Program-made: the position numbers and the translations under genes | Shown here: in pieces, positions 1-64,000 of the stretch | How the letters are laid out: each line of letters begins with the position of its first letter | How positions within the stretch are numbered: position 1 is the stretch's first letter | From: Mimachlamys varia | Lineage: Eukaryota > Mollusca > Bivalvia > Pectinida > Pectinidae | Length of the DNA: 64,000 nt | Assembly: GCA_947623455.1 (NCBI GenBank) | Contig: OX392543.1 | Span: forward strand, 21,512,757 to 21,576,756 | Reading direction: 5' to 3' | The notes under the pieces: model-generated | Seen by the model: the letters and a program-made list of their open reading frames with translations, nothing else | Database searches by the model: none | Told to the model about the DNA's origin: nothing

Positions 1-689
1 GGAAAGTGGAAGTTACGTCATCATCATTATACTTCAAGATACATGTAAGGTCTCGGAACGGAACTGCTATTGCAAACGTCAGGTTTAATGGAGTACCCAA
101 ACCCCAATGCATTCTCGGAAATGAATCGCTTAACAGAATTCTTTTGGTTGTTTCATTTATTTCTGAAGGCAAAGCTTCAGTGATTTGATTGGGACATCGG
201 CTTACGAAAGTTTAATACCCGTCGCTTCAATATCCTCTTCACCAACCTAGAACAATATCGTTTCCATGGCAACTCATGGCTGCCATACTGTCGTCTATTT
301 AGCGCTAAGTAGTGTATCAGCTGATAAATGTTGAACTTATCTGAGCTACAGATATCACCAATCAATTATTTTAGATATGGAGTTGAGACTCTCGCGGTAT
401 TCACGTCATTGGAATCCAATAAAACCCGTGTGCACCCTTCATTGCGGGATTACAAAGAATTGATGTGATGCACTAGGGTTTAATTTCCAAAGTTGAAATA
501 AAACATTTTCAACGAAGCTGTCTTGTGCGCTGTTCAATAACATACTGTGAAGGGGATTTGCTTAACCAGTATTTATATTAATTTGTTTGTTTACGGGTTA
601 GAGCAATGGATGCTATCTCAGCACAACAGAGCATAATCTAGTTTCAATCTTTATTAAATTTTCGAGCAATATTTCTTTCCAATCATATA
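1..689. other. Unassigned AT-rich DNA
   Basis: No reading frame longer than about 60 codons and no repeat that I can match elsewhere in the window. Nothing is called here. Confidence 0.6.
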
Positions 690-760
690 AGAGGCACGGC
701 GGTCTAGTGGTAGGACGCCGGACTCGATATCTAAGGGTAATGCTCATATACACTCTCTGC
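690..760 (+). repeat. SINE-C tRNA-like head, truncated
   Basis: The stretch GGCACGGCGGTCTAGTGGTA followed by a GACGCCGGACTCG segment resembles the 5' half of a tRNA and contains an A-box-like TGGTCTAGTGG. The same head occurs at 52739 with a longer body. Here it runs directly into the FB1 foldback element, so the rest of the SINE is lost. It is not a working tRNA gene because no B box or 3' acceptor strand follows. Confidence 0.55.
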
Positions 761-1434
761 AACACTATAAACATACTCATGCTCTTTTCATCCCTGGAAT
801 CATTCTCGATATCCAGGGGTTACGCTCACCTGCACTCTCTACACTCCTGGGATATGTCATGAAAAAACTGATGGCTCTGTGTGCGCTACCTTGTTGGTGA
901 GTCAAGAAGATTTGTTCGACCATTTGATATACATCAAAAGAATTTAATGGTCACATATCAGTAACAATTGACAAGCTTTGAAGTCGGTTACGGCCCCATT
1001 AAAATCTTCAAAAGATAGACATGTATGCAGCCTAGCTATTGGTCAGTTTTTTTACCCGAGCCTGCTTTCAGTTTTGCCATGGCATATTCAAGGGAATATC
1101 GAAGATGATTCCAGGGGTGTATAGAGTGTAGGTGAGCGTAACCCCTGGATATCGATGATGATTCAAGTGGTGTAGAGAGCGTAGGTGAGCGTAACCCCTG
1201 GATATCGAAGACGATTACAGTGATGTAGATAGTGCATGTGAGCGTAACCCCTGGATATCGAGTGTGATTCCAGGGGTGTAGAGAGCGTAGGTAAGCGTAA
1301 CCCGTGGATAACGAGGATAATTCCAGGGGTGTAGAGAGCGTAGGTGAGCGTAACCCCTGGACATCGAGGATAATTCCAGGAGAGTGGAGAGCGTAGGTGA
1401 GCGTAATCCCTGGATTTCGAGGATGAATATCCAT
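761..1434. repeat. FB1 foldback element with tandem-repeat arms, copy 1
   Basis: The left arm (about 770-858) reads CTCGATATCCAGGGGTTACG then a CTCACCTGCACTCTCTACAC segment. The right arm (about 1095-1434) is the reverse complement, present as about six tandem units of ~54 bp, each with the core AGCGTAACCCCTGGATATCG. The two arms enclose a ~230-bp centre that also has inverted pieces (AAAACTGATGG and CTTTCAGTTTTGCCATGG). A second locus at 43411-43750 has the same order: left arm, centre, reversed right arm. Three reading frames of 117-132 codons on the minus strand are by-products of the 54-bp period, which is a multiple of three. Confidence 0.8.
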
Positions 1435-1482
1435 ATACAGTTTTTACCAGAATTTTGGAGGAAATTCTTTTCGATTTTTTTG

Positions 1483-1530
1483 TTTGTTTGTTTGTTTGTT
1501 TTTGTTTGTTTTTGTTTTTGCACATTTTTA
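1483..1530. repeat. (TTTG)n microsatellite
   Basis: A run of TTTG units interrupted by TTTTTG variants, just beyond the right end of FB1. Confidence 0.9.
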
Positions 1531-2829
1531 CATGAATAATTTTGCATGGCTTTGAAAAGTTTAATCACCGCTTCCCTAGCTTGTTTGTCAAGATACTTAT
1601 CTTAGTCGATAACTATCCGAGAAGAAAATACAAAATAGAAGCTAAAATCAATTCTTTCTCGAGAATAGAAACAGTTGGGGTTCTAAGAGTGTGTTGATTA
1701 AGTTTGCGGCATCGTTACAAATTAAAACCTTACGTAACCCACACATTTAACCAGTCTCATCAGGAAACAGATTGGAACTCCAACTAGTTCTGATTAAAAC
1801 CTTAAATCGTCAACGATTTATTCGTTCGGAAACGTAAATCAGACCCAAATAATTACACTTTTAGACGATCCTACCTAAAAATATACCTTAAAACTTATTT
1901 TTGGAGCTATTAAAAGATAATGCAGCGAATGTATCTGGTTTCCCAAACATGATTCTGCAGTGAATTGATTGAAAAAGGGATCTGTAAACATTTTAATGGA
2001 CTGTTTGCTTATTCTAAGCAGTCTTTATCAGAACAGGTATAGACACAGGCAATTGGTCTATTTATGGTGCTACAGAAACAATATTTGCTCAATGATATAT
2101 GAGAAATGCTTTTGGGGTTATGATTCGTGTTTCGGAATTCCATGTGATTTTAATTGGATTTGCTTTCAATTGGAGATTTACACTGATTATAAAATTCAAC
2201 GTCCATTTTAATTTCCCAAGGGTGCAACAGAGAACTCCCTGATACATGTACGTACAGCTGTGTGCCTTTTGCGTCAATATGGACCGGCGTAACGCCCGTT
2301 ACTGCAAAAGGATGTAAAGAAGGGAAAATCCCCCCAAAAAATGCAATTAAAGATATAATAGCTTATCAACGCTCTGCATCAGTTTGATGATTTCTCCCAT
2401 TCCAATTATAAAAATTAGATCAGGAACAGCACTTAGTGATTGCAATTGCTTTGGAATGTTGTCGAACTATGACGTCACAAAAGTGTTGTCCAATTGTGCC
2501 GTCACTTACTCTAAACAAAAGTTCTGTTATTATTACACATGCTGTGTAATAAAAAATGACAAAAGTCAGACTTTAGAAACAACCTATGTAAATCTCTGTA
2601 TAGTAGGACCTTATATTCTAAAACAATCGACAAAATATTATAACACAATCGACAGGTTTTGTTGACAGGCGGTGATACAAATTAAACGGGATACCCCGGC
2701 TGAAAATCCCATCTGGATGTAATCATGGTTGAAAGTATCGATATGATTGGCTACTATTTTAATACGAAAACGAGGGTTTCCATCTATTCTAGCCCACGAT
2801 ATGCACGCGTAAAAGAAGTGCACCGTGGA
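1531..2829. other. Unassigned DNA
   Basis: Only short reading frames (93 codons or fewer) without recognisable protein features. No match to the repeat families named here. Confidence 0.55.
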
Positions 2830-2834
2830 TTTTC

Positions 2835-3190
2835 GACTATGTCTATACAGAAAATGACTGCATATACAAGTGTATGTTACTATTTTACTAAGCGCCAATA
2901 CATCCGTAGTTGTCGAGGTTTTTATATGTACAGAGGATGACAGCATACAGACTGTATATAACTCAGAGCCGAAACGTCTGAAGAAGTCGAGGTTTTCATC
3001 TATACAGAGGATGACTGTATACAGACTGTATATAACTAAGAGTCAATACGTCTGTAGTAGTCGAGATTTTCATCTATACAGAGGATGACTGCATACAGAC
3101 TGTATATAACTCAGAGCCGAAACGTCTGTAGTAGTCGAGGTTTTCATCTATACAGAGGAATACTAGCTACATACAGACTGTATAGACGTA
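2835..3190. repeat. 74-bp minisatellite, about 4-5 units
   Basis: The landmark TCGAGGTTTTCATCTATACA recurs with TCGA at 2913, 2987, 3061 and 3135, a constant 74-bp spacing. Each unit also holds ACAGACTGTATATAACTCAG. Outer units are diverged. Overlapping frames of 71-102 codons on both strands follow from the repeats and are not considered genes. Confidence 0.85.
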
Positions 3191-3497
3191 ACCATTTTAC
3201 CCAGCGCCAGTACATAAATAGCTACACCAACTAATATAAAACTGGTTGGAAACCATCAAAGTGTTATAACCCTAATATCGTAAATATAGCGTGTCTGTCT
3301 GGGCGAGAGGCCAGCGATTTCTAATTTTATAGCTGTGCTTTTTGTGTTATTTAAGGCATCGATGTGAACTGGCTCATACCAGGAAAAAGGTCGAAGAATA
3401 ATGATTTGTGTTTAAAACATACACCTGCATTTTGCGACGTATCAAAAGCCTGCGACTGAATATGACAACAAGGGGTGGTTCATTAAAAAAGAAAAAA
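3191..3497. other. Unassigned DNA
   Basis: Nothing recognised between the 74-bp array and a MITE-F fragment. Confidence 0.5.
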
Positions 3498-3690
3498 AGC
3501 CGGGCCCGTATTCATGAAAGCGTTCTTATGCTCAAGAATGTTTTTTTGTTTTTGCTCAGGCACACTTTCTTGTAACTCAGTTGAATTATGTCAAAAGACT
3601 TAAATGTCCAACGTAAACATTGGAAATAGTGTTTGACATTTCGTCATTTCAAAGTTAAGTTCTTCTTAAAATTATAGTAGGAAGATGTTT
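3498..3690. repeat. MITE-F fragment (left end)
   Basis: Begins with GGGCCCGTATTCATGAAAGC followed by GTTCTTATGCTCAAG, the terminal inverted repeat of the family whose best full copy is at 13442-13681. The interior also aligns (a GAATTATGTCAAAAGAC stretch matches the GAATCATGTCGGAGAGTC position). The right terminus is missing. Confidence 0.7.
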
Positions 3691-4255
3691 TTTTATTTTT
3701 TATTAATGCTTCTGTTGTTTACCACAGAGACCCAAAAGACAGATGTAAACACATTCTACGAATGACCGAGGGATTCAAATTTGATTAATTTATATTCTGG
3801 TTTAATGTTGTCTCAAATATACAGACACCAACATAGGAATAGCAAAAAAAAATATAAAGATTGAGACAAACAAACCAAGTGTCGGAATGTGAAGAGCGGA
3901 TCAATATATGTCTATTCAATATCCCCTTAGCGGATGACACTAACACCGCCATGTTTATGTACAGCTGTCCCCACATTACTCGCTCCTAACACTACATCAG
4001 AATTAATATAGTCCAATGTCACAAAAGAGTTCCACACCTTTAACGACACGCCAGGATTAATAGCTTGTGGAGATACAGCGAATTTCCTCGCTTCTAACGA
4101 CGCAGTAAGATTTTACAGCCAGCGACGAGACAGCAACATTATTTTTTCTGATGATACAGCACATTTTCTACAGTCGTACAACACAAAACAGCTACAAACA
4201 AACCTATAACGCTACAATGTATAACGACATCACTCACCAAGTACAATACAGTACA
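3691..4255. other. Unassigned DNA, possibly decayed minisatellite
   Basis: From about 3990 onward, phrases such as CGACGCAGTAAGATTTTACA recall the 27-bp units that follow, but the period is not clear. No gene is evident. Confidence 0.4.
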
Positions 4256-4256
4256 A

Positions 4257-4905
4257 TTTCTCACCTATAATGATAACTCAGAATTCGTCATCTATAATTT
4301 TAACGCAGAATTCCTCATGTATAATGATTACGCAGAATTCTTTTCGTCTATAACGATAACGCAAAGTTCTTCATGTATAACAGTAACGCAGACTTCTTCT
4401 TCTATAACAGTAACGCAGAATTCTTAATCTATAACAATAATGCAGAATTCTTCATCTATTTCGAAAATGCAGAATTCTTCATCTATAACGGTAACGCAGA
4501 ATTCTTAATCTATAACAATAACGCAGAATTCTTCATCTATAACGGTAACGCAGACTTCTTCATGTATAACGAACACACAGAATCCAATATCTATAACGAA
4601 CACGCAGAATTCTTCATCTATAACAAACACGCAGAATTCTTCATCTATTGCGATAACGCAGACTTCTTCATGTATAAAGGTAACGTAGAATTCTTCATCT
4701 ATAACGGTAATGCAGAATTCTTCATCTATAACGGTAACGCAGAATTCTTCATCTATAACGCTTACGCAGAATTCTTCATCTATAACGCTTACGCAGAATT
4801 CTTCATCTATAACGTTAACGCAGAATTCTTTATCTATAACGATAACGCAGAATTCTTAATCTATAACGATACACTTAAACACCTTGCGTCTTATGCATAA
4901 CAATA
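4257..4905. repeat. 27-bp minisatellite with an EcoRI site in most units
   Basis: About 24 units of GCAGAATTCTTCATCTATAA plus a variable seven-base end (for example CGGTAAC). The middle units are nearly identical; those at both ends are more diverged. The array lies about 190 bp before a second, unrelated 27-bp array. Confidence 0.92.
4373..4900 (+). other. Reading frame across the 27-bp array (nine-residue repeat)
   Basis: Because 27 is divisible by three, one frame stays open for 175 codons and reads as repeats of NAEFFIYNG with variants such as HAEFFIYNK and NADFFMYNE. There is no signal peptide, no non-repeat domain, and no splice or promoter evidence that I can see. The aromatic and acidic repeat is regular and would be notable if translated, but the simplest reading is a by-product of a tandem array. 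I know of no family with this repeat. Confidence 0.2.
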
Positions 4906-5092
4906 CAGAAGGATTGTATGCTTCTTACATTACAATTTAACTCTCATTTCTAATGATATATCAAAATTCTTCACCTCTAAAGATAAAGCAGAATTATTGC
5001 CTATAACAATTTATTTGATTTATTTCAGACAAAACATTATGCTTACTTAAAATTGTATTTTTTACATGTCATCGACAACAGAGCAAAATCGC
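4906..5092. other. Spacer between two 27-bp arrays
   Basis: Contains decayed pieces of the first array (for example GCAGAATTATTGCCTATAAC near 4988) and no gene. Confidence 0.5.
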
Positions 5093-6190
5093 CCATACGG
5101 TTACAACATCCTTCCTTGTCCTTATAAGGTTACAGTATCCTAACTTACCCATACCGCTACAGCATTCTTACTTACCCATACATTTACCGCATCCTAACTT
5201 ACCCATACGGTTACAGCATCGTACTTATCCATACGGTTACAGCATCCTTACTTACCCATACATTTACCGCATCCTAACTTACCCATACGGTTACAGCATC
5301 GTACTTACCCATACGGTTACAGCATCGTACTTATCCATACAGTTACAGCATCCTTACTTACCCATACAGTTACCGCATCCTCACTTACCAATACGGTTAC
5401 AACATCCTTCCTTGTCCTTATAAGGTTACAGTATCCTAACTTACCCATACAGTTACAGCATCCTAACTTACCCATACGGTTACAGCATCCTCACTTATCC
5501 ATACGGTTACAGCATCCTTACTTACCCATACGGTTACAGCATCTTTACTTACTCATACGGTTACATCATTCTTACTTACCCATACAGTTACCGCATCCTA
5601 ACTTACCCATACGGTTACAGCATCCTCACTTATCCATACGGTTACAGCATCCTTACTTACCCATACGGTTACAGCATCTTTACTTACTCATACGGTTACA
5701 TCATCCTTACTTACCCATACGGTTACAGCATCCTTACTTACTCATACGGTTACAACATCCTTACTTACCCATACGGATACAGCATCCTTACTTACCCATA
5801 CGGTTACAGCATCCTTACTTACCCATACGGTTACAGCATCCTTACTTACCCATACGGTTACAGCATCCTTACTTACCCATACGGTTACAGCATCATTACT
5901 TACCCATACGGTTACAGCATCCTAACTTACCCATACGGTTACCGCATCCTTACTTAACCATACGGTTACAGCATCCTTACTTACCCATACGGTTACAGCA
6001 TCCTTACTTACCCATACGGTTACCGCATCCTTACTTAACCATACGGTTACAGCATCCTTACTTACCCATACGGTTACAGCATCCTTACTTACCCATACGG
6101 TTACCGCATCCTTACTTAACCATACGGTTACAGCATCCTTACTTAACCATACGGTTACAGCCTCTTTACTTACCCATACGGATACTACAG
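5093..6190. repeat. Second 27-bp minisatellite, about 40 units
   Basis: The unit is CTTACTTACCCATACGGTTA plus CAGCATC. Most units keep 27 bp; variants carry CCGCATC, CATTTACC or AACC. From about 5940 to 6140 a three-unit pattern (81 bp: CCGCATC, CAGCATC, CAGCATC, with AACC in one unit) is itself repeated, showing recent higher-order amplification. The sequence is unrelated to the preceding EcoRI-type 27-bp array. Confidence 0.93.
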
Positions 6191-6301
6191 ATACATGTTC
6201 TTTTCATCAAACGAAACAGCACACTTTCTCAATTCATTTTGATACAGCAAAAATGTGTTTTTAAAGAATTTACCACTCCGCAGCATAACTTGCCCTTTAC
6301 T

Positions 6302-6534
6302 ATAGGTATATCTCAAAAGTGTTGTTATCTCCTTTTTTCCTATACCATGGCTACACTGGGAAGTAGTTTTGAAACAAATTGGCCCAGTATTATCATGATG
6401 TTATAACGGGAATTACGTCATCCGATTGTCAGATGGCGCCAAATCATCACAAAATATTTTTTCCGGAAGTTCAACTTTTATCTATCATTGTGACCTATCA
6501 AGGGGAATAACAACACTTTTGGAAAAAAGGCCTA
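6302..6534. mobile_element. Short MITE with terminal inverted repeats
   Basis: The left end has CAAAAGTGTTGTTAT within TATAGGTATATCTCAAAAGT; the right end has the complement ATAACAACACTTTTG followed by GGAAAAAAGGCCTA. About 230 bp with no coding capacity. No target duplication is certain; TA is possible. Confidence 0.65.
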
Positions 6535-6616
6535 TTCAGCACACTTTACTTTGACATGAATAATTAGGCTTGCGTATGACATATCTCCAGACTAACATGT
6601 CACGGAGTTTTTGTTC

Positions 6617-6911
6617 CGTCAAGCCTACAGGGGAAAGAAAGTCTTACATCAAGCACATGTATAGAGGGGTGCACCTGATTAGCTTGTCAAAGACCATGAT
6701 TGAGTTCGGCAAAGTTACGTTATGGTCCAAGCAAAATGGATGACGGGCGAAAATTGAATGACCGGCGCAGAAAGTGATTAGATTAGAAGATCGTAACAAG
6801 AAAGTTACGTACATGGGTAGACATTGCAGTTTACAGTGTAATAGCAGACGATCACGTCTGTCTATAAATAGCTCAAATCGATAGTCAGAGTCACCTCCTG
6901 GGACTTGTCCA
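6617..6911 (+). repeat. TATA-bearing dispersed repeat, copy 1
   Basis: Aligns along its length with 11859-12128: both begin with a TCAAGCCTACA / TCAGGCCTACA motif, share TTGACCGG-, GATTAGA- and CGTAACAA-type blocks, and end with CTGGGAC. The best conserved part is the last 60 bp around a TATA box. It may be a promoter or LTR remnant of an unknown element. A 95-codon minus-strand frame inside is not supported as a gene. Confidence 0.7.
6861..6900 (+). promoter_or_regulatory. Conserved TATA box and initiator-like region, copy 1
   Basis: CTATAAATAGC (TATAAATA at 6863-6870), then ATCGATAGTCAGAGTCACC about 20 bases later. The second copy keeps the TATA box, the ATCGATAGTCAG motif and the exact 20-base spacing, while upstream parts differ more. 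This is typical of an RNA polymerase II core promoter under constraint; the transcript is unknown. Confidence 0.5.
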
Positions 6912-6944
6912 CGCAGCAAGTTTATATTCATAGTGGGAGTCTAA

Positions 6945-7236
6945 AATAAGAAATTTCAGGGCCAAGTTTTTCGATCGGCGACTCTTTTGAACGTTTGCTA
7001 TCATTGTTTTACAAGTTCAATGTATACAAGAATGATCATGTTAAGCCGAGTGCGAATATTTACATTTTTTTAAAGCTGGTTTCAAATATATTTACAATGT
7101 TCTATCTTTTAAATTTCTTTGAGAAATAGTTATTGACCATTTTGATCATAAATACTCCGCGAAACTTGCAGTTACGGCCACAGCAGGATTTCGTTATTCA
7201 ACAGCTTCGTTCGATCTATATTTACAACATGACTAC
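6945..7236. other. Unassigned DNA
   Basis: No recognised gene or repeat. Confidence 0.5.
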
Positions 7237-7315
7237 TAAAATGATTGGAGAATACCAAAGCGTCAACAAAATCATAATCTGAACACTGAATCAATTTAAG
7301 TAGGGACAAAGTATG
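7237..7315 (-). repeat. Rep1 terminal fragment
   Basis: Reads AATACCAAAGCGTCAACAAA then CATAATCTGAAC, the end of the dispersed Rep1 family (see 9318-9560), truncated after about 80 bp. Confidence 0.7.
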
Positions 7316-7319
7316 AACA

Positions 7320-7485
7320 AAAGCGAAACGATTTTTATTACATTTTTGCCAGTGAAATATAGAAAATTATCAAACTGATAAAACTTATATTTTCACTGCA
7401 GTGATGAGCAGTGAAAATATAAGATTTTGCCGTGAAAATATAAGATTTTGCCGTGGATTTTGCAGTGAAAATATAAGGCTTTTTC
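7320..7485. repeat. Rep2 dispersed repeat, copy 1, with internal 25-bp repeats
   Basis: Starts with TTTTTATTACATTTTTGCCA and GTGAAATATAGAAAA, matching 30190-30310 and, reversed, 42150-42250. Inside, CAGTGAAAATATAAGATTTT is repeated about three times and there is a CACTGCAGTG palindrome. Confidence 0.6.
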
Positions 7486-7710
7486 AGTGTAACGTGAAAA
7501 AGTGACCCGGCAATAAAATACCACCCGGGTCATTATTCTACGTTACAAAAGTTACCCGGGGTCGTTATTTTACAATAGAAATCGTACACGGCCATCTGTA
7601 GAAAAATGACCCCATTCGATTTTTCCGTAATTCGTCCCGTGAAAAAGTGACCCGCCGTAGCTTTCAACGGTGGGTAGTTTTCAACTGGGTTATTTTTTTC
7701 ACGTAACACC
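7486..7710. mobile_element. Short MITE with GTGTTACGTGAAAAA ends
   Basis: Left end GTGTAACGTGAAAAAGTGAC (7487 onward) and right end, reversed, GGTGTTACGTGAAAAAAATA (to 7710). CCCGGGT-type motifs lie inside. About 225 bp, non-coding. Confidence 0.7.
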
Positions 7711-8040
7711 GAAACTTTTGTATGAATTGTTCCCCTTGATCGGATCTTGGAGGCTCGCCATTGTTGTCGTCTGCTAGAACTTGTCTCTTGGGGAAAGATG
7801 GTCTTGAAGAAATTGCACCAATAGTACATATTGATAGGAACTGCTGCAGGATTAAATATGAAATGAATTGCAAGATGAGAATGGTTTAACTTTTCCGATC
7901 AGCTTATCCCAATCAGCTGTGTACTGGACCCGATCGGTTGTGATTTTGACAGATTACAGCTCCTTTGCAGTAGGCAAGTAGACCAAGAAAAAAAATAATG
8001 AAAGTATCTTAGTCCTCTTTCGAAATGTAATAAAAAGAAA

Positions 8041-8173
8041 ATTCAATGGTTTGCCGTTTAATATCAGATATATTTCACGAGTATGGCAGATTTTTTTTAT
8101 ATATATTGAAAATATAAAAAAAATCTGCCATACTCGTGAAATATATTCGATATTAAACGGCAAACCATTGAAT
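8041..8173. repeat. FB2 foldback element, near-perfect palindrome
   Basis: A 133-bp inverted repeat with arms of about 60 bp: ATTCAATGGTTTGCCGTTTA at the left and its exact complement ending at 8173. The centre is about TATATATTGAAAATATA. Near-identity of the arms is also seen in the two opposite-strand frames here, which give almost the same peptide. Related copies lie at 30408-30530 and 41961-42030. Confidence 0.93.
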
Positions 8174-8385
8174 ATCCTCTATATATTGGGACCCATACAA
8201 AAGTATAAGAGAATAAGACCAGGTGTTTCGGAAGAGTATGCGTCTTCTGTTTCATCGACGACCCCGTCAGGTAAATCATTGTCACATCCAAGTAACCATC
8301 AAGTCTTCAAAATGAGAACCGAGTCATCATTGTTAACCGCAACAAGTAAGCACATGTATAAGCATACTAAAAAAGTCCATCTTTA
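8174..8385 (-). repeat. Rep1 copy (internal part)
   Basis: Contains AAGTATAAGAGAATAAGACC, AGGTGTTTCGGAAGAGTATG, CTTCTGTTTCATCGACGA and GAGAACCGAGTCATCATTGT, all landmarks of Rep1. The 111-codon frame on the plus strand joins the foldback arm and this repeat and is not a gene. Confidence 0.75.
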
Positions 8386-9301
8386 GATCACCCTTAGATA
8401 CAAACTAGTTCTCAATGAGACAAAAATGCCGACCATAAAACTTACTCAGAGTTCTGATCTCGAATCCCTCTGTTATATGTTTGATTCACGAAAATCTCGG
8501 TTTTACAGCAAACCATAGAATAACGAATCAACTGCGACATGTAAACAACATAGGTTGGATAAATAGGGGATGTTACTTTCAAAAAATTGAAAGTTCACGA
8601 TCGGGAAATTGAAATTGTCACATTTATTTATGTATAAGTAGTAAGCTGTCTTTATTAGTCATAGCTAGCAGAGATCAAGGTAAGCAGCTGATGTAGAAGA
8701 GTATGTTGTGTCCTTTATTTCATGTTCAGAAGGGTATAATACGATCGACATAGTCAGCAAACATCTTGTTGTTTATAGACAATACATAGTCGATATATCT
8801 GAAAGTGATTTTAAAGGTTTTGGAATGCTAACTATAGAAAACGTTGGGCGAATGTGAATTTATGATAAAGATCTTTCCCTTTCTTGAAAGTATCATCCCT
8901 GCATCATACACATGTCATAGCTACTGCACTGTATTGACATCAGGTGAACCAGTGGTAGTCGTCCCTATCCTTTCATGCTGGGGGTCAAGCAGCAGATACT
9001 AAATACCAATTGAGTATACTTTGTTACGTCACCGGCAGTAGCAGAACCAATAGCACCCCTCGCAGGGGCGACCGCTCAACTAAATGCAAAACGTTAGGTA
9101 GTGTCAAGAGAGATAGTAGGAAGAAAAGATTGAATGGAAGAGAAATATAAGACTTAAAAAAGATAGTCGCCTCTTATGAATCATGCAATATGAGTAGAAG
9201 GTATAATTCTTACGACCCACATGTATATGTAAAATCAATAAGAAACCTCGGTAAGTTATATTTATCATGTTAGAAAAACTTGAATATGATTTCGACTAAT
9301 C
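8386..9301. other. Unassigned DNA
   Basis: No gene or repeat recognised. Confidence 0.5.
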
Positions 9302-9317
9302 GGGGGGGGGGGGGGGG
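9302..9317. repeat. G16 homopolymer
   Basis: Sixteen consecutive G residues directly before the end of a Rep1 copy. Confidence 0.95.
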
Positions 9318-9560
9318 TAAAAAAATACCGAAGCGTCAAACAAATTCATAATCCAAACTCAAAATCGATAAAACTAGTGGCAAAATATGAACAATGGAAT
9401 ATTTACATGCAAGTCCCTTTAAAAGTACGAGAGAATAAGACCAGGTGTTCGGAAGCATCTGCTTCATCGACAACACCCGCCATATAAATCTAGTTAAAAT
9501 TTAAAAAAAACCGTCAAATCCTCAAAGTGAGAACCGAGTCAACCATTTCTAAACGCAACA
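9318..9560 (-). repeat. Rep1 dispersed repeat, nearly complete copy
   Basis: In this orientation it reads ATACCGAAGCGTCAAACAAA, a CATAATCC-AACTCAAAATCGAT block, CAAAATATGAACAA, AAAGTACGAGAGAATAAGAC, AGGTGTTCGGAAG, CTTCATCGACAACACCCGCC and GTGAGAACCGAGTC. The same order recurs in more than ten places in the window on both strands. No coding frame is conserved among copies. One copy (30548-30775) has both ends inverted, so the family may be a long MITE. Confidence 0.8.
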
Positions 9561-9843
9561 ATACAGTTCAAACTACACATCGGTATCCAACTTTACAGTC
9601 ATGTGGTATGCTGCTTGTTCATTCATTGATTAGGCGATATCTTTCAACACAAAGAATTTAAACGACATTTTTTTTCATTTGTGAAATGGGAACTTGTTAG
9701 CACAACTACACTGAGTACGTTACAACCAAAATATAAAATCAATAATGCAAATGAGTTCATAAATGTTTTTTAATAACTAGTAATTTCTTACGCAACAATA
9801 AAAACATATTTAAATACAATATTGCTGTTTGTTATAGAAACCG

Positions 9844-11647
9844 TTAAAGGGGCATCCCGCGAAAGCCTAAATGTCTGTTCTTGAATATACATGGCGTCTG
9901 CACTACTAATTATACTTTCCTGTTATTCTCATATTCAAAGTGGACTCAAAATGTCAATTATGACCACTTGCAAAATCGCATTCCTCGGGAAAGCCCAGAT
10001 AAAAATAGCGGGAATGACGCAACGTGACAGGTGTGCCGCAAGTTCCCTGGTCAGTTTGACGGAAGGGGCCACACGGGAGGGGACGCGTCATGTATACGGC
10101 TGATGAAACAGAGACAAAGTCCGTGTATAACCGTGTATAAACTTATTGAATCACATTCACATTAAAAATAGACATCTATTGCACACATACCGATATTCAA
10201 ATGAAGAATAATTGTCGGCATATCGGCACCATATATCGACACCAGGAATTATCTATATTATATTTACCTGACGGAGGCCGGTACACATGGGTACGGAATA
10301 CGGCCATGGTACAAACCTTAATTTTTGTAAAAGGTAATATTCACGAACCCAACTTTTCAGATGATTTCATAAAATGTATGTAGCATGCATTGAAAAGTAC
10401 GAAAATAAAATGACATGAAATTATGCGATTTTTTTACAACTCAATGTCTTGAGGATTTTTTTTCAAACTTTCTTTATATATACAAGATACATTCATATTC
10501 ATTTAAAATCTAGCCAACTTTCAGCGTCTGCACACGTTAACACGTATCACGGAATGCGAACATTTAAGTCCATACACTCATATAACGCACCACACACTAA
10601 GCATGACTACATGTATATCAGATTTGGAACTGTTTAAACACTTAAAACTAACTGTTATGAACATGTTATGATAATTCCGCTTTCTTTTTACATCTTTTTT
10701 GTCGTCTTGTAAGGGGACGGTGACCTTTTAAAAAAAAACTGTAGGAATGGAATATACATATAGGTATACATTGTATGTTGTATAACTTCGTTTTTTTCTT
10801 TTTTAATTTTTTCCCCCGTTATATATATATTTTCGTATCAAATTCAATACCGGGGTCGCAACCCAATGATATTTGTACCTTCACTTATTTATAGATTAAG
10901 TATGAATATCGCCTTTTTTACGCGTGAAAACATATTTTTTTTTTATTCCTTTTGTCCAAATTGAAGCCGTATGTACCTCGGTCGCACGTCCCGTTTTACA
11001 GCGTAATCAAACGACTTTTTCTGTTATGGTATATATTGTATTTGAAAATGTCTTTCTATCCAGCAATATAATTAGATCACACTGTTTTCCTGGAACATAA
11101 GATTTTATAAAGGGAATATTATAAACACACTTTAAAGTTTCATATTACACACGAATTTTTATGCAACAGAAGACTGAAACAGTTTCCCCTTGGGTAGCCT
11201 CAAAACCAAATCAAAGCTTTATTTGTGCATGTTACCGTTACCCAGAAGAAATATGTAACATACACACAATAGAGCAGGTAGTTTCTCCTTTGAATACTTC
11301 CCATCTCTCAATATGATTCCGTAACGCAGTCTTGCGTCATATTTTGACCATTCGGCAACTTTTCGCTTAGTAGTTAGGCCTTATCGTGGTGTAACGGTAA
11401 TACCAGATAGAGTGTTTACAATGGAAGCGGCGCTCGCTGCGCATGCGTTGGCAGGTGGAAATCCCAAACCAAAACGTCTAGCCAGACGTTCTGAAATTCC
11501 ACTAGTTATTTTGAAATTATTAATTAATGAATACATATATGCAAAATCCGATCGTCACAGTCCATAAGAATACCCACTCGATATGTGTATGTAATATTTT
11601 GAAAAAAAAATATGAAAAAAGCTTACTTTCGCGGGATGCCCCTTTAA
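9844..11647. mobile_element. 1.8-kb element with TTAA target duplication (piggyBac-like ends, no transposase)
   Basis: The left terminus is TTAA then AGGGGCATCCCGCGAAAG (from 9848); the right terminus is the exact complement CTTTCGCGGGATGCCCCT then TTAA (11644-11647). An 18-bp perfect inverted repeat with a TTAA duplication at both sides is characteristic of piggyBac-type transposition. The 1796-bp interior has no frame longer than about 70 codons and no transposase motif, so it is a non-autonomous element. The assignment to piggyBac rests only on the TTAA site. Confidence 0.85.
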
Positions 11648-11858
11648 AGGTGCCAATACAGTATTCTTAATGTTACACTATAAAGAAACTATCAAAGGAA
11701 TTATACAATTTCGAGAAGGGAAAAGAACCTGGATGGAAGAAAGGGAATTGGACAGAATGTGGCAAAACGTACAACAGATCAATGGATCATATGCTTTTTG
11801 CAAGGAGAATCAAAGAAATCAGCATGGGTCTCTAAACAACCTATTCGATATTTCCCGT
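11648..11858. other. Unassigned DNA
   Basis: A 76-codon plus-strand frame (11670-11900) crosses from here into the next repeat; it has no recognised domain. Confidence 0.4.
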
Positions 11859-12128
11859 CAGGCCTACAGCAGAGATGACGTAAGAGGAACACATTATTAG
11901 TTGTACAAAGACAATAAATGAGGTGGGCAAGGTTAAACTGTAGTCCATGTAAAAATTGATGGATAGGGGAAATTATTTGACCGGAGGGAAGAATAATTGG
12001 ATTAGACAAACGTAACAAACAAGCTACGTCCATGCATAGACATAACAATTCTCGCCGTAATAACAGGCGCGTATGTCTGGCTATAAATAGCCGAGATCGA
12101 TAGTCAGCATCACACCCTGGGACAGGTC
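11859..12128 (+). repeat. TATA-bearing dispersed repeat, copy 2
   Basis: Homologous to 6617-6911. It ends at CTGGGACAGGTC, precisely where the 31-bp minisatellite begins, so the array appears to have grown out of the transcript-side end of this repeat. Confidence 0.7.
12080..12120 (+). promoter_or_regulatory. Conserved TATA box and initiator-like region, copy 2
   Basis: TATAAATAG at 12082-12090 followed after 20 bases by AGTCAGCATCAC. Spacing and motif are identical to copy 1. If used, transcription would start close to the first minisatellite unit. Confidence 0.5.
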
Positions 12129-13367
12129 TTCACTGATGTCTGTTAATAGAGGACAGGTCTACACTGATGTCTGTTTACGGAGGACAGGTCTACACTGAAG
12201 TCTGTTAACAGAGGACAGGTCTACACTGATGTCTGTTAACAGAGGACAGATCTACACTGATGTCTGTTAACAGAGGACAGGTCTACACTGATGTCTGTTA
12301 ACGGAGGACAGGTCTACACTGATGTCTGTTAACGGAGGACAGGTCTACACTGAAGTCTGTTAACAGAGGACAGGTCTACACTGAAGTCTGTTAACAGAGG
12401 ACAGATCTATACTGATGTCTGTTAACAGAGGACAGATCTACACTGAAGTCTGTTAACAGAGGACAGGTCTACACTGATGTCTGTTAACGGAGGACAGGTC
12501 TACACTGAAGTCTGTTAACAGAGGACAGGTCTACACTGATGTCTGTTAACAGAGGACAGATCTACACTGATGTCTGTTAACGGTGGACAGATCTATACTG
12601 ATGTCTGTTAACAGAGGACAGGTCTACACTGAAGTCTGTTAACAGAGGACAGGTCTACACTGATGTCTGTTAACGGAGGACAGGTCTTCACTGAAGTCTG
12701 TTAACGGAGGACAGATCTATACTGATGTCTGTTTACGGAGGACAGGTCTACACTGAAGTCTGTTAACGGAGGACAGGTCTACACTGATGTCTGTTAACGG
12801 AGGACAGGTCTACACCGACGTCTGTTAACAGAGGACAGGTCTACACCGACGTCTGTTAACAGAGGACAGGTCTACACTGATGTCTGTTTACGGAGGACAG
12901 ATCTACACTGATGTCTGTTAACGGAGGACAGGTCTACACTGATGTCTGTTAACAGAGGACAGGTCTACACTGATGTCTGTTAACAGAGGACAGGTCTACA
13001 CCGACGTCTGTTAACAGAGGACAGGTCTACACTGAAGTCTATTAACAGAGGACAGGTCTACACTGGTGTCTGTTAACAGAGGACAGGTCTACACTGATGT
13101 CTGTTAACAGAGGACAGGTCTACACTGATGTCTGTTAATAGAGGACAGGTCTATACTGATGTCTGTTAACAGAGGACAGATCTACACTGATGTCTGTTAA
13201 CAGAGGACAGGTCTACACTGATGTCTATTAACAGAGGACAGGTCTACACTGAAGTCTGTTAACGGAGGACAGGTCTACACTGAAGTCTGTTAACAGAGGA
13301 CAGGTCTACACTGACGTCTGTTAACAGAGGACAGGTCTACACTGAAGTATGTTAACAGAGGACAGGA
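12121..13367. repeat. 31-bp minisatellite, about 40 units
   Basis: The unit is ACAGGTCTACACTGATGTCT plus GTTAACAGAGG, with GAAGTC/GATGTC and AACAGAGG/AACGGAGG alternatives shuffled along the array. Most units carry an HpaI-type GTTAAC. Since 31 is not a multiple of three, no long frame results. Confidence 0.95.
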
Positions 13368-13424
13368 CTTTGACTGTAAAATGATTATGAAATCTATTTT
13401 TCATTTGATTCTCAACCAGCATGT

Positions 13425-13790
13425 CCAATCTTCCGTAACACCCGGGCCTGTATTCATGAAAACATTCAAGCCAGCTTTCTTGAAACTCACCTGAATCATG
13501 TCGGAGAGTCAAAAAATCATTTTAAATTTTGAAAACAGCTTTCGACTTCATGCCTCTTTAACTTTTTACTAAAACTTTGACAAAATTAACTTGTTTAAAG
13601 AATTTATAGCCATAACAAGAAATAAGGTTTGAGCACAGAATCCATGCTTGAGCATGAGAACGGTTTCATGAATACGGGCCCTGGTCTTATTCTTTTGTAC
13701 TTTTACGAGGATCTCTCTTCAAATATTTCCTTTGTTCATAGTTTGTCCCTAGTTTAATCGATTTTGAGTTCGGATTATGGTTTTGTTGAC
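13425..13790 (+). repeat. Rep1 copy carrying MITE-F at its internal site
   Basis: Rep1 sequence CAATCTTCCGTAACAC is interrupted at 13442 and resumes at 13682 as TGGTCTTATTCTTTTGTACT, continuing to AATCGATTTTGAGTTCGGAT and TTTTGTTGAC. Uninterrupted Rep1 copies read CTTCCGGAACACCTGGTC across this point. The same interruption is found at 34715-35385 and 35790-36250. Confidence 0.8.
13442..13681. mobile_element. MITE-F, full-length copy
   Basis: About 240 bp with terminal inverted repeats: left CCGGGCCTGTATTCATGAAA, right reversed GGGCCCGTATTCATGAAACC, the latter continuing GTTCTCATGCTCAAGCATGG. The interior is AT-rich and non-coding. Other copies or fragments: 3498, 34813, 35911, 37500, 58200 and 60668. 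Confidence 0.85.
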
Positions 13791-15334
13791 TGGTGTGATA
13801 TTGCTGATATACATGTATATGACATGATTATTACGGCATTGCATCAATGTTTAAATATTGTTGTGTTTTACCTCTTAACCATAACTATGCCGAAAACTTG
13901 TGCGAGCGGTATTCACAATCAATACGTACATATTCTGAATGCTGTGTCCCAATGATTCAAATTCCGATATACGAACGGAATATACTGATTTAAAATTCTA
14001 AAATGATCGATGCTTTTAAGTTTCGATACCTGTTAACTCTCTCTGATTTGGTGAGATACTCTTTTCGACAAGAAAAATCCCTCGACATCTCCCTCATATA
14101 AGTCCAAACTCACACATACTCAAATTTTATTTTATTTTTCAGGTTCAGAAATATGTTTTGATTCCCCAGCTTCTGTTTGGGAGATGCAAGGGTTGGGGTG
14201 CCCTGAGATCATCCCTCTTACATCATATCACCTCACACAGGAGGCCTCTTTCCCTTCATTCACTCTTCCTCTTACATATCTTCGCTCGAACGTCAAATCA
14301 TTTATTCTTTCATTCTAATAATAAACAAATACACATACTCAAAATCTACATTCTGTAGGATGTGTCTAATGACCAATGGATCAAATAAATACGGTTTGAA
14401 GTTATTTTGATTCATAAAAGAAAAAAGACAACTTAAGCAATCCAGTTTCAGTCGCATTCCATATACATTGTCCCTCATTGGAATTGCGGAATAAGGGAGA
14501 TCTTCCTCGTTAAAGGTTTCAGAAGTTTATACATGTTTCTATGAGATATTCCTTTTCAGTAACAATAAAAAGGAATTTTAAATGGCATCATCGTTTGTCA
14601 TTGCTAGAGCAAAACGCACAACTTGTTCTGTGAGAAATCATTTGCAAAAAGTTCAAAGTTATTGAAAGTTTACTGGTTTCATGGCTATCCATATACAGAT
14701 TTAAAGTTATTTCTGTAATTTGCATAGCACTATGAAACTTACAAAAATAACTTTCAATCCATATATTTACATTTTTACTATAGAACAATTGCTGAGTTTC
14801 ATTTGTATTTTCCCCAAATAATTGGCTTATTAAATATGTACCTTCGTTTGTATATGGGTCGTCATTGAAACGACATTGGAAAAACAGACCAATTTGAAAA
14901 AAATGGCGCCAATGATAATAATTAGTCATTTGAGTGTTTAAAGCATGGGAGTTCTTCATGTTTTTCGAAGCGGAGCGACAAGACTCTTATTGGACAAGCT
15001 TGATCTTGTTGTCATAAGTAAATCACGTGCTATGTCTGGAGAACCATTGCTTTTATACTTGTATGAAAATCATTTCTGCCGGTAATGGTCATATAGTGGG
15101 TTGCAGCGCAAATATAAAAATAAAAAAAAAAACTTTTAAACAGCATTGTCGTACGTCACTACTATTGGAAAAACTTAATGATAGCTTTCACTGACTGATG
15201 TTTTTCTTTTTTTTAATTGATTAAATTCCAAATCCTATTACTAGACAAATTACTTTTTCAAGATTATTGAGTAGGTTAGCGATATATTGACCTTGACTAA
15301 CAGACAACTCGCGTATGTAGATCGTCCTTTTGAC
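13791..15334. other. Unassigned DNA
   Basis: The longest frame is 123 codons on the minus strand (14588-14959), without recognisable motifs and in AT-rich context. A 66-codon plus-strand frame at 14158 is likewise unsupported. Confidence 0.45.
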
Positions 15335-15735
15335 ATTAGTTTAAACCATGTTTATTCATAACAAATGATTATGTACATCAGGTGCAAATTTCAAAACGCA
15401 TTCTATTCTAATGATTAGGAAACAAGTACTATTGTACATAATTTATATAAATCAGATTATCTGGTTTTGCATATTTAAGGACGTGCCAAGTTTTGAAAAT
15501 GGAGAAAGCCGGAGTACCCGAAGAAAAACCTGCGGTCAGTTCCTGGCAACTCCCCAATGTTGGTTTCGAACCCGCAATCCAGATGTGGGGGGCTAATAGT
15601 AGAATGTCAGGACATCGTAAACATTCGGCCACGCGACCTCTAAATGAAAATAACTTTGTAGTGATGGTTTTAATATGTACATGAGAAGTTGCTTCCAAAG
15701 AATGACAGAACATGATATAAGGTAAAAAAGACCGA
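15335..15735. repeat. Dispersed repeat split by a SINE
   Basis: The flanks (15335-15435 and 15645-15735) match 40305-40545 in the same orientation: GTTTAAACCATGTTTATTCA, ATGATTAGGAAACAAGTACT, then TAACTTTGTAGTGATGGTTT. At 40305-40545 the two halves are joined without the SINE, giving an empty-site comparison. Confidence 0.75.
15440..15645 (-). mobile_element. SINE-B (tRNA-Leu-like head), inserted in older repeat
   Basis: On the minus strand the head has an A box GTGGCCGAATGTTTACGATG, a variable-arm-like stretch with CTGACATTCTACTATTAGCC, and a B box GGGTTCGAAACC. Then comes CAGTTGCC-type sequence with TCAGTTCCTGG and the central domain TCTTCGGGTACTCCGGCTTT on that strand, ending near CTTAAATATGC. 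The long variable arm suggests descent from a class II tRNA such as tRNA-Leu. Overlapping frames of 61-94 codons are not genes. Confidence 0.8.
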
Positions 15736-15829
15736 CTGAACTCTACCCAGTTGAATTGGTGAACTAGTTTACATGATATCCGAATAATTTAATCTTGTTT
15801 GAAACTAGCATTTTCATGGGCTTAACAAA

Positions 15830-15900
15830 TTATTTTATCAGCCAATAACGTAAAATGTGATGTCGCATTTTATAACGTCGCTTTTTATTGGCTGATGCAG
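15830..15900. repeat. Small inverted repeat
   Basis: TATCAGCCAATAACG at the left and TTTTTATTGGCTGATG at the right are complementary around ATCAGCCAATA, enclosing about 40 bp. It may be a small MITE remnant. Confidence 0.45.
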
Positions 15901-16551
15901 CAGCGTAATAATTTGTAAGAGTCTATCATAACAATTAATTTTCGTAGGGTATAAGTATTACCTTGAACCTATGTTTATGTTATGGGGTTTTAACACACCT
16001 AATCAGAGTGTTCCCTCATCATAACCGCTTCGCGGTTTATTTAGAGTACACTCCATTTTTTTAGTTATACCTCCATAACATAAAAAGATAGATTCAAGTA
16101 AATTCTTACATAAAGTTGAATTATAACTTGTTATTGCTTGTTGAACATTCTCGATGATTCGATATAATTTGCGCACTGTTACATGTAGCGTAGCACAAAT
16201 CATGTGCCATTTACGAAATCTGAGATACGGCAAACCCTTGAACTTTGTTTGGCCTCATATTAAATATCTACTCGAGATGAATAATTATTATCAATTTTTG
16301 TTCCCACAATCCGCTTGGGTTCTTAACCATCCATACGCATTTACTTACTAATTATTCTAAATGTATACAATTTTGATAATGGATGACGATGCCAACCTCG
16401 ATGGAACCGCAACTGATACTTATAGAGACCGCCCTTGTAATTTATCTAGGGTATTGTTTATTCCATATCATATGGTAATCAGCTGATTCATAGGGGAATT
16501 GGCTTGTCGAAGCCTATACTTACTCTGTGGAAGTAAGGAATGCAGTGTAAA
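15901..16551. other. Unassigned DNA
   Basis: No gene or named repeat recognised. Confidence 0.5.
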
Positions 16552-16768
16552 TACTGTAAATCACTTATATTTCGCGAGGTATTTATTTTCGCAATAATTC
16601 GGGAGGAGATTCATTTGCGAACTCAAATACCTCGCGATCATTTCTATCTCAAGAGGTGCCCGTGTTCATTCTATCGTCATCGTCACTTCTAGATAGACAT
16701 TCGCGAAATTATGTTTTTGCTTATATGTCTGAAATAGTAAGCTCGCGAAATCAAAGTGATTTAAAGTA
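16552..16768. mobile_element. MITE with TA duplication and CTGTAAATCACTT ends
   Basis: The left end after TA is CTGTAAATCACTTATATTTC then GCGAG; the right end reversed is CTTTAAATCACTTTGATTTC then GCGAG, followed by TA. About 213 bp, with several TTCGCGA motifs inside. TA target duplication points to a Tc1/mariner-type mobiliser. Similar TTCGCG-rich sequence occurs near 44865-45085. Confidence 0.8.
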
Positions 16769-16919
16769 ATCAAATCTTCAGATACATTTCCGATATATTT
16801 TATCTATTTATTTATTGCTATTGTTTTTTATCTGTTTACAACATAATACTTATACGTACAAGAGACAGTATCAAACATCCTCACATTCACATATGGATAT
16901 CCCCAGACTGTTGTTATTG

Positions 16920-16920
<1 letters not shown>

Positions 16921-16969
<49 letters not shown>

Positions 16970-17097
16970 CTGCTAGTGCAATATAGCCATCATCATAATA
17001 ATCCTTATCACCATCGTCGTCGTCATCATCATCATCATACAACTACTAGTACAATGTTGCCGTCATCATGATCATCATCATCATCATCATCATCATA
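16921..17097. repeat. (CAT)n microsatellites
   Basis: Pure CAT/ATC runs at 16921-16967, about 17020-17037 and about 17069-17096, separated by related imperfect sequence. Confidence 0.95.
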
Positions 17098-17284
17098 CAG
17101 CAGTAATATTTGCTCTTATAAACTAATAGTAGCACAGCTCAGAATATACACGTGCACATTATGTTCAATTAAAGTTATTTGAAAATTAAAAAGAAAAATA
17201 TGAACCATAGAATAAGTGCACCTCCCTAACCCGATATGTTTTCGGTCAGTTTTATTCCCTCCGTCACCTCCTAAACTTCACTTA

Positions 17285-17415
17285 TCAAGCCCGTGCCTAG
17301 CATCACTGACGAGTCCTAGAAGGACGAAACAGCTGTATGGTGCAGTTTAATTCATTATTAAACTCGACTGTATCTTATTTTAAATTAAAAAGGTGTTATT
17401 CTCATGAGTGCGTGT
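17285..17415 (+). repeat. HHR-380 derivative (single unit fragment) with ribozyme
   Basis: A short copy: CCGTGCCTAGCATCAC, ribozyme, then GTGCAGTTTAATTCATTATT and CTCGACTGTATC. It shares the CTCGACTGTATC variant with the copy at 58045-58145, so the two form a subfamily. The large middle part of the 380-bp unit is absent. Confidence 0.8.
17300..17343 (+). ncRNA. Type-I hammerhead ribozyme, all core bases intact
   Basis: Stem I 5' strand GCATCA, conserved CTGACGA, stem II GTCCT/AGGAC with AGA loop, conserved GAAA, then CAGCTGTA and the stem I 3' strand TGGTGC. Stem I pairs GCATCA with TGGTGC (one G-U). The predicted cleavage site follows GTA at 17337. Stem III is ACAG/CTGT with no loop, so it would have to pair between two molecules, as proposed for other hammerheads with very short stem III. 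Every residue required by the hammerhead consensus is present. Cleavage activity is inferred. Confidence 0.88.
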
Positions 17416-17809
17416 CGTTTATCCTATTCACTGATATCAGGTGATAACATTTTCCCAATCAACAAGTTTAATGTATGCATAATGATTTTATTACGTTTGT
17501 CTCCAGGTAACACATATTTCATATCATCTTGTGTAGGAATTAGGATATCTTCCTTCTAAAGGACTGGCTTAGAATCTTGACCAGAACAAGATCCGACGCG
17601 ATTATGCAAACATATTCTACAACCAAGAGGTAAATTTCGCAATCCCGTTTCACCACTTCAACCTGGATGTTGGTAGATTGATACAAAAAATGTAGAATAT
17701 ATTCAACAGTCGATCAACGGGTATTTCGGCGGAACAAAATGGTATTTTAATATCGAAATAGTAAGCATATACGCTAAAATCTCGATAATAAGCCTGAATC
17801 AAAAATATG

Positions 17810-18325
17810 CCGGTCTTGAAAATAAGCCTTGGATTTCTTGCAGTCAAATATATCTTGAAAATATGCCGGCTTTTAAAATAGACCGTACTTGTAAGTAAGC
17901 CTTGAATTCTTTGCAGTGAAATATATCTAAAAAATAAGCCGATTATTTATATTTGTCATTTTGTCACTAATCATAACCCTGCGTTGTTTTTTTATCATTG
18001 AGACCCATTTGTTAACACTTAAAGGATAAATGACTTCGAAAATAAGGCGTCCTTGAAAATAGGCCTGCCTTCGAAAATAAGCCTGGGATTGGTTACCAAA
18101 ACAAGAAAATAAGGCGTCCTTGAAAATAGGCCTGCCTTCGAAAATAAGCCTGGGATTGGTTACCAAAACAAGAAAATAAGGCGTCCTTGAAAATAGGCCT
18201 GCCTTCGAAAATAAGCCTGGGATTGGTTACCAAAACAAGAAAATAAGGCGTCCTTGAAAATAGGCCTGCCTTCGAAAATAAGCCTGGGATTGGTTAACAA
18301 AAAACGAAAATAAGCCGCGGCTTAT
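17810..18325. repeat. 67-bp tandem repeat (AAATAAGCC family)
   Basis: From about 18035 four nearly identical 67-bp units contain GCCTGGGATTGGTTACCAAA and AAATAAGGCGTCCTTGAAAA; GCCTGGGATT starts at 18081 and 18148, fixing the period. Diverged AAATAAGCCTTGGATTTC pieces precede it. The block closes with AAATAAGCCGCGGCTTATTA, a palindrome. Confidence 0.88.
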
Positions 18326-20410
18326 TATCAATAATTTAGGGTATTCATTTTGTGCTAGTTGTATCAATTGATTTTCGGTTATACTATTACCTTGACGTAA
18401 TTATTTACGACGCCAAATATCACATATGGTGGCGACTTTGACCGAATAAGTTCTAAACATTTTAAATCCTAGCTATTTGTTTTCATTAACTTCTTAGTAT
18501 CAAGAAAAAAATGCCGTTTCCGAACTTAAGGTCACATAGTGCGGGTATGTTAAATAAAACTACTTTCCAATATGGCTGTTCCATATGAGACGCAAGTATT
18601 TGGCACGTGAACACTCTAGTGTGTGATGATGATTGAGTATGTTTTTGCTGCTTAGAATCGTGATCTTAATATCGAGTGTAAATTTATCAATACAAAAGCT
18701 TTGGTTCCTTTCCAGTACTAGCTCCCGAGCGTAACTCAACGAGTTTTTCATAAGTCAGTGGTGCCTTTTGAACCTTAATGATCGAAAGAAATGTACTGGA
18801 TCTGGCGAGAAGCCGTTTTCCGTATCGTAATCACTATCTTATTGTCGTCAGGGAATGTCTTCATTTACTGCTTATAGTACTAAATGCGTAGACAATAAAG
18901 CCGTTTTGAATTCCTCGGGAATACTAAATGTATCATCAGAAGTCGATATTTCTTTACCAAAGTCACGAACAAACCGCCGAAACAGCGCCAAGCGTCATAC
19001 ACGCAATATCCTCTGTTGTGTTTTGACGTCACTTGAGCTATTTCCTGATCTGGGTTCAAAATGTTGAAATATTTGTTACCTTAAGATGTAAATATTGGAT
19101 CAAGATATTTGTGAATATATACTAACTATTCAGATATCAAGCCAAATTAGATAAAATAACAGTAGCAATTTGAATACGAAGAGCTTACTGTTAAATTTCT
19201 ATTTTAAGTTAAAGATAAGAAAATATTTTAGCATGCATAATGGGTAATGACCCATGAAGCTAACAGAGCTTTGAATGCCCTGGCACATGTTATTACCATG
19301 TCGTAATTATTCCATACCAAATCATCCCTTTGGAACAATTGGAGTGAGGGGCGTACATTAATTCAGGGTATTGAATCCAATGTTTTACGCCGCGGTCATC
19401 CAACATAGGCACTTTACAGTGGCATACATACATGTATATATCGTAATTAGATACAATCAAGTGATCAAATCCAATCTTGTTCGTCAATTGCAACGCAATA
19501 TAGGCCCAGGTGGATGTTTTTGTGTCATATATAGGGTTAATTTAGAATTAAGGTCGTTAAGTGATTCGGGTTCATTTAAACATCACGTGACCTATACCCA
19601 TTGCGATAACAGTTCTTTGTCGTCTGCTTTAGTCTGTGCGACGGGGAATGCTATAATTCAATTTGAACATTGGATAGCTTTCAAAATCGTTCTTCATTCT
19701 TGTATGATCGATTGTGGATGCTTAAAAACTGAAATCGTTTTGGTTGAAGATGTTCGCTAGACCAATAACCTCGAAGAAGAGCTTTTTCTATCTTCAATGG
19801 ATGACGTCAGAGAGATATATGAAGGCAATTCAGTTTCATGATGGTTATTTATGTTTGTATGTTACAAAGCCTGTCGGGGATGTCAATGCGGTAAGTATGG
19901 GATTCACCTGTCCTATAAACAAACAATTCGCGAATTGAGCAATTAGAGAATGACATGACAATACTCTTAACTATTCCTACAAATATAAAGTTAGGGTGCG
20001 TTCGTGGTGTAATTGATGCCATTTTCGTTCAACACTAACTTATTATCACATTTTAGATAATTTTCAGCTTAAGTGTAAAAGAAAAACTTATTCGAGTAGT
20101 TCATTTTGTAAAATGTCAAAATAATTTGAAATTCTCAAAACAAAGAAGATAAGGTTACATTAAAAAAAATTAGAACAGCTTTTGAAAATGTAATAACTAT
20201 CATAACGACATCAATGGTTGAGTTTATTTCTTAATGAACAGCACTATTATGGTCTATAGCAGCAACAATACATAAAGATAGTGGTACAATTGATATACTT
20301 CAGGTACAGTAGGGATAAACATTGTATGATAAACTGATTAAAATCATATCTTGATCTCCGCGCCGTTCCGTAAACTTCTCTCTGCTGCGTTAAGATCTGA
20401 GAAAATCTCT
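18326..20410. other. Unassigned DNA
   Basis: About 2 kb with no recognised repeat. The longest frame is 129 codons (19371-19760, plus strand). It has no membrane pattern or motif that I recognise and no visible splice context, so it is not called as a gene. A 70-codon frame starting near 18855 is likewise unassigned. Confidence 0.45.
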
Positions 20411-20640
20411 CGGGGGTCATATCCCGATGACCTTTGGCATTACTACTGTTAGCATCTTGACAGTGATTTTTTTAGACGACAAAGCTTGCATAATGGCATT
20501 TGTCCGTTTAGCCATTTCGTCACCAAAACGTTCATGTGGAATAATGTGAAGAAATGACTTGCTGCAAGATGACAAGTCATTGGAAAATTATTTTAGTGTT
20601 AAGTAAATAGGCGACAAAGGTCATCTGGACGTGACCTCTT
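20411..20640. repeat. Inverted-repeat element, possible MITE
   Basis: GGGGTCATATCCCGATGACC followed by TTTG at the left is largely complementary to CAAAGGTCATCTGGACGTGA followed by CCTC at 20614-20638 on the right. The arms are about 24 bp with several mismatches. No target duplication found. Confidence 0.5.
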
Positions 20641-20644
20641 ATGG

Positions 20645-22273
20645 AATGTTGTAAGATCCTTGTAAAAATCAGATTGCATGGTATGAATATATTTTACCAC
20701 GTTTTGTATTCGCACAAAGCCATTTCTTTAGATTGAAAAAAAGAAATAATACAAAGTCGGGACATTTATGTTGAACATTATAAAAATAACTGATAAAAAT
20801 AAATCCAAATTTTATCAAAAGTGTTGTCATTACATAAATATCCTACACTTACATAGTACTCAGTAATTTTAGAGACACTTTCCTGTTAAACCCGTTTGCT
20901 AAAGTTCTACGCTGTTGCATTTTAAATCTGTTTTGTTGTAAAATGGGTGAATTATTGACTTTTTCGAAGGATATATTTAGGAGCGATAAAACTGAGAAAA
21001 AAAAAATCCCGTCAAGTGCCCCATAATATGAGAGATTTCACGTTGCACCATATTGACACGTGCTCGATCAAGGCAAGTCTCGGTCCAGACGCGTTTGAAC
21101 GTGATTTTAACCATTTCTGAAAGTCATCCATCTCCTTTATGAATATGATAGCTCGCTAAAGTGTAAACACTATGATACATATTTTTTTATCTTATCGTGC
21201 ATCAACAGCGGTTCGTGATCGCTATTTATGTCCCAGTGTATTCCCTATATAGCATTTTATAGATTATTTAATTGTGTGAATACCCCATGGAATCTATGGC
21301 ACGCATGCTTGTATCGATAAATGTCAAATACGTTGCTAAATTAGTGAAGATGCTTGTCTGAATTAAGTGCAATATGTATGCTCATTGATGCTCGTAAAGG
21401 ACAATGAAGTATATGATTACGTTCGAAGTGCACAAATAACATCCATTATTCATATCCTGTTACCAATGTGTCTTGTTTTGGTTTAATGTAATGATTTGTG
21501 TAGTAAAATCGCACCGAAAATCTTGCAATGCAAAGATAACTACAGGCGGATTAACGAATTCTTGAATTCATTTATAGTTCATTTCGTCGATTTGGACTTA
21601 ACGTTACTACAACAGCGAAAGTCATATGAAAGCATACGCTTTACGACTGAAAAAAGGAGTACGAGAGAAAGAAAAGAAAAATCCCTGGGAAATGATTGTG
21701 AAAACAGAGAAATATGGTTCCTTCATTGCCCAAAAGCAGAATAGTCGGGGTTTTTTTTCTTTAAAAGATCCAACGTTTGGCCTTAGGGACAACAGACTAA
21801 GTCCTTCGAAATCTATCACCAGAAGATGCAGCATTATTTTCCAGATTTACCAGTACTTTATCGTGATGATTATTTGGAGATTTAAAAAAAGCCTTCATAA
21901 GACATAGGACTTCTGAAATGTCAAATATCCTTTTAGATTTATTAAACGTTCATAACATAAACAACAGTAGTATCGTCCTGTATATACCAACTTGATTCTT
22001 TGATATACAAATGAGAACATATTTCAGTTTACCACAGGCTGAATATTTCCCTTTAACACAAATACATATTAATGTAAAAAAAAACTTCAAATAAAAGGCA
22101 AAGATTTGATTTACCGTCTGTTCTTAGAAATGATAAAGCACCTCTGTTTGAATGTTAAAGAAGTGATACTTACATGTATTTCATTCATAAATATACTGTA
22201 TATACCCTGTGGTCCCTTCAATGGTTAAGTTTAGAAATTTCAATGTGGTAATTGATATATTGATTATACAATA
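20645..22273. other. Unassigned DNA
   Basis: Overlapping frames of 70-93 codons on both strands near 21500-21900 lack recognisable domains. No named repeat found. Confidence 0.45.
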
Positions 22274-22652
22274 TTAAAGGCCCAATATCCGTAAATTCAG
22301 GGAAATTTTCGTCATTCTGAAAAATTCTGAAAAAATACGGTTAATAACAATGCATATATAAGCCTAAAACGAAGTAAACTTGAGCGGTAACTTACACGAA
22401 ACTCTTGACAAAAAAATCAAAAGAATTGAAAATTATTTAGGTGGGGCCCACTTCAACAACAAACCGAAGGTAGAAGACGGTTCTAAATTGAATAGCGAGT
22501 TTCAACTGCTGTTGTACCGGTAACCGCGAAAGAATTCATCTTGAATATTGCTGATATCAGTTAATCTTAACTAAATCTATAAATATAATAAGTTTATTAG
22601 ACTTGATTTTCGCTTCAAGTTTTACCGAAAGTTACGTATATTGGGCCTTTAA
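22274..22652. mobile_element. 371-bp MITE with TTAA duplication
   Basis: TTAA (22274-22277) then AGGCCCAATATCCGTAAATT at the left; at the right GTTACGTATATTGGGCCT then TTAA (22649-22652). The terminal repeats differ at a few positions. TTAA duplication again suggests mobilisation by a piggyBac-type transposase, but the ends differ from those of the 1.8-kb element at 9844. Confidence 0.85.
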
Positions 22653-22743
22653 CTAAATGGCCAAAACACAGCTGAACTTACTTGACGTACGACTGAACAT
22701 ACTTCAACAAACGATCAATACATAGACTACTGTAAAGTATAAA

Positions 22744-22871
22744 AGAAAACCGGAGTACGCACGTGGTCGGGCAGGTCATCCCATAACTTTTTACGTCCGG
22801 TCTGGGAATCGAACCCTGGCCGCCTTGGTGGAAGGCAAGTGCGCTATTCAATGCACCACCTGACCACCCTT
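22744..22871 (-). mobile_element. SINE-A, 3'-truncated copy
   Basis: On the minus strand it has the A-box region GGTGGTGCATTGAATAGCGC, a B box GGTTCGATTCC, ACCTGCCCGACCACGTGC and part of the central domain ending CGTACTCCGGTTTTC. The tail is missing. Confidence 0.85.
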
Positions 22872-22983
22872 GTAAAGTCTAGAAGCTATTACCACCCCAG
22901 ATATTGTAAACAAATTTGATCTATATAGTTCAAATAATACGCCATTTTGTTCGCCTACACACAAAATTGACCTGAGTAGCGCG

Positions 22984-24055
22984 TCGGAACAATAGTGATT
23001 ATTACAAAACAATCTCACAACAATAGCTTCTCGGGAGGTTGATTACTACAAAACATTCTCACAACAATAGCTTCTCGGAAGGTTGATTATTACAAAACAA
23101 AGTCACGACAATAGCTTCTCGTGAGGTTGATAATTACAAAACAAACTCACGACAATAGCTTCTCGGGAGGTTGATTACTACAAAACATTCTCACAACAAT
23201 AGCTTCTCGTGAGGTTGATAATTACAAAACAAACTCACGACAATAGCTTCTCGTGAGGTTGATAATTACAAAACAAACTCACGACAATAGCTTCTCGTGA
23301 GGTTGATAATTACAAAACAATCTCACGACAATAGCTTCTCGGGAGTTTGATTATTACAAAACAATCTCACGACAATAGCTTCTCGTGAGGTTGATAATTA
23401 CAAAACAATCTCACGACAATAGCTTCTCGGGAGTTTGATTATTACAAAACAAACTCACGACAATAGCTTCTCGTGAGGTTGATAATTACAAAACAAACTC
23501 ACGACAATAGCTTCTCGTGAGGTTGATAATTACAAAACAAACTCACGACAATAGCTTCTCGGGAGTTTGATTATTACAAAACAATCTCACGACAATAGCT
23601 TCTCGGGAACTTGATTATTACAAAACAATCTCACGACAATAGCTTCTCGGGAACTTGATTATTACAAAACAAACTCACGACAATAGCTTCTCGGGAGCTT
23701 GATTATTACAAAACAAACCCACGACAGTAGCGTCTCGGGAGGTTGATTATTACAAAACAAACTCACAACAATAGCTTCTCGGGGCTTGATTATTACAAAA
23801 CAAACTCACGACAATTGCTTCTCGGGAGCTTGATTATTACAAAACAAACTCACGACAATAGCTTTTCGTGAGGTTGATTATTACAAAACAAACTCACAAC
23901 AATAGCTTCTCGGGGCTTGATTATTGCAAAACAAACTCACAACAATTGCTTCTCGGGAGCTGATTATTACAAAACAAACTCACGACAATAGCTCCTTGAG
24001 AGCTTGCTTATTACAAAACAAACTCACAACAATGGCTTCTCGGGAGCTTGATATG
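22984..24055. repeat. 44-bp minisatellite, about 24 units
   Basis: The unit is GACAATAGCTTCTCGTGAGG plus TTGATAATTACAAAACAAACTCAC (given in two parts here). Variants GGGAGG, GTGAGG, GGGAGT and GGGAGC are intermixed, and the 3' third has deletions such as CTCGGGGCTTG. The whole unit repeats, so there are no unique spacers. Confidence 0.93.
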
Positions 24056-24331
24056 ACGTGTAGGCGGAAGGTCTGATAAACATCACGCTACATACATTTT
24101 TTAATCACGACTACAATATGTGAATGGCCATACATTGAAACGTTTATCACCGAAACCCATTGTTATGATTCTTTATTTAATCATATGTCGAAACATATGT
24201 AAGGCACATTTATATAAGAGTATATATTTTTGAAGTGTAGGGCTTATTTCAATCATCATAGTCTCATATTCCATATATTTACCTAGCCGAATATCCCTAT
24301 CACCTAATTACTGCATCTCATTTAATCACCC

Positions 24332-24660
24332 ACACCTCCTGACCCCCCCCCCCCCCCCTGACACTACGCCGCACTCTCGATAATACAGCCCATCTACTCA
24401 TACATCTACATGTACCACCCACACCTCCTGACCCCACCCTGACCCCCAAACCCCCTGACACTACGCCGCACACTCGATAATACAGCCCCGCTACTTATAC
24501 CACCCACACCTCCTGACCCCACCCTGACCCCCAAACCCCCTGACACTACGCCGCACACTCGATAATACAGCCCCGCTACTTATACCAACCACATCTCCTG
24601 ACCCAACCCCCTACCTCCCACTACACCGCACTCTCGATAACACGGCCTTGCTACCTATAG
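24332..24660. repeat. C-rich ~85-bp tandem repeat with a C16 run
   Basis: Four units with ACACCTCCTGACCCC, CTGACACTACGCCGCAC and TCGATAATACAGCC blocks; ACACCTCCTG starts at 24332, 24421 and 24506. The first unit contains sixteen consecutive C residues (24343-24358). The middle two units are almost identical. Confidence 0.88.
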
Positions 24661-25221
24661 TCCCCCTCCCTTCCCGGCATTATCTGACTGCTGCTGAAGC
24701 TGAGCTTACCTATCTACAACGACAAAACACGATCTTATCACATAACACTGTACGAAACAGGTTGTTTGGAAAACTACAAATCAACGGATTACATAATTTT
24801 AGTTTTTGCACGACTCTAGATTCCCGGTCTTCTTCACGCAAGGATTACATTTCTACATGTACCAGATCACATTAGGTTTTACGAATAACCCTATTTAAAC
24901 CATGATTGATTTATTTAAAAGGAATTTACAACTTCGCTGTTTCTTAAATGAATGGATGTTATTTAATCTGTGGGTTTTATAAATATTCACTACGAAAGTC
25001 TACCAAAGAAGCTTCCTAGTTATAAAAAGTACCTTCATTTAGACGATCATAGTTAATTACAATTAATCAAAATGTATATTTGTGCTGTATTTATCAAAAT
25101 GATGGAAATTCTTAATCGAAAAGAACACAAACAAAGCACAATGTACAGTGTACCGGTATAAGTGTTTGAAAAAAAATTGTCAATGATCTACCAGAGACAT
25201 GTGTGATAACAATTTAATAAT
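24661..25221. other. Unassigned DNA
   Basis: A 75-codon plus-strand frame starting in the C-rich repeat has no recognised feature. Confidence 0.45.
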
Positions 25222-25590
25222 ATGTTTAATGATAAGGGGTGGCAGACTCTGCTGGTGGATGTTTTAGTCCCCGCGGTTAGCTGAACCCACAGTTTATCTA
25301 ATTTGAGAAGTGGCACTGTGCATAATATGCACATTTTCATAGTAGACGATTTTAATTTTTACAGAACTATTTTAATTTTGCTTTTAAATTCATAGCCTAA
25401 AGGGATGTTACGCGCCTTACCCTTCTACTTCTACATAAGTTTAGAAATTTTGGATTCCAACCATCACTGAAGAGGCCTATGAGGACGAAACAGCTGTATA
25501 GTGCAGTTTTATTCATTTTTCGGAATACTATATCTATTACTAAATCAAAAAGGTGCAGCATATGTGTGTGTCACGTCATCTTTACACACC
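25222..25590 (+). repeat. HHR-380, complete single unit
   Basis: Runs from ATGATAAGGGGTGGCAGACT through CAGTTTATCTAATTTGAGAA, TTCATAGCCTAAAGGGATGT, TTACCCTTCTACTTCTACAT and GAAATTTTGGATTCCAACCA to the ribozyme, then GTGCAGTTTTATTCATTTTT, ATCTATTACTAAATC, AAGGTGCAGCATATGTGTGT and CACGTCATCTTT. This is one full monomer of about 370 bp, with the 3' end CACGTCATCTTT shared by the other copies. Confidence 0.88.
25461..25504 (+). ncRNA. Hammerhead ribozyme, core kept, stems weakened
   Basis: CATCA, CTGAAGA, GGCCTATGAGGAC, GAAA, CAGCTGTA, then TAGTGC. Core bases agree with the consensus; stem II has one mismatched pair and stem I is reduced to two or three pairs. It may be slow or inactive. Confidence 0.7.
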
Positions 25591-25774
25591 TTGAGTTATT
25601 TATGTGCGACATATACATGCCTAGCACGAATTATGTCCCTTGTTTCTCCTGTCACTGAAATGCTCTATGATGCGAACCTTTTAGTGTTAGCAGTATATAC
25701 TAAAGACCTTTGTATTTCTGCTTTCTGATTTCATTATATAAATCAAATACTTTGAGGAAATTAGGTACATATAA

Positions 25775-25880
25775 CCGAGGTCATTAATATTTCAATGCCT
25801 CGGCCAGGAGTCGAACCTAGAACCTCTCCACCAATTGAGCTAAAGAGAAGATCTCTCTAGCCGAGCGGTATATTTCAGCT
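25775..25880 (-). mobile_element. SINE-E tRNA-like head
   Basis: On the minus strand it reads CTCTTTAGCTCAATTGGTGG, then AGAGGTTCTAGGTTCGACTC with CTGGCCGAGG. A box TAGCTCAATTGG and B box GGTTCGACTCC are clear. A related head is at 57715-57820 on the other strand. Base pairing is too weak for a functional tRNA. Confidence 0.6.
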
Positions 25881-26295
25881 AGTCTTTTTACCGGAATTTC
25901 ATACAAATTATTACAATCTGCCAGAATCCAAACCGGCAAATATCAAATCTGATCGTCAAATGAAGTTTTGAAATGCTTCCATACATCTCTTATTTAATGC
26001 ATGCAGCATCCGATACACCAGGTTTTGGGTTTTGTTGAGTGCAAATGTAACTGAAAGAAAAACCTGCACCTCGAGACAAAGTCACGGTATTGGAAATGTT
26101 TTAAAATTCAAACTCCAGACCTTCCCATTATAGCGAGCTACTCGGACAGCCAGCTTAAATCATAAGCAGTAAGTGCATGTAGCCCTGCTATGTTGATAAA
26201 CATGTTCGATACCTTGATGAATGCACTTCAAAACAACTCACTTGAAGAATCGTTTAGGTTACGTAACTTTTTCTCTGGAAACATGAAAAAGTATG

Positions 26296-26388
26296 CAAAA
26301 GGTGACGTAACACACACACATGTGCTGCACCTTTTGAATTTAGTAATATATACAATATGCCGAGAAAATGAATTACCCTGCATCATAA
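26296..26388 (-). repeat. HHR-380 3' fragment starting near the ribozyme cleavage site
   Basis: On the minus strand the copy begins TATGATGCAGGGTAATTCAT and ends CAGCACATGTGTGTGTGTTA then CGTCACCTTT. The full family has CAGCTGTA immediately before TGATGCAG, so this copy starts within three bases of the predicted cleavage position and runs to the standard 3' end. Confidence 0.75.
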
Positions 26389-26639
26389 AGCTAAGAAACA
26401 AAGGTCTATTGTTTAAACAAATATTTCTGTCATATAATCCATTTCATGTGTTATGTATCACATGAATGTTTCCCAAGTACGTTTATTTGGCATGGAAACA
26501 CAGAGAAACACTTGATTAGCAAACTGATACCAAAATTATTTCTATCACAATACCCTGTGTTATTTCACTCTCAGACCATTGTATAAACGTGTTGACTGTT
26601 GGATACATATATGTTATATACCCTTAGTGGAATATGACC

Positions 26640-26862
26640 TTGCGGACTTTTGATTGGTTGAGAAGTTGAACTTTGACCGAAAATCACGTGTTCAATGCCA
26701 CGTGCAGATTGTTGACGTCGTCATCGATTGTTGACGTCGTCACAACTTGTCGGGAATATATACGATATGATGTGTTTTAGCGAAAATAGTCCGCAGTTCA
26801 CTCCAGAAAAACACTGCCACTGCCAACTTCATAGTATTGTGGTAGAAACAGGTCACACGACT
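26640..26862. repeat. Flank of FB3 with duplicated TTGACGTCGTCA
   Basis: GATTGTTGACGTCGTCA occurs twice in tandem (about 26708-26741), each with a TGACGTCG motif like half of a cAMP-response element. Upstream is CACGTGTTCAATGCCACGTG with two CACGTG sites. The sequence abuts the FB3 palindrome and may belong to the same element. Confidence 0.45.
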
Positions 26863-26863
26863 C

Positions 26864-27005
26864 GTGGTTGTTAGATTTGGAATTTATTTCACTCTCGTTA
26901 ATTATTTTTTAAAAGTTACAAAAGACACTCGCTTAAGCTGGTGTGTTCTGAAACTTTTAAAAAATAATTAACTCGAGTGAAATAAATTCCATATCCAACA
27001 ACCAC
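26864..27005. repeat. FB3 foldback element
   Basis: Left arm GTGGTTGTTAGATTTGGAAT, TTATTTCACTCTCGTTAATT and ATTTTTTAAAAGTT; the right arm is the complement ending CCAACAACCAC at 27005. Arms are about 54 bp, the loop about 34 bp. Confidence 0.9.
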
Positions 27006-27610
27006 TTATTATGTAACCTCTATCTATTGACTGTCATGTTTAGCTAGAAGCGAAAACGTAAACTACTACACAAATATAGGCAACACCACTTCTGCAAAAA
27101 CAACAGCCCTATGCAGTCATTTTAATTCTACAATAGATTTTGACAATGACGAACACATACGATGTATATGTTTGTTGATCATGAGAAGCATCTTCGATTA
27201 CGATATTCGGAAATTATCGTAAATACACATTTTTTAATTGTAATTCAATGTCGTCAGTATGTTCGTTTTCGTATCTTCCATGTCCTAGCAATTGTTGTCA
27301 AAGCATTCGAGTCATATAATGTGATAGACCAAAATAAATAAAAACTGAAATATTTAACAAGCTTTAGAAAACAAAAGTAAGTTAATGCTAAAGTTAGTTT
27401 GACTTTTAACAAAAAGGTCAATGAAATCAAATCGATTCAATCAATTGCTTGTTTATTTATACATTTTAAAACTTTCTTTCCATCAAATGGACCATTTCAA
27501 ATATAACACACTTTTTGCGATCATCATTTTGAAAATTTTACTATTTAAAAATGAATATATGCCTCAATTCCAACATTGAGGACGTAACATATATTATGTT
27601 GTGAATCAGA
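27006..27610. other. Unassigned DNA
   Basis: No gene or named repeat recognised. Confidence 0.5.
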
Positions 27611-27614
27611 TTTA

Positions 27615-27795
27615 CATTGCGGGTGTATACGATGAAGCAGAAGACGCGTGCTCTTCCGAAATACCTGGTCGCATTCTTTTGTAATTTATCAAGGGTTTAC
27701 CTGTAAATCTTCTTTCATAATTTGATTTTAATTTTATCCGGTTTTAGTTCGGATTATGATGTTTCTGACGCTTCTCTGATTATTTTCTCTGATCT
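27615..27795 (+). repeat. Rep1 copy, diverged
   Basis: TTGCGGGTGTATACGATGAA, GCAGAAGACG, CTCTTCCGAAATACCTGGTC and GTTCGGATTATGATGTTTCT then GACGCTTC. Uninterrupted at the MITE-F site. Confidence 0.7.
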
Positions 27796-28704
27796 ATTAA
27801 ATACGGTCTTTAACTATAGACAAATTCATTTCGTTTTTTATTCATCTGAATTATCATAATTATTGAATAAAAGACCAACTCATGAATCTAATTTACCAAG
27901 ATAAAAAATGCTATAAAAATCAAATATCTGTCGCTAAGTACCAACACTTATGGCATCAATGCGTTTCCGTAGGAACCAATACACCAAGGAAATCTATTTT
28001 TGAGCGCAAAGTAAATCCTTGCTGCAGTTTGTAAAGAAATAAGAAATTGGTTTCGTAAAACTTATGCAAAACAAAACAGAATTATGCAACGAGCTTCTGT
28101 AACATGTTGACGTACACCATCTGAGATAAGACGAGGTTTGTTGTGTTAGTTTAATAGTGTTTCGCTGTTTGTATGTATACAGCTGTCTGTAGGTTTTACA
28201 TACACACAGCTATCTCTATTATCTACTAACTTAGCGCAAGATAAGCATGTTTTGGTTTGAAGTTTATCTTTGTCTTCAGTCAGAAAACAACGCCAGACAA
28301 TTTGGAGCACGCGCGTTCGTTCACATGTAGATGACTATAGCGAAGCATATTAACAGAATGGACAAGTTTTCTCTAATGCTGAAAAAAATGAAATATCGCA
28401 AGCTAGGACACATTTAATACACAAGGATACATTTAGGACACAAGATTTAAGAAGATAAGATCGGCAAAAGAAAGATCATGGACATACACTTTAGTGAGGT
28501 CCACTGATTTTATAATCCATAAGTCGGGACACAAGAGCGTCCAAGGACATCATCTTAGCTTCCGAAGATTTGCGGAAGGACGTCAAAACGGCTCAATACC
28601 CAGAACATTCAAAGTTATGTCCGGATAACTGAATTTTTCAGTAAACAGGATCGGATTTATAAAGAATCATTCACATGAAGTCATGTACTGCTTTTCATTG
28701 CCAT
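27796..28704. other. Unassigned DNA
   Basis: No gene recognised. Near 28395-28450 short ACACAAGGATACATTTAGG phrases recur but do not form a clear array. Confidence 0.45.
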
Positions 28705-29440
28705 TAGTTCGAACGCCTTTATGTTCAGAAAATTAGTTAACACGCCTTTAGGTTCAGCGACACCAGTCATGACGCCTACATATTCAGGGATATAAGTCTG
28801 GACGCCTCTACGTTCATGAACATTATTTAGGACGCATGCTGGTTCAGACGACATCAGTCATGACGCCAACACGTTCAGGGATATTGCTCCAGACGCCTGC
28901 TCGTTCAGGTATATTAGTTCAGCTATGCTAGTTACAAAACGTAGCTAAACGCCTGCTGAATCAGCAGTATCGGCAAGGACGGCTACATGATTAGCGATAT
29001 AAGTCCGGACGCATTCGGGATCAGCGACGCTAGTTAGGATGCCCACAGGCTCACGGACATTAATCCGGACGCTTGCTGTTTCAAGTTTATTAGTCCGGAT
29101 GCCTGTAGGTGCATATATATATTAGTCCGCACGCCTTCAGATTCAACTACATCAGTTAAGACACCAGCAAATACAGGGACGTTAATTATGGAGTACGCAT
29201 GTAGGTTTAATATGACGCCTGCATTTTAAGCAACATGATAAGGTTATCTGCAGGTTCCAGAACATAAATCCGAGTGCCTAGGGACAAAAGCAAAGATGCA
29301 TTTAAGTTCAGGGACATTAGTAGGGCTTCGTGACACCCAAGGGTATAAGTTTGGTCGCCTGTAGGATTGGTGTGCTCCGACATTTTTGTTTGACACAAAA
29401 TTTCAGGGACATTTATTAGTCTTGACGCCTAAAGTTTCGT
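28705..29440. repeat. Old 30-bp minisatellite, about 24 diverged units
   Basis: GACGCC-type landmarks at 28771, 28801, 28831, 28862 and 28892 give a 30-31 bp period with consensus near GACGCCTGCACGTTCAGGGA plus CATTAGTCCG. Units are much more diverged than in the other arrays, so this is an old array. Confidence 0.75.
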
Positions 29441-30185
29441 GACAATATTCATTGATAAGTTTGGGTTATTTTTCATTTTGCGTGAGTAATGAAACCATGG
29501 TATGGATTTATTTCGGACCTATGCTTTTGTCTTTTAGATATTAATGACACAATATTGTATTGCTCTTCCCATTCCAAGCTATAGGATCTTATTGCTTGCA
29601 TAACGTTTGTACTCTTCTTTAATGTCTTCTTATTGTTTAATAATCATAAAACATTTCCAACATGAACATAATCTATTTTGCAATTATTATGAAACAGATT
29701 AACCGACTATTTATCACTCTTGTTGGCCCTGAGGGTTTTATTTCTTTTCCTAATCAAGTCTAAATGAAATCAATAATGTTTATATAACCAATAAATATAT
29801 TAAGTTTAAATTCATTTTGCAAAAATCTAATTTCAATATGAAACTTTCCGTTGTTTTACAGTGGTCTATCTTTATATAGATATTTGGATTGATTTTCAAA
29901 GCACAATGGCTCCCTCTGGTGTTGTTATTTGCAAAAAGACAATACTGACATACAGAGGTGTCTGGATATAATACCCAAAGCTGTCATATGTAAATTTGTT
30001 CGTATATGTGAATTGCAAACAGCTCCCTGACTGACACAATTGGTAAAAACACGAAGCTGTTTTAGATGACGTTTATCGCAAGGTGAACTCATATCATACC
30101 GACATAAATTGAGATGTGATCAGGTGTTACGTCACTGCACATATGCATAACGTAATCGTTGTTTTGTCTTTCAAGAGAGTAATAC
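29441..30185. other. Unassigned DNA with a SINE-A tail fragment
   Basis: Around 29681-29745 the phrases CAATTATTATGAAACAGATT and CACTCTTGTTGGCCCTGAGG match the 3' end of SINE-A in reverse. The rest is unassigned. Confidence 0.55.
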
Positions 30186-30315
30186 AATTTATTACGTTTT
30201 TACCAGTGACATATCGAAAAATGTTCATTCTATAAAAGTGATATTTTCGCTAGTGAGATATATGATATTTTTCACTAGTATGATATCTTTCACTAGTGAA
30301 AAATATCACTTTTTC
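30186..30315. repeat. Rep2 dispersed repeat, copy 2, palindromic
   Basis: TTTATTACGTTTTTACCAGT and GACATATCG match copy 1 at 7325. The element contains TTTTTCACTAG and CTAGTGAAAAA in inverted orientation and ends TTGACAAATCAGAACGCTGC. Confidence 0.65.
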
Positions 30316-30407
30316 TGATTTGACAAATCAGAACGCTGCTTACTAACGACGTTTGGGAAAATAAGAAGCTGCCACTGTATATTTTCATATACAAATGTAA
30401 TAAACAG

Positions 30408-30530
30408 AATATCTAACAGTATCTCCAGTAATACCAAACATATTTCACTCGGTCGGCTAATATTTTGATATTTTTTATTAGCCCTACTCGTGAAATATAT
30501 TTGGTATTACCGAAGACACTGTTAGATATC
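30408..30530. repeat. FB2 foldback element, copy 2
   Basis: ATATCTAACAGTATCTCCAG with TAATACCAAACATATTTCAC at the left; the right arm is complementary and ends GACACTGTTAGATATC. The inner sequence TATATTTCACGAGTA-GGC is shared with the palindrome at 8041. Confidence 0.85.
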
Positions 30531-30547
30531 ATCTATGTATGTAAAAG

Positions 30548-30775
30548 AAAGAGAATAACTTAACGTCAACAAAACAATAATCCGAACTCAAATGAGTCAT
30601 CATTGTCAATCACAACAAGTAAGCACACTAACAAGCAAACTCAAAAACGTCCATCTTTGTACTTTTGCAAGGGTCTCTATATAAATCTTTCCTATGTTCA
30701 AATTTTGCCCCTGGTTTAATCGATTTTGAGTTTGGATTATGATTATGTTGACGCTTCGGTATTCTCTTATTTTAT
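30548..30775. repeat. Rep1 copy with both ends inverted
   Basis: Left: TAACGTCAACAAAACAATAA then TCCGAACTCAAA. Right: GATTTTGAGTTTGGATTATG, ATTATGTTGACGCTTCGGTA. The ends are inverted relative to each other, with GAGTCATCATTGTCAATCAC and AGTAAGCACACTAAC inside. It suggests that Rep1 has terminal inverted repeats. Confidence 0.65.
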
Positions 30776-30916
30776 TTCATATCACACAAAGATACAGAAT
30801 ATCGGTGAGATCAAAATGGCGACAATAAAACGTGCCTATAGTCTTCATCAACCTGCATGTCTTATATATATAAGACTGTACCTTGTAAAGCCAATCTATC
30901 GCTAGATGTAAATTAA

Positions 30917-31677
30917 TACAGTCAAACCTGTCATAAAGGACACCTCTATATATGGGACACATGTCTTAAAAGGACAGGCTCATCATTCCTACACAGTGCA
31001 ATTTACTATATAATTAACCTCTGTATAAAGGACACCTGTTTATAAAGGACAGACTAACATTCCCACACAGTGCAATTTACTATATAAATAACATTTGTAT
31101 AAAGGACATCTTTCTTAAAAGGACAGACTAACATTCCCACACTCTGCAATTTTACTATATAAATAGAATTTGTATAAAGACATCTTTCTTAAAAGGACAG
31201 ACTAACATTCCCACACTCTGCAATTTTACTATATAATTAACCTCTGTATAAAGGACACCTGTTTATAAAGGACAGACTAACATTCCCACACAGTGCAATT
31301 TACTATATAAATAACATTTGTATAAAGGACATCTTTCTTAAAAGGACAGACTAACATTCCCACACTCTGCAATTTTACTATATAAATAGAATTTGTATAA
31401 AGACATCTTTCTTAAAAGGACAGACTAACATTCCCACACTCTGCAATTTTACTATATAATTAACCTCTGTATAAAGGACACCTGTTTATAAAGGACAGAC
31501 TAACATTCCCACACAGTGCAATTTACTATATAATAACATCTGTATAAAGGACACCTGTCTATAAAGGACATATTCATCATTCTCATACAGTGCAATTTAC
31601 TATATAAATAACCTCTGTATCAAGGACACCTTTTCTCTGTCCCTTGGGTGTCCTTTGTAGACAAGTTTGACTAGGTA
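30917..31677. mobile_element. TA-flanked element filled by a 74-bp tandem array
   Basis: The left end is TA then CAGTCAAACCTGTCATAAAG-GACACC; the right end reversed is CTAGTCAAACTTGTCTACAA-AGGACACC, followed by TA. CAGTCAAACCTG-like termini with TA are seen in pogo/Tc1-type elements. The interior consists almost wholly of ~74-bp units with ACAGACTAACATTCCCACAC and GCAATTTACTATATAA. Confidence 0.75.
30960..31640. repeat. 74-bp tandem array with three-unit higher-order pattern
   Basis: AGACTAAC starts at 31051, 31125, 31199, 31274 and 31348. A three-unit cycle of about 223 bp (differing by GTGCAATTTAC/CTGCAATTTTAC and GACACCTG/GACATCTT) is repeated at about 31051-31273 and 31274-31496. Confidence 0.88.
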
Positions 31678-31953
31678 TACAAAATAATCACAAATAATCT
31701 CCGATTATGTGATTGTATTCACTAAAAATAACTATTATTTAATCATTTAAAAATATGAGGCACTAGTTTCTGAGTGAAAAAATGTGTTAAGGTACAAGTA
31801 AAAACTACTCAGTGAAAAGTAAAACGTCTCTTGATGTACATAGGTATTTGCTCAGTTGAAACAATCTGTATATAAGGATCACGTAATACACACATATGCT
31901 GCACCTTTTAAATTTAGTAATGGATACAGTATGCCGAAAAAATGAATAAAACT

Positions 31954-31997
31954 GCATCATACAGCTGTTTCGTCCTCCTAGGACTCTTCGGTGATGC
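31954..31997 (-). ncRNA. Hammerhead ribozyme with U4 substitution
   Basis: On the minus strand: GCATCA, CCGAAGA, GTCCTAGGAGGAC, GAAA, CAGCTGTA, TGATGC. All stems are perfect, with GCATCA/TGATGC fully paired, but the core CTGA is CCGA. The change of the conserved U to C is expected to abolish or greatly slow cleavage. Confidence 0.8.
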
Positions 31998-32332
31998 TAG
32001 GGGCCACAAGGCAGGAATCCAAAATTTTCTAAACTGATATAGAAGCAGAAGGATCGGGGGCGTAAAACCCCTTAAATTTATGAATTTAGAAGTAAAATTA
32101 AACTAGTTCAATATAATTTCAAATCCTGTACTACGAAAATGTGTATATTATGTACCGTGCCATTACTCCTATGAGATTAACTGTGGCTATGGAGGCTCCA
32201 GCAAACCTCGGTGACTAAAAAATCCACCAGCAGAGTCTGCCACCCCCTATCATAAAGATCACGTAACACACACATATGCTGCACCTCTTATATTTAGTTA
32301 TAGAAACAGTATGCCGAAAAAATGAGTTAAAC

Positions 32333-32377
32333 TTCATTATATAGCCGTTTCGTCCTCCTAGGACTTTTCAGTGATGC
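32333..32377 (-). ncRNA. Hammerhead ribozyme with G8 substitution
   Basis: On the minus strand: GCATCA, CTGAAAA, GTCCTAGGAGGAC, GAAA, CGGCTATA. The catalytic G8 position is A, and stem III is altered to ACGG/CTAT. Expected to be inactive. Confidence 0.75.
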
Positions 32378-32958
32378 TATAGGGGCAAAAAGGCAGGAAT
32401 CCAAAATTTCTAAACTAATGTAGAAACAGAAGGGTCAGGTGCGTAAAACCCCTTTAATTTATGAATTAAGAAGTAAAATTAAACTAGTTATGTATAATTC
32501 CAAATCGTTTACTACGAAAATGTGTATATCATGTACCGTGCCACTACTCCAATGAGATTAACTGTGGCTATGGAGGCTCCAGCAAACATCGGGGACTAAA
32601 ACATCACCAGTAGAGTCTGCCACCCCCTATCATAAAGATGAAGTAACACACACGTATGCTGCAACTCTTAAATTTAGGAATAGATACAGTATGCCGAAAA
32701 AAATGAATTAAACTGCATCATGCATCATATGTGTTACCATTCGTTCAGTACAAAACAGCCTTTCTCTAGATATATGTTAATATTTGCTCCGTATAAAACA
32801 ACCAGTCTATAAATATCAGGTAGTATTTTCACAGAAATTTACAACATGTCTCTTGATATGTGTTAAATGATTTAACAAACTATCCCTAGAAAACAACATG
32901 TTTTTAAATATGTGTTAGCATTCTTTCAGTAACAAATAAATTGTCGCTAAATATGTGT

Positions 32959-33208
32959 ATATATAAATATATACTTTATTTATTTTACAACAATTATGAA
33001 ACAAGTTATCCAACTTATATTAATTACCCTTGTTGGCCCGGATGTTTGCGCGCGAGGAGTTCTTATTGTGGGACGAAACCGGAGTATCCGGAGAAAACCC
33101 ACGTGGTCGGGCAGGTGACCCCATACTTTTCCACGTCCAGTCGGGGAATCGAACCCCGGCCGCCTTGGTGAAAGGCAAGTGCGCTATCCAATGCACCACC
33201 CGACTACC
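32959..33208 (-). mobile_element. SINE-A, full-length, with 12-bp target duplication
   Basis: The tRNA head lies at the right (minus strand: GGGTAGTCGGGTGGTGCATT, B box GGGGTTCGATTCCCC), then ACCTGCCCGACCACGTGGGT, the central domain TCTCCGGATACTCCGGTTTC, and the tail with ATAAGTTGGATAACTTGTTT and AAATAAATAAAG. CTAAATATGTGT flanks both sides (32947-32958 and 33209-33220), a target-site duplication of 12 bp. Frames of 60-76 codons inside are not genes. Confidence 0.92.
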
Positions 33209-33310
33209 CTAAATATGTGTTTAGTATTTAGTAAAACAGTCTGTCATTAGATATGCTGTATAACGTACCTTTACTAATTAAAAACTGTAACAATAAGTTT
33301 TTAAGTACCT

Positions 33311-34403
33311 ACAAATTAATCTAACTTACAATACATCATTGTTAAGGAGAACAAGACAAACGATTCTGTCTTTATATATACGTCATTGTCATATTCAAGA
33401 AAAAATTTAAAATACGTATCTATAGGGATATACAACCTTGTAAAATAGATCACTGTAGATACAATTTGACACAGAAACTGTAAACATTAATCACCAACTC
33501 CCGGTGTTAGTGTCTACCGTAGAAAATCTCTTATCGCCTACATATACCTGCCCCTCGTGCCCTATATTGATCTAACGCGGATCGGCTTATTGACGATTAT
33601 GGACTAGTTTAGACTGAATGAAGCATTGCTTCTGAAATATGGTTTGACATTTAGGAGATGCCACAGACGTTATACGGAACAATTTATCATATCTATACAA
33701 CAGGATCAGTTATCAAAGCCTGGTTAGCTTTTTATCATTATTGAAACAAGTCTTTTACCTTTTATTCGCTCAGAATTATTTCATTTACCTACTCAAGTCA
33801 GGCGGATTTTTTAAACAACATGATTTGCTAGGGATAAATAACTGCAACTTTCCAGAATAAAAAGAATAAAACGCAATTTGCATTTTAAAAAAAATTGTCC
33901 TTATCTTGAGCCAAGCTTGTCATGCTTTGATTATATTAACACTTTATGTATCGGCTCCGTCAGAATGAAACATCTGATAAATTCGCGGTGGACAATCAAC
34001 ATTTTGGACTATAAAGCAGAACAGCTGATCAAGGTGGTAATATAAAGAGATGCACTGTACTGAAAGCACTGTAACAGAGGTGCTAATAGGAAAACATCGC
34101 TTGTCCCAGATAAGTGTTGGATGTTCCTGTTTATATATAAAGTCAATATGGTGGTCATATCATTCGAAATTTTAAATCATGACCACATGGAATTCAAAAG
34201 ACAATAGAAATTATTATTTGTACCTGACTCTCTATTTAGGTGTATATGAAGTAATTTTGACTGTTTTCATGAAAATAAAGTCAATAAAACGAGTTTCTTT
34301 GCAAATTCTACATGGAAATGAGTACAAAGGACGGTAAGTCCAAGCTTTTTAATTTTTATTTCTACAAATTAGCGGGTATTTCTTTAAAAAGAGAGTTGGG
34401 TCA
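33311..34403. other. Unassigned DNA
   Basis: No gene or named repeat recognised. Confidence 0.5.
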
Positions 34404-34555
34404 TAAATCATGTGTTTCATTGATAATGGGGAACAGTCAAATCATTGAAGACCTAGGGAACTGTAGTCCAGGGTTTCAGCATTCCTTAGGCAACAGTTCC
34501 CTATGACTTCCCTGCTACCTCGGGTCAATGATTTGCCTGTACCCATATTACCAAT
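34404..34555. repeat. FB6 foldback element
   Basis: Left arm GTGTTTCATTGATAATGGGG, AACAGTCAAATCATTGA and CCTAGGGAACTG; right arm CAGTTCCCTATGAC, GGTCAATGATTTGCCTGTAC and CCAATGAAAC. Arms are about 55-60 bp with some mismatches. Confidence 0.8.
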
Positions 34556-34714
34556 GAAACAATCGTAAACTGTTTGATCCGACCACTGATATATAAGATA
34601 TATTGTTGAATCAGATACAATGAGGTCTTACAATACCGTATCTCGACATATTGTCTTGTCTGACAAGAACGTTTTGTCTAAGAGAAAACAGAACCTGAGA
34701 TTACTAAATTAAAG

Positions 34715-35385
34715 CGTCAACAAAAACTATAACTCGAAATCAAAATCGATAAGAGACAAAATATGAACACAAAACATGGAGACCACTGGAAAAGTACACA
34801 AGGATAAGACCTGCGCCCGTATTCATAAAACCGTTCCCGTGCTCAAGCATAAATTTTAAGCTCAAGCCGATTTTCTTTCGGGTACAGATTGATAAGAAAT
34901 GTTTGTTTCTTTCATAAAAACCTTCTCGTGCTCAAGCATGGATTTTGTGCTCAAGTCGATTTCCTTTCGACTACAGATTGATAAGAAATGTTTGTTCAGT
35001 TCATGAAACCGTTCTCGTGCTCAAGCATAGGTTTTGTGCTCAAACATGGATTTTGTGCTTAAGTCGATTTTCTTTCGGCTACAGATTGATAAGAATTGTT
35101 TGTTCCATTCTTGAAACCGTTCTCGTGCACAAGCATGGATTTTGTAATCAGGTCGATTTTTTCGGCTATATATTGATAAGAAATGTTTGTTCTATTCATG
35201 ATTTGGGAAAACAATGAAGATACAGTACTTATAGCAGAAAAAATGTTTTTATTTGAGATTTTACCGTCGGATGTGTTTTAAACTAATTACATGAAAGCTG
35301 GTTTGAGCACAAAATTTATGTTTGAGCACGACAACGGTTTCATGAGTACGAGCCTAGGTGCTCCAAAAGAATAAAAAATGTCTGC
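34715..35385 (-). repeat. Rep1 copy carrying an expanded MITE-F
   Basis: Rep1 reads AGCGTCAACAAAAACTATAA to AAGGATAAGACCTG, is interrupted at about 34813 and resumes at 35355 as AGGTGCTCCAAAAGAATAAA. The site equals that of the copies at 13425 and 35790. Confidence 0.8.
34813..35354. mobile_element. MITE-F with internal amplification
   Basis: Left end GCGCCCGTATTCATAAAACC; right end reversed AGGCTCGTACTCATGAAACC. The left subterminal module (GTTCTCGTGCTCAAGCATGG to a GATTGATAAGAAATGTTTGT block) is repeated four times with spacings of about 88-108 bp. A 90-codon frame inside is not a gene. Confidence 0.8.
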
Positions 35386-35789
35386 CTTTCATAAAAGAAA
35401 ATATCTTATATAATATATGAAGGTTTTCGTTTAGTCATTCAATCCATAATTCCACACAAGAATACTTCGAAGGTTTAAACAAGTGGTAAGGGCCACTAAG
35501 GATAAAGGAATTGTACAAATCAAAAACGCAATTTGCATCTCTATAATTAAGAATGAGATAAACTCGAGCCAAATAATGAATTTGTGAAAAAGAAACTAAC
35601 CGTGCTTTGTAATTTATTGCTACAAATGTACAATCAGAAGAAAATTATTAATCGTATCATTCATGCACAACAGTTTTAATAACACAGACTTCAGACTTCA
35701 AAGTGGTGATTAATTCCTAAACAGCACAGACGAAATTGCCAAAAAAGGTTGGTTAAAATTGCAATCAACTTGATCAAGGTTGCATAAAT
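35386..35789. other. Unassigned DNA
   Basis: No gene or named repeat recognised. Confidence 0.5.
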
Positions 35790-36250
35790 TCAGAGAATAT
35801 CGAATGGTTAACAAAGCCATAATTCGAACTAAATATCGATTGGATTGTACATGAAGCAAAATACGAACAAAATACTTACATGATGCCTTTGAACAAAAAG
35901 GATAATAAGATGAATTCTGTGCTCAAGCCAGCTTTCTTGAAACTCGCCTGAATCATGTCGAAGAGTCAAAAAGTCATTGAAAATGTTTAAAACAGCTTTT
36001 GACTTCATGCCTTTTCAACTTTTTTTACCAAAACTAACAAAATTAGATTGTTTAAATACTTTATAGCCATTACAAGATATAAAGCTTGAGAACAGAATCC
36101 ATCCTTGAGCATGATAACGGTTTCATGAATACGAACCCAGGTGTTCCGGAAGAGTAAGCATCTCCCGCTTCATCGACGACACCCGCCGTGTAAACAAACA
36201 AATGGCTTGTCCTCGAAGTGATAACTTAGTGATCAATGACAACATGTACG
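35790..36250 (-). repeat. Rep1 copy carrying MITE-F, third example
   Basis: Rep1 reads AACAAAGCCATAATTCGAAC to AAAAGGATAATAAGATG, then MITE-F (about 35911-36139, left tip deleted; right end GGTTTCATGAATACGAACCC), then Rep1 resumes AGGTGTTCCGGAAGAGTAAG and CTTCATCGACGACACCCGCC. Confidence 0.8.
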
Positions 36251-36558
36251 CATACATTTGTACTTATTATTATATATATTGTACAGTGTATATATATATC
36301 GGACTAGTAGATGTGGTCTGGCTTTCCTCAGTTCTCATTGGCTAAACTATGATCACATGCAGGTCTATATTTTGTGATATCGACCTGATATTTTCTATTT
36401 TTAGAAACCCCAAGTCAATGTTGTATTGATGACGTCATAATTATTGTGACGTTATATTACCCATGCATGAAACTGTAAATTTCATTCTTTATCAAGACAC
36501 ATATAATTCAATTTAAGTCTTTTGCAAACACGTTTCACATCTAATATACTAATTTCAG

Positions 36559-36690
36559 GACCTTTGATTCGGTCAATATGGTGTTATACCAACCTGGTCG
36601 AATCTAAAATATTGACCTCGGGCTAACGCCTTCGGCCAATATTTGATTCTAACAGGTCTGAATACCACCATATTGACCTCAGCAAAGGTT
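36559..36690. repeat. FB4 foldback element
   Basis: Left arm CCTTTGATTCGGTCAATATG then GTGTTATACCAACCTGGTCG and AATATTGACC; right arm GGCCAATATTTGATTCTAAC, AGGTCTGAATACCACCATAT and TGACCTCAGCAAAGG. A half copy is at 59345-59400. Confidence 0.8.
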
Positions 36691-36694
36691 CATG

Positions 36695-36735
36695 ATTGTA
36701 GGTTATGTTGACGCTTTGGTATTCTCTTTTTATGT
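36695..36735 (+). repeat. Rep1 terminal fragment
   Basis: GGTTATGTTGACGCTTTGGT followed by ATTCTCTT is the end of Rep1, directly after FB4. Confidence 0.6.
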
Positions 36736-37113
36736 GCATATTCAAAGACGTCAATCTTACTATCATACAAGAATACAGACTATCTTTAAATTGGACCAAG
36801 ATAGCGATCAATTTACTTACTCTTAATCTCCATCAACCTGTGGCTCCCGAATCCCTGTGTTGTAAAAGTATTTGCCTGCAGCCAACATTTATCATAAACC
36901 ATACAGATTTACTGAGATAAAAACGACAAGCATAATAGAATCATTTAACCACTGAAAAATCGTCATAAATATGTTTTCGGGAAAACAAGACTTGTCTTAT
37001 TTTTTATAAAATAGATAAAATGTATCAAGAAAGTCTCAAAGAGCATTTTTTGTCTGAACTTTAAAGCGTCGATTATAGAAGCCTCCTGGGCAACCAACAA
37101 TTTTCATGACACC
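36736..37113. other. Unassigned DNA
   Basis: No gene or named repeat recognised. Confidence 0.5.
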
Positions 37114-37130
37114 ATTCTCAGAATGAATCA

Positions 37131-37389
37131 GTAATCCATAGGGTAGTCGGGTGGTGCAGTGGATAGCGCACTTGCCTTTCACTAAGGCGGCCGGGGTTCG
37201 ATTCCCCGACCGGACGTGAAAAGGTTTTGGGTCACCTGCCCGACCACGTGGGTTTTCTCCGGGTACTCCGGTTTCCTCCCACAATAAGACCCCTCGCGCG
37301 CTAACATCCGGGCCAACAAGAGTGATTTATATAAGTTGGATAACTTGTTTCATAATTGTTGTAAAATAAATAAAATTTATATATTATAT
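37131..37389 (+). mobile_element. SINE-A, full-length, with 17-bp target duplication
   Basis: Head GGGTAGTCGGGTGGTGCAGT, A box TGGTGCAGTGG, B box GGGGTTCGATTCCCC, then GGTCACCTGCCCGACCACGT, the central domain TCTCCGGGTACTCCGGTTTC and tail AAGTTGGATAACTTGTTTCA with AAATAAATAAAATTTATATA. ATTCTCAGAATGAATCA occurs at 37114-37130 and again at 37390-37406. The near-intact sequence and exact duplication indicate a young insertion. The 82-codon frame on the opposite strand is not a gene. Confidence 0.93.
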
Positions 37390-37499
37390 ATTCTCAGAAT
37401 GAATCACAAGTTTTCCATCCTCGCGCGAAAGAGCCCCAAAGCCGAGTAGCGCTTTAAAAGTCTACAGTTGATCTTTTAATCATTTTTTTATGATTAAAG

Positions 37500-37575
37500 A
37501 GAGTTGGTTTGAGCAAAAAAACAAAAAACAAAAAAAATCATGCTTTGACATGAAAACTAGTTTGTGAATACGGAC
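37500..37575. repeat. MITE-F right-end fragment
   Basis: GAGAGTTGGTTTGAGCAAAA, then CATGCTTTGACATGAAAAC and GTTTGTGAATACGGACCC. Confidence 0.6.
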
Positions 37576-37876
37576 CCTTGTCACTATCTGTCTGAACGAA
37601 AGTTCAATAAATAAATCTTTATTTCAGCTATCTGCATGAGTGTGTTATCATTGGTCGCAACATGCGCATACGCCGCATAATAATTCACAGTCCACAGAGA
37701 TGATTTGCATTTTAATAAAAGATTTGCAAATTACTATGAATGATGAATGAAGAGAGAGACATTTTGATAATCACCTTGTCGTTTCAGGATAAGAAGTTTT
37801 TGAATATTGTGAATCAGTGGAATACACTAACCGAAATATCTAACCATCTGAAATTTTGTCAAATAAAAAGTGTATC
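37576..37876. other. Unassigned DNA
   Basis: No gene or named repeat recognised. Confidence 0.5.
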
Positions 37877-37965
37877 AGAGAAAACTGCGGCGTCAACGAT
37901 TAATTGAACTAGGGGCAAAATATGAACAAAGGGAAAATTTACAAGATTCTTGAACAAGTTCAAAG
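37877..37965 (-). repeat. Rep1 terminal fragment
   Basis: GCGTCAACGATTAATTGAAC and AGGGGCAAAATATGAACAAA correspond to the Rep1 end with an internal deletion. Confidence 0.65.
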
Positions 37966-38477
37966 GAGTTCTCAGTGAAGCGAACCAAACCAGGGTCGAA
38001 GGGGTACCCGTTGTTCCGTCATATATCAAAACAGTTCAGAATGATGTAGACATATTTCGGTCAAGTCGACTGCAATCCGACAAGTAAAATCTGCCACGAA
38101 TGTATGTATTGATTGGACCCCAGATAGCTGTAAAAGCTCTGTTGAAATCTTCAACAGTTATGTTTTGCCATAAAATTGATTTACAGATCATGGTTGACGG
38201 TTAAGAACCATAGTCAGGCTGTACATATACTATTCCTGTCCCTTCCCTTGTCAAAGCGCTTTTACACAAGCAACTATTTATCAAGCAGTTCTGCTATTAT
38301 ATGTTACATACTGGCCGATCCTATGACTTGCAAAATCATGGTAGTTCGATGGGGTTTTTTGTGAGTATGACGGGCTTTTGTCATACATGTAATATATAAA
38401 TCGTCCCAACATTACATCATATGTAGTATTTATCACATATACGGTCTCTGTGCTCATATTAGTCTGACTTTTTTTTT
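37966..38477. other. Unassigned DNA
   Basis: No gene or named repeat recognised. Confidence 0.5.
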
Positions 38478-38745
38478 TAGCAAAAGTCACTAAAGACCAC
38501 TTTTCTCCTTTAGCAAATAAGAATTTCCTTTCGCATCTTTTACTCATAAGCAGAGTCAAAAATCATATAATATTAATATGTGTTCTGATGTATTTAACAT
38601 ACCATTAATTGAATTGGATCAATTCTTAGTATACATAGGGAGTCAGTGTTTATGAAAATAGTTTATTCAACACATGCAAATTCCATTAGCAAAAGTAGCT
38701 AAAGGCATATATTTTCTTTTAGCAAATAAGCATTTCATTTCGTTA
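38478..38745. repeat. Two diverged direct repeats of ~58 bp
   Basis: TTAGCAAAAGTCACTAAAGA with TTTAGCAAATAAGAATTTCC (38478-38536) and TTAGCAAAAGTAGCTAAAGG with TTTAGCAAATAAGCATTTCA (38687-38743) are about 80% alike, separated by about 150 bp. Confidence 0.65.
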
Positions 38746-39284
38746 ATAACGAAAATGCTAATGGCTAGAGTGAGCGCAACCTGTCAAAAAGTAGGACTTG
38801 TATTCTAATAACCTTTTATCATCTCTCTTCCCAATTACATACATAAAACATATAGGCAAAGATTACAATCTCTTAATGTGCACAAAACTCATTTCCAAGT
38901 GTCAAAACATCATGACAAGTTTACACCGTTCGCTGTCAATGCCCTCTCGCTCCTTCAGTCCCTTGGTGATCGGTAATAGATGAATACGACTGAATCTGAC
39001 AGGTTATCAATGCTACGTAATCCCTTTAATAGACGAATTGATCACGTGTGTGTATGTTGTAAACGAAATGTTAAATGCATTTATGACGGTATCCAAACTA
39101 TTTAAAGGAAGAAAGCAACTTTAGTCAAAAGCCAATCTAATTCACATAAAAAGTTCAATTGTACTTAAATTCAAGTTACTGTACTTTAAAAAGTGCAGGT
39201 CACATTGCTTCAATTTCAATTTCTGAGATTTTGATAATTCGGTTTAAGAAAGTAAAAAAAAATAATAATTAGGTTTGGTATATA

Positions 39285-39521
39285 ATATAAAATTTATTTA
39301 TTTTACAACAATTATGAGACAAGTTATACAACTTATATTAATCACTCTTGTTGGCCCGGATGTTAGCGCGGGAGGGGGTCTTATTGTGGGAGAAAGCCGG
39401 AGTACCGGGAGAAAACCATCGTGGTCGGGAAGGTGACCCCATACCTTTTCACGTCCAGTCGGGTAATCGAGCCCCGGCCGTCTTGGTGAAAGGCAAGTGC
39501 GCTATCCACTGCACCGCCCGG
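39285..39521 (-). mobile_element. SINE-A, nearly full-length
   Basis: On the minus strand: GGCGGTGCAGTGGATAGCGC, CTTGCCTTTCACCAAGACGG, B box GGCTCGATTACC (diverged), central domain TCTCCCGGTACTCCGGCTTT, tail to AAATAAATAAATTTT. No target duplication is visible. A SINE-B tail fragment abuts its head. Confidence 0.85.
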
Positions 39522-39592
39522 TTTTGTTTTGTTTTGTTTCTGTTTCACGTCCGTTTTACAGATATGGTTATTTAAGGAAGTGCCACGTTTTA
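39522..39592 (-). repeat. SINE-B 3' tail fragment
   Basis: GTTTTGTTTTGTTTCTGTTT, CACGTCCGTTTTACAGATAT and TTAAGGAAGTGCCACGTTTT match the tail of SINE-B copies such as 40915-41090 in reverse. Confidence 0.65.
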
Positions 39593-40304
39593 ATGATTGA
39601 GGAACATTATAAAGTTCTATTTAATTTTACTTAAATCACGCGGTTTTGCGGATATTTAAGCTTAGTTGGTAATCATTTCGAAAAAAACAAGAGGTTACCT
39701 AAGAGGGGTAAGATAGGGAAATCCGAAGCCAAAAACCATGCAAATGAAAATACGTTTGGACTGGCTACCATTTTGAAAATATCTGTTCACTTTAGTTCTT
39801 TTGACGATACCAGCGTTTATATTTGAAACATAAACACTGTTATAACATATACGACAAATATTTCGAATACCTCAGGTGGATTCGAGATTATATACACGTT
39901 TGAGCGATTTATTGTTTTTTTTTTATGACGGATTATTTTCTTACACGGACACTTTTGTTAGGATACTACTTCCGGAAATGACGTCATGTAATCGTGAACA
40001 GACGTTCTTTTTTGAGAAAATCCGTTCTCAAGTCGTTCTCAACTTCTTCTCACACTGTCAGATCATATTAATATTGAGTTTATTATGATACCAGTAGGTG
40101 GTATAAAGCAGTATATAGATGATAAAGATATTACTTACATCCTTTCTATATCTGGACTTATGGAATATATCACCCCTGTATGATGTAGATAGAAAAATCT
40201 TAACCCGGAGGTAACATTTATTGATTTTATCACGACGCTTTACCGAGTGCTAAATATCATAAATCTTAGCACATGAGTTGATATTTTTCTGTCTACATTA
40301 GTTT
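39593..40304. other. Unassigned DNA
   Basis: No gene or named repeat recognised. Confidence 0.5.
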
Positions 40305-40545
40305 AAACCATATTTATTCATGCGTGATATATATATATATATACACAAATTACAAAATGTACTTCTATTCTATGATTAGGAAACAAGTACTATTATACTT
40401 ATACATGGTCCTTCTCATCTTACATAACAAATTAACAAGCTTAATTAAAACTACACATATAACTTTGCAGTGATGGTTTCAATGTGTACACAAGTAACTG
40501 TTTTGAAAGAAGGATAGAACATGCTATAAGAAAGAGAGAGACACT
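40305..40545. repeat. Dispersed repeat, uninterrupted counterpart of 15335-15735
   Basis: GTTTAAACCATATTTATTCA, ATGATTAGGAAACAAGTACT, TAACTTTGCAGTGATGGTTT and GATAGAACATGCTATAAG are collinear with the two flanks of the SINE at 15440. A (TA)n run lies at about 40329-40342. Confidence 0.75.
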
Positions 40546-40880
40546 GTCTACATTATACATTGATGATTGATTATTTTTCTACTTCACTTTCCTAACGTAA
40601 ACTAATCGACAATGTGAACTCAGTGCATTGCGCCATCTTCAACGATATATGTAATTTTTGATGCAATTTGTGATGTTACTCTGGTAACACTGCAGAAAGT
40701 GATGACGTGATTGTGTAATATTGACGTAATTTTACAATTAGCGAGTACGAGTCGTTGTCCCTACCCCCGTAAAAGACAGGTGTATTTTCCTCTAGCAAAG
40801 ATGTGAATGAACCTGTGTAATATGGACGATTGCTGAACATAACAAAAAAACGAGAGAAAAAATATTCATGTTGTTGCGTT
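40546..40880. other. Unassigned DNA
   Basis: No gene or named repeat recognised. Confidence 0.5.
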
Positions 40881-40881
40881 G

Positions 40882-41085
40882 GTACGGCCACAAAAGCGAT
40901 ATGACGTCATCCTTACGAGTTCGAATCCCATATGGGGCAGTTGCCAGGTACTGACCGCAGGTCGGTGGTTTTTCTCCGGGTACTCCGGCTTTCCTCCACC
41001 TCCAAAACCTGGCACATCCTTAAATGACTTTGGCTGTTAATAGGACGTAAAACAAAATAAACCAAACCAAACCAAACATGAGACA
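40882..41085 (+). mobile_element. SINE-B, plus-strand copy with truncated head
   Basis: B box GAGTTCGAATCCC, then GGGGCAGTTGCCAGGTACTG, ACCGCAGGTCGGTGG, the central domain TCTCCGGGTACTCCGGCTTT with CCTCCACC, TTAAATGACTTTGGCTGTTA, ATAGGACGTAAAAC and a tail of AAACC repeats. A degraded GTACGGCCACAAAAGCGATA lies where the A box should be. Confidence 0.85.
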
Positions 41086-41090
41086 CCAAC

Positions 41091-41955
41091 AATGACGTCA
41101 CTTATCCCAGGAAAGTATGTTTGTGGCCAGAAACCTGCGTAAGTGTAGTTTAAAATTGGATGTGTATTTTTCTATAAGCGTGACGGGTAGTTTCCATTGA
41201 CGAGCATCATATACTCTAAAATGCTACTTTAAAACATGTTTCCATACATCAAACATTCTAAATTGCTGTATTGCATGTATTTTTTTCACATTTCTGGCAT
41301 TCAAAAATACAGACATTTCTTATCATTAACTGCGAATAGAAATTCAAATCTTTTAAAACCGGATATACATCCAATGTTAATTGTCTATTGTCATGCAATA
41401 CCATAAACTGCATATTTAACACTTTAAAAATGGTGTGGTTTGCGGGAATAGTTTTACCTTCACAGTTTTTGTTTTGTTTTTTTAAATAATGCTTTTAAAA
41501 TGACTTCAGTCACGTTCGTTACGTACAGACTATACAAGTATATCATTTTAACAAAAGATAATTATGAATAGTTATTGGTTCTTAACATTTTGAAAATAAC
41601 ATTACGCACATTGTTTGAATGAAAGTGTGAACTATTTCCAAGTCATCCATCATTATTACGTAGATTTGTATATTCGCTTCAATGTTCTTTTAAAAAGAAA
41701 TGCAAAAGTTTAAGGATAATTACATCATATATCATAATTATCTTTTCAGGTATTGCTGCGGAATAAGACATTTTTTTTTAAACACTGTTTATAAAGTGAG
41801 CGGTGAGTACATTTGTATGACAGATATGTACTTGTATGTATAAGTATATGTTCAATGGAAGTGTGAACGTTGAAATTATCTCTAGGTTCAAACGACCATT
41901 AAAAAAGACATTTTGTTTTTCATTCGATATATGTATTTGTAGTTTTGAAAGTAAA
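41091..41955. other. Unassigned DNA
   Basis: No gene or named repeat recognised. Confidence 0.5.
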
Positions 41956-41960
41956 TAAAG

Positions 41961-42250
41961 GATATCTAACAATGTCTTCAGTAATACCAAATATATTTCA
42001 AGAGTGGGGCTAATATTTTGATATTTTTCCCGAGTGCGCAGCACGAATATTTTTATAGCAAAATCTACTCAGACAGCTTCTTATTTTCCTCATTGTATTA
42101 TGAAAGAAGTCTTTGATTTGTCAGCTGAAAAAAATGGAGTTTTTCCCCCCTATGTATTACACTTAATGGAAAATATCATTATCATCAGTGAAAAATAACA
42201 CTTATATAAAATTCATACTTTTCAAATATGTACATGTAACTGGTAAAAAT
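41961..42250. repeat. FB2 half copy followed by Rep2 (reversed)
   Basis: GATATCTAACAATGTCTTCA, GTAATACCAAATATATTTCA and GGGCTAATATTTTGATATTT match one arm of FB2 (30408-30530). CAGCTTCTTATTTTCC and CATCAGTGAAAAATAACACT to TGGTAAAAATG match Rep2 in reverse. At 30186-30530 the same two repeats also lie next to each other. Confidence 0.65.
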
Positions 42251-42420
42251 GTGTGACAGAGGTCATTATTTATCTAAATGCCTCCGCACGGGCTATGAAA
42301 TGAATTGTCTTATCTGTAATATGTAGCACTGGATTTTAATATATTCTTGATTACATAGACTCACCTTGACTCCTAAACTGTTATAACCCGTATCGGAAAG
42401 GCCGAGGATCTCCAGATATA

Positions 42421-42433
42421 GGGGGGGGGGGGG
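42421..42433. repeat. G13 homopolymer
   Basis: Thirteen consecutive G residues. Confidence 0.95.
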
Positions 42434-42618
42434 CATGTTTACAATATTAGTCTCCAAATGTACATGTCGTAAAGAAGACTTACACTTCGGTTATGTGGAC
42501 ACATATGTAGTTTTCAAAACAGGAAATATCTTCTTTTCTTACTGTCTTTAGGCCTCCTAGCTGTACAGAAGGTTTCTTGAACGTCTTTTGATAATTCTTC
42601 GGAAACCACCATCAATGA

Positions 42619-42858
42619 AACTTCATTGGTCTAATTGCTGGCGACGTGAATGTCGAAGTTCGAACAGTAGATAACCATCACTCTAACATGGATGTTTTGA
42701 ACCTGTTCCACCTCACAAAAGTAAACGACAGACCGACAAGAAATGGACGCACGTGCAGCACACTCCATGACCCTATTTTTCTATCGGACACGTGTATTCA
42801 CACAATCGACATAGCCCGTGACAATTCAGTACACCAAGCGATGATAATAAAAGACTAA
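42619..42858 (+). pseudogene. Non-LTR retrotransposon endonuclease-domain fragment
   Basis: Translation gives NFIGLIAGDVNVEVRT, then an LNLFHLTKVNDRPTRNGRTC stretch, STLHDPIFLSD and SVHQAMII. The order GD-N, L--F-L-----PTR-----STL-D-IF-SD and a late S--H is that of the C-terminal half of the exonuclease-endonuclease-phosphatase (APE-type) domain encoded by non-LTR retrotransposons. About 80 codons are open between stops at 42616 and 42856. No reverse transcriptase follows: a SINE-A begins at once. It is a truncated fossil; the clade (CR1-, Jockey- or RTE-like) cannot be told. Confidence 0.65.
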
Positions 42859-43091
42859 ACTTTATTTATTTTACAACAATTATGAAAAAAGTTAAACCAC
42901 TTATATTAATCACTCTTGCTGGCCCTTTTGTTAGCGCGCGAGGGGTTCTTATTGTGGGAGGAAACCGGAGTACCAGGAGAAAACCCACGTGGTCGAACAG
43001 GTGACCCATAACCTTTTCACGTCCGGTCGGGGAATCGAACCCCGGCCGCCTTAATGAAAGGCAAGTGCGATATCCACTGCACCACCCGACG
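42857..43091 (-). mobile_element. SINE-A, full-length, with probable 9-bp target duplication
   Basis: On the minus strand: GTCGTCGGGTGGTGCAGTGG, B box GGGGTTCGATTCCCC, GTTCGACCACGTGGGT, central domain TCTCCTGGTACTCCGGTTTC and tail to AAATAAATAAAG. ACCAAGCGA occurs at 42833-42841 and 43092-43100, a likely target duplication if about 15 bases of tail are included. The 76-codon frame is not a gene. Confidence 0.87.
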
Positions 43092-43100
43092 ACCAAGCGA

Positions 43101-43410
43101 CATCAGTAGAACTGACTAAAAAGAGGAATATTACTTAATGTGGCAGTAACTGTGTATAAACGGATTTTTTTTATGTTTAATTAGGCAAATATTGATTTTT
43201 AAATAATAGCTCAAGTGACCGACCGGACATGTTTCTTCAACATAAAACCGTTGACAATATTTACAATTATTTTACATCTGAATATTTAGAAATAACCAGT
43301 TGACAAGAAATCCTGAAATGGACGATAACATTAAAACAAATATACTAAATGACTACTTCGTTTCTCTATCAATGGACGTCACTGGGACTGACATTTACAC
43401 TATGGAATCA
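43101..43410. other. Unassigned DNA
   Basis: No gene or named repeat recognised. Confidence 0.5.
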
Positions 43411-43750
43411 GCACATCCTGGATATCCAGGGGTTACGATCACCTACGCTCTCTTCACTCCTGCAATCATTCTCGAGATCTAGGGGTTATGGCAAAACTGA
43501 AGGTTCCGTGTGTGCCATCGTATTGGTGAGGCATGAAGACTGGTGAGACCCTTTGATGCACAAAAATCTTCAAAAAGACCAGCATGCAGCCTGGCGATTG
43601 GCCAGGATTGTTTTAACTGAGGGCGCCTTCAGTTTTGCAAGGGCATATTACAGGGGTGCAGTGAGCAAAAGTGATCGTAATCCTGGATATCGAGGATGAT
43701 TCCAGGGGTGTAGAGAGCGAAAGTGATCATAAACCCTGGATATCGGGGAT
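43411..43750. repeat. FB1 foldback element, copy 2
   Basis: Left arm CCTGGATATCCAGGGGTTAC with CACCTACGCTCTCTTCACTC; inner inverted pieces GGCAAAACTGAAGG and CCTTCAGTTTTGCAAGGGCA; right arm CCTGGATATCGAGGATGATT, CCAGGGGTGTAGAGAGCGAA in reverse. Its centre (TTGGTGAGGCATGAAGACTG, AGCATGCAGCCTGGCGATTG) aligns with the centre of copy 1, but the right array has only two units. Confidence 0.8.
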
Positions 43751-43754
43751 AAAT

Positions 43755-45120
43755 CAAGCACTGACATACCGGTACCTTTTAACAATAATTTACATCATCA
43801 GCGTTCCAAGGGTCCTGAAAGTGTTGAATGTATTGGAATTTTTACCATCAATCACATTATACTTCCAACACAGCTAGTTCGGTTGCTTAACTGTCTACAA
43901 TCTTCCCGTACAATAACTGAAACATTCTCTAGTAATGCCAATAAAAAAATTATATAAGCAAGGACATTTCAGTTATGAATATATACGTTTCCGAGATACT
44001 GTACAACATTCAGGAAGAAAATCATCTGAATTTGGCGGTCACGTGGTAAAGTAAAGGTGGATACAACTTCCGGTGTTATTTTCTTATTTCTATAAATTTA
44101 TATATGTACGCCATTGTGCCAGTTTAGGTCATATGACGACAAAATGAGTGGGAAACTGTTACATGCGAAGTTAATGGGGTATTTTTTATGTTTTAGGACA
44201 GCGGCAGCGACTTGCTCTTTGTGTTGCTAAGCGACACAGTACCTTCTTGACGGGTCCACACTTAAACCTGTATATATATATATAAAACGTTGCTACTATT
44301 AGAGCGCCATCTACAATATCGCCAATGATATCGATTACGGAGTTACTTACAATATTCCTTGACAATGTTACCCTGCGGTTCACAACCAGTAATGGATCCT
44401 GGTGTGCCAGATTACGTTGTCCTAAAATGTTTGACGTAACGTTTCATTTTACCGATTTAAGTCGATAACTCGGCTTATAGCTGTCGCCCCGAGCAGTCAC
44501 CGTCGGAATGTTTTTTCCGTGGTTCAATTTCGTCCCTACTTCTAGAACGATATAAGGACGGGCGCCTGGGGAGACACCACCGAAATATATTTGTAGGAGT
44601 AGTTAAAAGAGAACTAAAAGATTAAGGTTTTTAGACAGATAAAGCACCACCTATCGGTATACTCGTATCTTAATGTCTGAATCAGATACGAAACTAAAGT
44701 AACGTAATCTAGTCGTATTACAATTGTGTAATGGAGATTGCAGAGTCATTTTAGTTTCGTATTTGGTGGAAAGCCAGTTTAAAGAATTAAGCAATGACAT
44801 CTGGTTGACCAACATACTGATATCTGTTATAATAAAATATACGATGTTTTCAAATATATTTTCGCGTATTTCGCGGTTGATTAAAATTCGCGAAAATCAA
44901 TCACCGCGAAAAAGTTTCAATCATAGTTACATTGTATGACAACTGTGATACATTGTAGTACATATGTACTTACCGTACATAGGCTTTATGACCGTATATA
45001 TCACGAAATAAAATCGTCGAAAAATAGTCATTTCATAGGAAAACTCGAAATTAACTCGCCGCGAAACTAAGTTGGTTCACAGTATCATTATGTCGAGACC
45101 AATAGATATCAATGATTTAT
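43755..45120. other. Unassigned DNA with TTCGCG-rich patch
   Basis: At 44865-45085 TTCGCG/CGCGAA motifs recur (TTCGCGTATTTCGCGGTTGA, AATTCGCGAAAATCAATCAC), resembling the interior of the MITE at 16552 but without clear ends. A (TA)n run is near 44270. No gene recognised. Confidence 0.45.
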
Positions 45121-45124
45121 TGCA

Positions 45125-45350
45125 TGGTTTTGTTTGTTTTTGCTATTTTGTTTCACGTCCTATCATCAGCCAGGTTCATTTAATTAAGGACGTATCAGGT
45201 TTTGGAGGTGGACGAAAACCGGAATATATGTACCCGGAGAAAAAATACCGACCTAGGATCAGTACCTGGCAACTGCCAACGTGAGATTCGAACTCACAAC
45301 CCAGAGGTGGAGGTCTAGTGGTAGAATATCGGGATAAAATCGCATGGACA
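45125..45350 (-). mobile_element. SINE-B copy
   Basis: On the plus strand: TTTGTTTCACGTCCTATCAT, TTAAGGACGTATCAGGTTTT, GGAGGTGGACGAAAACCGGA, GTACCCGGAGAAAAAATACC, CCTGGCAACTGCC, then the reversed B box GAGATTCGAACTC and CCAGAGGTGGAGGTCTAGTG. The A-box end is degraded. The 70-codon frame is not a gene. Confidence 0.82.
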
Positions 45351-46255
45351 AACATCGCAGAGGTTGCATATCGGTATATTAATGATGCATTGAAAAAGGC
45401 ATATTCTCATTTAAAAATTAAATTAAATGTCGATATTGAGGAAAGATGTGGTGAAAAGAAATAGAAAACCTAGACTGAAAAACACGACACTGCCAAGAAA
45501 AAAAATATAATTAAAGAGATAAGTAAAAACAAAAAAATACAATAATAAAAACGGGAACTACAATTATAGTCACTCACACCACATTTTATATCTGCTGTTG
45601 AATCCAAATAAATACAATGTCTGTTTTGTTGAGTTCATTCCGACTGACTCTAACCGTTTTTTTGAAAAAAAAAAAGAATTCGGACTCCAAAGAAGACTGA
45701 AAAGGAGAGTTTAAGCTGAAAAAACTTTGTTGTGTGAAATAAACTAGTCTAAGAGTCCTGGTTGCGTTGTACCGGATCGACTTGAAAATATATCAAATGT
45801 AGCGGATTTGAATTCACGTCAGGACGCACTGCAGAGCTACAAATGTTACACAGACGTGCGAAAATTGCGTTATTTGTTGAACAAAACTACCTAACATTTT
45901 GTTTTCGTTGGTTAGGGAAAAAGAACTGCTCTGTATACATTGATTATTCCGTGAGTGGGCGGTGTGCTTACTAATTAGATTCCGCTGAGAACGGTTTTAC
46001 TTCGTGACCCTGGTGTTTTTAGTCGGAGGTTTAATTATAGAATTCCTGAAGGTTGTTTCGGTATATTTTTTGTAGCATAGCCTGAAGTTGGACCGGACCT
46101 GATAGAGCAGTATCTACAAATGGCTGGGGAAGTGTTTCCGGTTTTACCCAGTTTGGACAAATTGGGCCGTCGGTATTGATTCTAAAGTAAATTGTGAAGC
46201 AATGCATTGTAAGAGATTACATAAATTCTGATTTACAATGTATCTGTTTTATTTG
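45351..46255. other. Unassigned DNA
   Basis: No gene or named repeat recognised. Confidence 0.5.
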
Positions 46256-46299
46256 TTGTGTCTTAGCATTATATTTTTGTTAAACCTTTGGTTTGATTT

Positions 46300-46480
46300 C
46301 TTTGCACTTTGTGTCCTATAAACAACTATGAAAGCAGGCGTTCCAGGGGAAAACAACCCAACAAATAATATCCAGCGATTGTCCCACGTAGGTCTCGAAC
46401 CCAAAACCCGAAATTGGAGGGCTAGTGGAAGCAGAATGTCAGACAACTTAATAACTTGGCCACTTGGACATGTGTAACAT
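46300..46480 (-). mobile_element. SINE-B copy with readable tRNA-like head
   Basis: On the minus strand: CAAGTGGCCAAGTTATTAAG (A box), CTGACATTCTGCTTCCACTA, GCCCTCCAATTTCGGGTTTT, B box GGGTTCGAGACC, TACGTGGGACAATCGCTGG and a diverged central domain. The head resembles a class II tRNA with long variable arm. Confidence 0.75.
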
Positions 46481-47811
46481 GAATCGTCAACCACTCAATT
46501 TCACAGACAAGGCATGATGAAGTGGTAAATTCGGGTAGTAAAATAAATTAGAATTGAATAGAAGTACATTTATTTTTATATTATTTTTGTCAGGGTCAAA
46601 ACCTTTCGTTCAGAGAAAACCACAGACAAATGTTTAACAAAGCAGTCAAATAATCTCCATATTATTGTCGTGTATTTCAAGATAAATATGTATTGCAAAA
46701 AATCAATTGATGCAAATGGTAATGATGTAAGCAAGTTTAAATCAGCTATTTCATCCTTATCACACAGTATACCATACTTCTATCGCTGTTTGTTTGATGT
46801 CACAAAATACGCAACAGATATGCAAACAGGTAATTTGCTGACAGAAACCATGAATAAATGGATTGACGAATTAGAGAATTGGGTGTTCAATCACAAACAC
46901 CGTTTAGAGATTGACTTAAACAATACTTTCATTTCAAGTACCCCCTTATCGACCACACGCGTCCGATACTTTGTACATGTATATACATAGCCTTAACTAT
47001 CGTTGTTACCGACGATTACCGATTTGTGATTATCAAAACGGTCAAGCCGCAAGCATTGTGATGGAGCACACCCGTGGCACGGCTACTTAGTGACGGGAAA
47101 CTGTGTTCCGGCATTTGTTGTGCCTTAGGGGCGATCTGTCTACAGAAACTAATAATAAAGGAATTTCTGCTTGTGAATCTTTCCGGAGCGTTTTGGAGTC
47201 GTAATAAAATCTGATAGCAAAGTCTACATGCAGACAGTTCTGAAATGTGCTATGATTTTGAGAAATCTGAAAAACAGCAAGGAAATATTGCAAGGTGAGC
47301 AAAGAACAAACAAACAAACAGAAAGAAATGTTCTGATTAAAATGAATCATTTTGCTACAAACGTATCAAAATTATGTTCAGACGCCTGCTTGCATTAAGA
47401 ACCTGTCATTTTCCATAGGGTGCAAGTATTATGTAGAACAGAACAAATATCAAAGAATACGAAAGTTGATAGTGTCTTAAAAAAAAATATTGAAAACAAA
47501 AACCAAAAAATCTTTGAAGTGCCTTTCCTGATTAATTACTTAACATTTTCCGAGAAATAAAAATAGAATATAAGAGCAAAATGAAATAAGCAGAATATAT
47601 CGCTTGGATCAAAAGAATTTTATAAAACATGTAAATCGTTTGAAATTTTACGTCATCGTAACATCTAACATCATATAAAGACGAGCTCCCGGGGGACAAG
47701 ATCGTGAAAACAGACAAGGTACAGCAAGAGGGACAAATAAAAGACAGAACAAACGTATCATAAGTATCGCACTCCTTTTAGTTTCAGACAACAAAGCAAA
47801 AAATGATTACG
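46481..47811. other. Unassigned DNA
   Basis: Holds one 106-codon frame, listed separately. No named repeat recognised. Confidence 0.5.
46670..46990 (+). other. Reading frame of 106 codons, possible exon
   Basis: The translation includes KSIDANGNDVSKFKSAISSL and TETMNKWIDELENWVFNHKH, with a composition more protein-like (balanced charges, amphipathic helix pattern with W, E, L, K) than other frames of this size. No family is recognised. There is no neighbouring exon or repeat. It could be an exon of an unknown gene, a decayed retrogene or chance. Confidence 0.2.
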
Positions 47812-48819
47812 GTGTATGTGTGTCGTAGACGGGGTATGTTGTGTATGTGTGTCGTAGACAAGGTATGTTGGTGTATGTGTGTCGTAGACAGGGTATGTTG
47901 GTGTATGTGTGTCGTAGACAGGGTATGTTGGTGTATGTGTGTCGTAGACAGGGTATGTTGGTGTATGTGTGTCTTTGACAAGGTATGTTGGTGTATGTGT
48001 GTCGTAGACAAGGTATGTTGGTGTATGTGTGCCGTAGACAAGGTATGTTGGTGTATGTGTGTCGTAGACAAGGTATGTTGGTGTATGTGTGTCGTAGACA
48101 AGGTATGTTGGTGTATGTGTGCCGTAGACAAGGTATGTTGGTGTATGTGTGTCGTAGACAAGGTATGTTGGTGTATGTGTGCCGTAGATAAGATAATTAT
48201 GTTTGTGTATGTGTGTCGTAGACGGGGTATGTTGGCGTATGTGTGTCATAGACGGGGTATGTTGTGGTATGTGTGCCGTTGACAAGGTATGTTGGTGTAT
48301 GTGTGCCGTTGACAAGGTATGTTGGTGTATGTGTGTCGTAGACAAGGTATGTTGGTGTATGTGTGTCGTAGACAAGGTATGTTGGTGTATGTGTGTCGTA
48401 GACAAGGTATGTTGGTGTATGTGTGTCGTAGACAAGGTATGTTGGTGTATGTGTGTCGTAGACAGGGTATGTAGGTATATGTGTGTCGTAGACAAGGTAT
48501 GTTGGAGTATGTGTGCCGTAGACATGGTGTGTTGGTGTATGTGTGCCGTAGACAAGATATGTTGGTGTATGTGTGTCGTAGACAAGGTATGTTGGTGTAT
48601 GTGTGCCGTAGACATGGTATGTTGGTGTATGTGTGCCGTAGACAAGGTATGTTGGCGTATATGTGTCGTCAACATGGTATGTTGGTGTATGTGTATCGTA
48701 GACAAGGGGGGTATATGTGCCGTAGACATGGTATGTTGGTGTATGTGAGTCGTAGACAGGATATGTTGGTGTATGTGAGTCGTAGATATGGTATGTTGGT
48801 GTCTGTGTGTCAAATACAT
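47758..48819 (-). other. Array-derived frame of 353 codons
   Basis: Reads as repeats of THIHQHTLST, changing phase within the array to THTPTYLVYD. It begins and ends within or beside the minisatellite, has no unique domain, and competing frames are open on both strands (plus-strand frames give MCVVDKVCWC-like and VYVCRRQGML-like repeats). It follows from a stop-free 30-bp unit and is not called a gene. Confidence 0.1.
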
Positions 48820-49300
48820 GGTATGTTGGCGTAAGTGTGGCGTTTACAGGGTATTTTGATGTATGTGTACCGTACACATGGTATGTTGATGAATGTGTGG
48901 CGTAGACAAGGTATGTTGGTGTATATGAGCCGTAGACAAGGTATGTTGGTGTATGTGTGGCATAGACAGGTGTGTTGATATATATATGTATCGTAGACAT
49001 GGTTTGTTGGCGTATGTGTGCCGTAGATAAGGTATTTAGGGGTATGAGTGTCGTAGACAATATGTTGGTGTATGTGTGCCGAAGACAAGATATGTTGGTG
49101 TATGTGTGCCGTAGACACGGTATGTTGTGTATGGGTGCCGTAGACAAAGTATGTTGGCGCATGTGTGTTGTAGATATAATATGTTGGTGTATGCGTGGCG
49201 TGTACAGGGTATGTTGGTGTAGGTTTGTCGCAGACACGGTATGTTTGGGAATGCGTGCTGTAGAAGGATATATTGGAGTATGTGTGCCGTAGATGTGAAG
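47812..49300. repeat. 30-bp minisatellite, about 49 units
   Basis: The unit is GTGTATGTGTGTCGTAGACA plus AGGTATGTTG. The first ~30 units are very uniform; from about 48660 to the right end they become diverged. Alternatives GTGTGTCG/GTGTGCCG and ACAAGG/ACAGGG/ACATGG are mixed. Confidence 0.95.
48197..49237 (-). other. Array-derived frame of 346 codons
   Basis: Second overlapping minus-strand frame through the same array, mainly THTPTYLVYD repeats. The same reasoning applies. Confidence 0.1.
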
Positions 49301-49681
49301 TTTAAAACTTGCTGCATAATTTCTGCAAACCTGATAAAATTTATATGATAAAGTTTATATTGCTAGAACATATTATTTTTTCAACATTGTAACACTTTCA
49401 CAAAAGGAACATTTTAGATTGCTTACCAAATTAAGCCCAAGCTCGTATTTAAAACTTGAAAAATTAAAGTCTTCACTTCAGGTTATACTTTGTGCATTCA
49501 CAGTTGTTTGAAAATATGACTAAACTTTGTAAGTCCGTTGCAGCTGTCTAGTCTTGACATAAGATGCGACAGGACAGACCTATCTCGTGAAGTAATCAAA
49601 TCTACTGCACAACAAAATTCTGTAAAGCGACACTTTTCACTCTTTCTAGCTAGGATTATTTGAAAACTTTTATTGAAATTT

Positions 49682-50170
49682 TACGGGCGGATTGGTCGAG
49701 TGGTTAACACTCTGGCCTTCCATGCAGGCGGCCGGGGTTCAATCCCCGTAATCGTCATACGCATGGAACACTTGGAGAAAGTGTTTTTCTCCTGCCCACA
49801 CAACTCCCAACAACCCAGTTGGAGTATAAAATGGTCTGGGGTGGGTGTTGCAGTATCTGTGCTGTAGCATTCAAGTGAGGTGGCACTTTAAAAGATGCCG
49901 TTTGAAACACGTTCCCACTACAAACAGAACACAATTCATCTCAAGCACACACACATACATACACACGCATATGGAGATATTAGTCAGGTGGTATAGGACA
50001 AGTAGTAAGCGCCTTATAAGTCATCTCCTGCGAACTCATCAGAATTGTATATGAACTATATGTGTTAATTGTATTGATTGTATATCTATGTACTGTAAAA
50101 CGCCTTAGAGTGGCTTATGTTAGCTAGATAGGGCACTTTATCAAATGTTGTATATGTTATTATTAACAAA
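49682..50170 (+). mobile_element. SINE-D, full-length with LINE-like tail
   Basis: Head GGGCGGATTGGTCGAGTGGT then TAACACTCTGGCC, A box TGGTCGAGTGG, B box GGGGTTCAATCCCC. Body: ACACTTGGAGAAAGTGTTTT, CACAACTCCCAACAACCCAG, GTGAGGTGGCACTTTAAAAG and an ACACAC stretch. Tail: ATCTATGTACTGTAAAACGC, CTTAGAGTGGC, TAGATAGGGCACTTTATCAA and TGTTATTATTA. Tails of this kind (GCGC/TTTATCAAATGTT plus ATTATTA) are shared with CR1/L2-type LINEs, which presumably mobilise it. The 64-codon frame is not a gene. Confidence 0.82.
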
Positions 50171-50439
50171 AACATGAAAAACTCGTTATAATGCCCCATA
50201 TTGCATTTGTCGCAATATTTACTGCCAACATAATTCTGGGTTTCTCTTTTTCATGTTTTTCAGACTTTCTTTGTATATTTTCCTCCTCTTTATTAAAAAC
50301 CTTCTATAACGTCCAAAATTATCTAAATAATTGGGAATTTATAGTTAGCGCAAAAGTAATTACAGTACTTTGTTTCTGTTAACTCAGCATTTACCGAATT
50401 TATTTTTAAATGAAACGATTCAAGCTATCGCAAGAAGGC
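50170..50439. other. Unassigned DNA
   Basis: A 63-codon frame rich in hydrophobic residues (50191-50382) has no support. Confidence 0.4.
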
Positions 50440-50545
50440 TTACACGAACATACCGCAACCTTCCAACTACAACCGCTCTCACTACATACACTCGCATCGA
50501 CTTAAAACGTCATTAAAACAAACCAAACCACAAAACAATAATTAT
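50440..50545 (+). repeat. SINE-B-like tail fragment
   Basis: AACGTCATTAAAACAAACCA and AACCACAAAACAA resemble the AAACC tail of SINE-B; the upstream part is not recognisable. Confidence 0.4.
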
Positions 50546-50588
50546 ATTTCCATTGATTGTATGCAGAATACGACTTTTTGATTTGTTA

Positions 50589-50624
50589 GGATTTTCTTTT
50601 CATACCTCTATGAAAAGAAAATCC
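50589..50624. repeat. Perfect hairpin, 16-bp arms
   Basis: GGATTTTCTTTTCATA, four-base spacer CCTC, TATGAAAAGAAAATCC. Confidence 0.95.
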
Positions 50625-50740
50625 GAAATGCCCCGAAAAATGTGACGTCATAATGTGGCGATTGACGTTGCGTATTGAATTGTACAAAAAATCCGTTGTT
50701 AGATCAGTAAAATTGAACATAAACATGTTTTTTATTTGAA

Positions 50741-50913
50741 AAATCAATTATAAGCGTTGATATCAATTTTTAATTAGTTTTATAGGGTTATGAAAAAAAA
50801 ATGTTTTCAAACTGTATGAATCCGCGTAGCGGATTCTTACAGTTTGCAAACAAATTTTTTTTCACATCCCAATGAAACTAAAAACAATTGTCATCAATGC
50901 TTAATAACTTTTC
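50741..50913. repeat. FB5 foldback element
   Basis: Left arm AATTATAAGCGTTGATATCA, TAATTAGTTTTATAGGGTTA, GTTTTCAAACTGTATGAATC; right arm GATTCTTACAGTTTGCAAAC, CACATCCCAATGAAACTAAA, ATTGTCATCAATGCTTAATA. The centre is TCCGCGTAGCGGA. Arms are about 83 bp with moderate divergence. A half copy is at 51650-51755. Confidence 0.9.
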
Positions 50914-51180
50914 AGTCTTTTTGTAACGCTCATGAATTAGATTATATTCTGTAAAATTTGTAACACCGATTCTACAACCCAATAAACCCCGACTTTATAA
51001 TGTAAGTTGATGCGCATGTACCGACATAAATAGAAAAATGCTAAATGACTGAAAATAGACTTTCTGTCATTCGTCGGACAGCTGGGGTACTAACTACTTG
51101 GCCTGATACGGTCTCTAGACGAAAACCATAGAAAAAACACACATAATCACAGCAATGTCTTTGATAAAGAAGTCGGTGTC
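50914..51180. other. Unassigned DNA
   Basis: No gene or named repeat recognised. Confidence 0.5.
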
Positions 51181-51640
51181 TGCCGCTGTGATTCGATCAC
51201 GGAGACGCTTGTACCATCACGCGAATAGGCGTCATTAGACCTTCCCGGGTTACCCGGTTCAAACCCTTGATCACCTAGACGCTTGTGTTATCACGCTCTG
51301 TTGATAATGGTGAAGCGTGGTAAGTGGCTAGATCCCCTCAACCACAAATGCGTGGCCTTATCTAGTGTACATCTGGATAATTCTCGAGGAAATTGTTTCA
51401 GACAGCATGATGACCTTCCCCTTCCCATTCAATTCGTCCAGTCAAAGTGATTCGGGTTATCAATAATCGAAAAGGTCCAAGCGCAGACACGCAGACATAG
51501 ATAAGGTTGTGACCTCTATACTCTGGTTTATTGAGTAGATCACGAGGTGTTCCGAGTCGATATCAATAAATGCAATTTATAAACAAACACGAATCAATTC
51601 TTCCCCTGGCAGTAGTCCAAGCAGGTGTTGCAGGAGTCTA
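51181..51640. other. GC-richer unassigned segment with a 74-bp-spaced direct repeat
   Basis: GATCACGGAGACGCTTGTAC-CATCACGC at 51195 and GATCACCTAGACGCTTGTGT-TATCACGC at 51269 are diverged copies. Between them CCCGGGTTACCCGGTTCAAA resembles a tRNA B box. The segment is less AT-rich than its surroundings. It could be an LTR or SINE remnant; no ends were found. Confidence 0.4.
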
Positions 51641-51649
51641 ATATAAGGT

Positions 51650-51755
51650 TACATATTTAAGCATTGATGCCATTTTTTTTTTGTTTCATTGAGATATGAA
51701 AAAAATTGTTTGCAAAGTGTATGAAAGCTACGAAAGTTTGCAAGCAAATGGTAAA
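51650..51755. repeat. FB5 half copy
   Basis: TTAAGCATTGATGCC, TTGTTTCATTGAGATATGAA, ATTGTTTGCAAAGTGTATGA correspond to one FB5 arm with the TTTGCAAACTGTAAGAA core. Confidence 0.7.
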
Positions 51756-52738
51756 TATAAGTTATGAACTGCTTTCTGTTGGTATTAATTTGGCTTATGA
51801 ATGCCAACTGAAAACAGTGCAATGTTTAAATGTACTTTAACTAGTTAACTTTAAAGATCAAACAAATAGGTGTAATATTTCAAAATAGTATGCCAGGTAT
51901 ATTTCAAAGTCAATATCACAGATCACCTGTTCACTTCATAATGTATAACTTAAGTCACGAAACTAATTTTTAAGATTATGTACAAAGGATTGAAGCCAAC
52001 TCCCACGTAATATATCGACTTTTCGACAACACAGGACTGATAACACGCTTTTAACATCGAGTTCTGACATGGTTAATCTTTAACTTGTTTTATGAAACAT
52101 TTAACAACGAATTATGAAATATGATATTGTTATTGTAAGCGCTGCATGCTACAGCGTTGTATATGATAACAATATCTCTCTTTGAAGTACTGCCGATAGA
52201 AATCGTATTGAAGTTATCTTAGAACTATTTCGGTTTACTCTGAAGCATTGTATGATCGTCATAACAAGTTAATTTCCGATTGTTTGACTTCAATGGTTAC
52301 AATCGTGCTCGGTAAAAATAGTTTGTTTATTAGACATGGCTTGAAATAATTGCATATTTCAAAAAACAAATACAGAAAAAAATGAAAAGTCCTTCTTCCA
52401 TACTTGTAATAAAATTATTCAAAACAGCTGTTTGTAATTCGAAACTATTCATAACAGCCTCTGATTGATTTTCGAAATGTTTAAGATCATTCTGCAGTTT
52501 AAATGGTCCTTTATAGTCATGAGCGAAACACAGCAAAATGGAACCCATCATTGATACAATGACATTAAATTTATAAGGTATTATTTACAAATTTGTTTTA
52601 TAGGAACCACAGGTCTTGAATATCTGCCCGTCCATCTAACGCTAAAATAACACTTTCTCGTCAGGACTTGTTATAGTTCTTTATTGAACAAGAAACGCGA
52701 TATGAGGAGCATGTCTGTCTCAGTTAACGTCTATCTTC
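51756..52738. other. Unassigned DNA with one hairpin
   Basis: A hairpin lies at about 52125-52178: GATATTGTTATTGTAAGCGC-TG, CATG, CAGCG-containing right arm ending GATAACAATATC. No gene recognised. Confidence 0.5.
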
Positions 52739-53035
52739 GATGAGGCACGGTGGTCTAGTGGTAAGCCGCCGAGCTCGTGATCGAAGGGTTGTGAGTCTCG
52801 GTCATGGCAATTGTGTTGTATCTTTGAGCAAGATACTTTACTCTGCTTGTTCCAGTCTACTCAGCTGTAAATAAATACGTGGTTGGACAGTGCTGGAAAT
52901 TTTAAATGCTAGCTGTGACCGCCGAAATGGTAGCACCGGTTGTACTTGTATGCTCCCGGGGAGTTGAGAACAGCCTTGGCTGGATGCTAAGGCCTATAAC
53001 CACGAATGGTAATTTGTGAGCACTAAGATTACCGC
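52739..53035 (+). mobile_element. SINE-C with tRNA-like head and TTGAGCAAGATACTTTA body
   Basis: Head GAGGCACGGTGGTCTAGTGG with A box TGGTCTAGTGG; a weak B box GGTTGTGAGTC. Body: GTATCTTTGAGCAAGATACT and TTACTCTGCTTGTTCCAGTC, a phrase common just behind the head of tRNA-derived SINEs, then TGGCTGGATGCTAAGGCCTA. The same head occurs at 690. Confidence 0.7.
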
Positions 53036-53529
53036 TAACGTTTATAGTACTTCGTTGTCAGAATTTTGTTTAGACATCTTGTCTCTTAGACATCTGAACA
53101 TTAAACCATGCTTGAAGGTTTTTCTAACATTCAAAAACGTAATAACGCTTTTTTTTTCATAAATACCAATAACATGTCTATTTTTAATTTCCATTCCCGA
53201 CCATTCTTATTTTTTTCACCTCGATTTGCCTGAAGAAAATTCAAGGATGGGCGTTATTTATTGTCCGATAATTCACGTATACGTCACCCCTAGATAGCTC
53301 TTGTGATCCTTACTATATATTTTATCGATGGTCTAGACTTCACAATTACCAATTGATTCGACTGACAAACGCAAAACACATTCACGTTATGATGAGTGCC
53401 AACATCATAACGAACAAGAACATACAACGAATCACACCCACGCACTACATCATATATGTAAGAAGAAATTCAAAAGCACATGTTGGGGGGAGACTTGTAC
53501 GTAAGCAATCAACGCAACTTTAAATTTAT
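53036..53529. other. Unassigned DNA
   Basis: No gene or named repeat recognised. Confidence 0.5.
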
Positions 53530-53705
53530 GAAGATGGACGTTTTGAGTAAGCTCATTAGTGTGCTTACTTGTTGAGAATGATGACTCGGTTCTCACTTTG
53601 AGAACTTGACGTTTACTGGGATATGACCAAAATCTACATTGCGGGTGTCGTTGATGAAGCAGAAGACTTCACTCTTCCGGTACACCTGGTCTTATTTAGG
53701 ACCCA
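53530..53705 (+). repeat. Rep1 copy (internal part)
   Basis: AGTGTGCTTACTTGTTGAGA, ATGACTCGGTTCTCACTTTG, GCGGGTGTCGTTGATGAAGC, CTCTTCCGGTACACCTGGTC. Uninterrupted at the MITE-F site. The 65-codon frame is not a gene. Confidence 0.75.
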
Positions 53706-54144
53706 CACAACTAAATCAGCCTATTACGAAGTGTTTCATACGATTCTAGTCTCTACCGAAAATTTGTTCCGGCTAAGTACAGTGAATCTGAGTACGTTAA
53801 ATAGAACATTGTTGACATAGTCTGCATTGAATGGAATCTATATTTAACTTTACAAAAATGTATACTTTTGGTAGATTTTGACATGTGATTGCGGATTGAT
53901 ATGGGGTCAAAAGTCGGAGGTTGTTCCTATCCAATTTCACTGGTTTGACATGTAAATTTCCGGTTGTCCGAAGCAGACCCCTGTTGCGAGCTAAAATGCC
54001 ATGAAACTCTTGATAAAATGCACTTTGAAGCCTTTGCCATGTATGTATTTGTGCATATAGGCAGTTGTCATTAGTGTTGAACTTCAAATATTAAATTTAT
54101 TAGCTCAAAAGCTTAGTAATAACATATTGTAAATTATTCAGTTG
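53706..54144. other. Unassigned DNA
   Basis: No gene or named repeat recognised. Confidence 0.5.
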
Positions 54145-54302
54145 TGTCCTTTACACTCCTCATGAACACCTGGTCTTATTCTCTCTTACTTTTGCAAGGT
54201 TCTCCATGTTAATTTTTTCCCTTTTCATATTTTGTCCCTAATTAATTCGATTTTTTGTTCGGGTTTTGCTTTTGCTGAAAATTATGTTTTCTCTTAATAT
54301 TC
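54145..54302 (+). repeat. Rep1 terminal part
   Basis: AACACCTGGTCTTATTCTCT, TTTTGCAAGGTTCTCCATGT, CATATTTTGTCCCTAATTAA and TTCGGGTTTTGCTTTTGCTG. Confidence 0.75.
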
Positions 54303-54659
54303 CGCAGTTCTTCTTTCTTAAATGATTAGCTTGTATATTAAATTTGACTTTTAAATTTGATTTCCTTCTTTCGCCAACATGCTACCGCTACATGTACATT
54401 TAAGCTTACCTGGTGTAGCACTTCTCCCAGAGAACGTATTTAACAAATGTGCATGTCATATTTATTTGTAATATTGCGGAGGAAACTCATTTGGATGATA
54501 TTGCTTTTTTTGGCATATCGGGGATAGACAAGTCAGTATACCTGTATGGCAATTTGTGGTCATTTACTTCAATAAGCATCAATACACATCAATCAAGTAC
54601 GCAACAGCTCAATACAAATAATTGAATTATCTCGGTCACCTTTTTTATCGTAGACGTAC
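54303..54659. other. Unassigned DNA
   Basis: No gene or named repeat recognised. Confidence 0.5.
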
Positions 54660-54740
54660 ATTGTGAAAGATGACCTAACATACACATATGCTGCTCATTT
54701 AAATTAAGAAATAGAGTATGCTGAGAAAATGAATTAAACT

Positions 54741-54784
54741 GCATCATACAGATGTTTCGTACTCCTAAGACTCTTCAGTGATGC
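54741..54784 (-). ncRNA. Hammerhead ribozyme, core kept, stem II damaged
   Basis: On the minus strand: GCATCA, CTGAAGA, GTCTTAGGAGTAC, GAAA, CATCTGTA, TGATGC. Core bases agree with the consensus and stem I is perfect, but stem II has a C-T mismatch and stem III (ACAT/CTGT) is broken. Confidence 0.72.
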
Positions 54785-55125
54785 TAGGGGCCAAAATGTG
54801 GGAATCCAAAATTTCTTAATTAAGTAGAAGCAGACGGATTAGGTGCGTAAAACCACTTTAATTTATGAATTTAGAAGTACAGTTGAACTAGTTCTTTATC
54901 ATTTCAAATCATATACTTCGAAAGCGTGTATATTATGTACCGTGTCATTGCTCAAATGAGATAACTGTGGCTAAGGAGGCTCCAGCAAACCTCGGGGAGT
55001 AACAAAATCCACCAGCAGAGTCTACCATCCCCTATCCTGAAAGATCACGTAATACACACATATGTGCTGCACCTTTTTAAATTTAGTAAGAAATAGATAT
55101 AGTATGACGAAAAATTAATTAAACT

Positions 55126-55169
55126 GCATCATACAGCTGTTTCGTCCTCCTAGGACTCGTCAACGATGC
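55126..55169 (-). ncRNA. Hammerhead ribozyme with C3 substitution
   Basis: On the minus strand: GCATCG, TTGACGA, GTCCTAGGAGGAC, GAAA, CAGCTGTA, TGATGC. Stems II and III are as in the intact copy, but the conserved C3 is T. Expected to be inactive. Confidence 0.75.
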
Positions 55170-55212
55170 AAGTGGAAAAAAACTAGAAACCTACAATTTC
55201 TAAACTAATGTA

Positions 55213-56204
55213 GAAGAATAGAAAACAAATATTACAAATCATTTGGTAAAACAAACATATTTAAATAAACAACATTTTGGTTTTTATTCAAGTTGGATTA
55301 TACACCTCGTGATTCGATATCATTGGTAAAATATTTAACTCAGACCACAAGCCTTGGTAACTGCGATTTATATGTTTTCCATCATTTTTACAACCTCAAA
55401 ATACATAAATGTATCTTCATCTTTGTTATTTGAATATTCGCTGATTATAATTTTAAGAATCACATTCGAACTGCTAGTATTCAGTTCACTTTGCGGTTAT
55501 AAAAATTAAAAAAAAAAAACTTCGCTCAAGAAAACCATACACAAGGGGGGGGGGGAGATGATTGCATAGTCAGCTGAGAGAGGTAAGGAACAAATTAGAT
55601 GTTCCAGTAAGCTCAACCAGCCTCTTTCCTGCAAAGGGCGGGGTATGGCATGATACGCGTTAATGATGATAAATACTTAAGACAACATGTGACTGATATC
55701 GATCCTTCATTTGATTGAATTTGACAAAGAAAACTTGAATTGAGTACAACTACCATATGTAGGCCTTTGAGACAAGTCATCGAAATGTTACAATGGAAAA
55801 CCTATCTAGCGTTAAATTACATCTTTTAAGCAAGAGCAGACGATTTATTTATTTTGTACTTCTCCTGTCAGTGTAGCCAACAAAAAAAACCAATCCCGGA
55901 CATAAAGTTCTACGAAACATAACAATTTATTTCCCATTTGATATAACACAATCCTCTAGATCTTGTCGTAAACCAAAAGCCGGTGTCGCCAATCTATTAC
56001 GAGTTTTCGCGACGGTAATTACCCGACATTCGTGTTATACAATGAACGTGAATCTGGTGATGACAGGGAGTGGTGATGTACTCTTCGACGGTTTAAATGA
56101 CTTTGTTTGCTAGATTTCTTTGTCTTTTCGCGAAGATCAGCGATCCAACGCCATTTGATATTCTCCAGAAATACAATTTTCTAATTCAATTTTAAAAATC
56201 AGAG
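55213..56204. other. Unassigned DNA with a G11 run
   Basis: Eleven G residues at 55545-55555. No gene or named repeat recognised. Confidence 0.5.
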
Positions 56205-56425
56205 AATATTAAACGTCAGCAAAACCATAATCCGAACTCAAAATCGATTAATCTAGGGGAACTATATGAAAAAGGAAATATTTATATCGAGACCTTTGTA
56301 AAAGTACAAGAGAATTCCGGAAGAGTAAGCGTCTTCTGCGTCATCGACGATACCCGCCATGTTAATCTTGGTCACATCCTCGTAAACGTCAGGTCCTCAA
56401 AGTGAGAACCGAGTCATCAATCTCA
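56205..56425 (-). repeat. Rep1 copy, nearly complete, uninterrupted
   Basis: AACGTCAGCAAAACCATAAT, GAACTCAAAATCGATTAATC, AAAGTACAAGAGAATTCCGG, AGAGTAAGCGTCTTCTGCGT, CATCGACGATACCCGCCATG, GTCCTCAAAGTGAGAACCGA. A few bases around the AAGACCAGGTGTTCC site are deleted. Confidence 0.8.
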
Positions 56426-56459
56426 ATCAAATACAAAGACACTGATGAGCATACCCAAA

Positions 56460-56540
56460 ATGGAAGTTGTGAAAGATGACGTATCACACACAAAGGCTTC
56501 ACTTTTTGAATTTAGTAAAACAAAGCGGAAACAAATATCA
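56460..56540 (-). repeat. HHR-380 3' fragment, no ribozyme
   Basis: GTGAAAGATGACGTATCACA, CACTTTTTGAATTTAGTAAA. It starts at the standard 3' end of the family and stops before the ribozyme, lying between two Rep1 copies. Confidence 0.6.
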
Positions 56541-56544
56541 GCTT

Positions 56545-56715
56545 TCAATTGCAACAAAACCATAATCCGACCTCAAAATCGATTAAACTTGGGGCAAAAC
56601 AGGAACAAAGGAAAGATTGACATAGAGACTCTCGTAAAAGCACAAAAGAACGGGACCAGGTGTTCCGACAGAGTAAGCGTCTTCTGCTTCATCGACGATA
56701 AAACGATAAAAAGAT
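56545..56715 (-). repeat. Rep1 copy, partial
   Basis: TTGCAACAAAACCATAATCC, CTCAAAATCGATTAAACTTG, AGCACAAAAGAACGGGACCA, GGTGTTCCGACAGAGTAAGC, CTTCATCGACGATAA. The 90- and 120-codon frames here derive from this repeat. Confidence 0.78.
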
Positions 56716-56794
56716 AACAAAGGAAGTATAAATAGTTCATTAAGAGAATACGTGTACAATAGAATAGAAAGTAATATGATATTAAATTGTTTGA

Positions 56795-56895
56795 CTGGGT
56801 TGGATCACCCGCCCTCAAAAACTGGGTCGCAGGTTCGAATCCTACGTTAGGCAGTCCCGGGTATTGGTCGGATGTCGGAAAATCAATGAAGATAA
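56795..56895 (+). repeat. SINE-B fragment (B box region)
   Basis: GCCCTCAAAAACTGGGTCGC, B box AGGTTCGAATCCT, GTTAGGCAGTCCCGGGTATT. The central domain is missing. Confidence 0.6.
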
Positions 56896-57094
56896 AAGAA
56901 ATTTTACTACATTTCACACAGAAGAGAAAGAACAAAAATGACTCATTTCAAACTTTTAGAGGTAGTTTGAAATTCATAAGTAAAGGGAATATAAAATGAA
57001 CCATATAACTGCTCAAGAGAGATTACGATGGCGATGTGGGGTTATGGCAAATTTCTGTGACTATATTTTTCATCACCTGACTGTAAAAGCATAA

Positions 57095-57245
57095 GACGCT
57101 TACTCTTCACGAACGCCTGGTCTTATTCTCTTGCACTTTTACAAGTGTATCCATGTAAATCTTTCCCCTGTTCATATTTTGCTCCTAGTTTAATTGCGTT
57201 GAGTTCATCTTTTTTTTTTTTGCTGACGCGTCGGTATTCTCCATT
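57095..57245 (+). repeat. Rep1 terminal part
   Basis: GACGCTTACTCTTCACGAAC, GCCTGGTCTTATTCTCTTGC, TTACAAGTGTATCCATGTAA, CATATTTTGCTCCTAGTTTA, GCTGACGCGTCGGTATTCTC. Confidence 0.78.
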
Positions 57246-57714
57246 TCTTTTCAAAGGTTTCCGATAATTTTTCAACAGGCACTGCGCCTTACGTATCTTG
57301 TTTTGATATTAACACAAATCAACAGGCAAATCGTTTACCGTCAAATATATTTTGAAATAGATCAGCGTGATAAAATATCAAAGCTTTTAACGCTCGTGAT
57401 AAGCGATGGATTTATGAAGAACAATGCCAGGAAAATCGACTTAAACCAAGCTTTAACTCTCATTTCTCTTGACTTTTAAAAATCCAGGTTATAAATTTAT
57501 GATCCCATTAAAGCTTTAAACCCATATCAGAGGAAAGGGGTACCAAAGTGAGTGGTAGAGAACAAAAAGGAAGTAATTTCAATTAATCTATGAAATTAAT
57601 ATCCAACTGACGTTAGAACATTAACGAAAAGTCATTAGAGGCTTATTTTATTTAACACTATTGAATACTTTGTGTAGCCCTGCTTAGTTCTAGCTGCAAT
57701 GCAATTCATTCACC
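57246..57714. other. Unassigned DNA
   Basis: No gene or named repeat recognised. Confidence 0.5.
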
Positions 57715-57820
57715 ACCTGGCGAGAGATTTTCTCTTTAGCTCTATCAGTTGAACGTAAGACTAGTAGCTAGATGTCACAGTTTCGACTCTCGGTTGATGC
57801 ATTTGGCATCAATATTAGTC
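57715..57820 (+). mobile_element. SINE-E tRNA-like head
   Basis: CTGGCGAGAGATTTTCTCTT, TAGCTCTATCAGTTGAACGT (A box), AAGACTAGTAGCTAGATGTC, B box AGTTTCGACTCTCGG. Related to the minus-strand copy at 25775. Confidence 0.6.
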
Positions 57821-57909
57821 TCTGTTACAATTGGGTGATCTTGGAATTTATTGAATTTTAAGGCTAGTGCATCTCCATATATATCCAGCATTTTGACATT
57901 GCTTTCGGC

Positions 57910-58145
57910 CGGTGTTGTATAGTGCAGTTTAATTTATTTTCGGCATACTGTATATATTACTATATTCAAAAGGTGCAGCATGTGTGGGTTTCGTCATCTT
58001 TGTTTTCTCCATTTGCCAAAAAGGCTTTAAGGCTTGACCTTTTAAGGTCGTTGCTTCGCATCTCTGACGAGTTAAGATGGGACAAAACAGCTGTATGATG
58101 CAGTTGAATTCATTATTTTGCTCGACTGTATCTAAAAGTGATGTT
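57910..58145 (+). repeat. HHR-380 fragments: 3' piece and diverged ribozyme unit
   Basis: The first piece begins TTGTATAGTGCAGTTTAATT, about four bases before the predicted cleavage site, and ends GGGTTTCGTCATCTTTG, the family 3' end. The second piece (about 58045-58145) has a ribozyme and GTATGATGCAGTTGAATTCA then CTCGACTGTATC, the subfamily of the copy at 17285. Confidence 0.75.
58058..58101 (+). ncRNA. Hammerhead ribozyme, degraded
   Basis: GCATCT, CTGACGA, GTTAAGATGGGAC, AAAA in place of GAAA, CAGCTGTA, TGATGC. The 5' core is intact and stem I is nearly paired, but G12 is A and stem II is weak. Expected to be inactive. Confidence 0.68.
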
Positions 58146-58194
58146 TTGTACAATCTTTTTCATAAAGACGCCTGAAACTTGCTGGAAGATGAGA

Positions 58195-58240
58195 CTAGGA
58201 CCCGCATTCATGAAACCGTTCTCGTGATATATTAAGCGAA
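58195..58240. repeat. MITE-F tip
   Basis: GACCCGCATTCATGAAACCG with TTCTCGTG, the terminal repeat only. Confidence 0.55.
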
Positions 58241-58264
58241 GTTTGCATCTATGTCTTAGATTTA

Positions 58265-58690
58265 GTGAAAACCAGTGTCACCTTCCTGACAACGTGGTTT
58301 TTTCCCAGCAACTCCGGTTTATAAATTTTTAAGATTAATATATTAAGTTAAAAACTTGTTTCATAATTGTTTATATTTTGTAATTTTTTAGGTTCATATT
58401 TCTGACATTGGTTAGTCTTATGTCCTAATACCATTTTCGATATTTCAATTTGACGTAAGATCCAAAATGGAGAGGAGAGGGATAAAAAGCAAAAAAGAAG
58501 TTAGTGCCTTTCTACTTAATGTATATCAAAGTTTATTGTAAATCATGTTTATGTAGTTATAATGTGTAGATGATAATGCACTTGTCTTTCACCAAGGCTG
58601 TTTGACTCGATTCCCCGATCAGTCAAGAAAAGTCTTAGAAGCATAGGTCATCAGTCCGAATAAATGGATTTTTCATAAGATCATCTACTT
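58265..58690 (+). repeat. SINE-A fragments, diverged
   Basis: 58270-58385 contains GTGTCACCTTCCTGACAACG, TGGTTTTTTCCCAGCAACTC and AAAACTTGTTTCATAATTGT (SINE-A 3' half). 58550-58640 contains GATGATAATGCACTTGTCTT, TCACCAAGGCTG and GACTCGATTCCCCGATC (SINE-A head). Order is reversed, so these are separate old copies. Confidence 0.6.
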
Positions 58691-59344
58691 AGATTCGTTC
58701 TCATCTATCCTTTAAATTGAACACGTATGGAACGCATATTCTCCAAATAAATAATACATATATACATGTACATGTACTACCGATGTAATTGAAACTAATG
58801 TAATTATACGTTAATAAAACTGTAGGAAAGAATGCCCCTGAGCGCTAAATTATACCTGCGCGTTAAAACTAACACAGCGAAAATATAACGTAACTGTACG
58901 TCAACCATACATGCCATTGATGTCATAAAGTGCTTTTATACTTGGGTAGTAAGCCTGACTCGCGGTATTCACGGACTTCACGTTTCACGGCGATTCTGCA
59001 TGTGTTTACGACCTCGGTGCTGTTCTGGTACATGGTCACACAGATTACAAAATGTCACCAGGATAATTATCAGCAATGATCGATACCTATGTCGTACACA
59101 AACACACAGTGAACGTGACCTTGTATCTACCTTGGAGATTCAACAAGAGAGCTAAGCAATCATAAAAGTGACACGATTTTGAGTTGTTGATTTTTGCAAA
59201 TACTGAATTTTGTTTATATCTTTGCAATGTACGTTTTTGCAAATGGTTATCATGAATAATTGCTACTGTTGTGAATGCTTATATTTGTTGAAGCGTTTCT
59301 GTAATTACGAAAACGTTTTCACTCATTTGTCAGGAATCAACCTT
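58691..59344. other. Unassigned DNA
   Basis: No gene or named repeat recognised. Confidence 0.5.
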
Positions 59345-59402
59345 TGGTGAGGTCAATATCGTTTTATGCAGACCTGGTAGAATCAAATATTGACCGAGGG
59401 CA
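59345..59402. repeat. FB4 half copy
   Basis: GGTGAGGTCAATATCGTTTT, GCAGACCTGGTAGAATCAAA, TATTGACCGAGGGC match one FB4 arm. Confidence 0.7.
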
Positions 59403-59404
59403 AA

Positions 59405-59820
59405 GTATTACGATTTTGTTCTCTAGCCCACACAACAACAACAACCCATGTTGAAAATCAATCGGGTCTGGCGTGGATATTGCGATATTTTTGTTGCAAC
59501 ATTCGAGTGAGGTGGCATCGTGAAATATACAACTTGAAGTACGGTCCCGCTACAAAACAAACACAGCGCATCTCCAGCACACACACACACACACACACAC
59601 AGACTATGCACATAGTTGTCAAATAAAATAAAAGTAAATAAAAGAAGTAGATTGTGCCTAATAAAGCAGATCCTTCAAATGTCTTAAAGAATATATTATT
59701 AATGCATTATGTCATGGAGACAATAGAAATGTGTGTCAATTATATAATATTGTATTGTTTATATACATTGTTTATGTATGTACTGTAAAATGCTTTAAAT
59801 GACTTCTTTTCATAAAAATA
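59405..59820 (+). mobile_element. SINE-D, 5'-truncated copy
   Basis: CCCACACAACAACAACAACC, GTGAGGTGGCATCGTGAAAT, CAAACACAGCGCATCTCCAG, an (AC)n run at 59579-59601, and a tail ATGTATGTACTGTAAAATGC. Matches 49790-50110 without the tRNA-like head. Confidence 0.75.
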
Positions 59821-59934
59821 TATGCTATATTGAACGTTGAATATCTTATTCTTGATTTTATTTAAGAAATGGACTTGATATATACACAGGTTGTTAAAAT
59901 AGATAGTAAAGTTTATATCAATCTTCGTTCTTTT

Positions 59935-60010
59935 CATATATTGATCTTAGTCTAATCGATTTTGAGTTCGGATTATGCTTTTGTTGATGCTTCAGTATCC
60001 TTTTTAATCT
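59935..60010 (+). repeat. Rep1 terminal fragment
   Basis: CATATATTGATCTTAGTCTA, ATCGATTTTGAGTTCGGATT, ATGCTTTTGTTGATGCTTCA. Confidence 0.72.
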
Positions 60011-60169
60011 GCAAGATATGTCAAAAGAGAGTAAATAATCGTGATTTAAAGCAATCGTATTTGTTGTTCGTTTTTAGAAAATGCAGATTTTCATTTTTCA
60101 TCAGCTTTAAGATGTGCTGCTTTAAGTAAGATGTTTGGCTAGGTTCATAAGACCTATTGCAGGAGGCGT

Positions 60170-60270
60170 ATATAAACATATCGCAGCCTTCCTAATACGC
60201 AAGCACGCCGGGGTGGCCGTCCTTAAATATGATCCTAGGTGTTAATAGGACGATGAACCTATCAAAACTA
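60170..60270 (+). repeat. SINE-like 3' fragment
   Basis: GCAGCCTTCCTAATACGCAA, CCGTCCTTAAATATGATCCT, AGGTGTTAATAGGACGATGA and AACTAAAACC resemble the 3' half of SINE-B (TTAAATGAC-, GTTAATAGGACG-, AAACC tail). Confidence 0.5.
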
Positions 60271-60666
60271 AAACCAAGCTAGTCATAATATCATAAAGGG
60301 TCAAGTTTGGACTAACTGATACTGACCATGTCTTACGTACGTACCACCTTTACGCGGTGTAACCGATGCTCTTTGATTCGATGTACTTTTAAGAAGTATC
60401 TGCTGTTTCTACTGTAGGATTCTAGATCAATAGGTCCCTGTCGTTTTGTTAGTACTATTTTAATTCTTCGGTGTTTCACTAGGCAGGTCTAATTCGACCG
60501 TCGTAACAATAACGAGACAAAGCGGGTAGTTATTTTCAAATGGCTAGAATGTCACATTCTAATGTCGTTACCGATTGAATTGTCCTCGGGGTGTCCTCAT
60601 GACCACCGAGAACTGGTTTCGTATGCATTAGTTGTCGCAACGAACAAAGTCCCTTTGAAAAACATC
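60271..60666. other. Unassigned DNA
   Basis: No gene or named repeat recognised. Confidence 0.5.
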
Positions 60667-60667
60667 T

Positions 60668-60952
60668 GGATCCGGATTCATGAAACTGTTTCAATGCTCA
60701 ATAATGTTTTTTGTGATCAAACTAATTTCGTATTCAGTTATAAATGAATAAAAACATTCTCATTTGTCTAATGACAATGATTTGGGAAAAACCTGAAGGA
60801 TCTTTCAATGATTTGGAGATAATATTGAAGAAGCATAAAGCCGAATACTGCTTTCAATGTTTTACGGTTTGAGTTGCGTCAAAGAAGCAGATTTGGTCAC
60901 AGAACCCATGCTACATGTATAGCATGATAACGGTTTCGTCAAAATGGAGTCG
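60668..60952. mobile_element. MITE-F, diverged copy
   Basis: Left GGATCCGGATTCATGAAACT with GTTTCAATGCTC; right, in plus-strand reading, CACAGAACCCATGCTACATG, TATAGCATGATAACGGTTTC. About 285 bp, with interior unlike the 13442 copy (contains TTTGGGAAAAACCTGAAGGA, as does the copy at 34813 in part). Confidence 0.65.
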
Positions 60953-61170
60953 GATTTTTGACACTTACAATACTTAAATGCAAGCTTATTTGAAAATTTT
61001 AGGCAATCAGAAAATCAAATCTGCGGTACGCATATACAAGTTTACTTTTTTTTTTTTAAAATATGCGTTCTAAAATGGTTATTTCTATGAATGGTTTTTT
61101 CTTGTCAATTGTATGGAATATAATATTTACATTAGTTAAGAAATGTTGGACTCCCACCTTTTGGCCACAA

Positions 61171-61214
61171 GCATCACTAAAAAATCCTAGGAGGACGAAA
61201 CAGCTATATGGTGC
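61171..61214 (+). ncRNA. Hammerhead ribozyme, core broken
   Basis: GCATCA, CTAAAAA instead of CTGANGA, ATCCTAGGAGGAC, GAAA, CAGCTATA, TGGTGC. G5 and G8 are lost; stems remain. Inactive by prediction. Confidence 0.72.
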
Positions 61215-61549
61215 AGTTTAATTCATTTTTCTGCGTACTGTCTCTAATACCAAATTTAAAAGGTGCAGCACATGTGTGTGTTACGTCATCTTTAATGATA
61301 GGGGGTGGCAGACTCTGCTTGTGGATGTTTTAGTCCCCGAGGTTTGCTGTAGCCTCCATAGCCACAGTTAATCTCATTTGAGTAGTGGCACGGTACACAA
61401 TATAGACATTTTTGTAGTACACTATTTGAAAGTATACAGAATTAATTGAATTTTACTTCTAAATTCATAAATTATAGGGGTTTTATGCAACTGACCCTTC
61501 TGCTTCTACATAAATTTAGAAATTTTGGATTCCCACCTTTTGGCCCCTA

Positions 61550-61593
61550 GAATCACTGAAGAGTCCAAGGAAGACAAAACAGCTGTGTGGTGG
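61550..61593 (+). ncRNA. Hammerhead ribozyme with G12 substitution
   Basis: GAATCA, CTGAAGA, GTCCAAGGAAGAC, AAAA instead of GAAA, CAGCTGTG, TGGTGG. G12 is A and the cleavage-site A17 is G. Inactive by prediction. Confidence 0.72.
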
Positions 61594-61672
61594 AGTTTAA
61601 TTAATTTTTTGGCATACTGTATCTATTAACAAATTTAAAGTGCAGCACACATGTGTGTTACGTCATCTTTGA

Positions 61673-62594
61673 AAGTGCTTCCTTGCGAGTAAACCTTTTT
61701 TTGTGTTTTTTTCTAAATCTCGTTTAATAATAACTGTAATTATACACTTTTTAGCTAATACTTTCATTTGTACTGTTGATGGCTATTGTTCTTGCATATT
61801 GACCTTGCCAACGTTTGTATGCAAATACGAATCTGAGGACAATGAAGAAAAAAACACCATTGTATGAAAACGACCCTTTAACAACTGGTACAGACTGAGG
61901 TACTTTAGTAGACGCCGCCAATTTCTAATTTTACGACATCATTAAAGAAACGGAATGTTTGCATTCTTCTGGTTGAGTGTATTTTACGACTTTTGATAAA
62001 AAACGGATTCCGCTAATTGTGTAGCAGACACGAAATGTCAGAAACAGAATTACAGTCTTTTGTCTGAGTTTGGTACAATTGTATACTTCTCAATTGGCTT
62101 CAATGATTTGCAACAACATCACACAGTACATCTGATCAAGTATGAAGCTATTTGAAGTTAAGTGAACAGCAATGCGTGCTTAGCGGTATTTAAACTACCT
62201 ATAGTCATAAACTAGCAATTCTGTTTTGTCGACAGTTTTCCTGGGGAAACCGCCATAACAAGATGGCGAAACTTGTATTGAATCAACATTGTTTATTTTT
62301 GAATGTCCATTTATCTATTACAATTATAAAGCTTTGTTAAATCTTCCATTCTATTCAATTTACATCTTACCTATTTTGCTAGTTATCATGATTTTATCTT
62401 GCTGTGCAATTAATTTCGGTAACTTTTGTTTTTATATGTGAAAGAACTTAAAAAACAGTTTTATAGAAAATAAACCCTTCTTCAATCCGCTTTAGATTAA
62501 CATAATGGATAATGTTGTTTAGTTGTAACGTTTTAAGGTACTTTCTGATCAATGAATAATAAAATATACAATCGCAGTTTATGTGTACACCGTA
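61673..62594. other. Unassigned DNA
   Basis: No gene or named repeat recognised. Confidence 0.5.
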
Positions 62595-62596
62595 GG

Positions 62597-62830
62597 CAGC
62601 ATTCAGTTGTTTGTTTTTGTTTACGCCCTATTATATTTAACTAATTTACAGCTGTGTTCAGAAAAGCACCTGCCATGTGGGGAAGCCGGAGTTCCTGAAG
62701 AAAACATCGACCAACGGCCAGCACTTGGCGCACACCTCACGTTGGTCTCAAACCCGCGACCAAAAGGTAAATGGTTACTAGTAGCAGATTGCCAATTTCC
62801 TTAAACACCTGGTAACCGCGGCCCCGAAGA
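62597..62830 (-). mobile_element. SINE-B, diverged copy
   Basis: In plus-strand reading: GTTTGTTTTTGTTTACGCCC, GGGGAAGCCGGAGTTCCTGA, AGAAAACATCGACCAACGGC, CAGCACTTGGCGCA, the reversed B box GGTCTCAAACCC, then AGCAGATTGCCAATTTCCTT and CTGGTAACCGCGG near the head. The 73-codon frame is not a gene. Confidence 0.75.
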
Positions 62831-63302
62831 CCAAAAATGGAACTCTTCAGTGTGCAATGTTTTTCTGCAGTGGGATATGGAACCTTAAGCTACGAAAAAC
62901 TTAACGAATCTGAATAAAATTTGGATATTTGCTTACAGAATAACTCAAATAGAAAATATAGCAAGTATGATACCATTTTAAAATGATAGCCATCAAATAT
63001 TAGATTTGATAAAGATATAAATGCACATATTTACAAAAGAAGAATATATTTTAAAAATCTAACTCAGACATCAAAAACCTGAAATTGTTAAGCAGCATTG
63101 CCCGGTGCTCCATATGTTGTTAGCCTTCCTACTTACGCCGGCGTATTTAACGATATCTGTTAACACATGGTTATCTCTGTAACACAGTATTTTATCACGT
63201 ATTTTCATATCTGTTATCGCTGCATGTTTTACATGTTGCATCTGTCGTTATGAAACGCATGCATGCATAATGTGAATATGAACATTCTTATTTGTTGAAA
63301 TA
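62831..63302. other. Unassigned DNA
   Basis: No gene or named repeat recognised. Confidence 0.5.
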
Positions 63303-63612
63303 GGCACGCTTTATCTCATTTGAGAAGTGGCATGGTACATAATATATACATTTACGTAGTACACGATTTGAAATTATACAGAAGTAGTTCAAATTTATTT
63401 TTAAATTCATAAATTAAAGGGGCTTTACGTACCTTACCCTTCTGCTCCTACATTAGTTTAGACATTTTTGAATCCAATCTTTTGGCCCCTAGCATCACTG
63501 ACGAGTCCCAGAAGGACGAAACAGCTGTACGAAATAGTTTAATTATTTTTTTTCGGCATACTGTATCTATTACTAAATTAAAAATGTGCAGCATATGTGT
63601 GTTACATCTTCC
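63303..63612 (+). repeat. HHR-380, 5'-truncated single unit
   Basis: Starts within the unit (ATCTCATTTGAGAAGTGGCA), continues TTAAAGGGGCTTTACGTACC, TTACCCTTCTGCTCCTACAT, ribozyme, TTCGGCATACTGTATCTATT and ends GCATATGTGTGTTACATCTT. Confidence 0.87.
63492..63535 (+). ncRNA. Hammerhead ribozyme, core intact, stem I broken
   Basis: GCATCA, CTGACGA, GTCCCAGAAGGAC, GAAA, CAGCTGTA, CGAAAT. All core residues are canonical and stem II has four pairs, but the 3' strand of stem I no longer pairs with GCATCA, so it should not cleave in cis. Confidence 0.75.
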
Positions 63613-63717
63613 TTAGCCACATAATTATATTGGGTGCAATATACGAAATCCTCTGAATGCGTATTAGTACATGTCAATAATACATCTGGTCGATACGCAG
63701 TGGTATTGATTATCAAC

Positions 63718-63882
63718 TACAGTCTAACCTCGTTATCTCGAAGTATGCGGGACCAGGAAACAAGGAATTGTTATCGAAGTATTCGAGTACTTAAAGTGAG
63801 GTCTTCCCGGGACCAACGAATTACTTCGATTAACACAGGATCTTCGACTTATACGAGTTCGAGATAACGAGGTCATGCTGTA
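63718..63882. mobile_element. 161-bp pogo/Tigger-like MITE with TA duplication
   Basis: TA, then CAGTCTAACCTCGTTATCTC at the left; at the right TTCGAGATAACGAGGTCATG then CTG and TA. CAG-initial terminal repeats with ACCTCG and TA duplication are typical of pogo/Tigger-derived MITEs. It overlaps a 77-codon frame that is not a gene. Confidence 0.85.
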
Positions 63883-64000
63883 TAGTCACCTACGTGATAC
63901 ATAAGACAAAAAAACGTTTCCAAGGATACATAGGAAGTCAAATGTAAAAAATAAGTAAAGTGAGAAGATGGGATATTTATATCTCAAGTATTGGAAATTG

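What the first reader, a model, noticed from the sequence alone, without database searches (positions are those of the whole stretch)
17285..63612. A ~380-bp repeat family carrying type-I hammerhead ribozymes, with at least nine ribozyme motifs in one 64-kb window
Ribozyme motifs at 17300, 25461, 31954(-), 32333(-), 54741(-), 55126(-), 58058, 61171, 61550 and 63492 share the order stem I / CUGANGA / stem II / GAAA / CAGCUGUA / stem I. They sit in a collinear ~380-bp unit that occurs singly and head-to-tail. Hammerheads in tandem ~170-400-nt units are known from animal retrozymes and from Penelope-like element LTRs. This unit has no coding capacity, so it would be a non-autonomous, circular- or linear-RNA-propagated element. 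The particular family may be undescribed.
Basis: partly seen in the sequence, partly recalled or inferred. Interest (0 to 1): 0.93.

Follow-up and report, generated by a model that had tools for sequence, protein, structure and literature searches.

The report
Hammerhead retrozyme with fixed copying entry
An unnamed, likely animal genome holds more than ten thousand sites of a predicted self-cutting RNA motif, which in the copies examined usually sits in a short non-coding repeat; most of the copies examined end at one point about 86 bases past the predicted cut, so RNA circles are likely copied into DNA by a Penelope-type enzyme that would start inside the circle.

Summary
Ten hammerhead-like sites lie in the window; eight sit in a 381-bp unit (family A), two in a related family B. 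Four of 10 keep an intact core; Rfam sees 4, all under its cut-off. Genome-wide the core pattern has 10,479 sites, 0 in the control, and at least 35 Rfam matches over cut-off. It is a new member of a known kind, the metazoan non-LTR retrozyme. New is the anatomy of insertion: copies end at a fixed point ~86 nt past the predicted cut (53 of 81 segments; 15 of 20 in a ribozyme-blind set), begin all round the circle, and run from 0.19 to ~2.8 laps. Laps within one copy repeat private variants (89 against 28.7 expected). In the same genome Penelope-like copies end 65-85 nt past their own hammerhead cut, and a published Penelope starts reverse transcription inside its RNA, 85-92 nt past the cut. 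A Penelope-type RT lapping a circle from a fixed internal entry explains this; no donor Penelope sharing the tail was found. Side finding: 45-bp hammerhead-only arrays, 757 junctions.

The parts
17146..17425 (+). Family B element; hammerhead 17300-17343, predicted cut after 17337, right end ~88 nt later. The only motif of the window with core and all stems intact.
   Evidence: (33.3 bits)
25226..25584 (+). Family A, ~1 lap; hammerhead 25461-25504 (core intact, stems I and II damaged)
26292..26392 (-). Family A, 5'-truncated copy holding little more than the tail
31872..32720 (-). Family A, 2.2 laps; hammerheads 31954-31997 (U4 to C) and 32334-32377 (G8 to A)
31784..31875 (.). Right copy of a probable ~92-bp target-site duplication of the element above (left copy ~32721-32812); decayed
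   Evidence: anchored score 10.1, shuffled 99% 9.4 in 130-base flanks; not above it in 1200-base flanks
54666..55216 (-). Family A, 1.45 laps; hammerheads 55126-55169 (C3 to U) and 54741-54784 (core intact)
56472..56518 (-). Family A tail fragment
57916..58004 (+). Family A tail fragment just before the family B motif
58058..58132 (+). Family B-like hammerhead 58058-58101 (G12 to A) and part of its tail
61128..61670 (+). Family A, 1.44 laps; hammerheads 61171-61214 and 61550-61593 (both cores broken)
63300..63615 (+). Family A, 0.83 lap; hammerhead 63492-63535 (core intact, stem I damaged)

Best explanation
The repeat is a non-coding retrozyme-type mobile element whose transcripts are predicted to be cut by their hammerhead and likely closed into ~381-nt RNA circles, which a Penelope-like reverse transcriptase would likely enter at one fixed internal site ~86 nt past the cut and read for a fraction of a lap up to almost three laps. 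Shown from sequence: the hammerhead motif, the unit, the fixed right end, the scattered left ends, lengths of 0.19 to ~2.8 laps, and private variants repeated between laps. Inferred: self-cleavage, circularisation (by a host ligase, as proposed from in vitro work on mussel and axolotl retrozyme RNA), priming by nicked target DNA, and the identity of the RT. A circle has no 3' end, so an RT that starts internally, as shown in vitro for a Penelope-like element of Anolis, is the natural partner.
For: Right end fixed: 53 of 81 family A segments end at unit position 82-94, commonest 86 (55 of 83 before two duplicates are dropped). In a set chosen without the ribozyme 15 of 20 end at position 79-97, 1 runs off the fetched piece, 4 end elsewhere. 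In 13 of 20 fetched family B loci the motif after which copies diverge (by eye) ends 82-88 nt past the cut; one of the 13, L113, seems to run on. Left ends lie all round the circle. No 5' flank next to an insertion is shared among 54 segments apart from one duplicated locus. Laps of one element share deviations 89 times against 28.7 expected; identity 0.914 within against 0.875 between, over 24 elements. Penelope ends in the same genome: one family's copy 80-85 nt past its minimal-hammerhead cut (L072), another 65-79 nt in 10 of 16 ends looked at. PMC11167929 (parts 1-2 of 4): RT start 111-118 nt and hammerhead cut 26 nt into the ORF, so 85-92 nt apart. Penelope RT and GIY-YIG over Pfam cut-offs here. 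PMC3846280 (passages): pLTR sequences sufficed for integration of a foreign gene in trans.
Against: The A and B tails show no similarity to three sampled Penelope tails (p 0.25-0.96) and the A unit none to Penelope proteins (best E 1.7). No Penelope protein match lies within the ~1.5-kb flanks of 68 fetched hammerhead loci or in the window. Flanks are not clearly AT-richer than background (0.64-0.67 against 0.638), whereas the Anolis enzyme prefers AT-rich DNA. Duplications pass in only 5 of 53 elements (22-106 bp), and in only 2 of 53 with 1200-base flanks, while rotifer Penelopes give 8-10 bp or none. A hairpin at the entry site is not better than shuffles. The three multi-lap window copies and L015, L033, L057 and L060 show no clear within-element excess. 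A fixed site would fall in the 65-92 nt range by chance about 1 time in 14 (my estimate, 28 of 381 positions). The predicted circle is only mildly over-structured (z -1.6), and its best fold does not hold the ribozyme in its active form. 28 of 81 segments do not end at the fixed point.
Confidence: 0.6

Rival explanations
1. Retrozyme mobilised by a LINE-type RT by ordinary target-primed copying of a linear RNA that ends at the fixed site.
For: Fixed right end and variable left truncation are LINE-like; bases just after the junction are mildly A-rich (A in 21-25 of 53 at each of the next five positions).
Against: A linear RNA ending 86 nt past the cut would be split by its own ribozyme, and copies would shorten over generations; multi-lap copies with shared private variants and no 5'-flank carry-over fit a circle better. 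No poly-A or microsatellite tail at the right ends printed (by eye).
Confidence: 0.2
2. Plain satellite or DNA-level amplification in which the ribozyme is a passenger.
For: The 45-bp hammerhead arrays show block duplication (L003), typical of unequal exchange; the ribozyme of dead copies is only slightly better kept than its flanks (3.4% against 4.6 and 5.4% substitutions).
Against: Family A copies are dispersed over contigs C1-C19 (together) with a fixed end and at most ~2.8 laps among those examined; target-site duplications in some.
Confidence: 0.07
3. A viroid-like RNA that replicates RNA-to-RNA, with genomic copies as occasional by-products of reverse transcription.
For: Published mussel circle clones did not match database entries exactly (PMC7229834).
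Against: More than ten thousand genomic sites suggest DNA copies are the main reservoir; nothing here tests RNA replication.
Confidence: 0.08

Closest known systems
Metazoan non-LTR retrozymes, Mytilus galloprovincialis (Cervera and de la Pena 2020, PMC7229834, parts 1-4 of 6 read)
   Same: Type-I hammerhead, ~350-390 bp repeats, thousands of copies, two similar ribozyme families, co-existing with Penelope-like elements
   Different: Here the insertion end is mapped to a fixed site 86-88 nt past the cut and set beside the Penelope spacing; 45-bp hammerhead-only arrays.
Penelope-like element PAc of Anolis (Frangieh 2024, PMC11167929, parts 1-2 of 4 read)
   Same: Hammerhead followed 85-92 nt later by the point where RT starts; ends of genomic copies mark that point
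   Different: PAc codes for RT and endonuclease, and the paper does not mention circles or retrozymes; this element codes for nothing
Plant LTR retrozymes (passages in PMC7761336)
   Same: Non-autonomous, ribozyme-delimited RNA circle
   Different: Type III hammerhead, LTRs with PBS and PPT, 4-bp duplications, ~700-bp units

Membership tests
Metazoan non-LTR retrozyme | Type-I hammerhead ribozyme | tested here: met
   (sequence and model; activity untested)
Metazoan non-LTR retrozyme | Tandem unit of 150-450 bp, from single copies to multimers | tested here: met
   period 381; 72 to 849 bp in 51 segments; L064 ~1051 bp, 2.8 laps, when its two BLAST pieces are taken together
Metazoan non-LTR retrozyme | Low GC and no coding capacity | tested here: met
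   GC 38.3%, longest stop-free run 63 codons on three laps
Metazoan non-LTR retrozyme | Duplications longer than 4 bp, when present | tested here: met
   5 of 53 over shuffled 99%, 22-106 bp; 2 of 53 with 1200-base flanks
Metazoan non-LTR retrozyme | No LTR, PBS or PPT | not tested
   no dedicated search was made
Metazoan non-LTR retrozyme | Helix I-II loop interactions | not tested
   not examined
Metazoan non-LTR retrozyme | Highly self-paired circle | tested here: inconclusive
   circular MFE z -1.6 against 60 shuffles
Metazoan non-LTR retrozyme | Expressed as linear and circular RNA; self-cleaves in vitro | not testable with these tools
   no RNA data
Penelope-like element | RT and GIY-YIG ORF | tested here: not met
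   no Penelope match at 68 hammerhead loci or in the window; longest stop-free run of the unit 63 codons
Penelope-like element | Tail shared with a Penelope pLTR | tested here: inconclusive
   not met for families A and B against three Penelope tails; further Penelope lineages listed were not reached
Plant LTR retrozyme | Type-III hammerhead | tested here: not met
   the hammerhead hits are RF00163, type I

The most novel reading that the evidence does not exclude
Animal retrozymes are Penelope parasites: a hammerhead plus an ~86-nt tail is a portable entry module that lets a Penelope RT, which needs no RNA 3' end, climb onto an RNA circle at one point and lap it. The same genome shows the module on autonomous Penelopes, on Penelope-derived 1.2-1.4 kb tandem units, on 381- and ~350-bp retrozymes, and shrunk to 45-bp hammerhead-only arrays whose RNA would fall apart into 45-nt ribozyme circles.
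Probability: 0.4. Interest if true: 0.82.

Novelty: new member of a known kind. Interest (0 to 1): 0.62.

Why it matters
Which enzyme copies animal retrozymes, and how an RNA circle without an end is primed, is left open in the 2020 paper (LINE or Penelope proposed). A fixed entry point at the Penelope distance turns that into a direct test with one purified enzyme and one circular RNA.

Tried and rejected
Penelope as carrier of the unit: no Penelope match beside 68 fetched hammerhead loci (several of them overlapping pieces of one array) or in the window. Rfam found no hammerhead in six fetched Penelope or family-B-upstream pieces; a pairing scan then found a minimal one in L072 and L074, and motifs in L071 and L073 were read by eye. 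Shared tail sequence with Penelopes: rejected for three tails. Entry-site hairpin: not above shuffles. AT-rich target: not seen. Short duplications in 20-base flanks: none above shuffles; long ones showed only with wider flanks. Strong constraint on the ribozyme among dead copies: only a small effect. Exact pattern in viral contigs: none. A 22-nt match of the unit in L138 was taken as chance. Of the flank matches I dropped L015/L064 (both 'flanks' lie inside the unit) and two pairs that do not reach the junction.

Full report
Observation. The window is part of an unnamed 975-Mb genome in 71 contigs, likely a mollusc by size and contig number (my guess, untested). Rfam reports four, all under its cut-off; the window's copies are decayed, and 4 of 10 keep the core. 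Genome-wide the core pattern gives 5,095 + 5,384 sites with up to two mismatches and none for the reversed pattern; array units are among them. Of 40 Rfam matches listed, 35 are over the cut-off (only 73 of 133,848 candidates were scored). In 20 units picked by a stretch without the ribozyme, 11 have a hammerhead hit at E<=0.1, one over the cut-off.

Two families. Family A has a 381-bp unit; family B (17300 and 58058 in the window) shares the ribozyme and tail but differs upstream. Paired family B hits ~350 bp apart suggest a unit of about that size (my reading of coordinates). The A and B ribozymes differ at 3 of 44 positions: the free N7, loop II, and one stem-I base that turns a U-A pair into U-G. 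In 29 loci chosen without regard to the ribozyme it has 3.4% substitutions, its core 2.4%, its flanks 4.6 and 5.4%, so dead copies decay nearly evenly from a master with an intact ribozyme.

Anatomy of insertion. I rotated the unit so that position 1 follows the predicted cut. BLAST gave 83 segments in 59 loci and the window, the arrays L003 and L019 left out. Dropping L039 (the window itself) and L059 (a duplicate of L045), 53 of 81 end at position 82-94, commonest 86 (17 segments). The other 28 include family B copies, pieces cut by a locus end, and decayed or broken copies; I did not sort them further. In the ribozyme-blind set of 20, 15 end at unit position 460-478 (79-97), 1 runs off the piece, 4 end elsewhere. 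Left ends lie all round the circle. Two of the 53 are pieces of elements that BLAST split (L015, L064), so the shortest whole one is 72 bp, 0.19 lap, and the longest is L064, ~2.8 laps. Of 54 segments 11 hold two or more ribozymes. Five of 53 have a direct repeat that starts at the right end and scores over the shuffled 99% level in 130-base flanks: 97 (L026), 106 (L005), 22 (L068), 92 (the window's 31872 copy) and 38 bp (L051); L037 has a gapped one of ~76 bp. With 1200-base flanks only L026 and L005 pass. The rest show none.

One circle, several laps. In elements with more than one lap I compared positions read twice. Both laps carry the same deviation from the family 89 times, 28.7 expected from column frequencies. 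L064, with three laps compared pairwise, gives 19 of the 89, and L045 and L059 are one duplicated locus counted twice. In 9 of 24 elements at most two of ~65-75 other elements match better than the second lap does. Several do not show it: the three window elements, L015, L033, L057 and L060, as expected if mutations after insertion dominate, or if some laps come otherwise. Adjacent 5' flanks are not shared between insertions.

The Penelope spacing. A GIY-YIG search gave 56 matches. The L072/L074 family has a minimal hammerhead; the L072 copy ends 80-85 nt past the cut, L074 runs on. In the L073 family 16 ends were looked at (14 fetched, two in L073): 10 leave the run-on sequence 65-79 nt past the cut, 2 run on, 4 pieces lack the motif. 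Six fetched pieces of the L072 family lacked the motif and were not used. The L073, L071 and L137 motifs carry an extra base before stem II (by eye), so their activity is uncertain. Frangieh et al. place the hammerhead cut 26 nt and the RT start 111-118 nt into the ORF, 85-92 nt apart by my subtraction; the words retrozyme and circular do not occur in their text. That A, B and Penelopes fall in one range is suggestive, not proof.

Penelope-derived tandems. Two non-autonomous units share the hammerhead and tail of a Penelope family: 1410 bp, three copies 99.9% identical with an RT fragment (L115), and 1181 bp, seven listed copies from C7:47448632 (L116). The L116 array ends 73 nt past the cut; L115 runs on past 85 nt. 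They show that a hammerhead-plus-tail module can be borrowed.

Hammerhead-only arrays. At 757 places (<=2 mismatches, control 0) one ribozyme follows another at 45 bp; the first 100 listed fall in about 23 loci (my count), the widest over 3 kb. L003 has 19 units, 15 with intact cores; L019 has 16 recognised, 15 intact. L019 and L027 sit inside family B elements; L003 has an A-like tail. Block duplication in L003 points to unequal exchange at the DNA level.

Novelty. Searches of the held papers listed no paper that, from what I read of it, maps the RT entry of animal retrozymes or reports hammerhead-only 45-bp arrays; most hits were seen as listings only. Minimal hammerheads in tandem are published for Penelopes (PMC7761336 passages), and Penelope has been proposed as the mobiliser before (PMC11722881 passages). 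The element is a new member of a known kind; the mapped entry is the contribution.

Noticed in passing
G000 contig ends; L071 (C17:46500-55000): Penelope-like elements with RT and GIY-YIG domains (Pfam) stacked head to tail (4972-bp period, 99.9% identical): 28 of 56 GIY-YIG matches lie within 100 kb of 15 ends of contigs C1-C19 (0.22 expected), 26 with the 5' end facing outward. The telomeric Penelopes described in PMC3846280 (passages) lack the endonuclease. A second ORF resembles an SGNH hydrolase by eye (recalled motif); Pfam finds nothing at E<=0.01.
   Followed up: partly
L115, L116: Penelope-derived tandem units of 1410 and 1181 bp that keep the Penelope hammerhead and tail
   Followed up: partly
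C8:49483805-49486786 and ~22 other loci of the first 100 places listed: 45-bp arrays made only of hammerheads
   Followed up: partly
window 8047-8167: Long, nearly perfect inverted repeat that triggers several microRNA models on both strands
   Followed up: no
window 33134-33204 (-) and 37146-37216 (+): Weak tRNA-model hits (24.6 and 26.8 bits), possibly tRNA-derived SINEs
   Followed up: no
window 5092-6185, 12120-13366, 22996-24052, 47811-49293: Minisatellites of 27, 31, 44 and 30 bp with 24-50 copies
   Followed up: no
L073 (C5:48155500-48163800): Two nearly identical Penelope copies head to head (99.9%)
   Followed up: no
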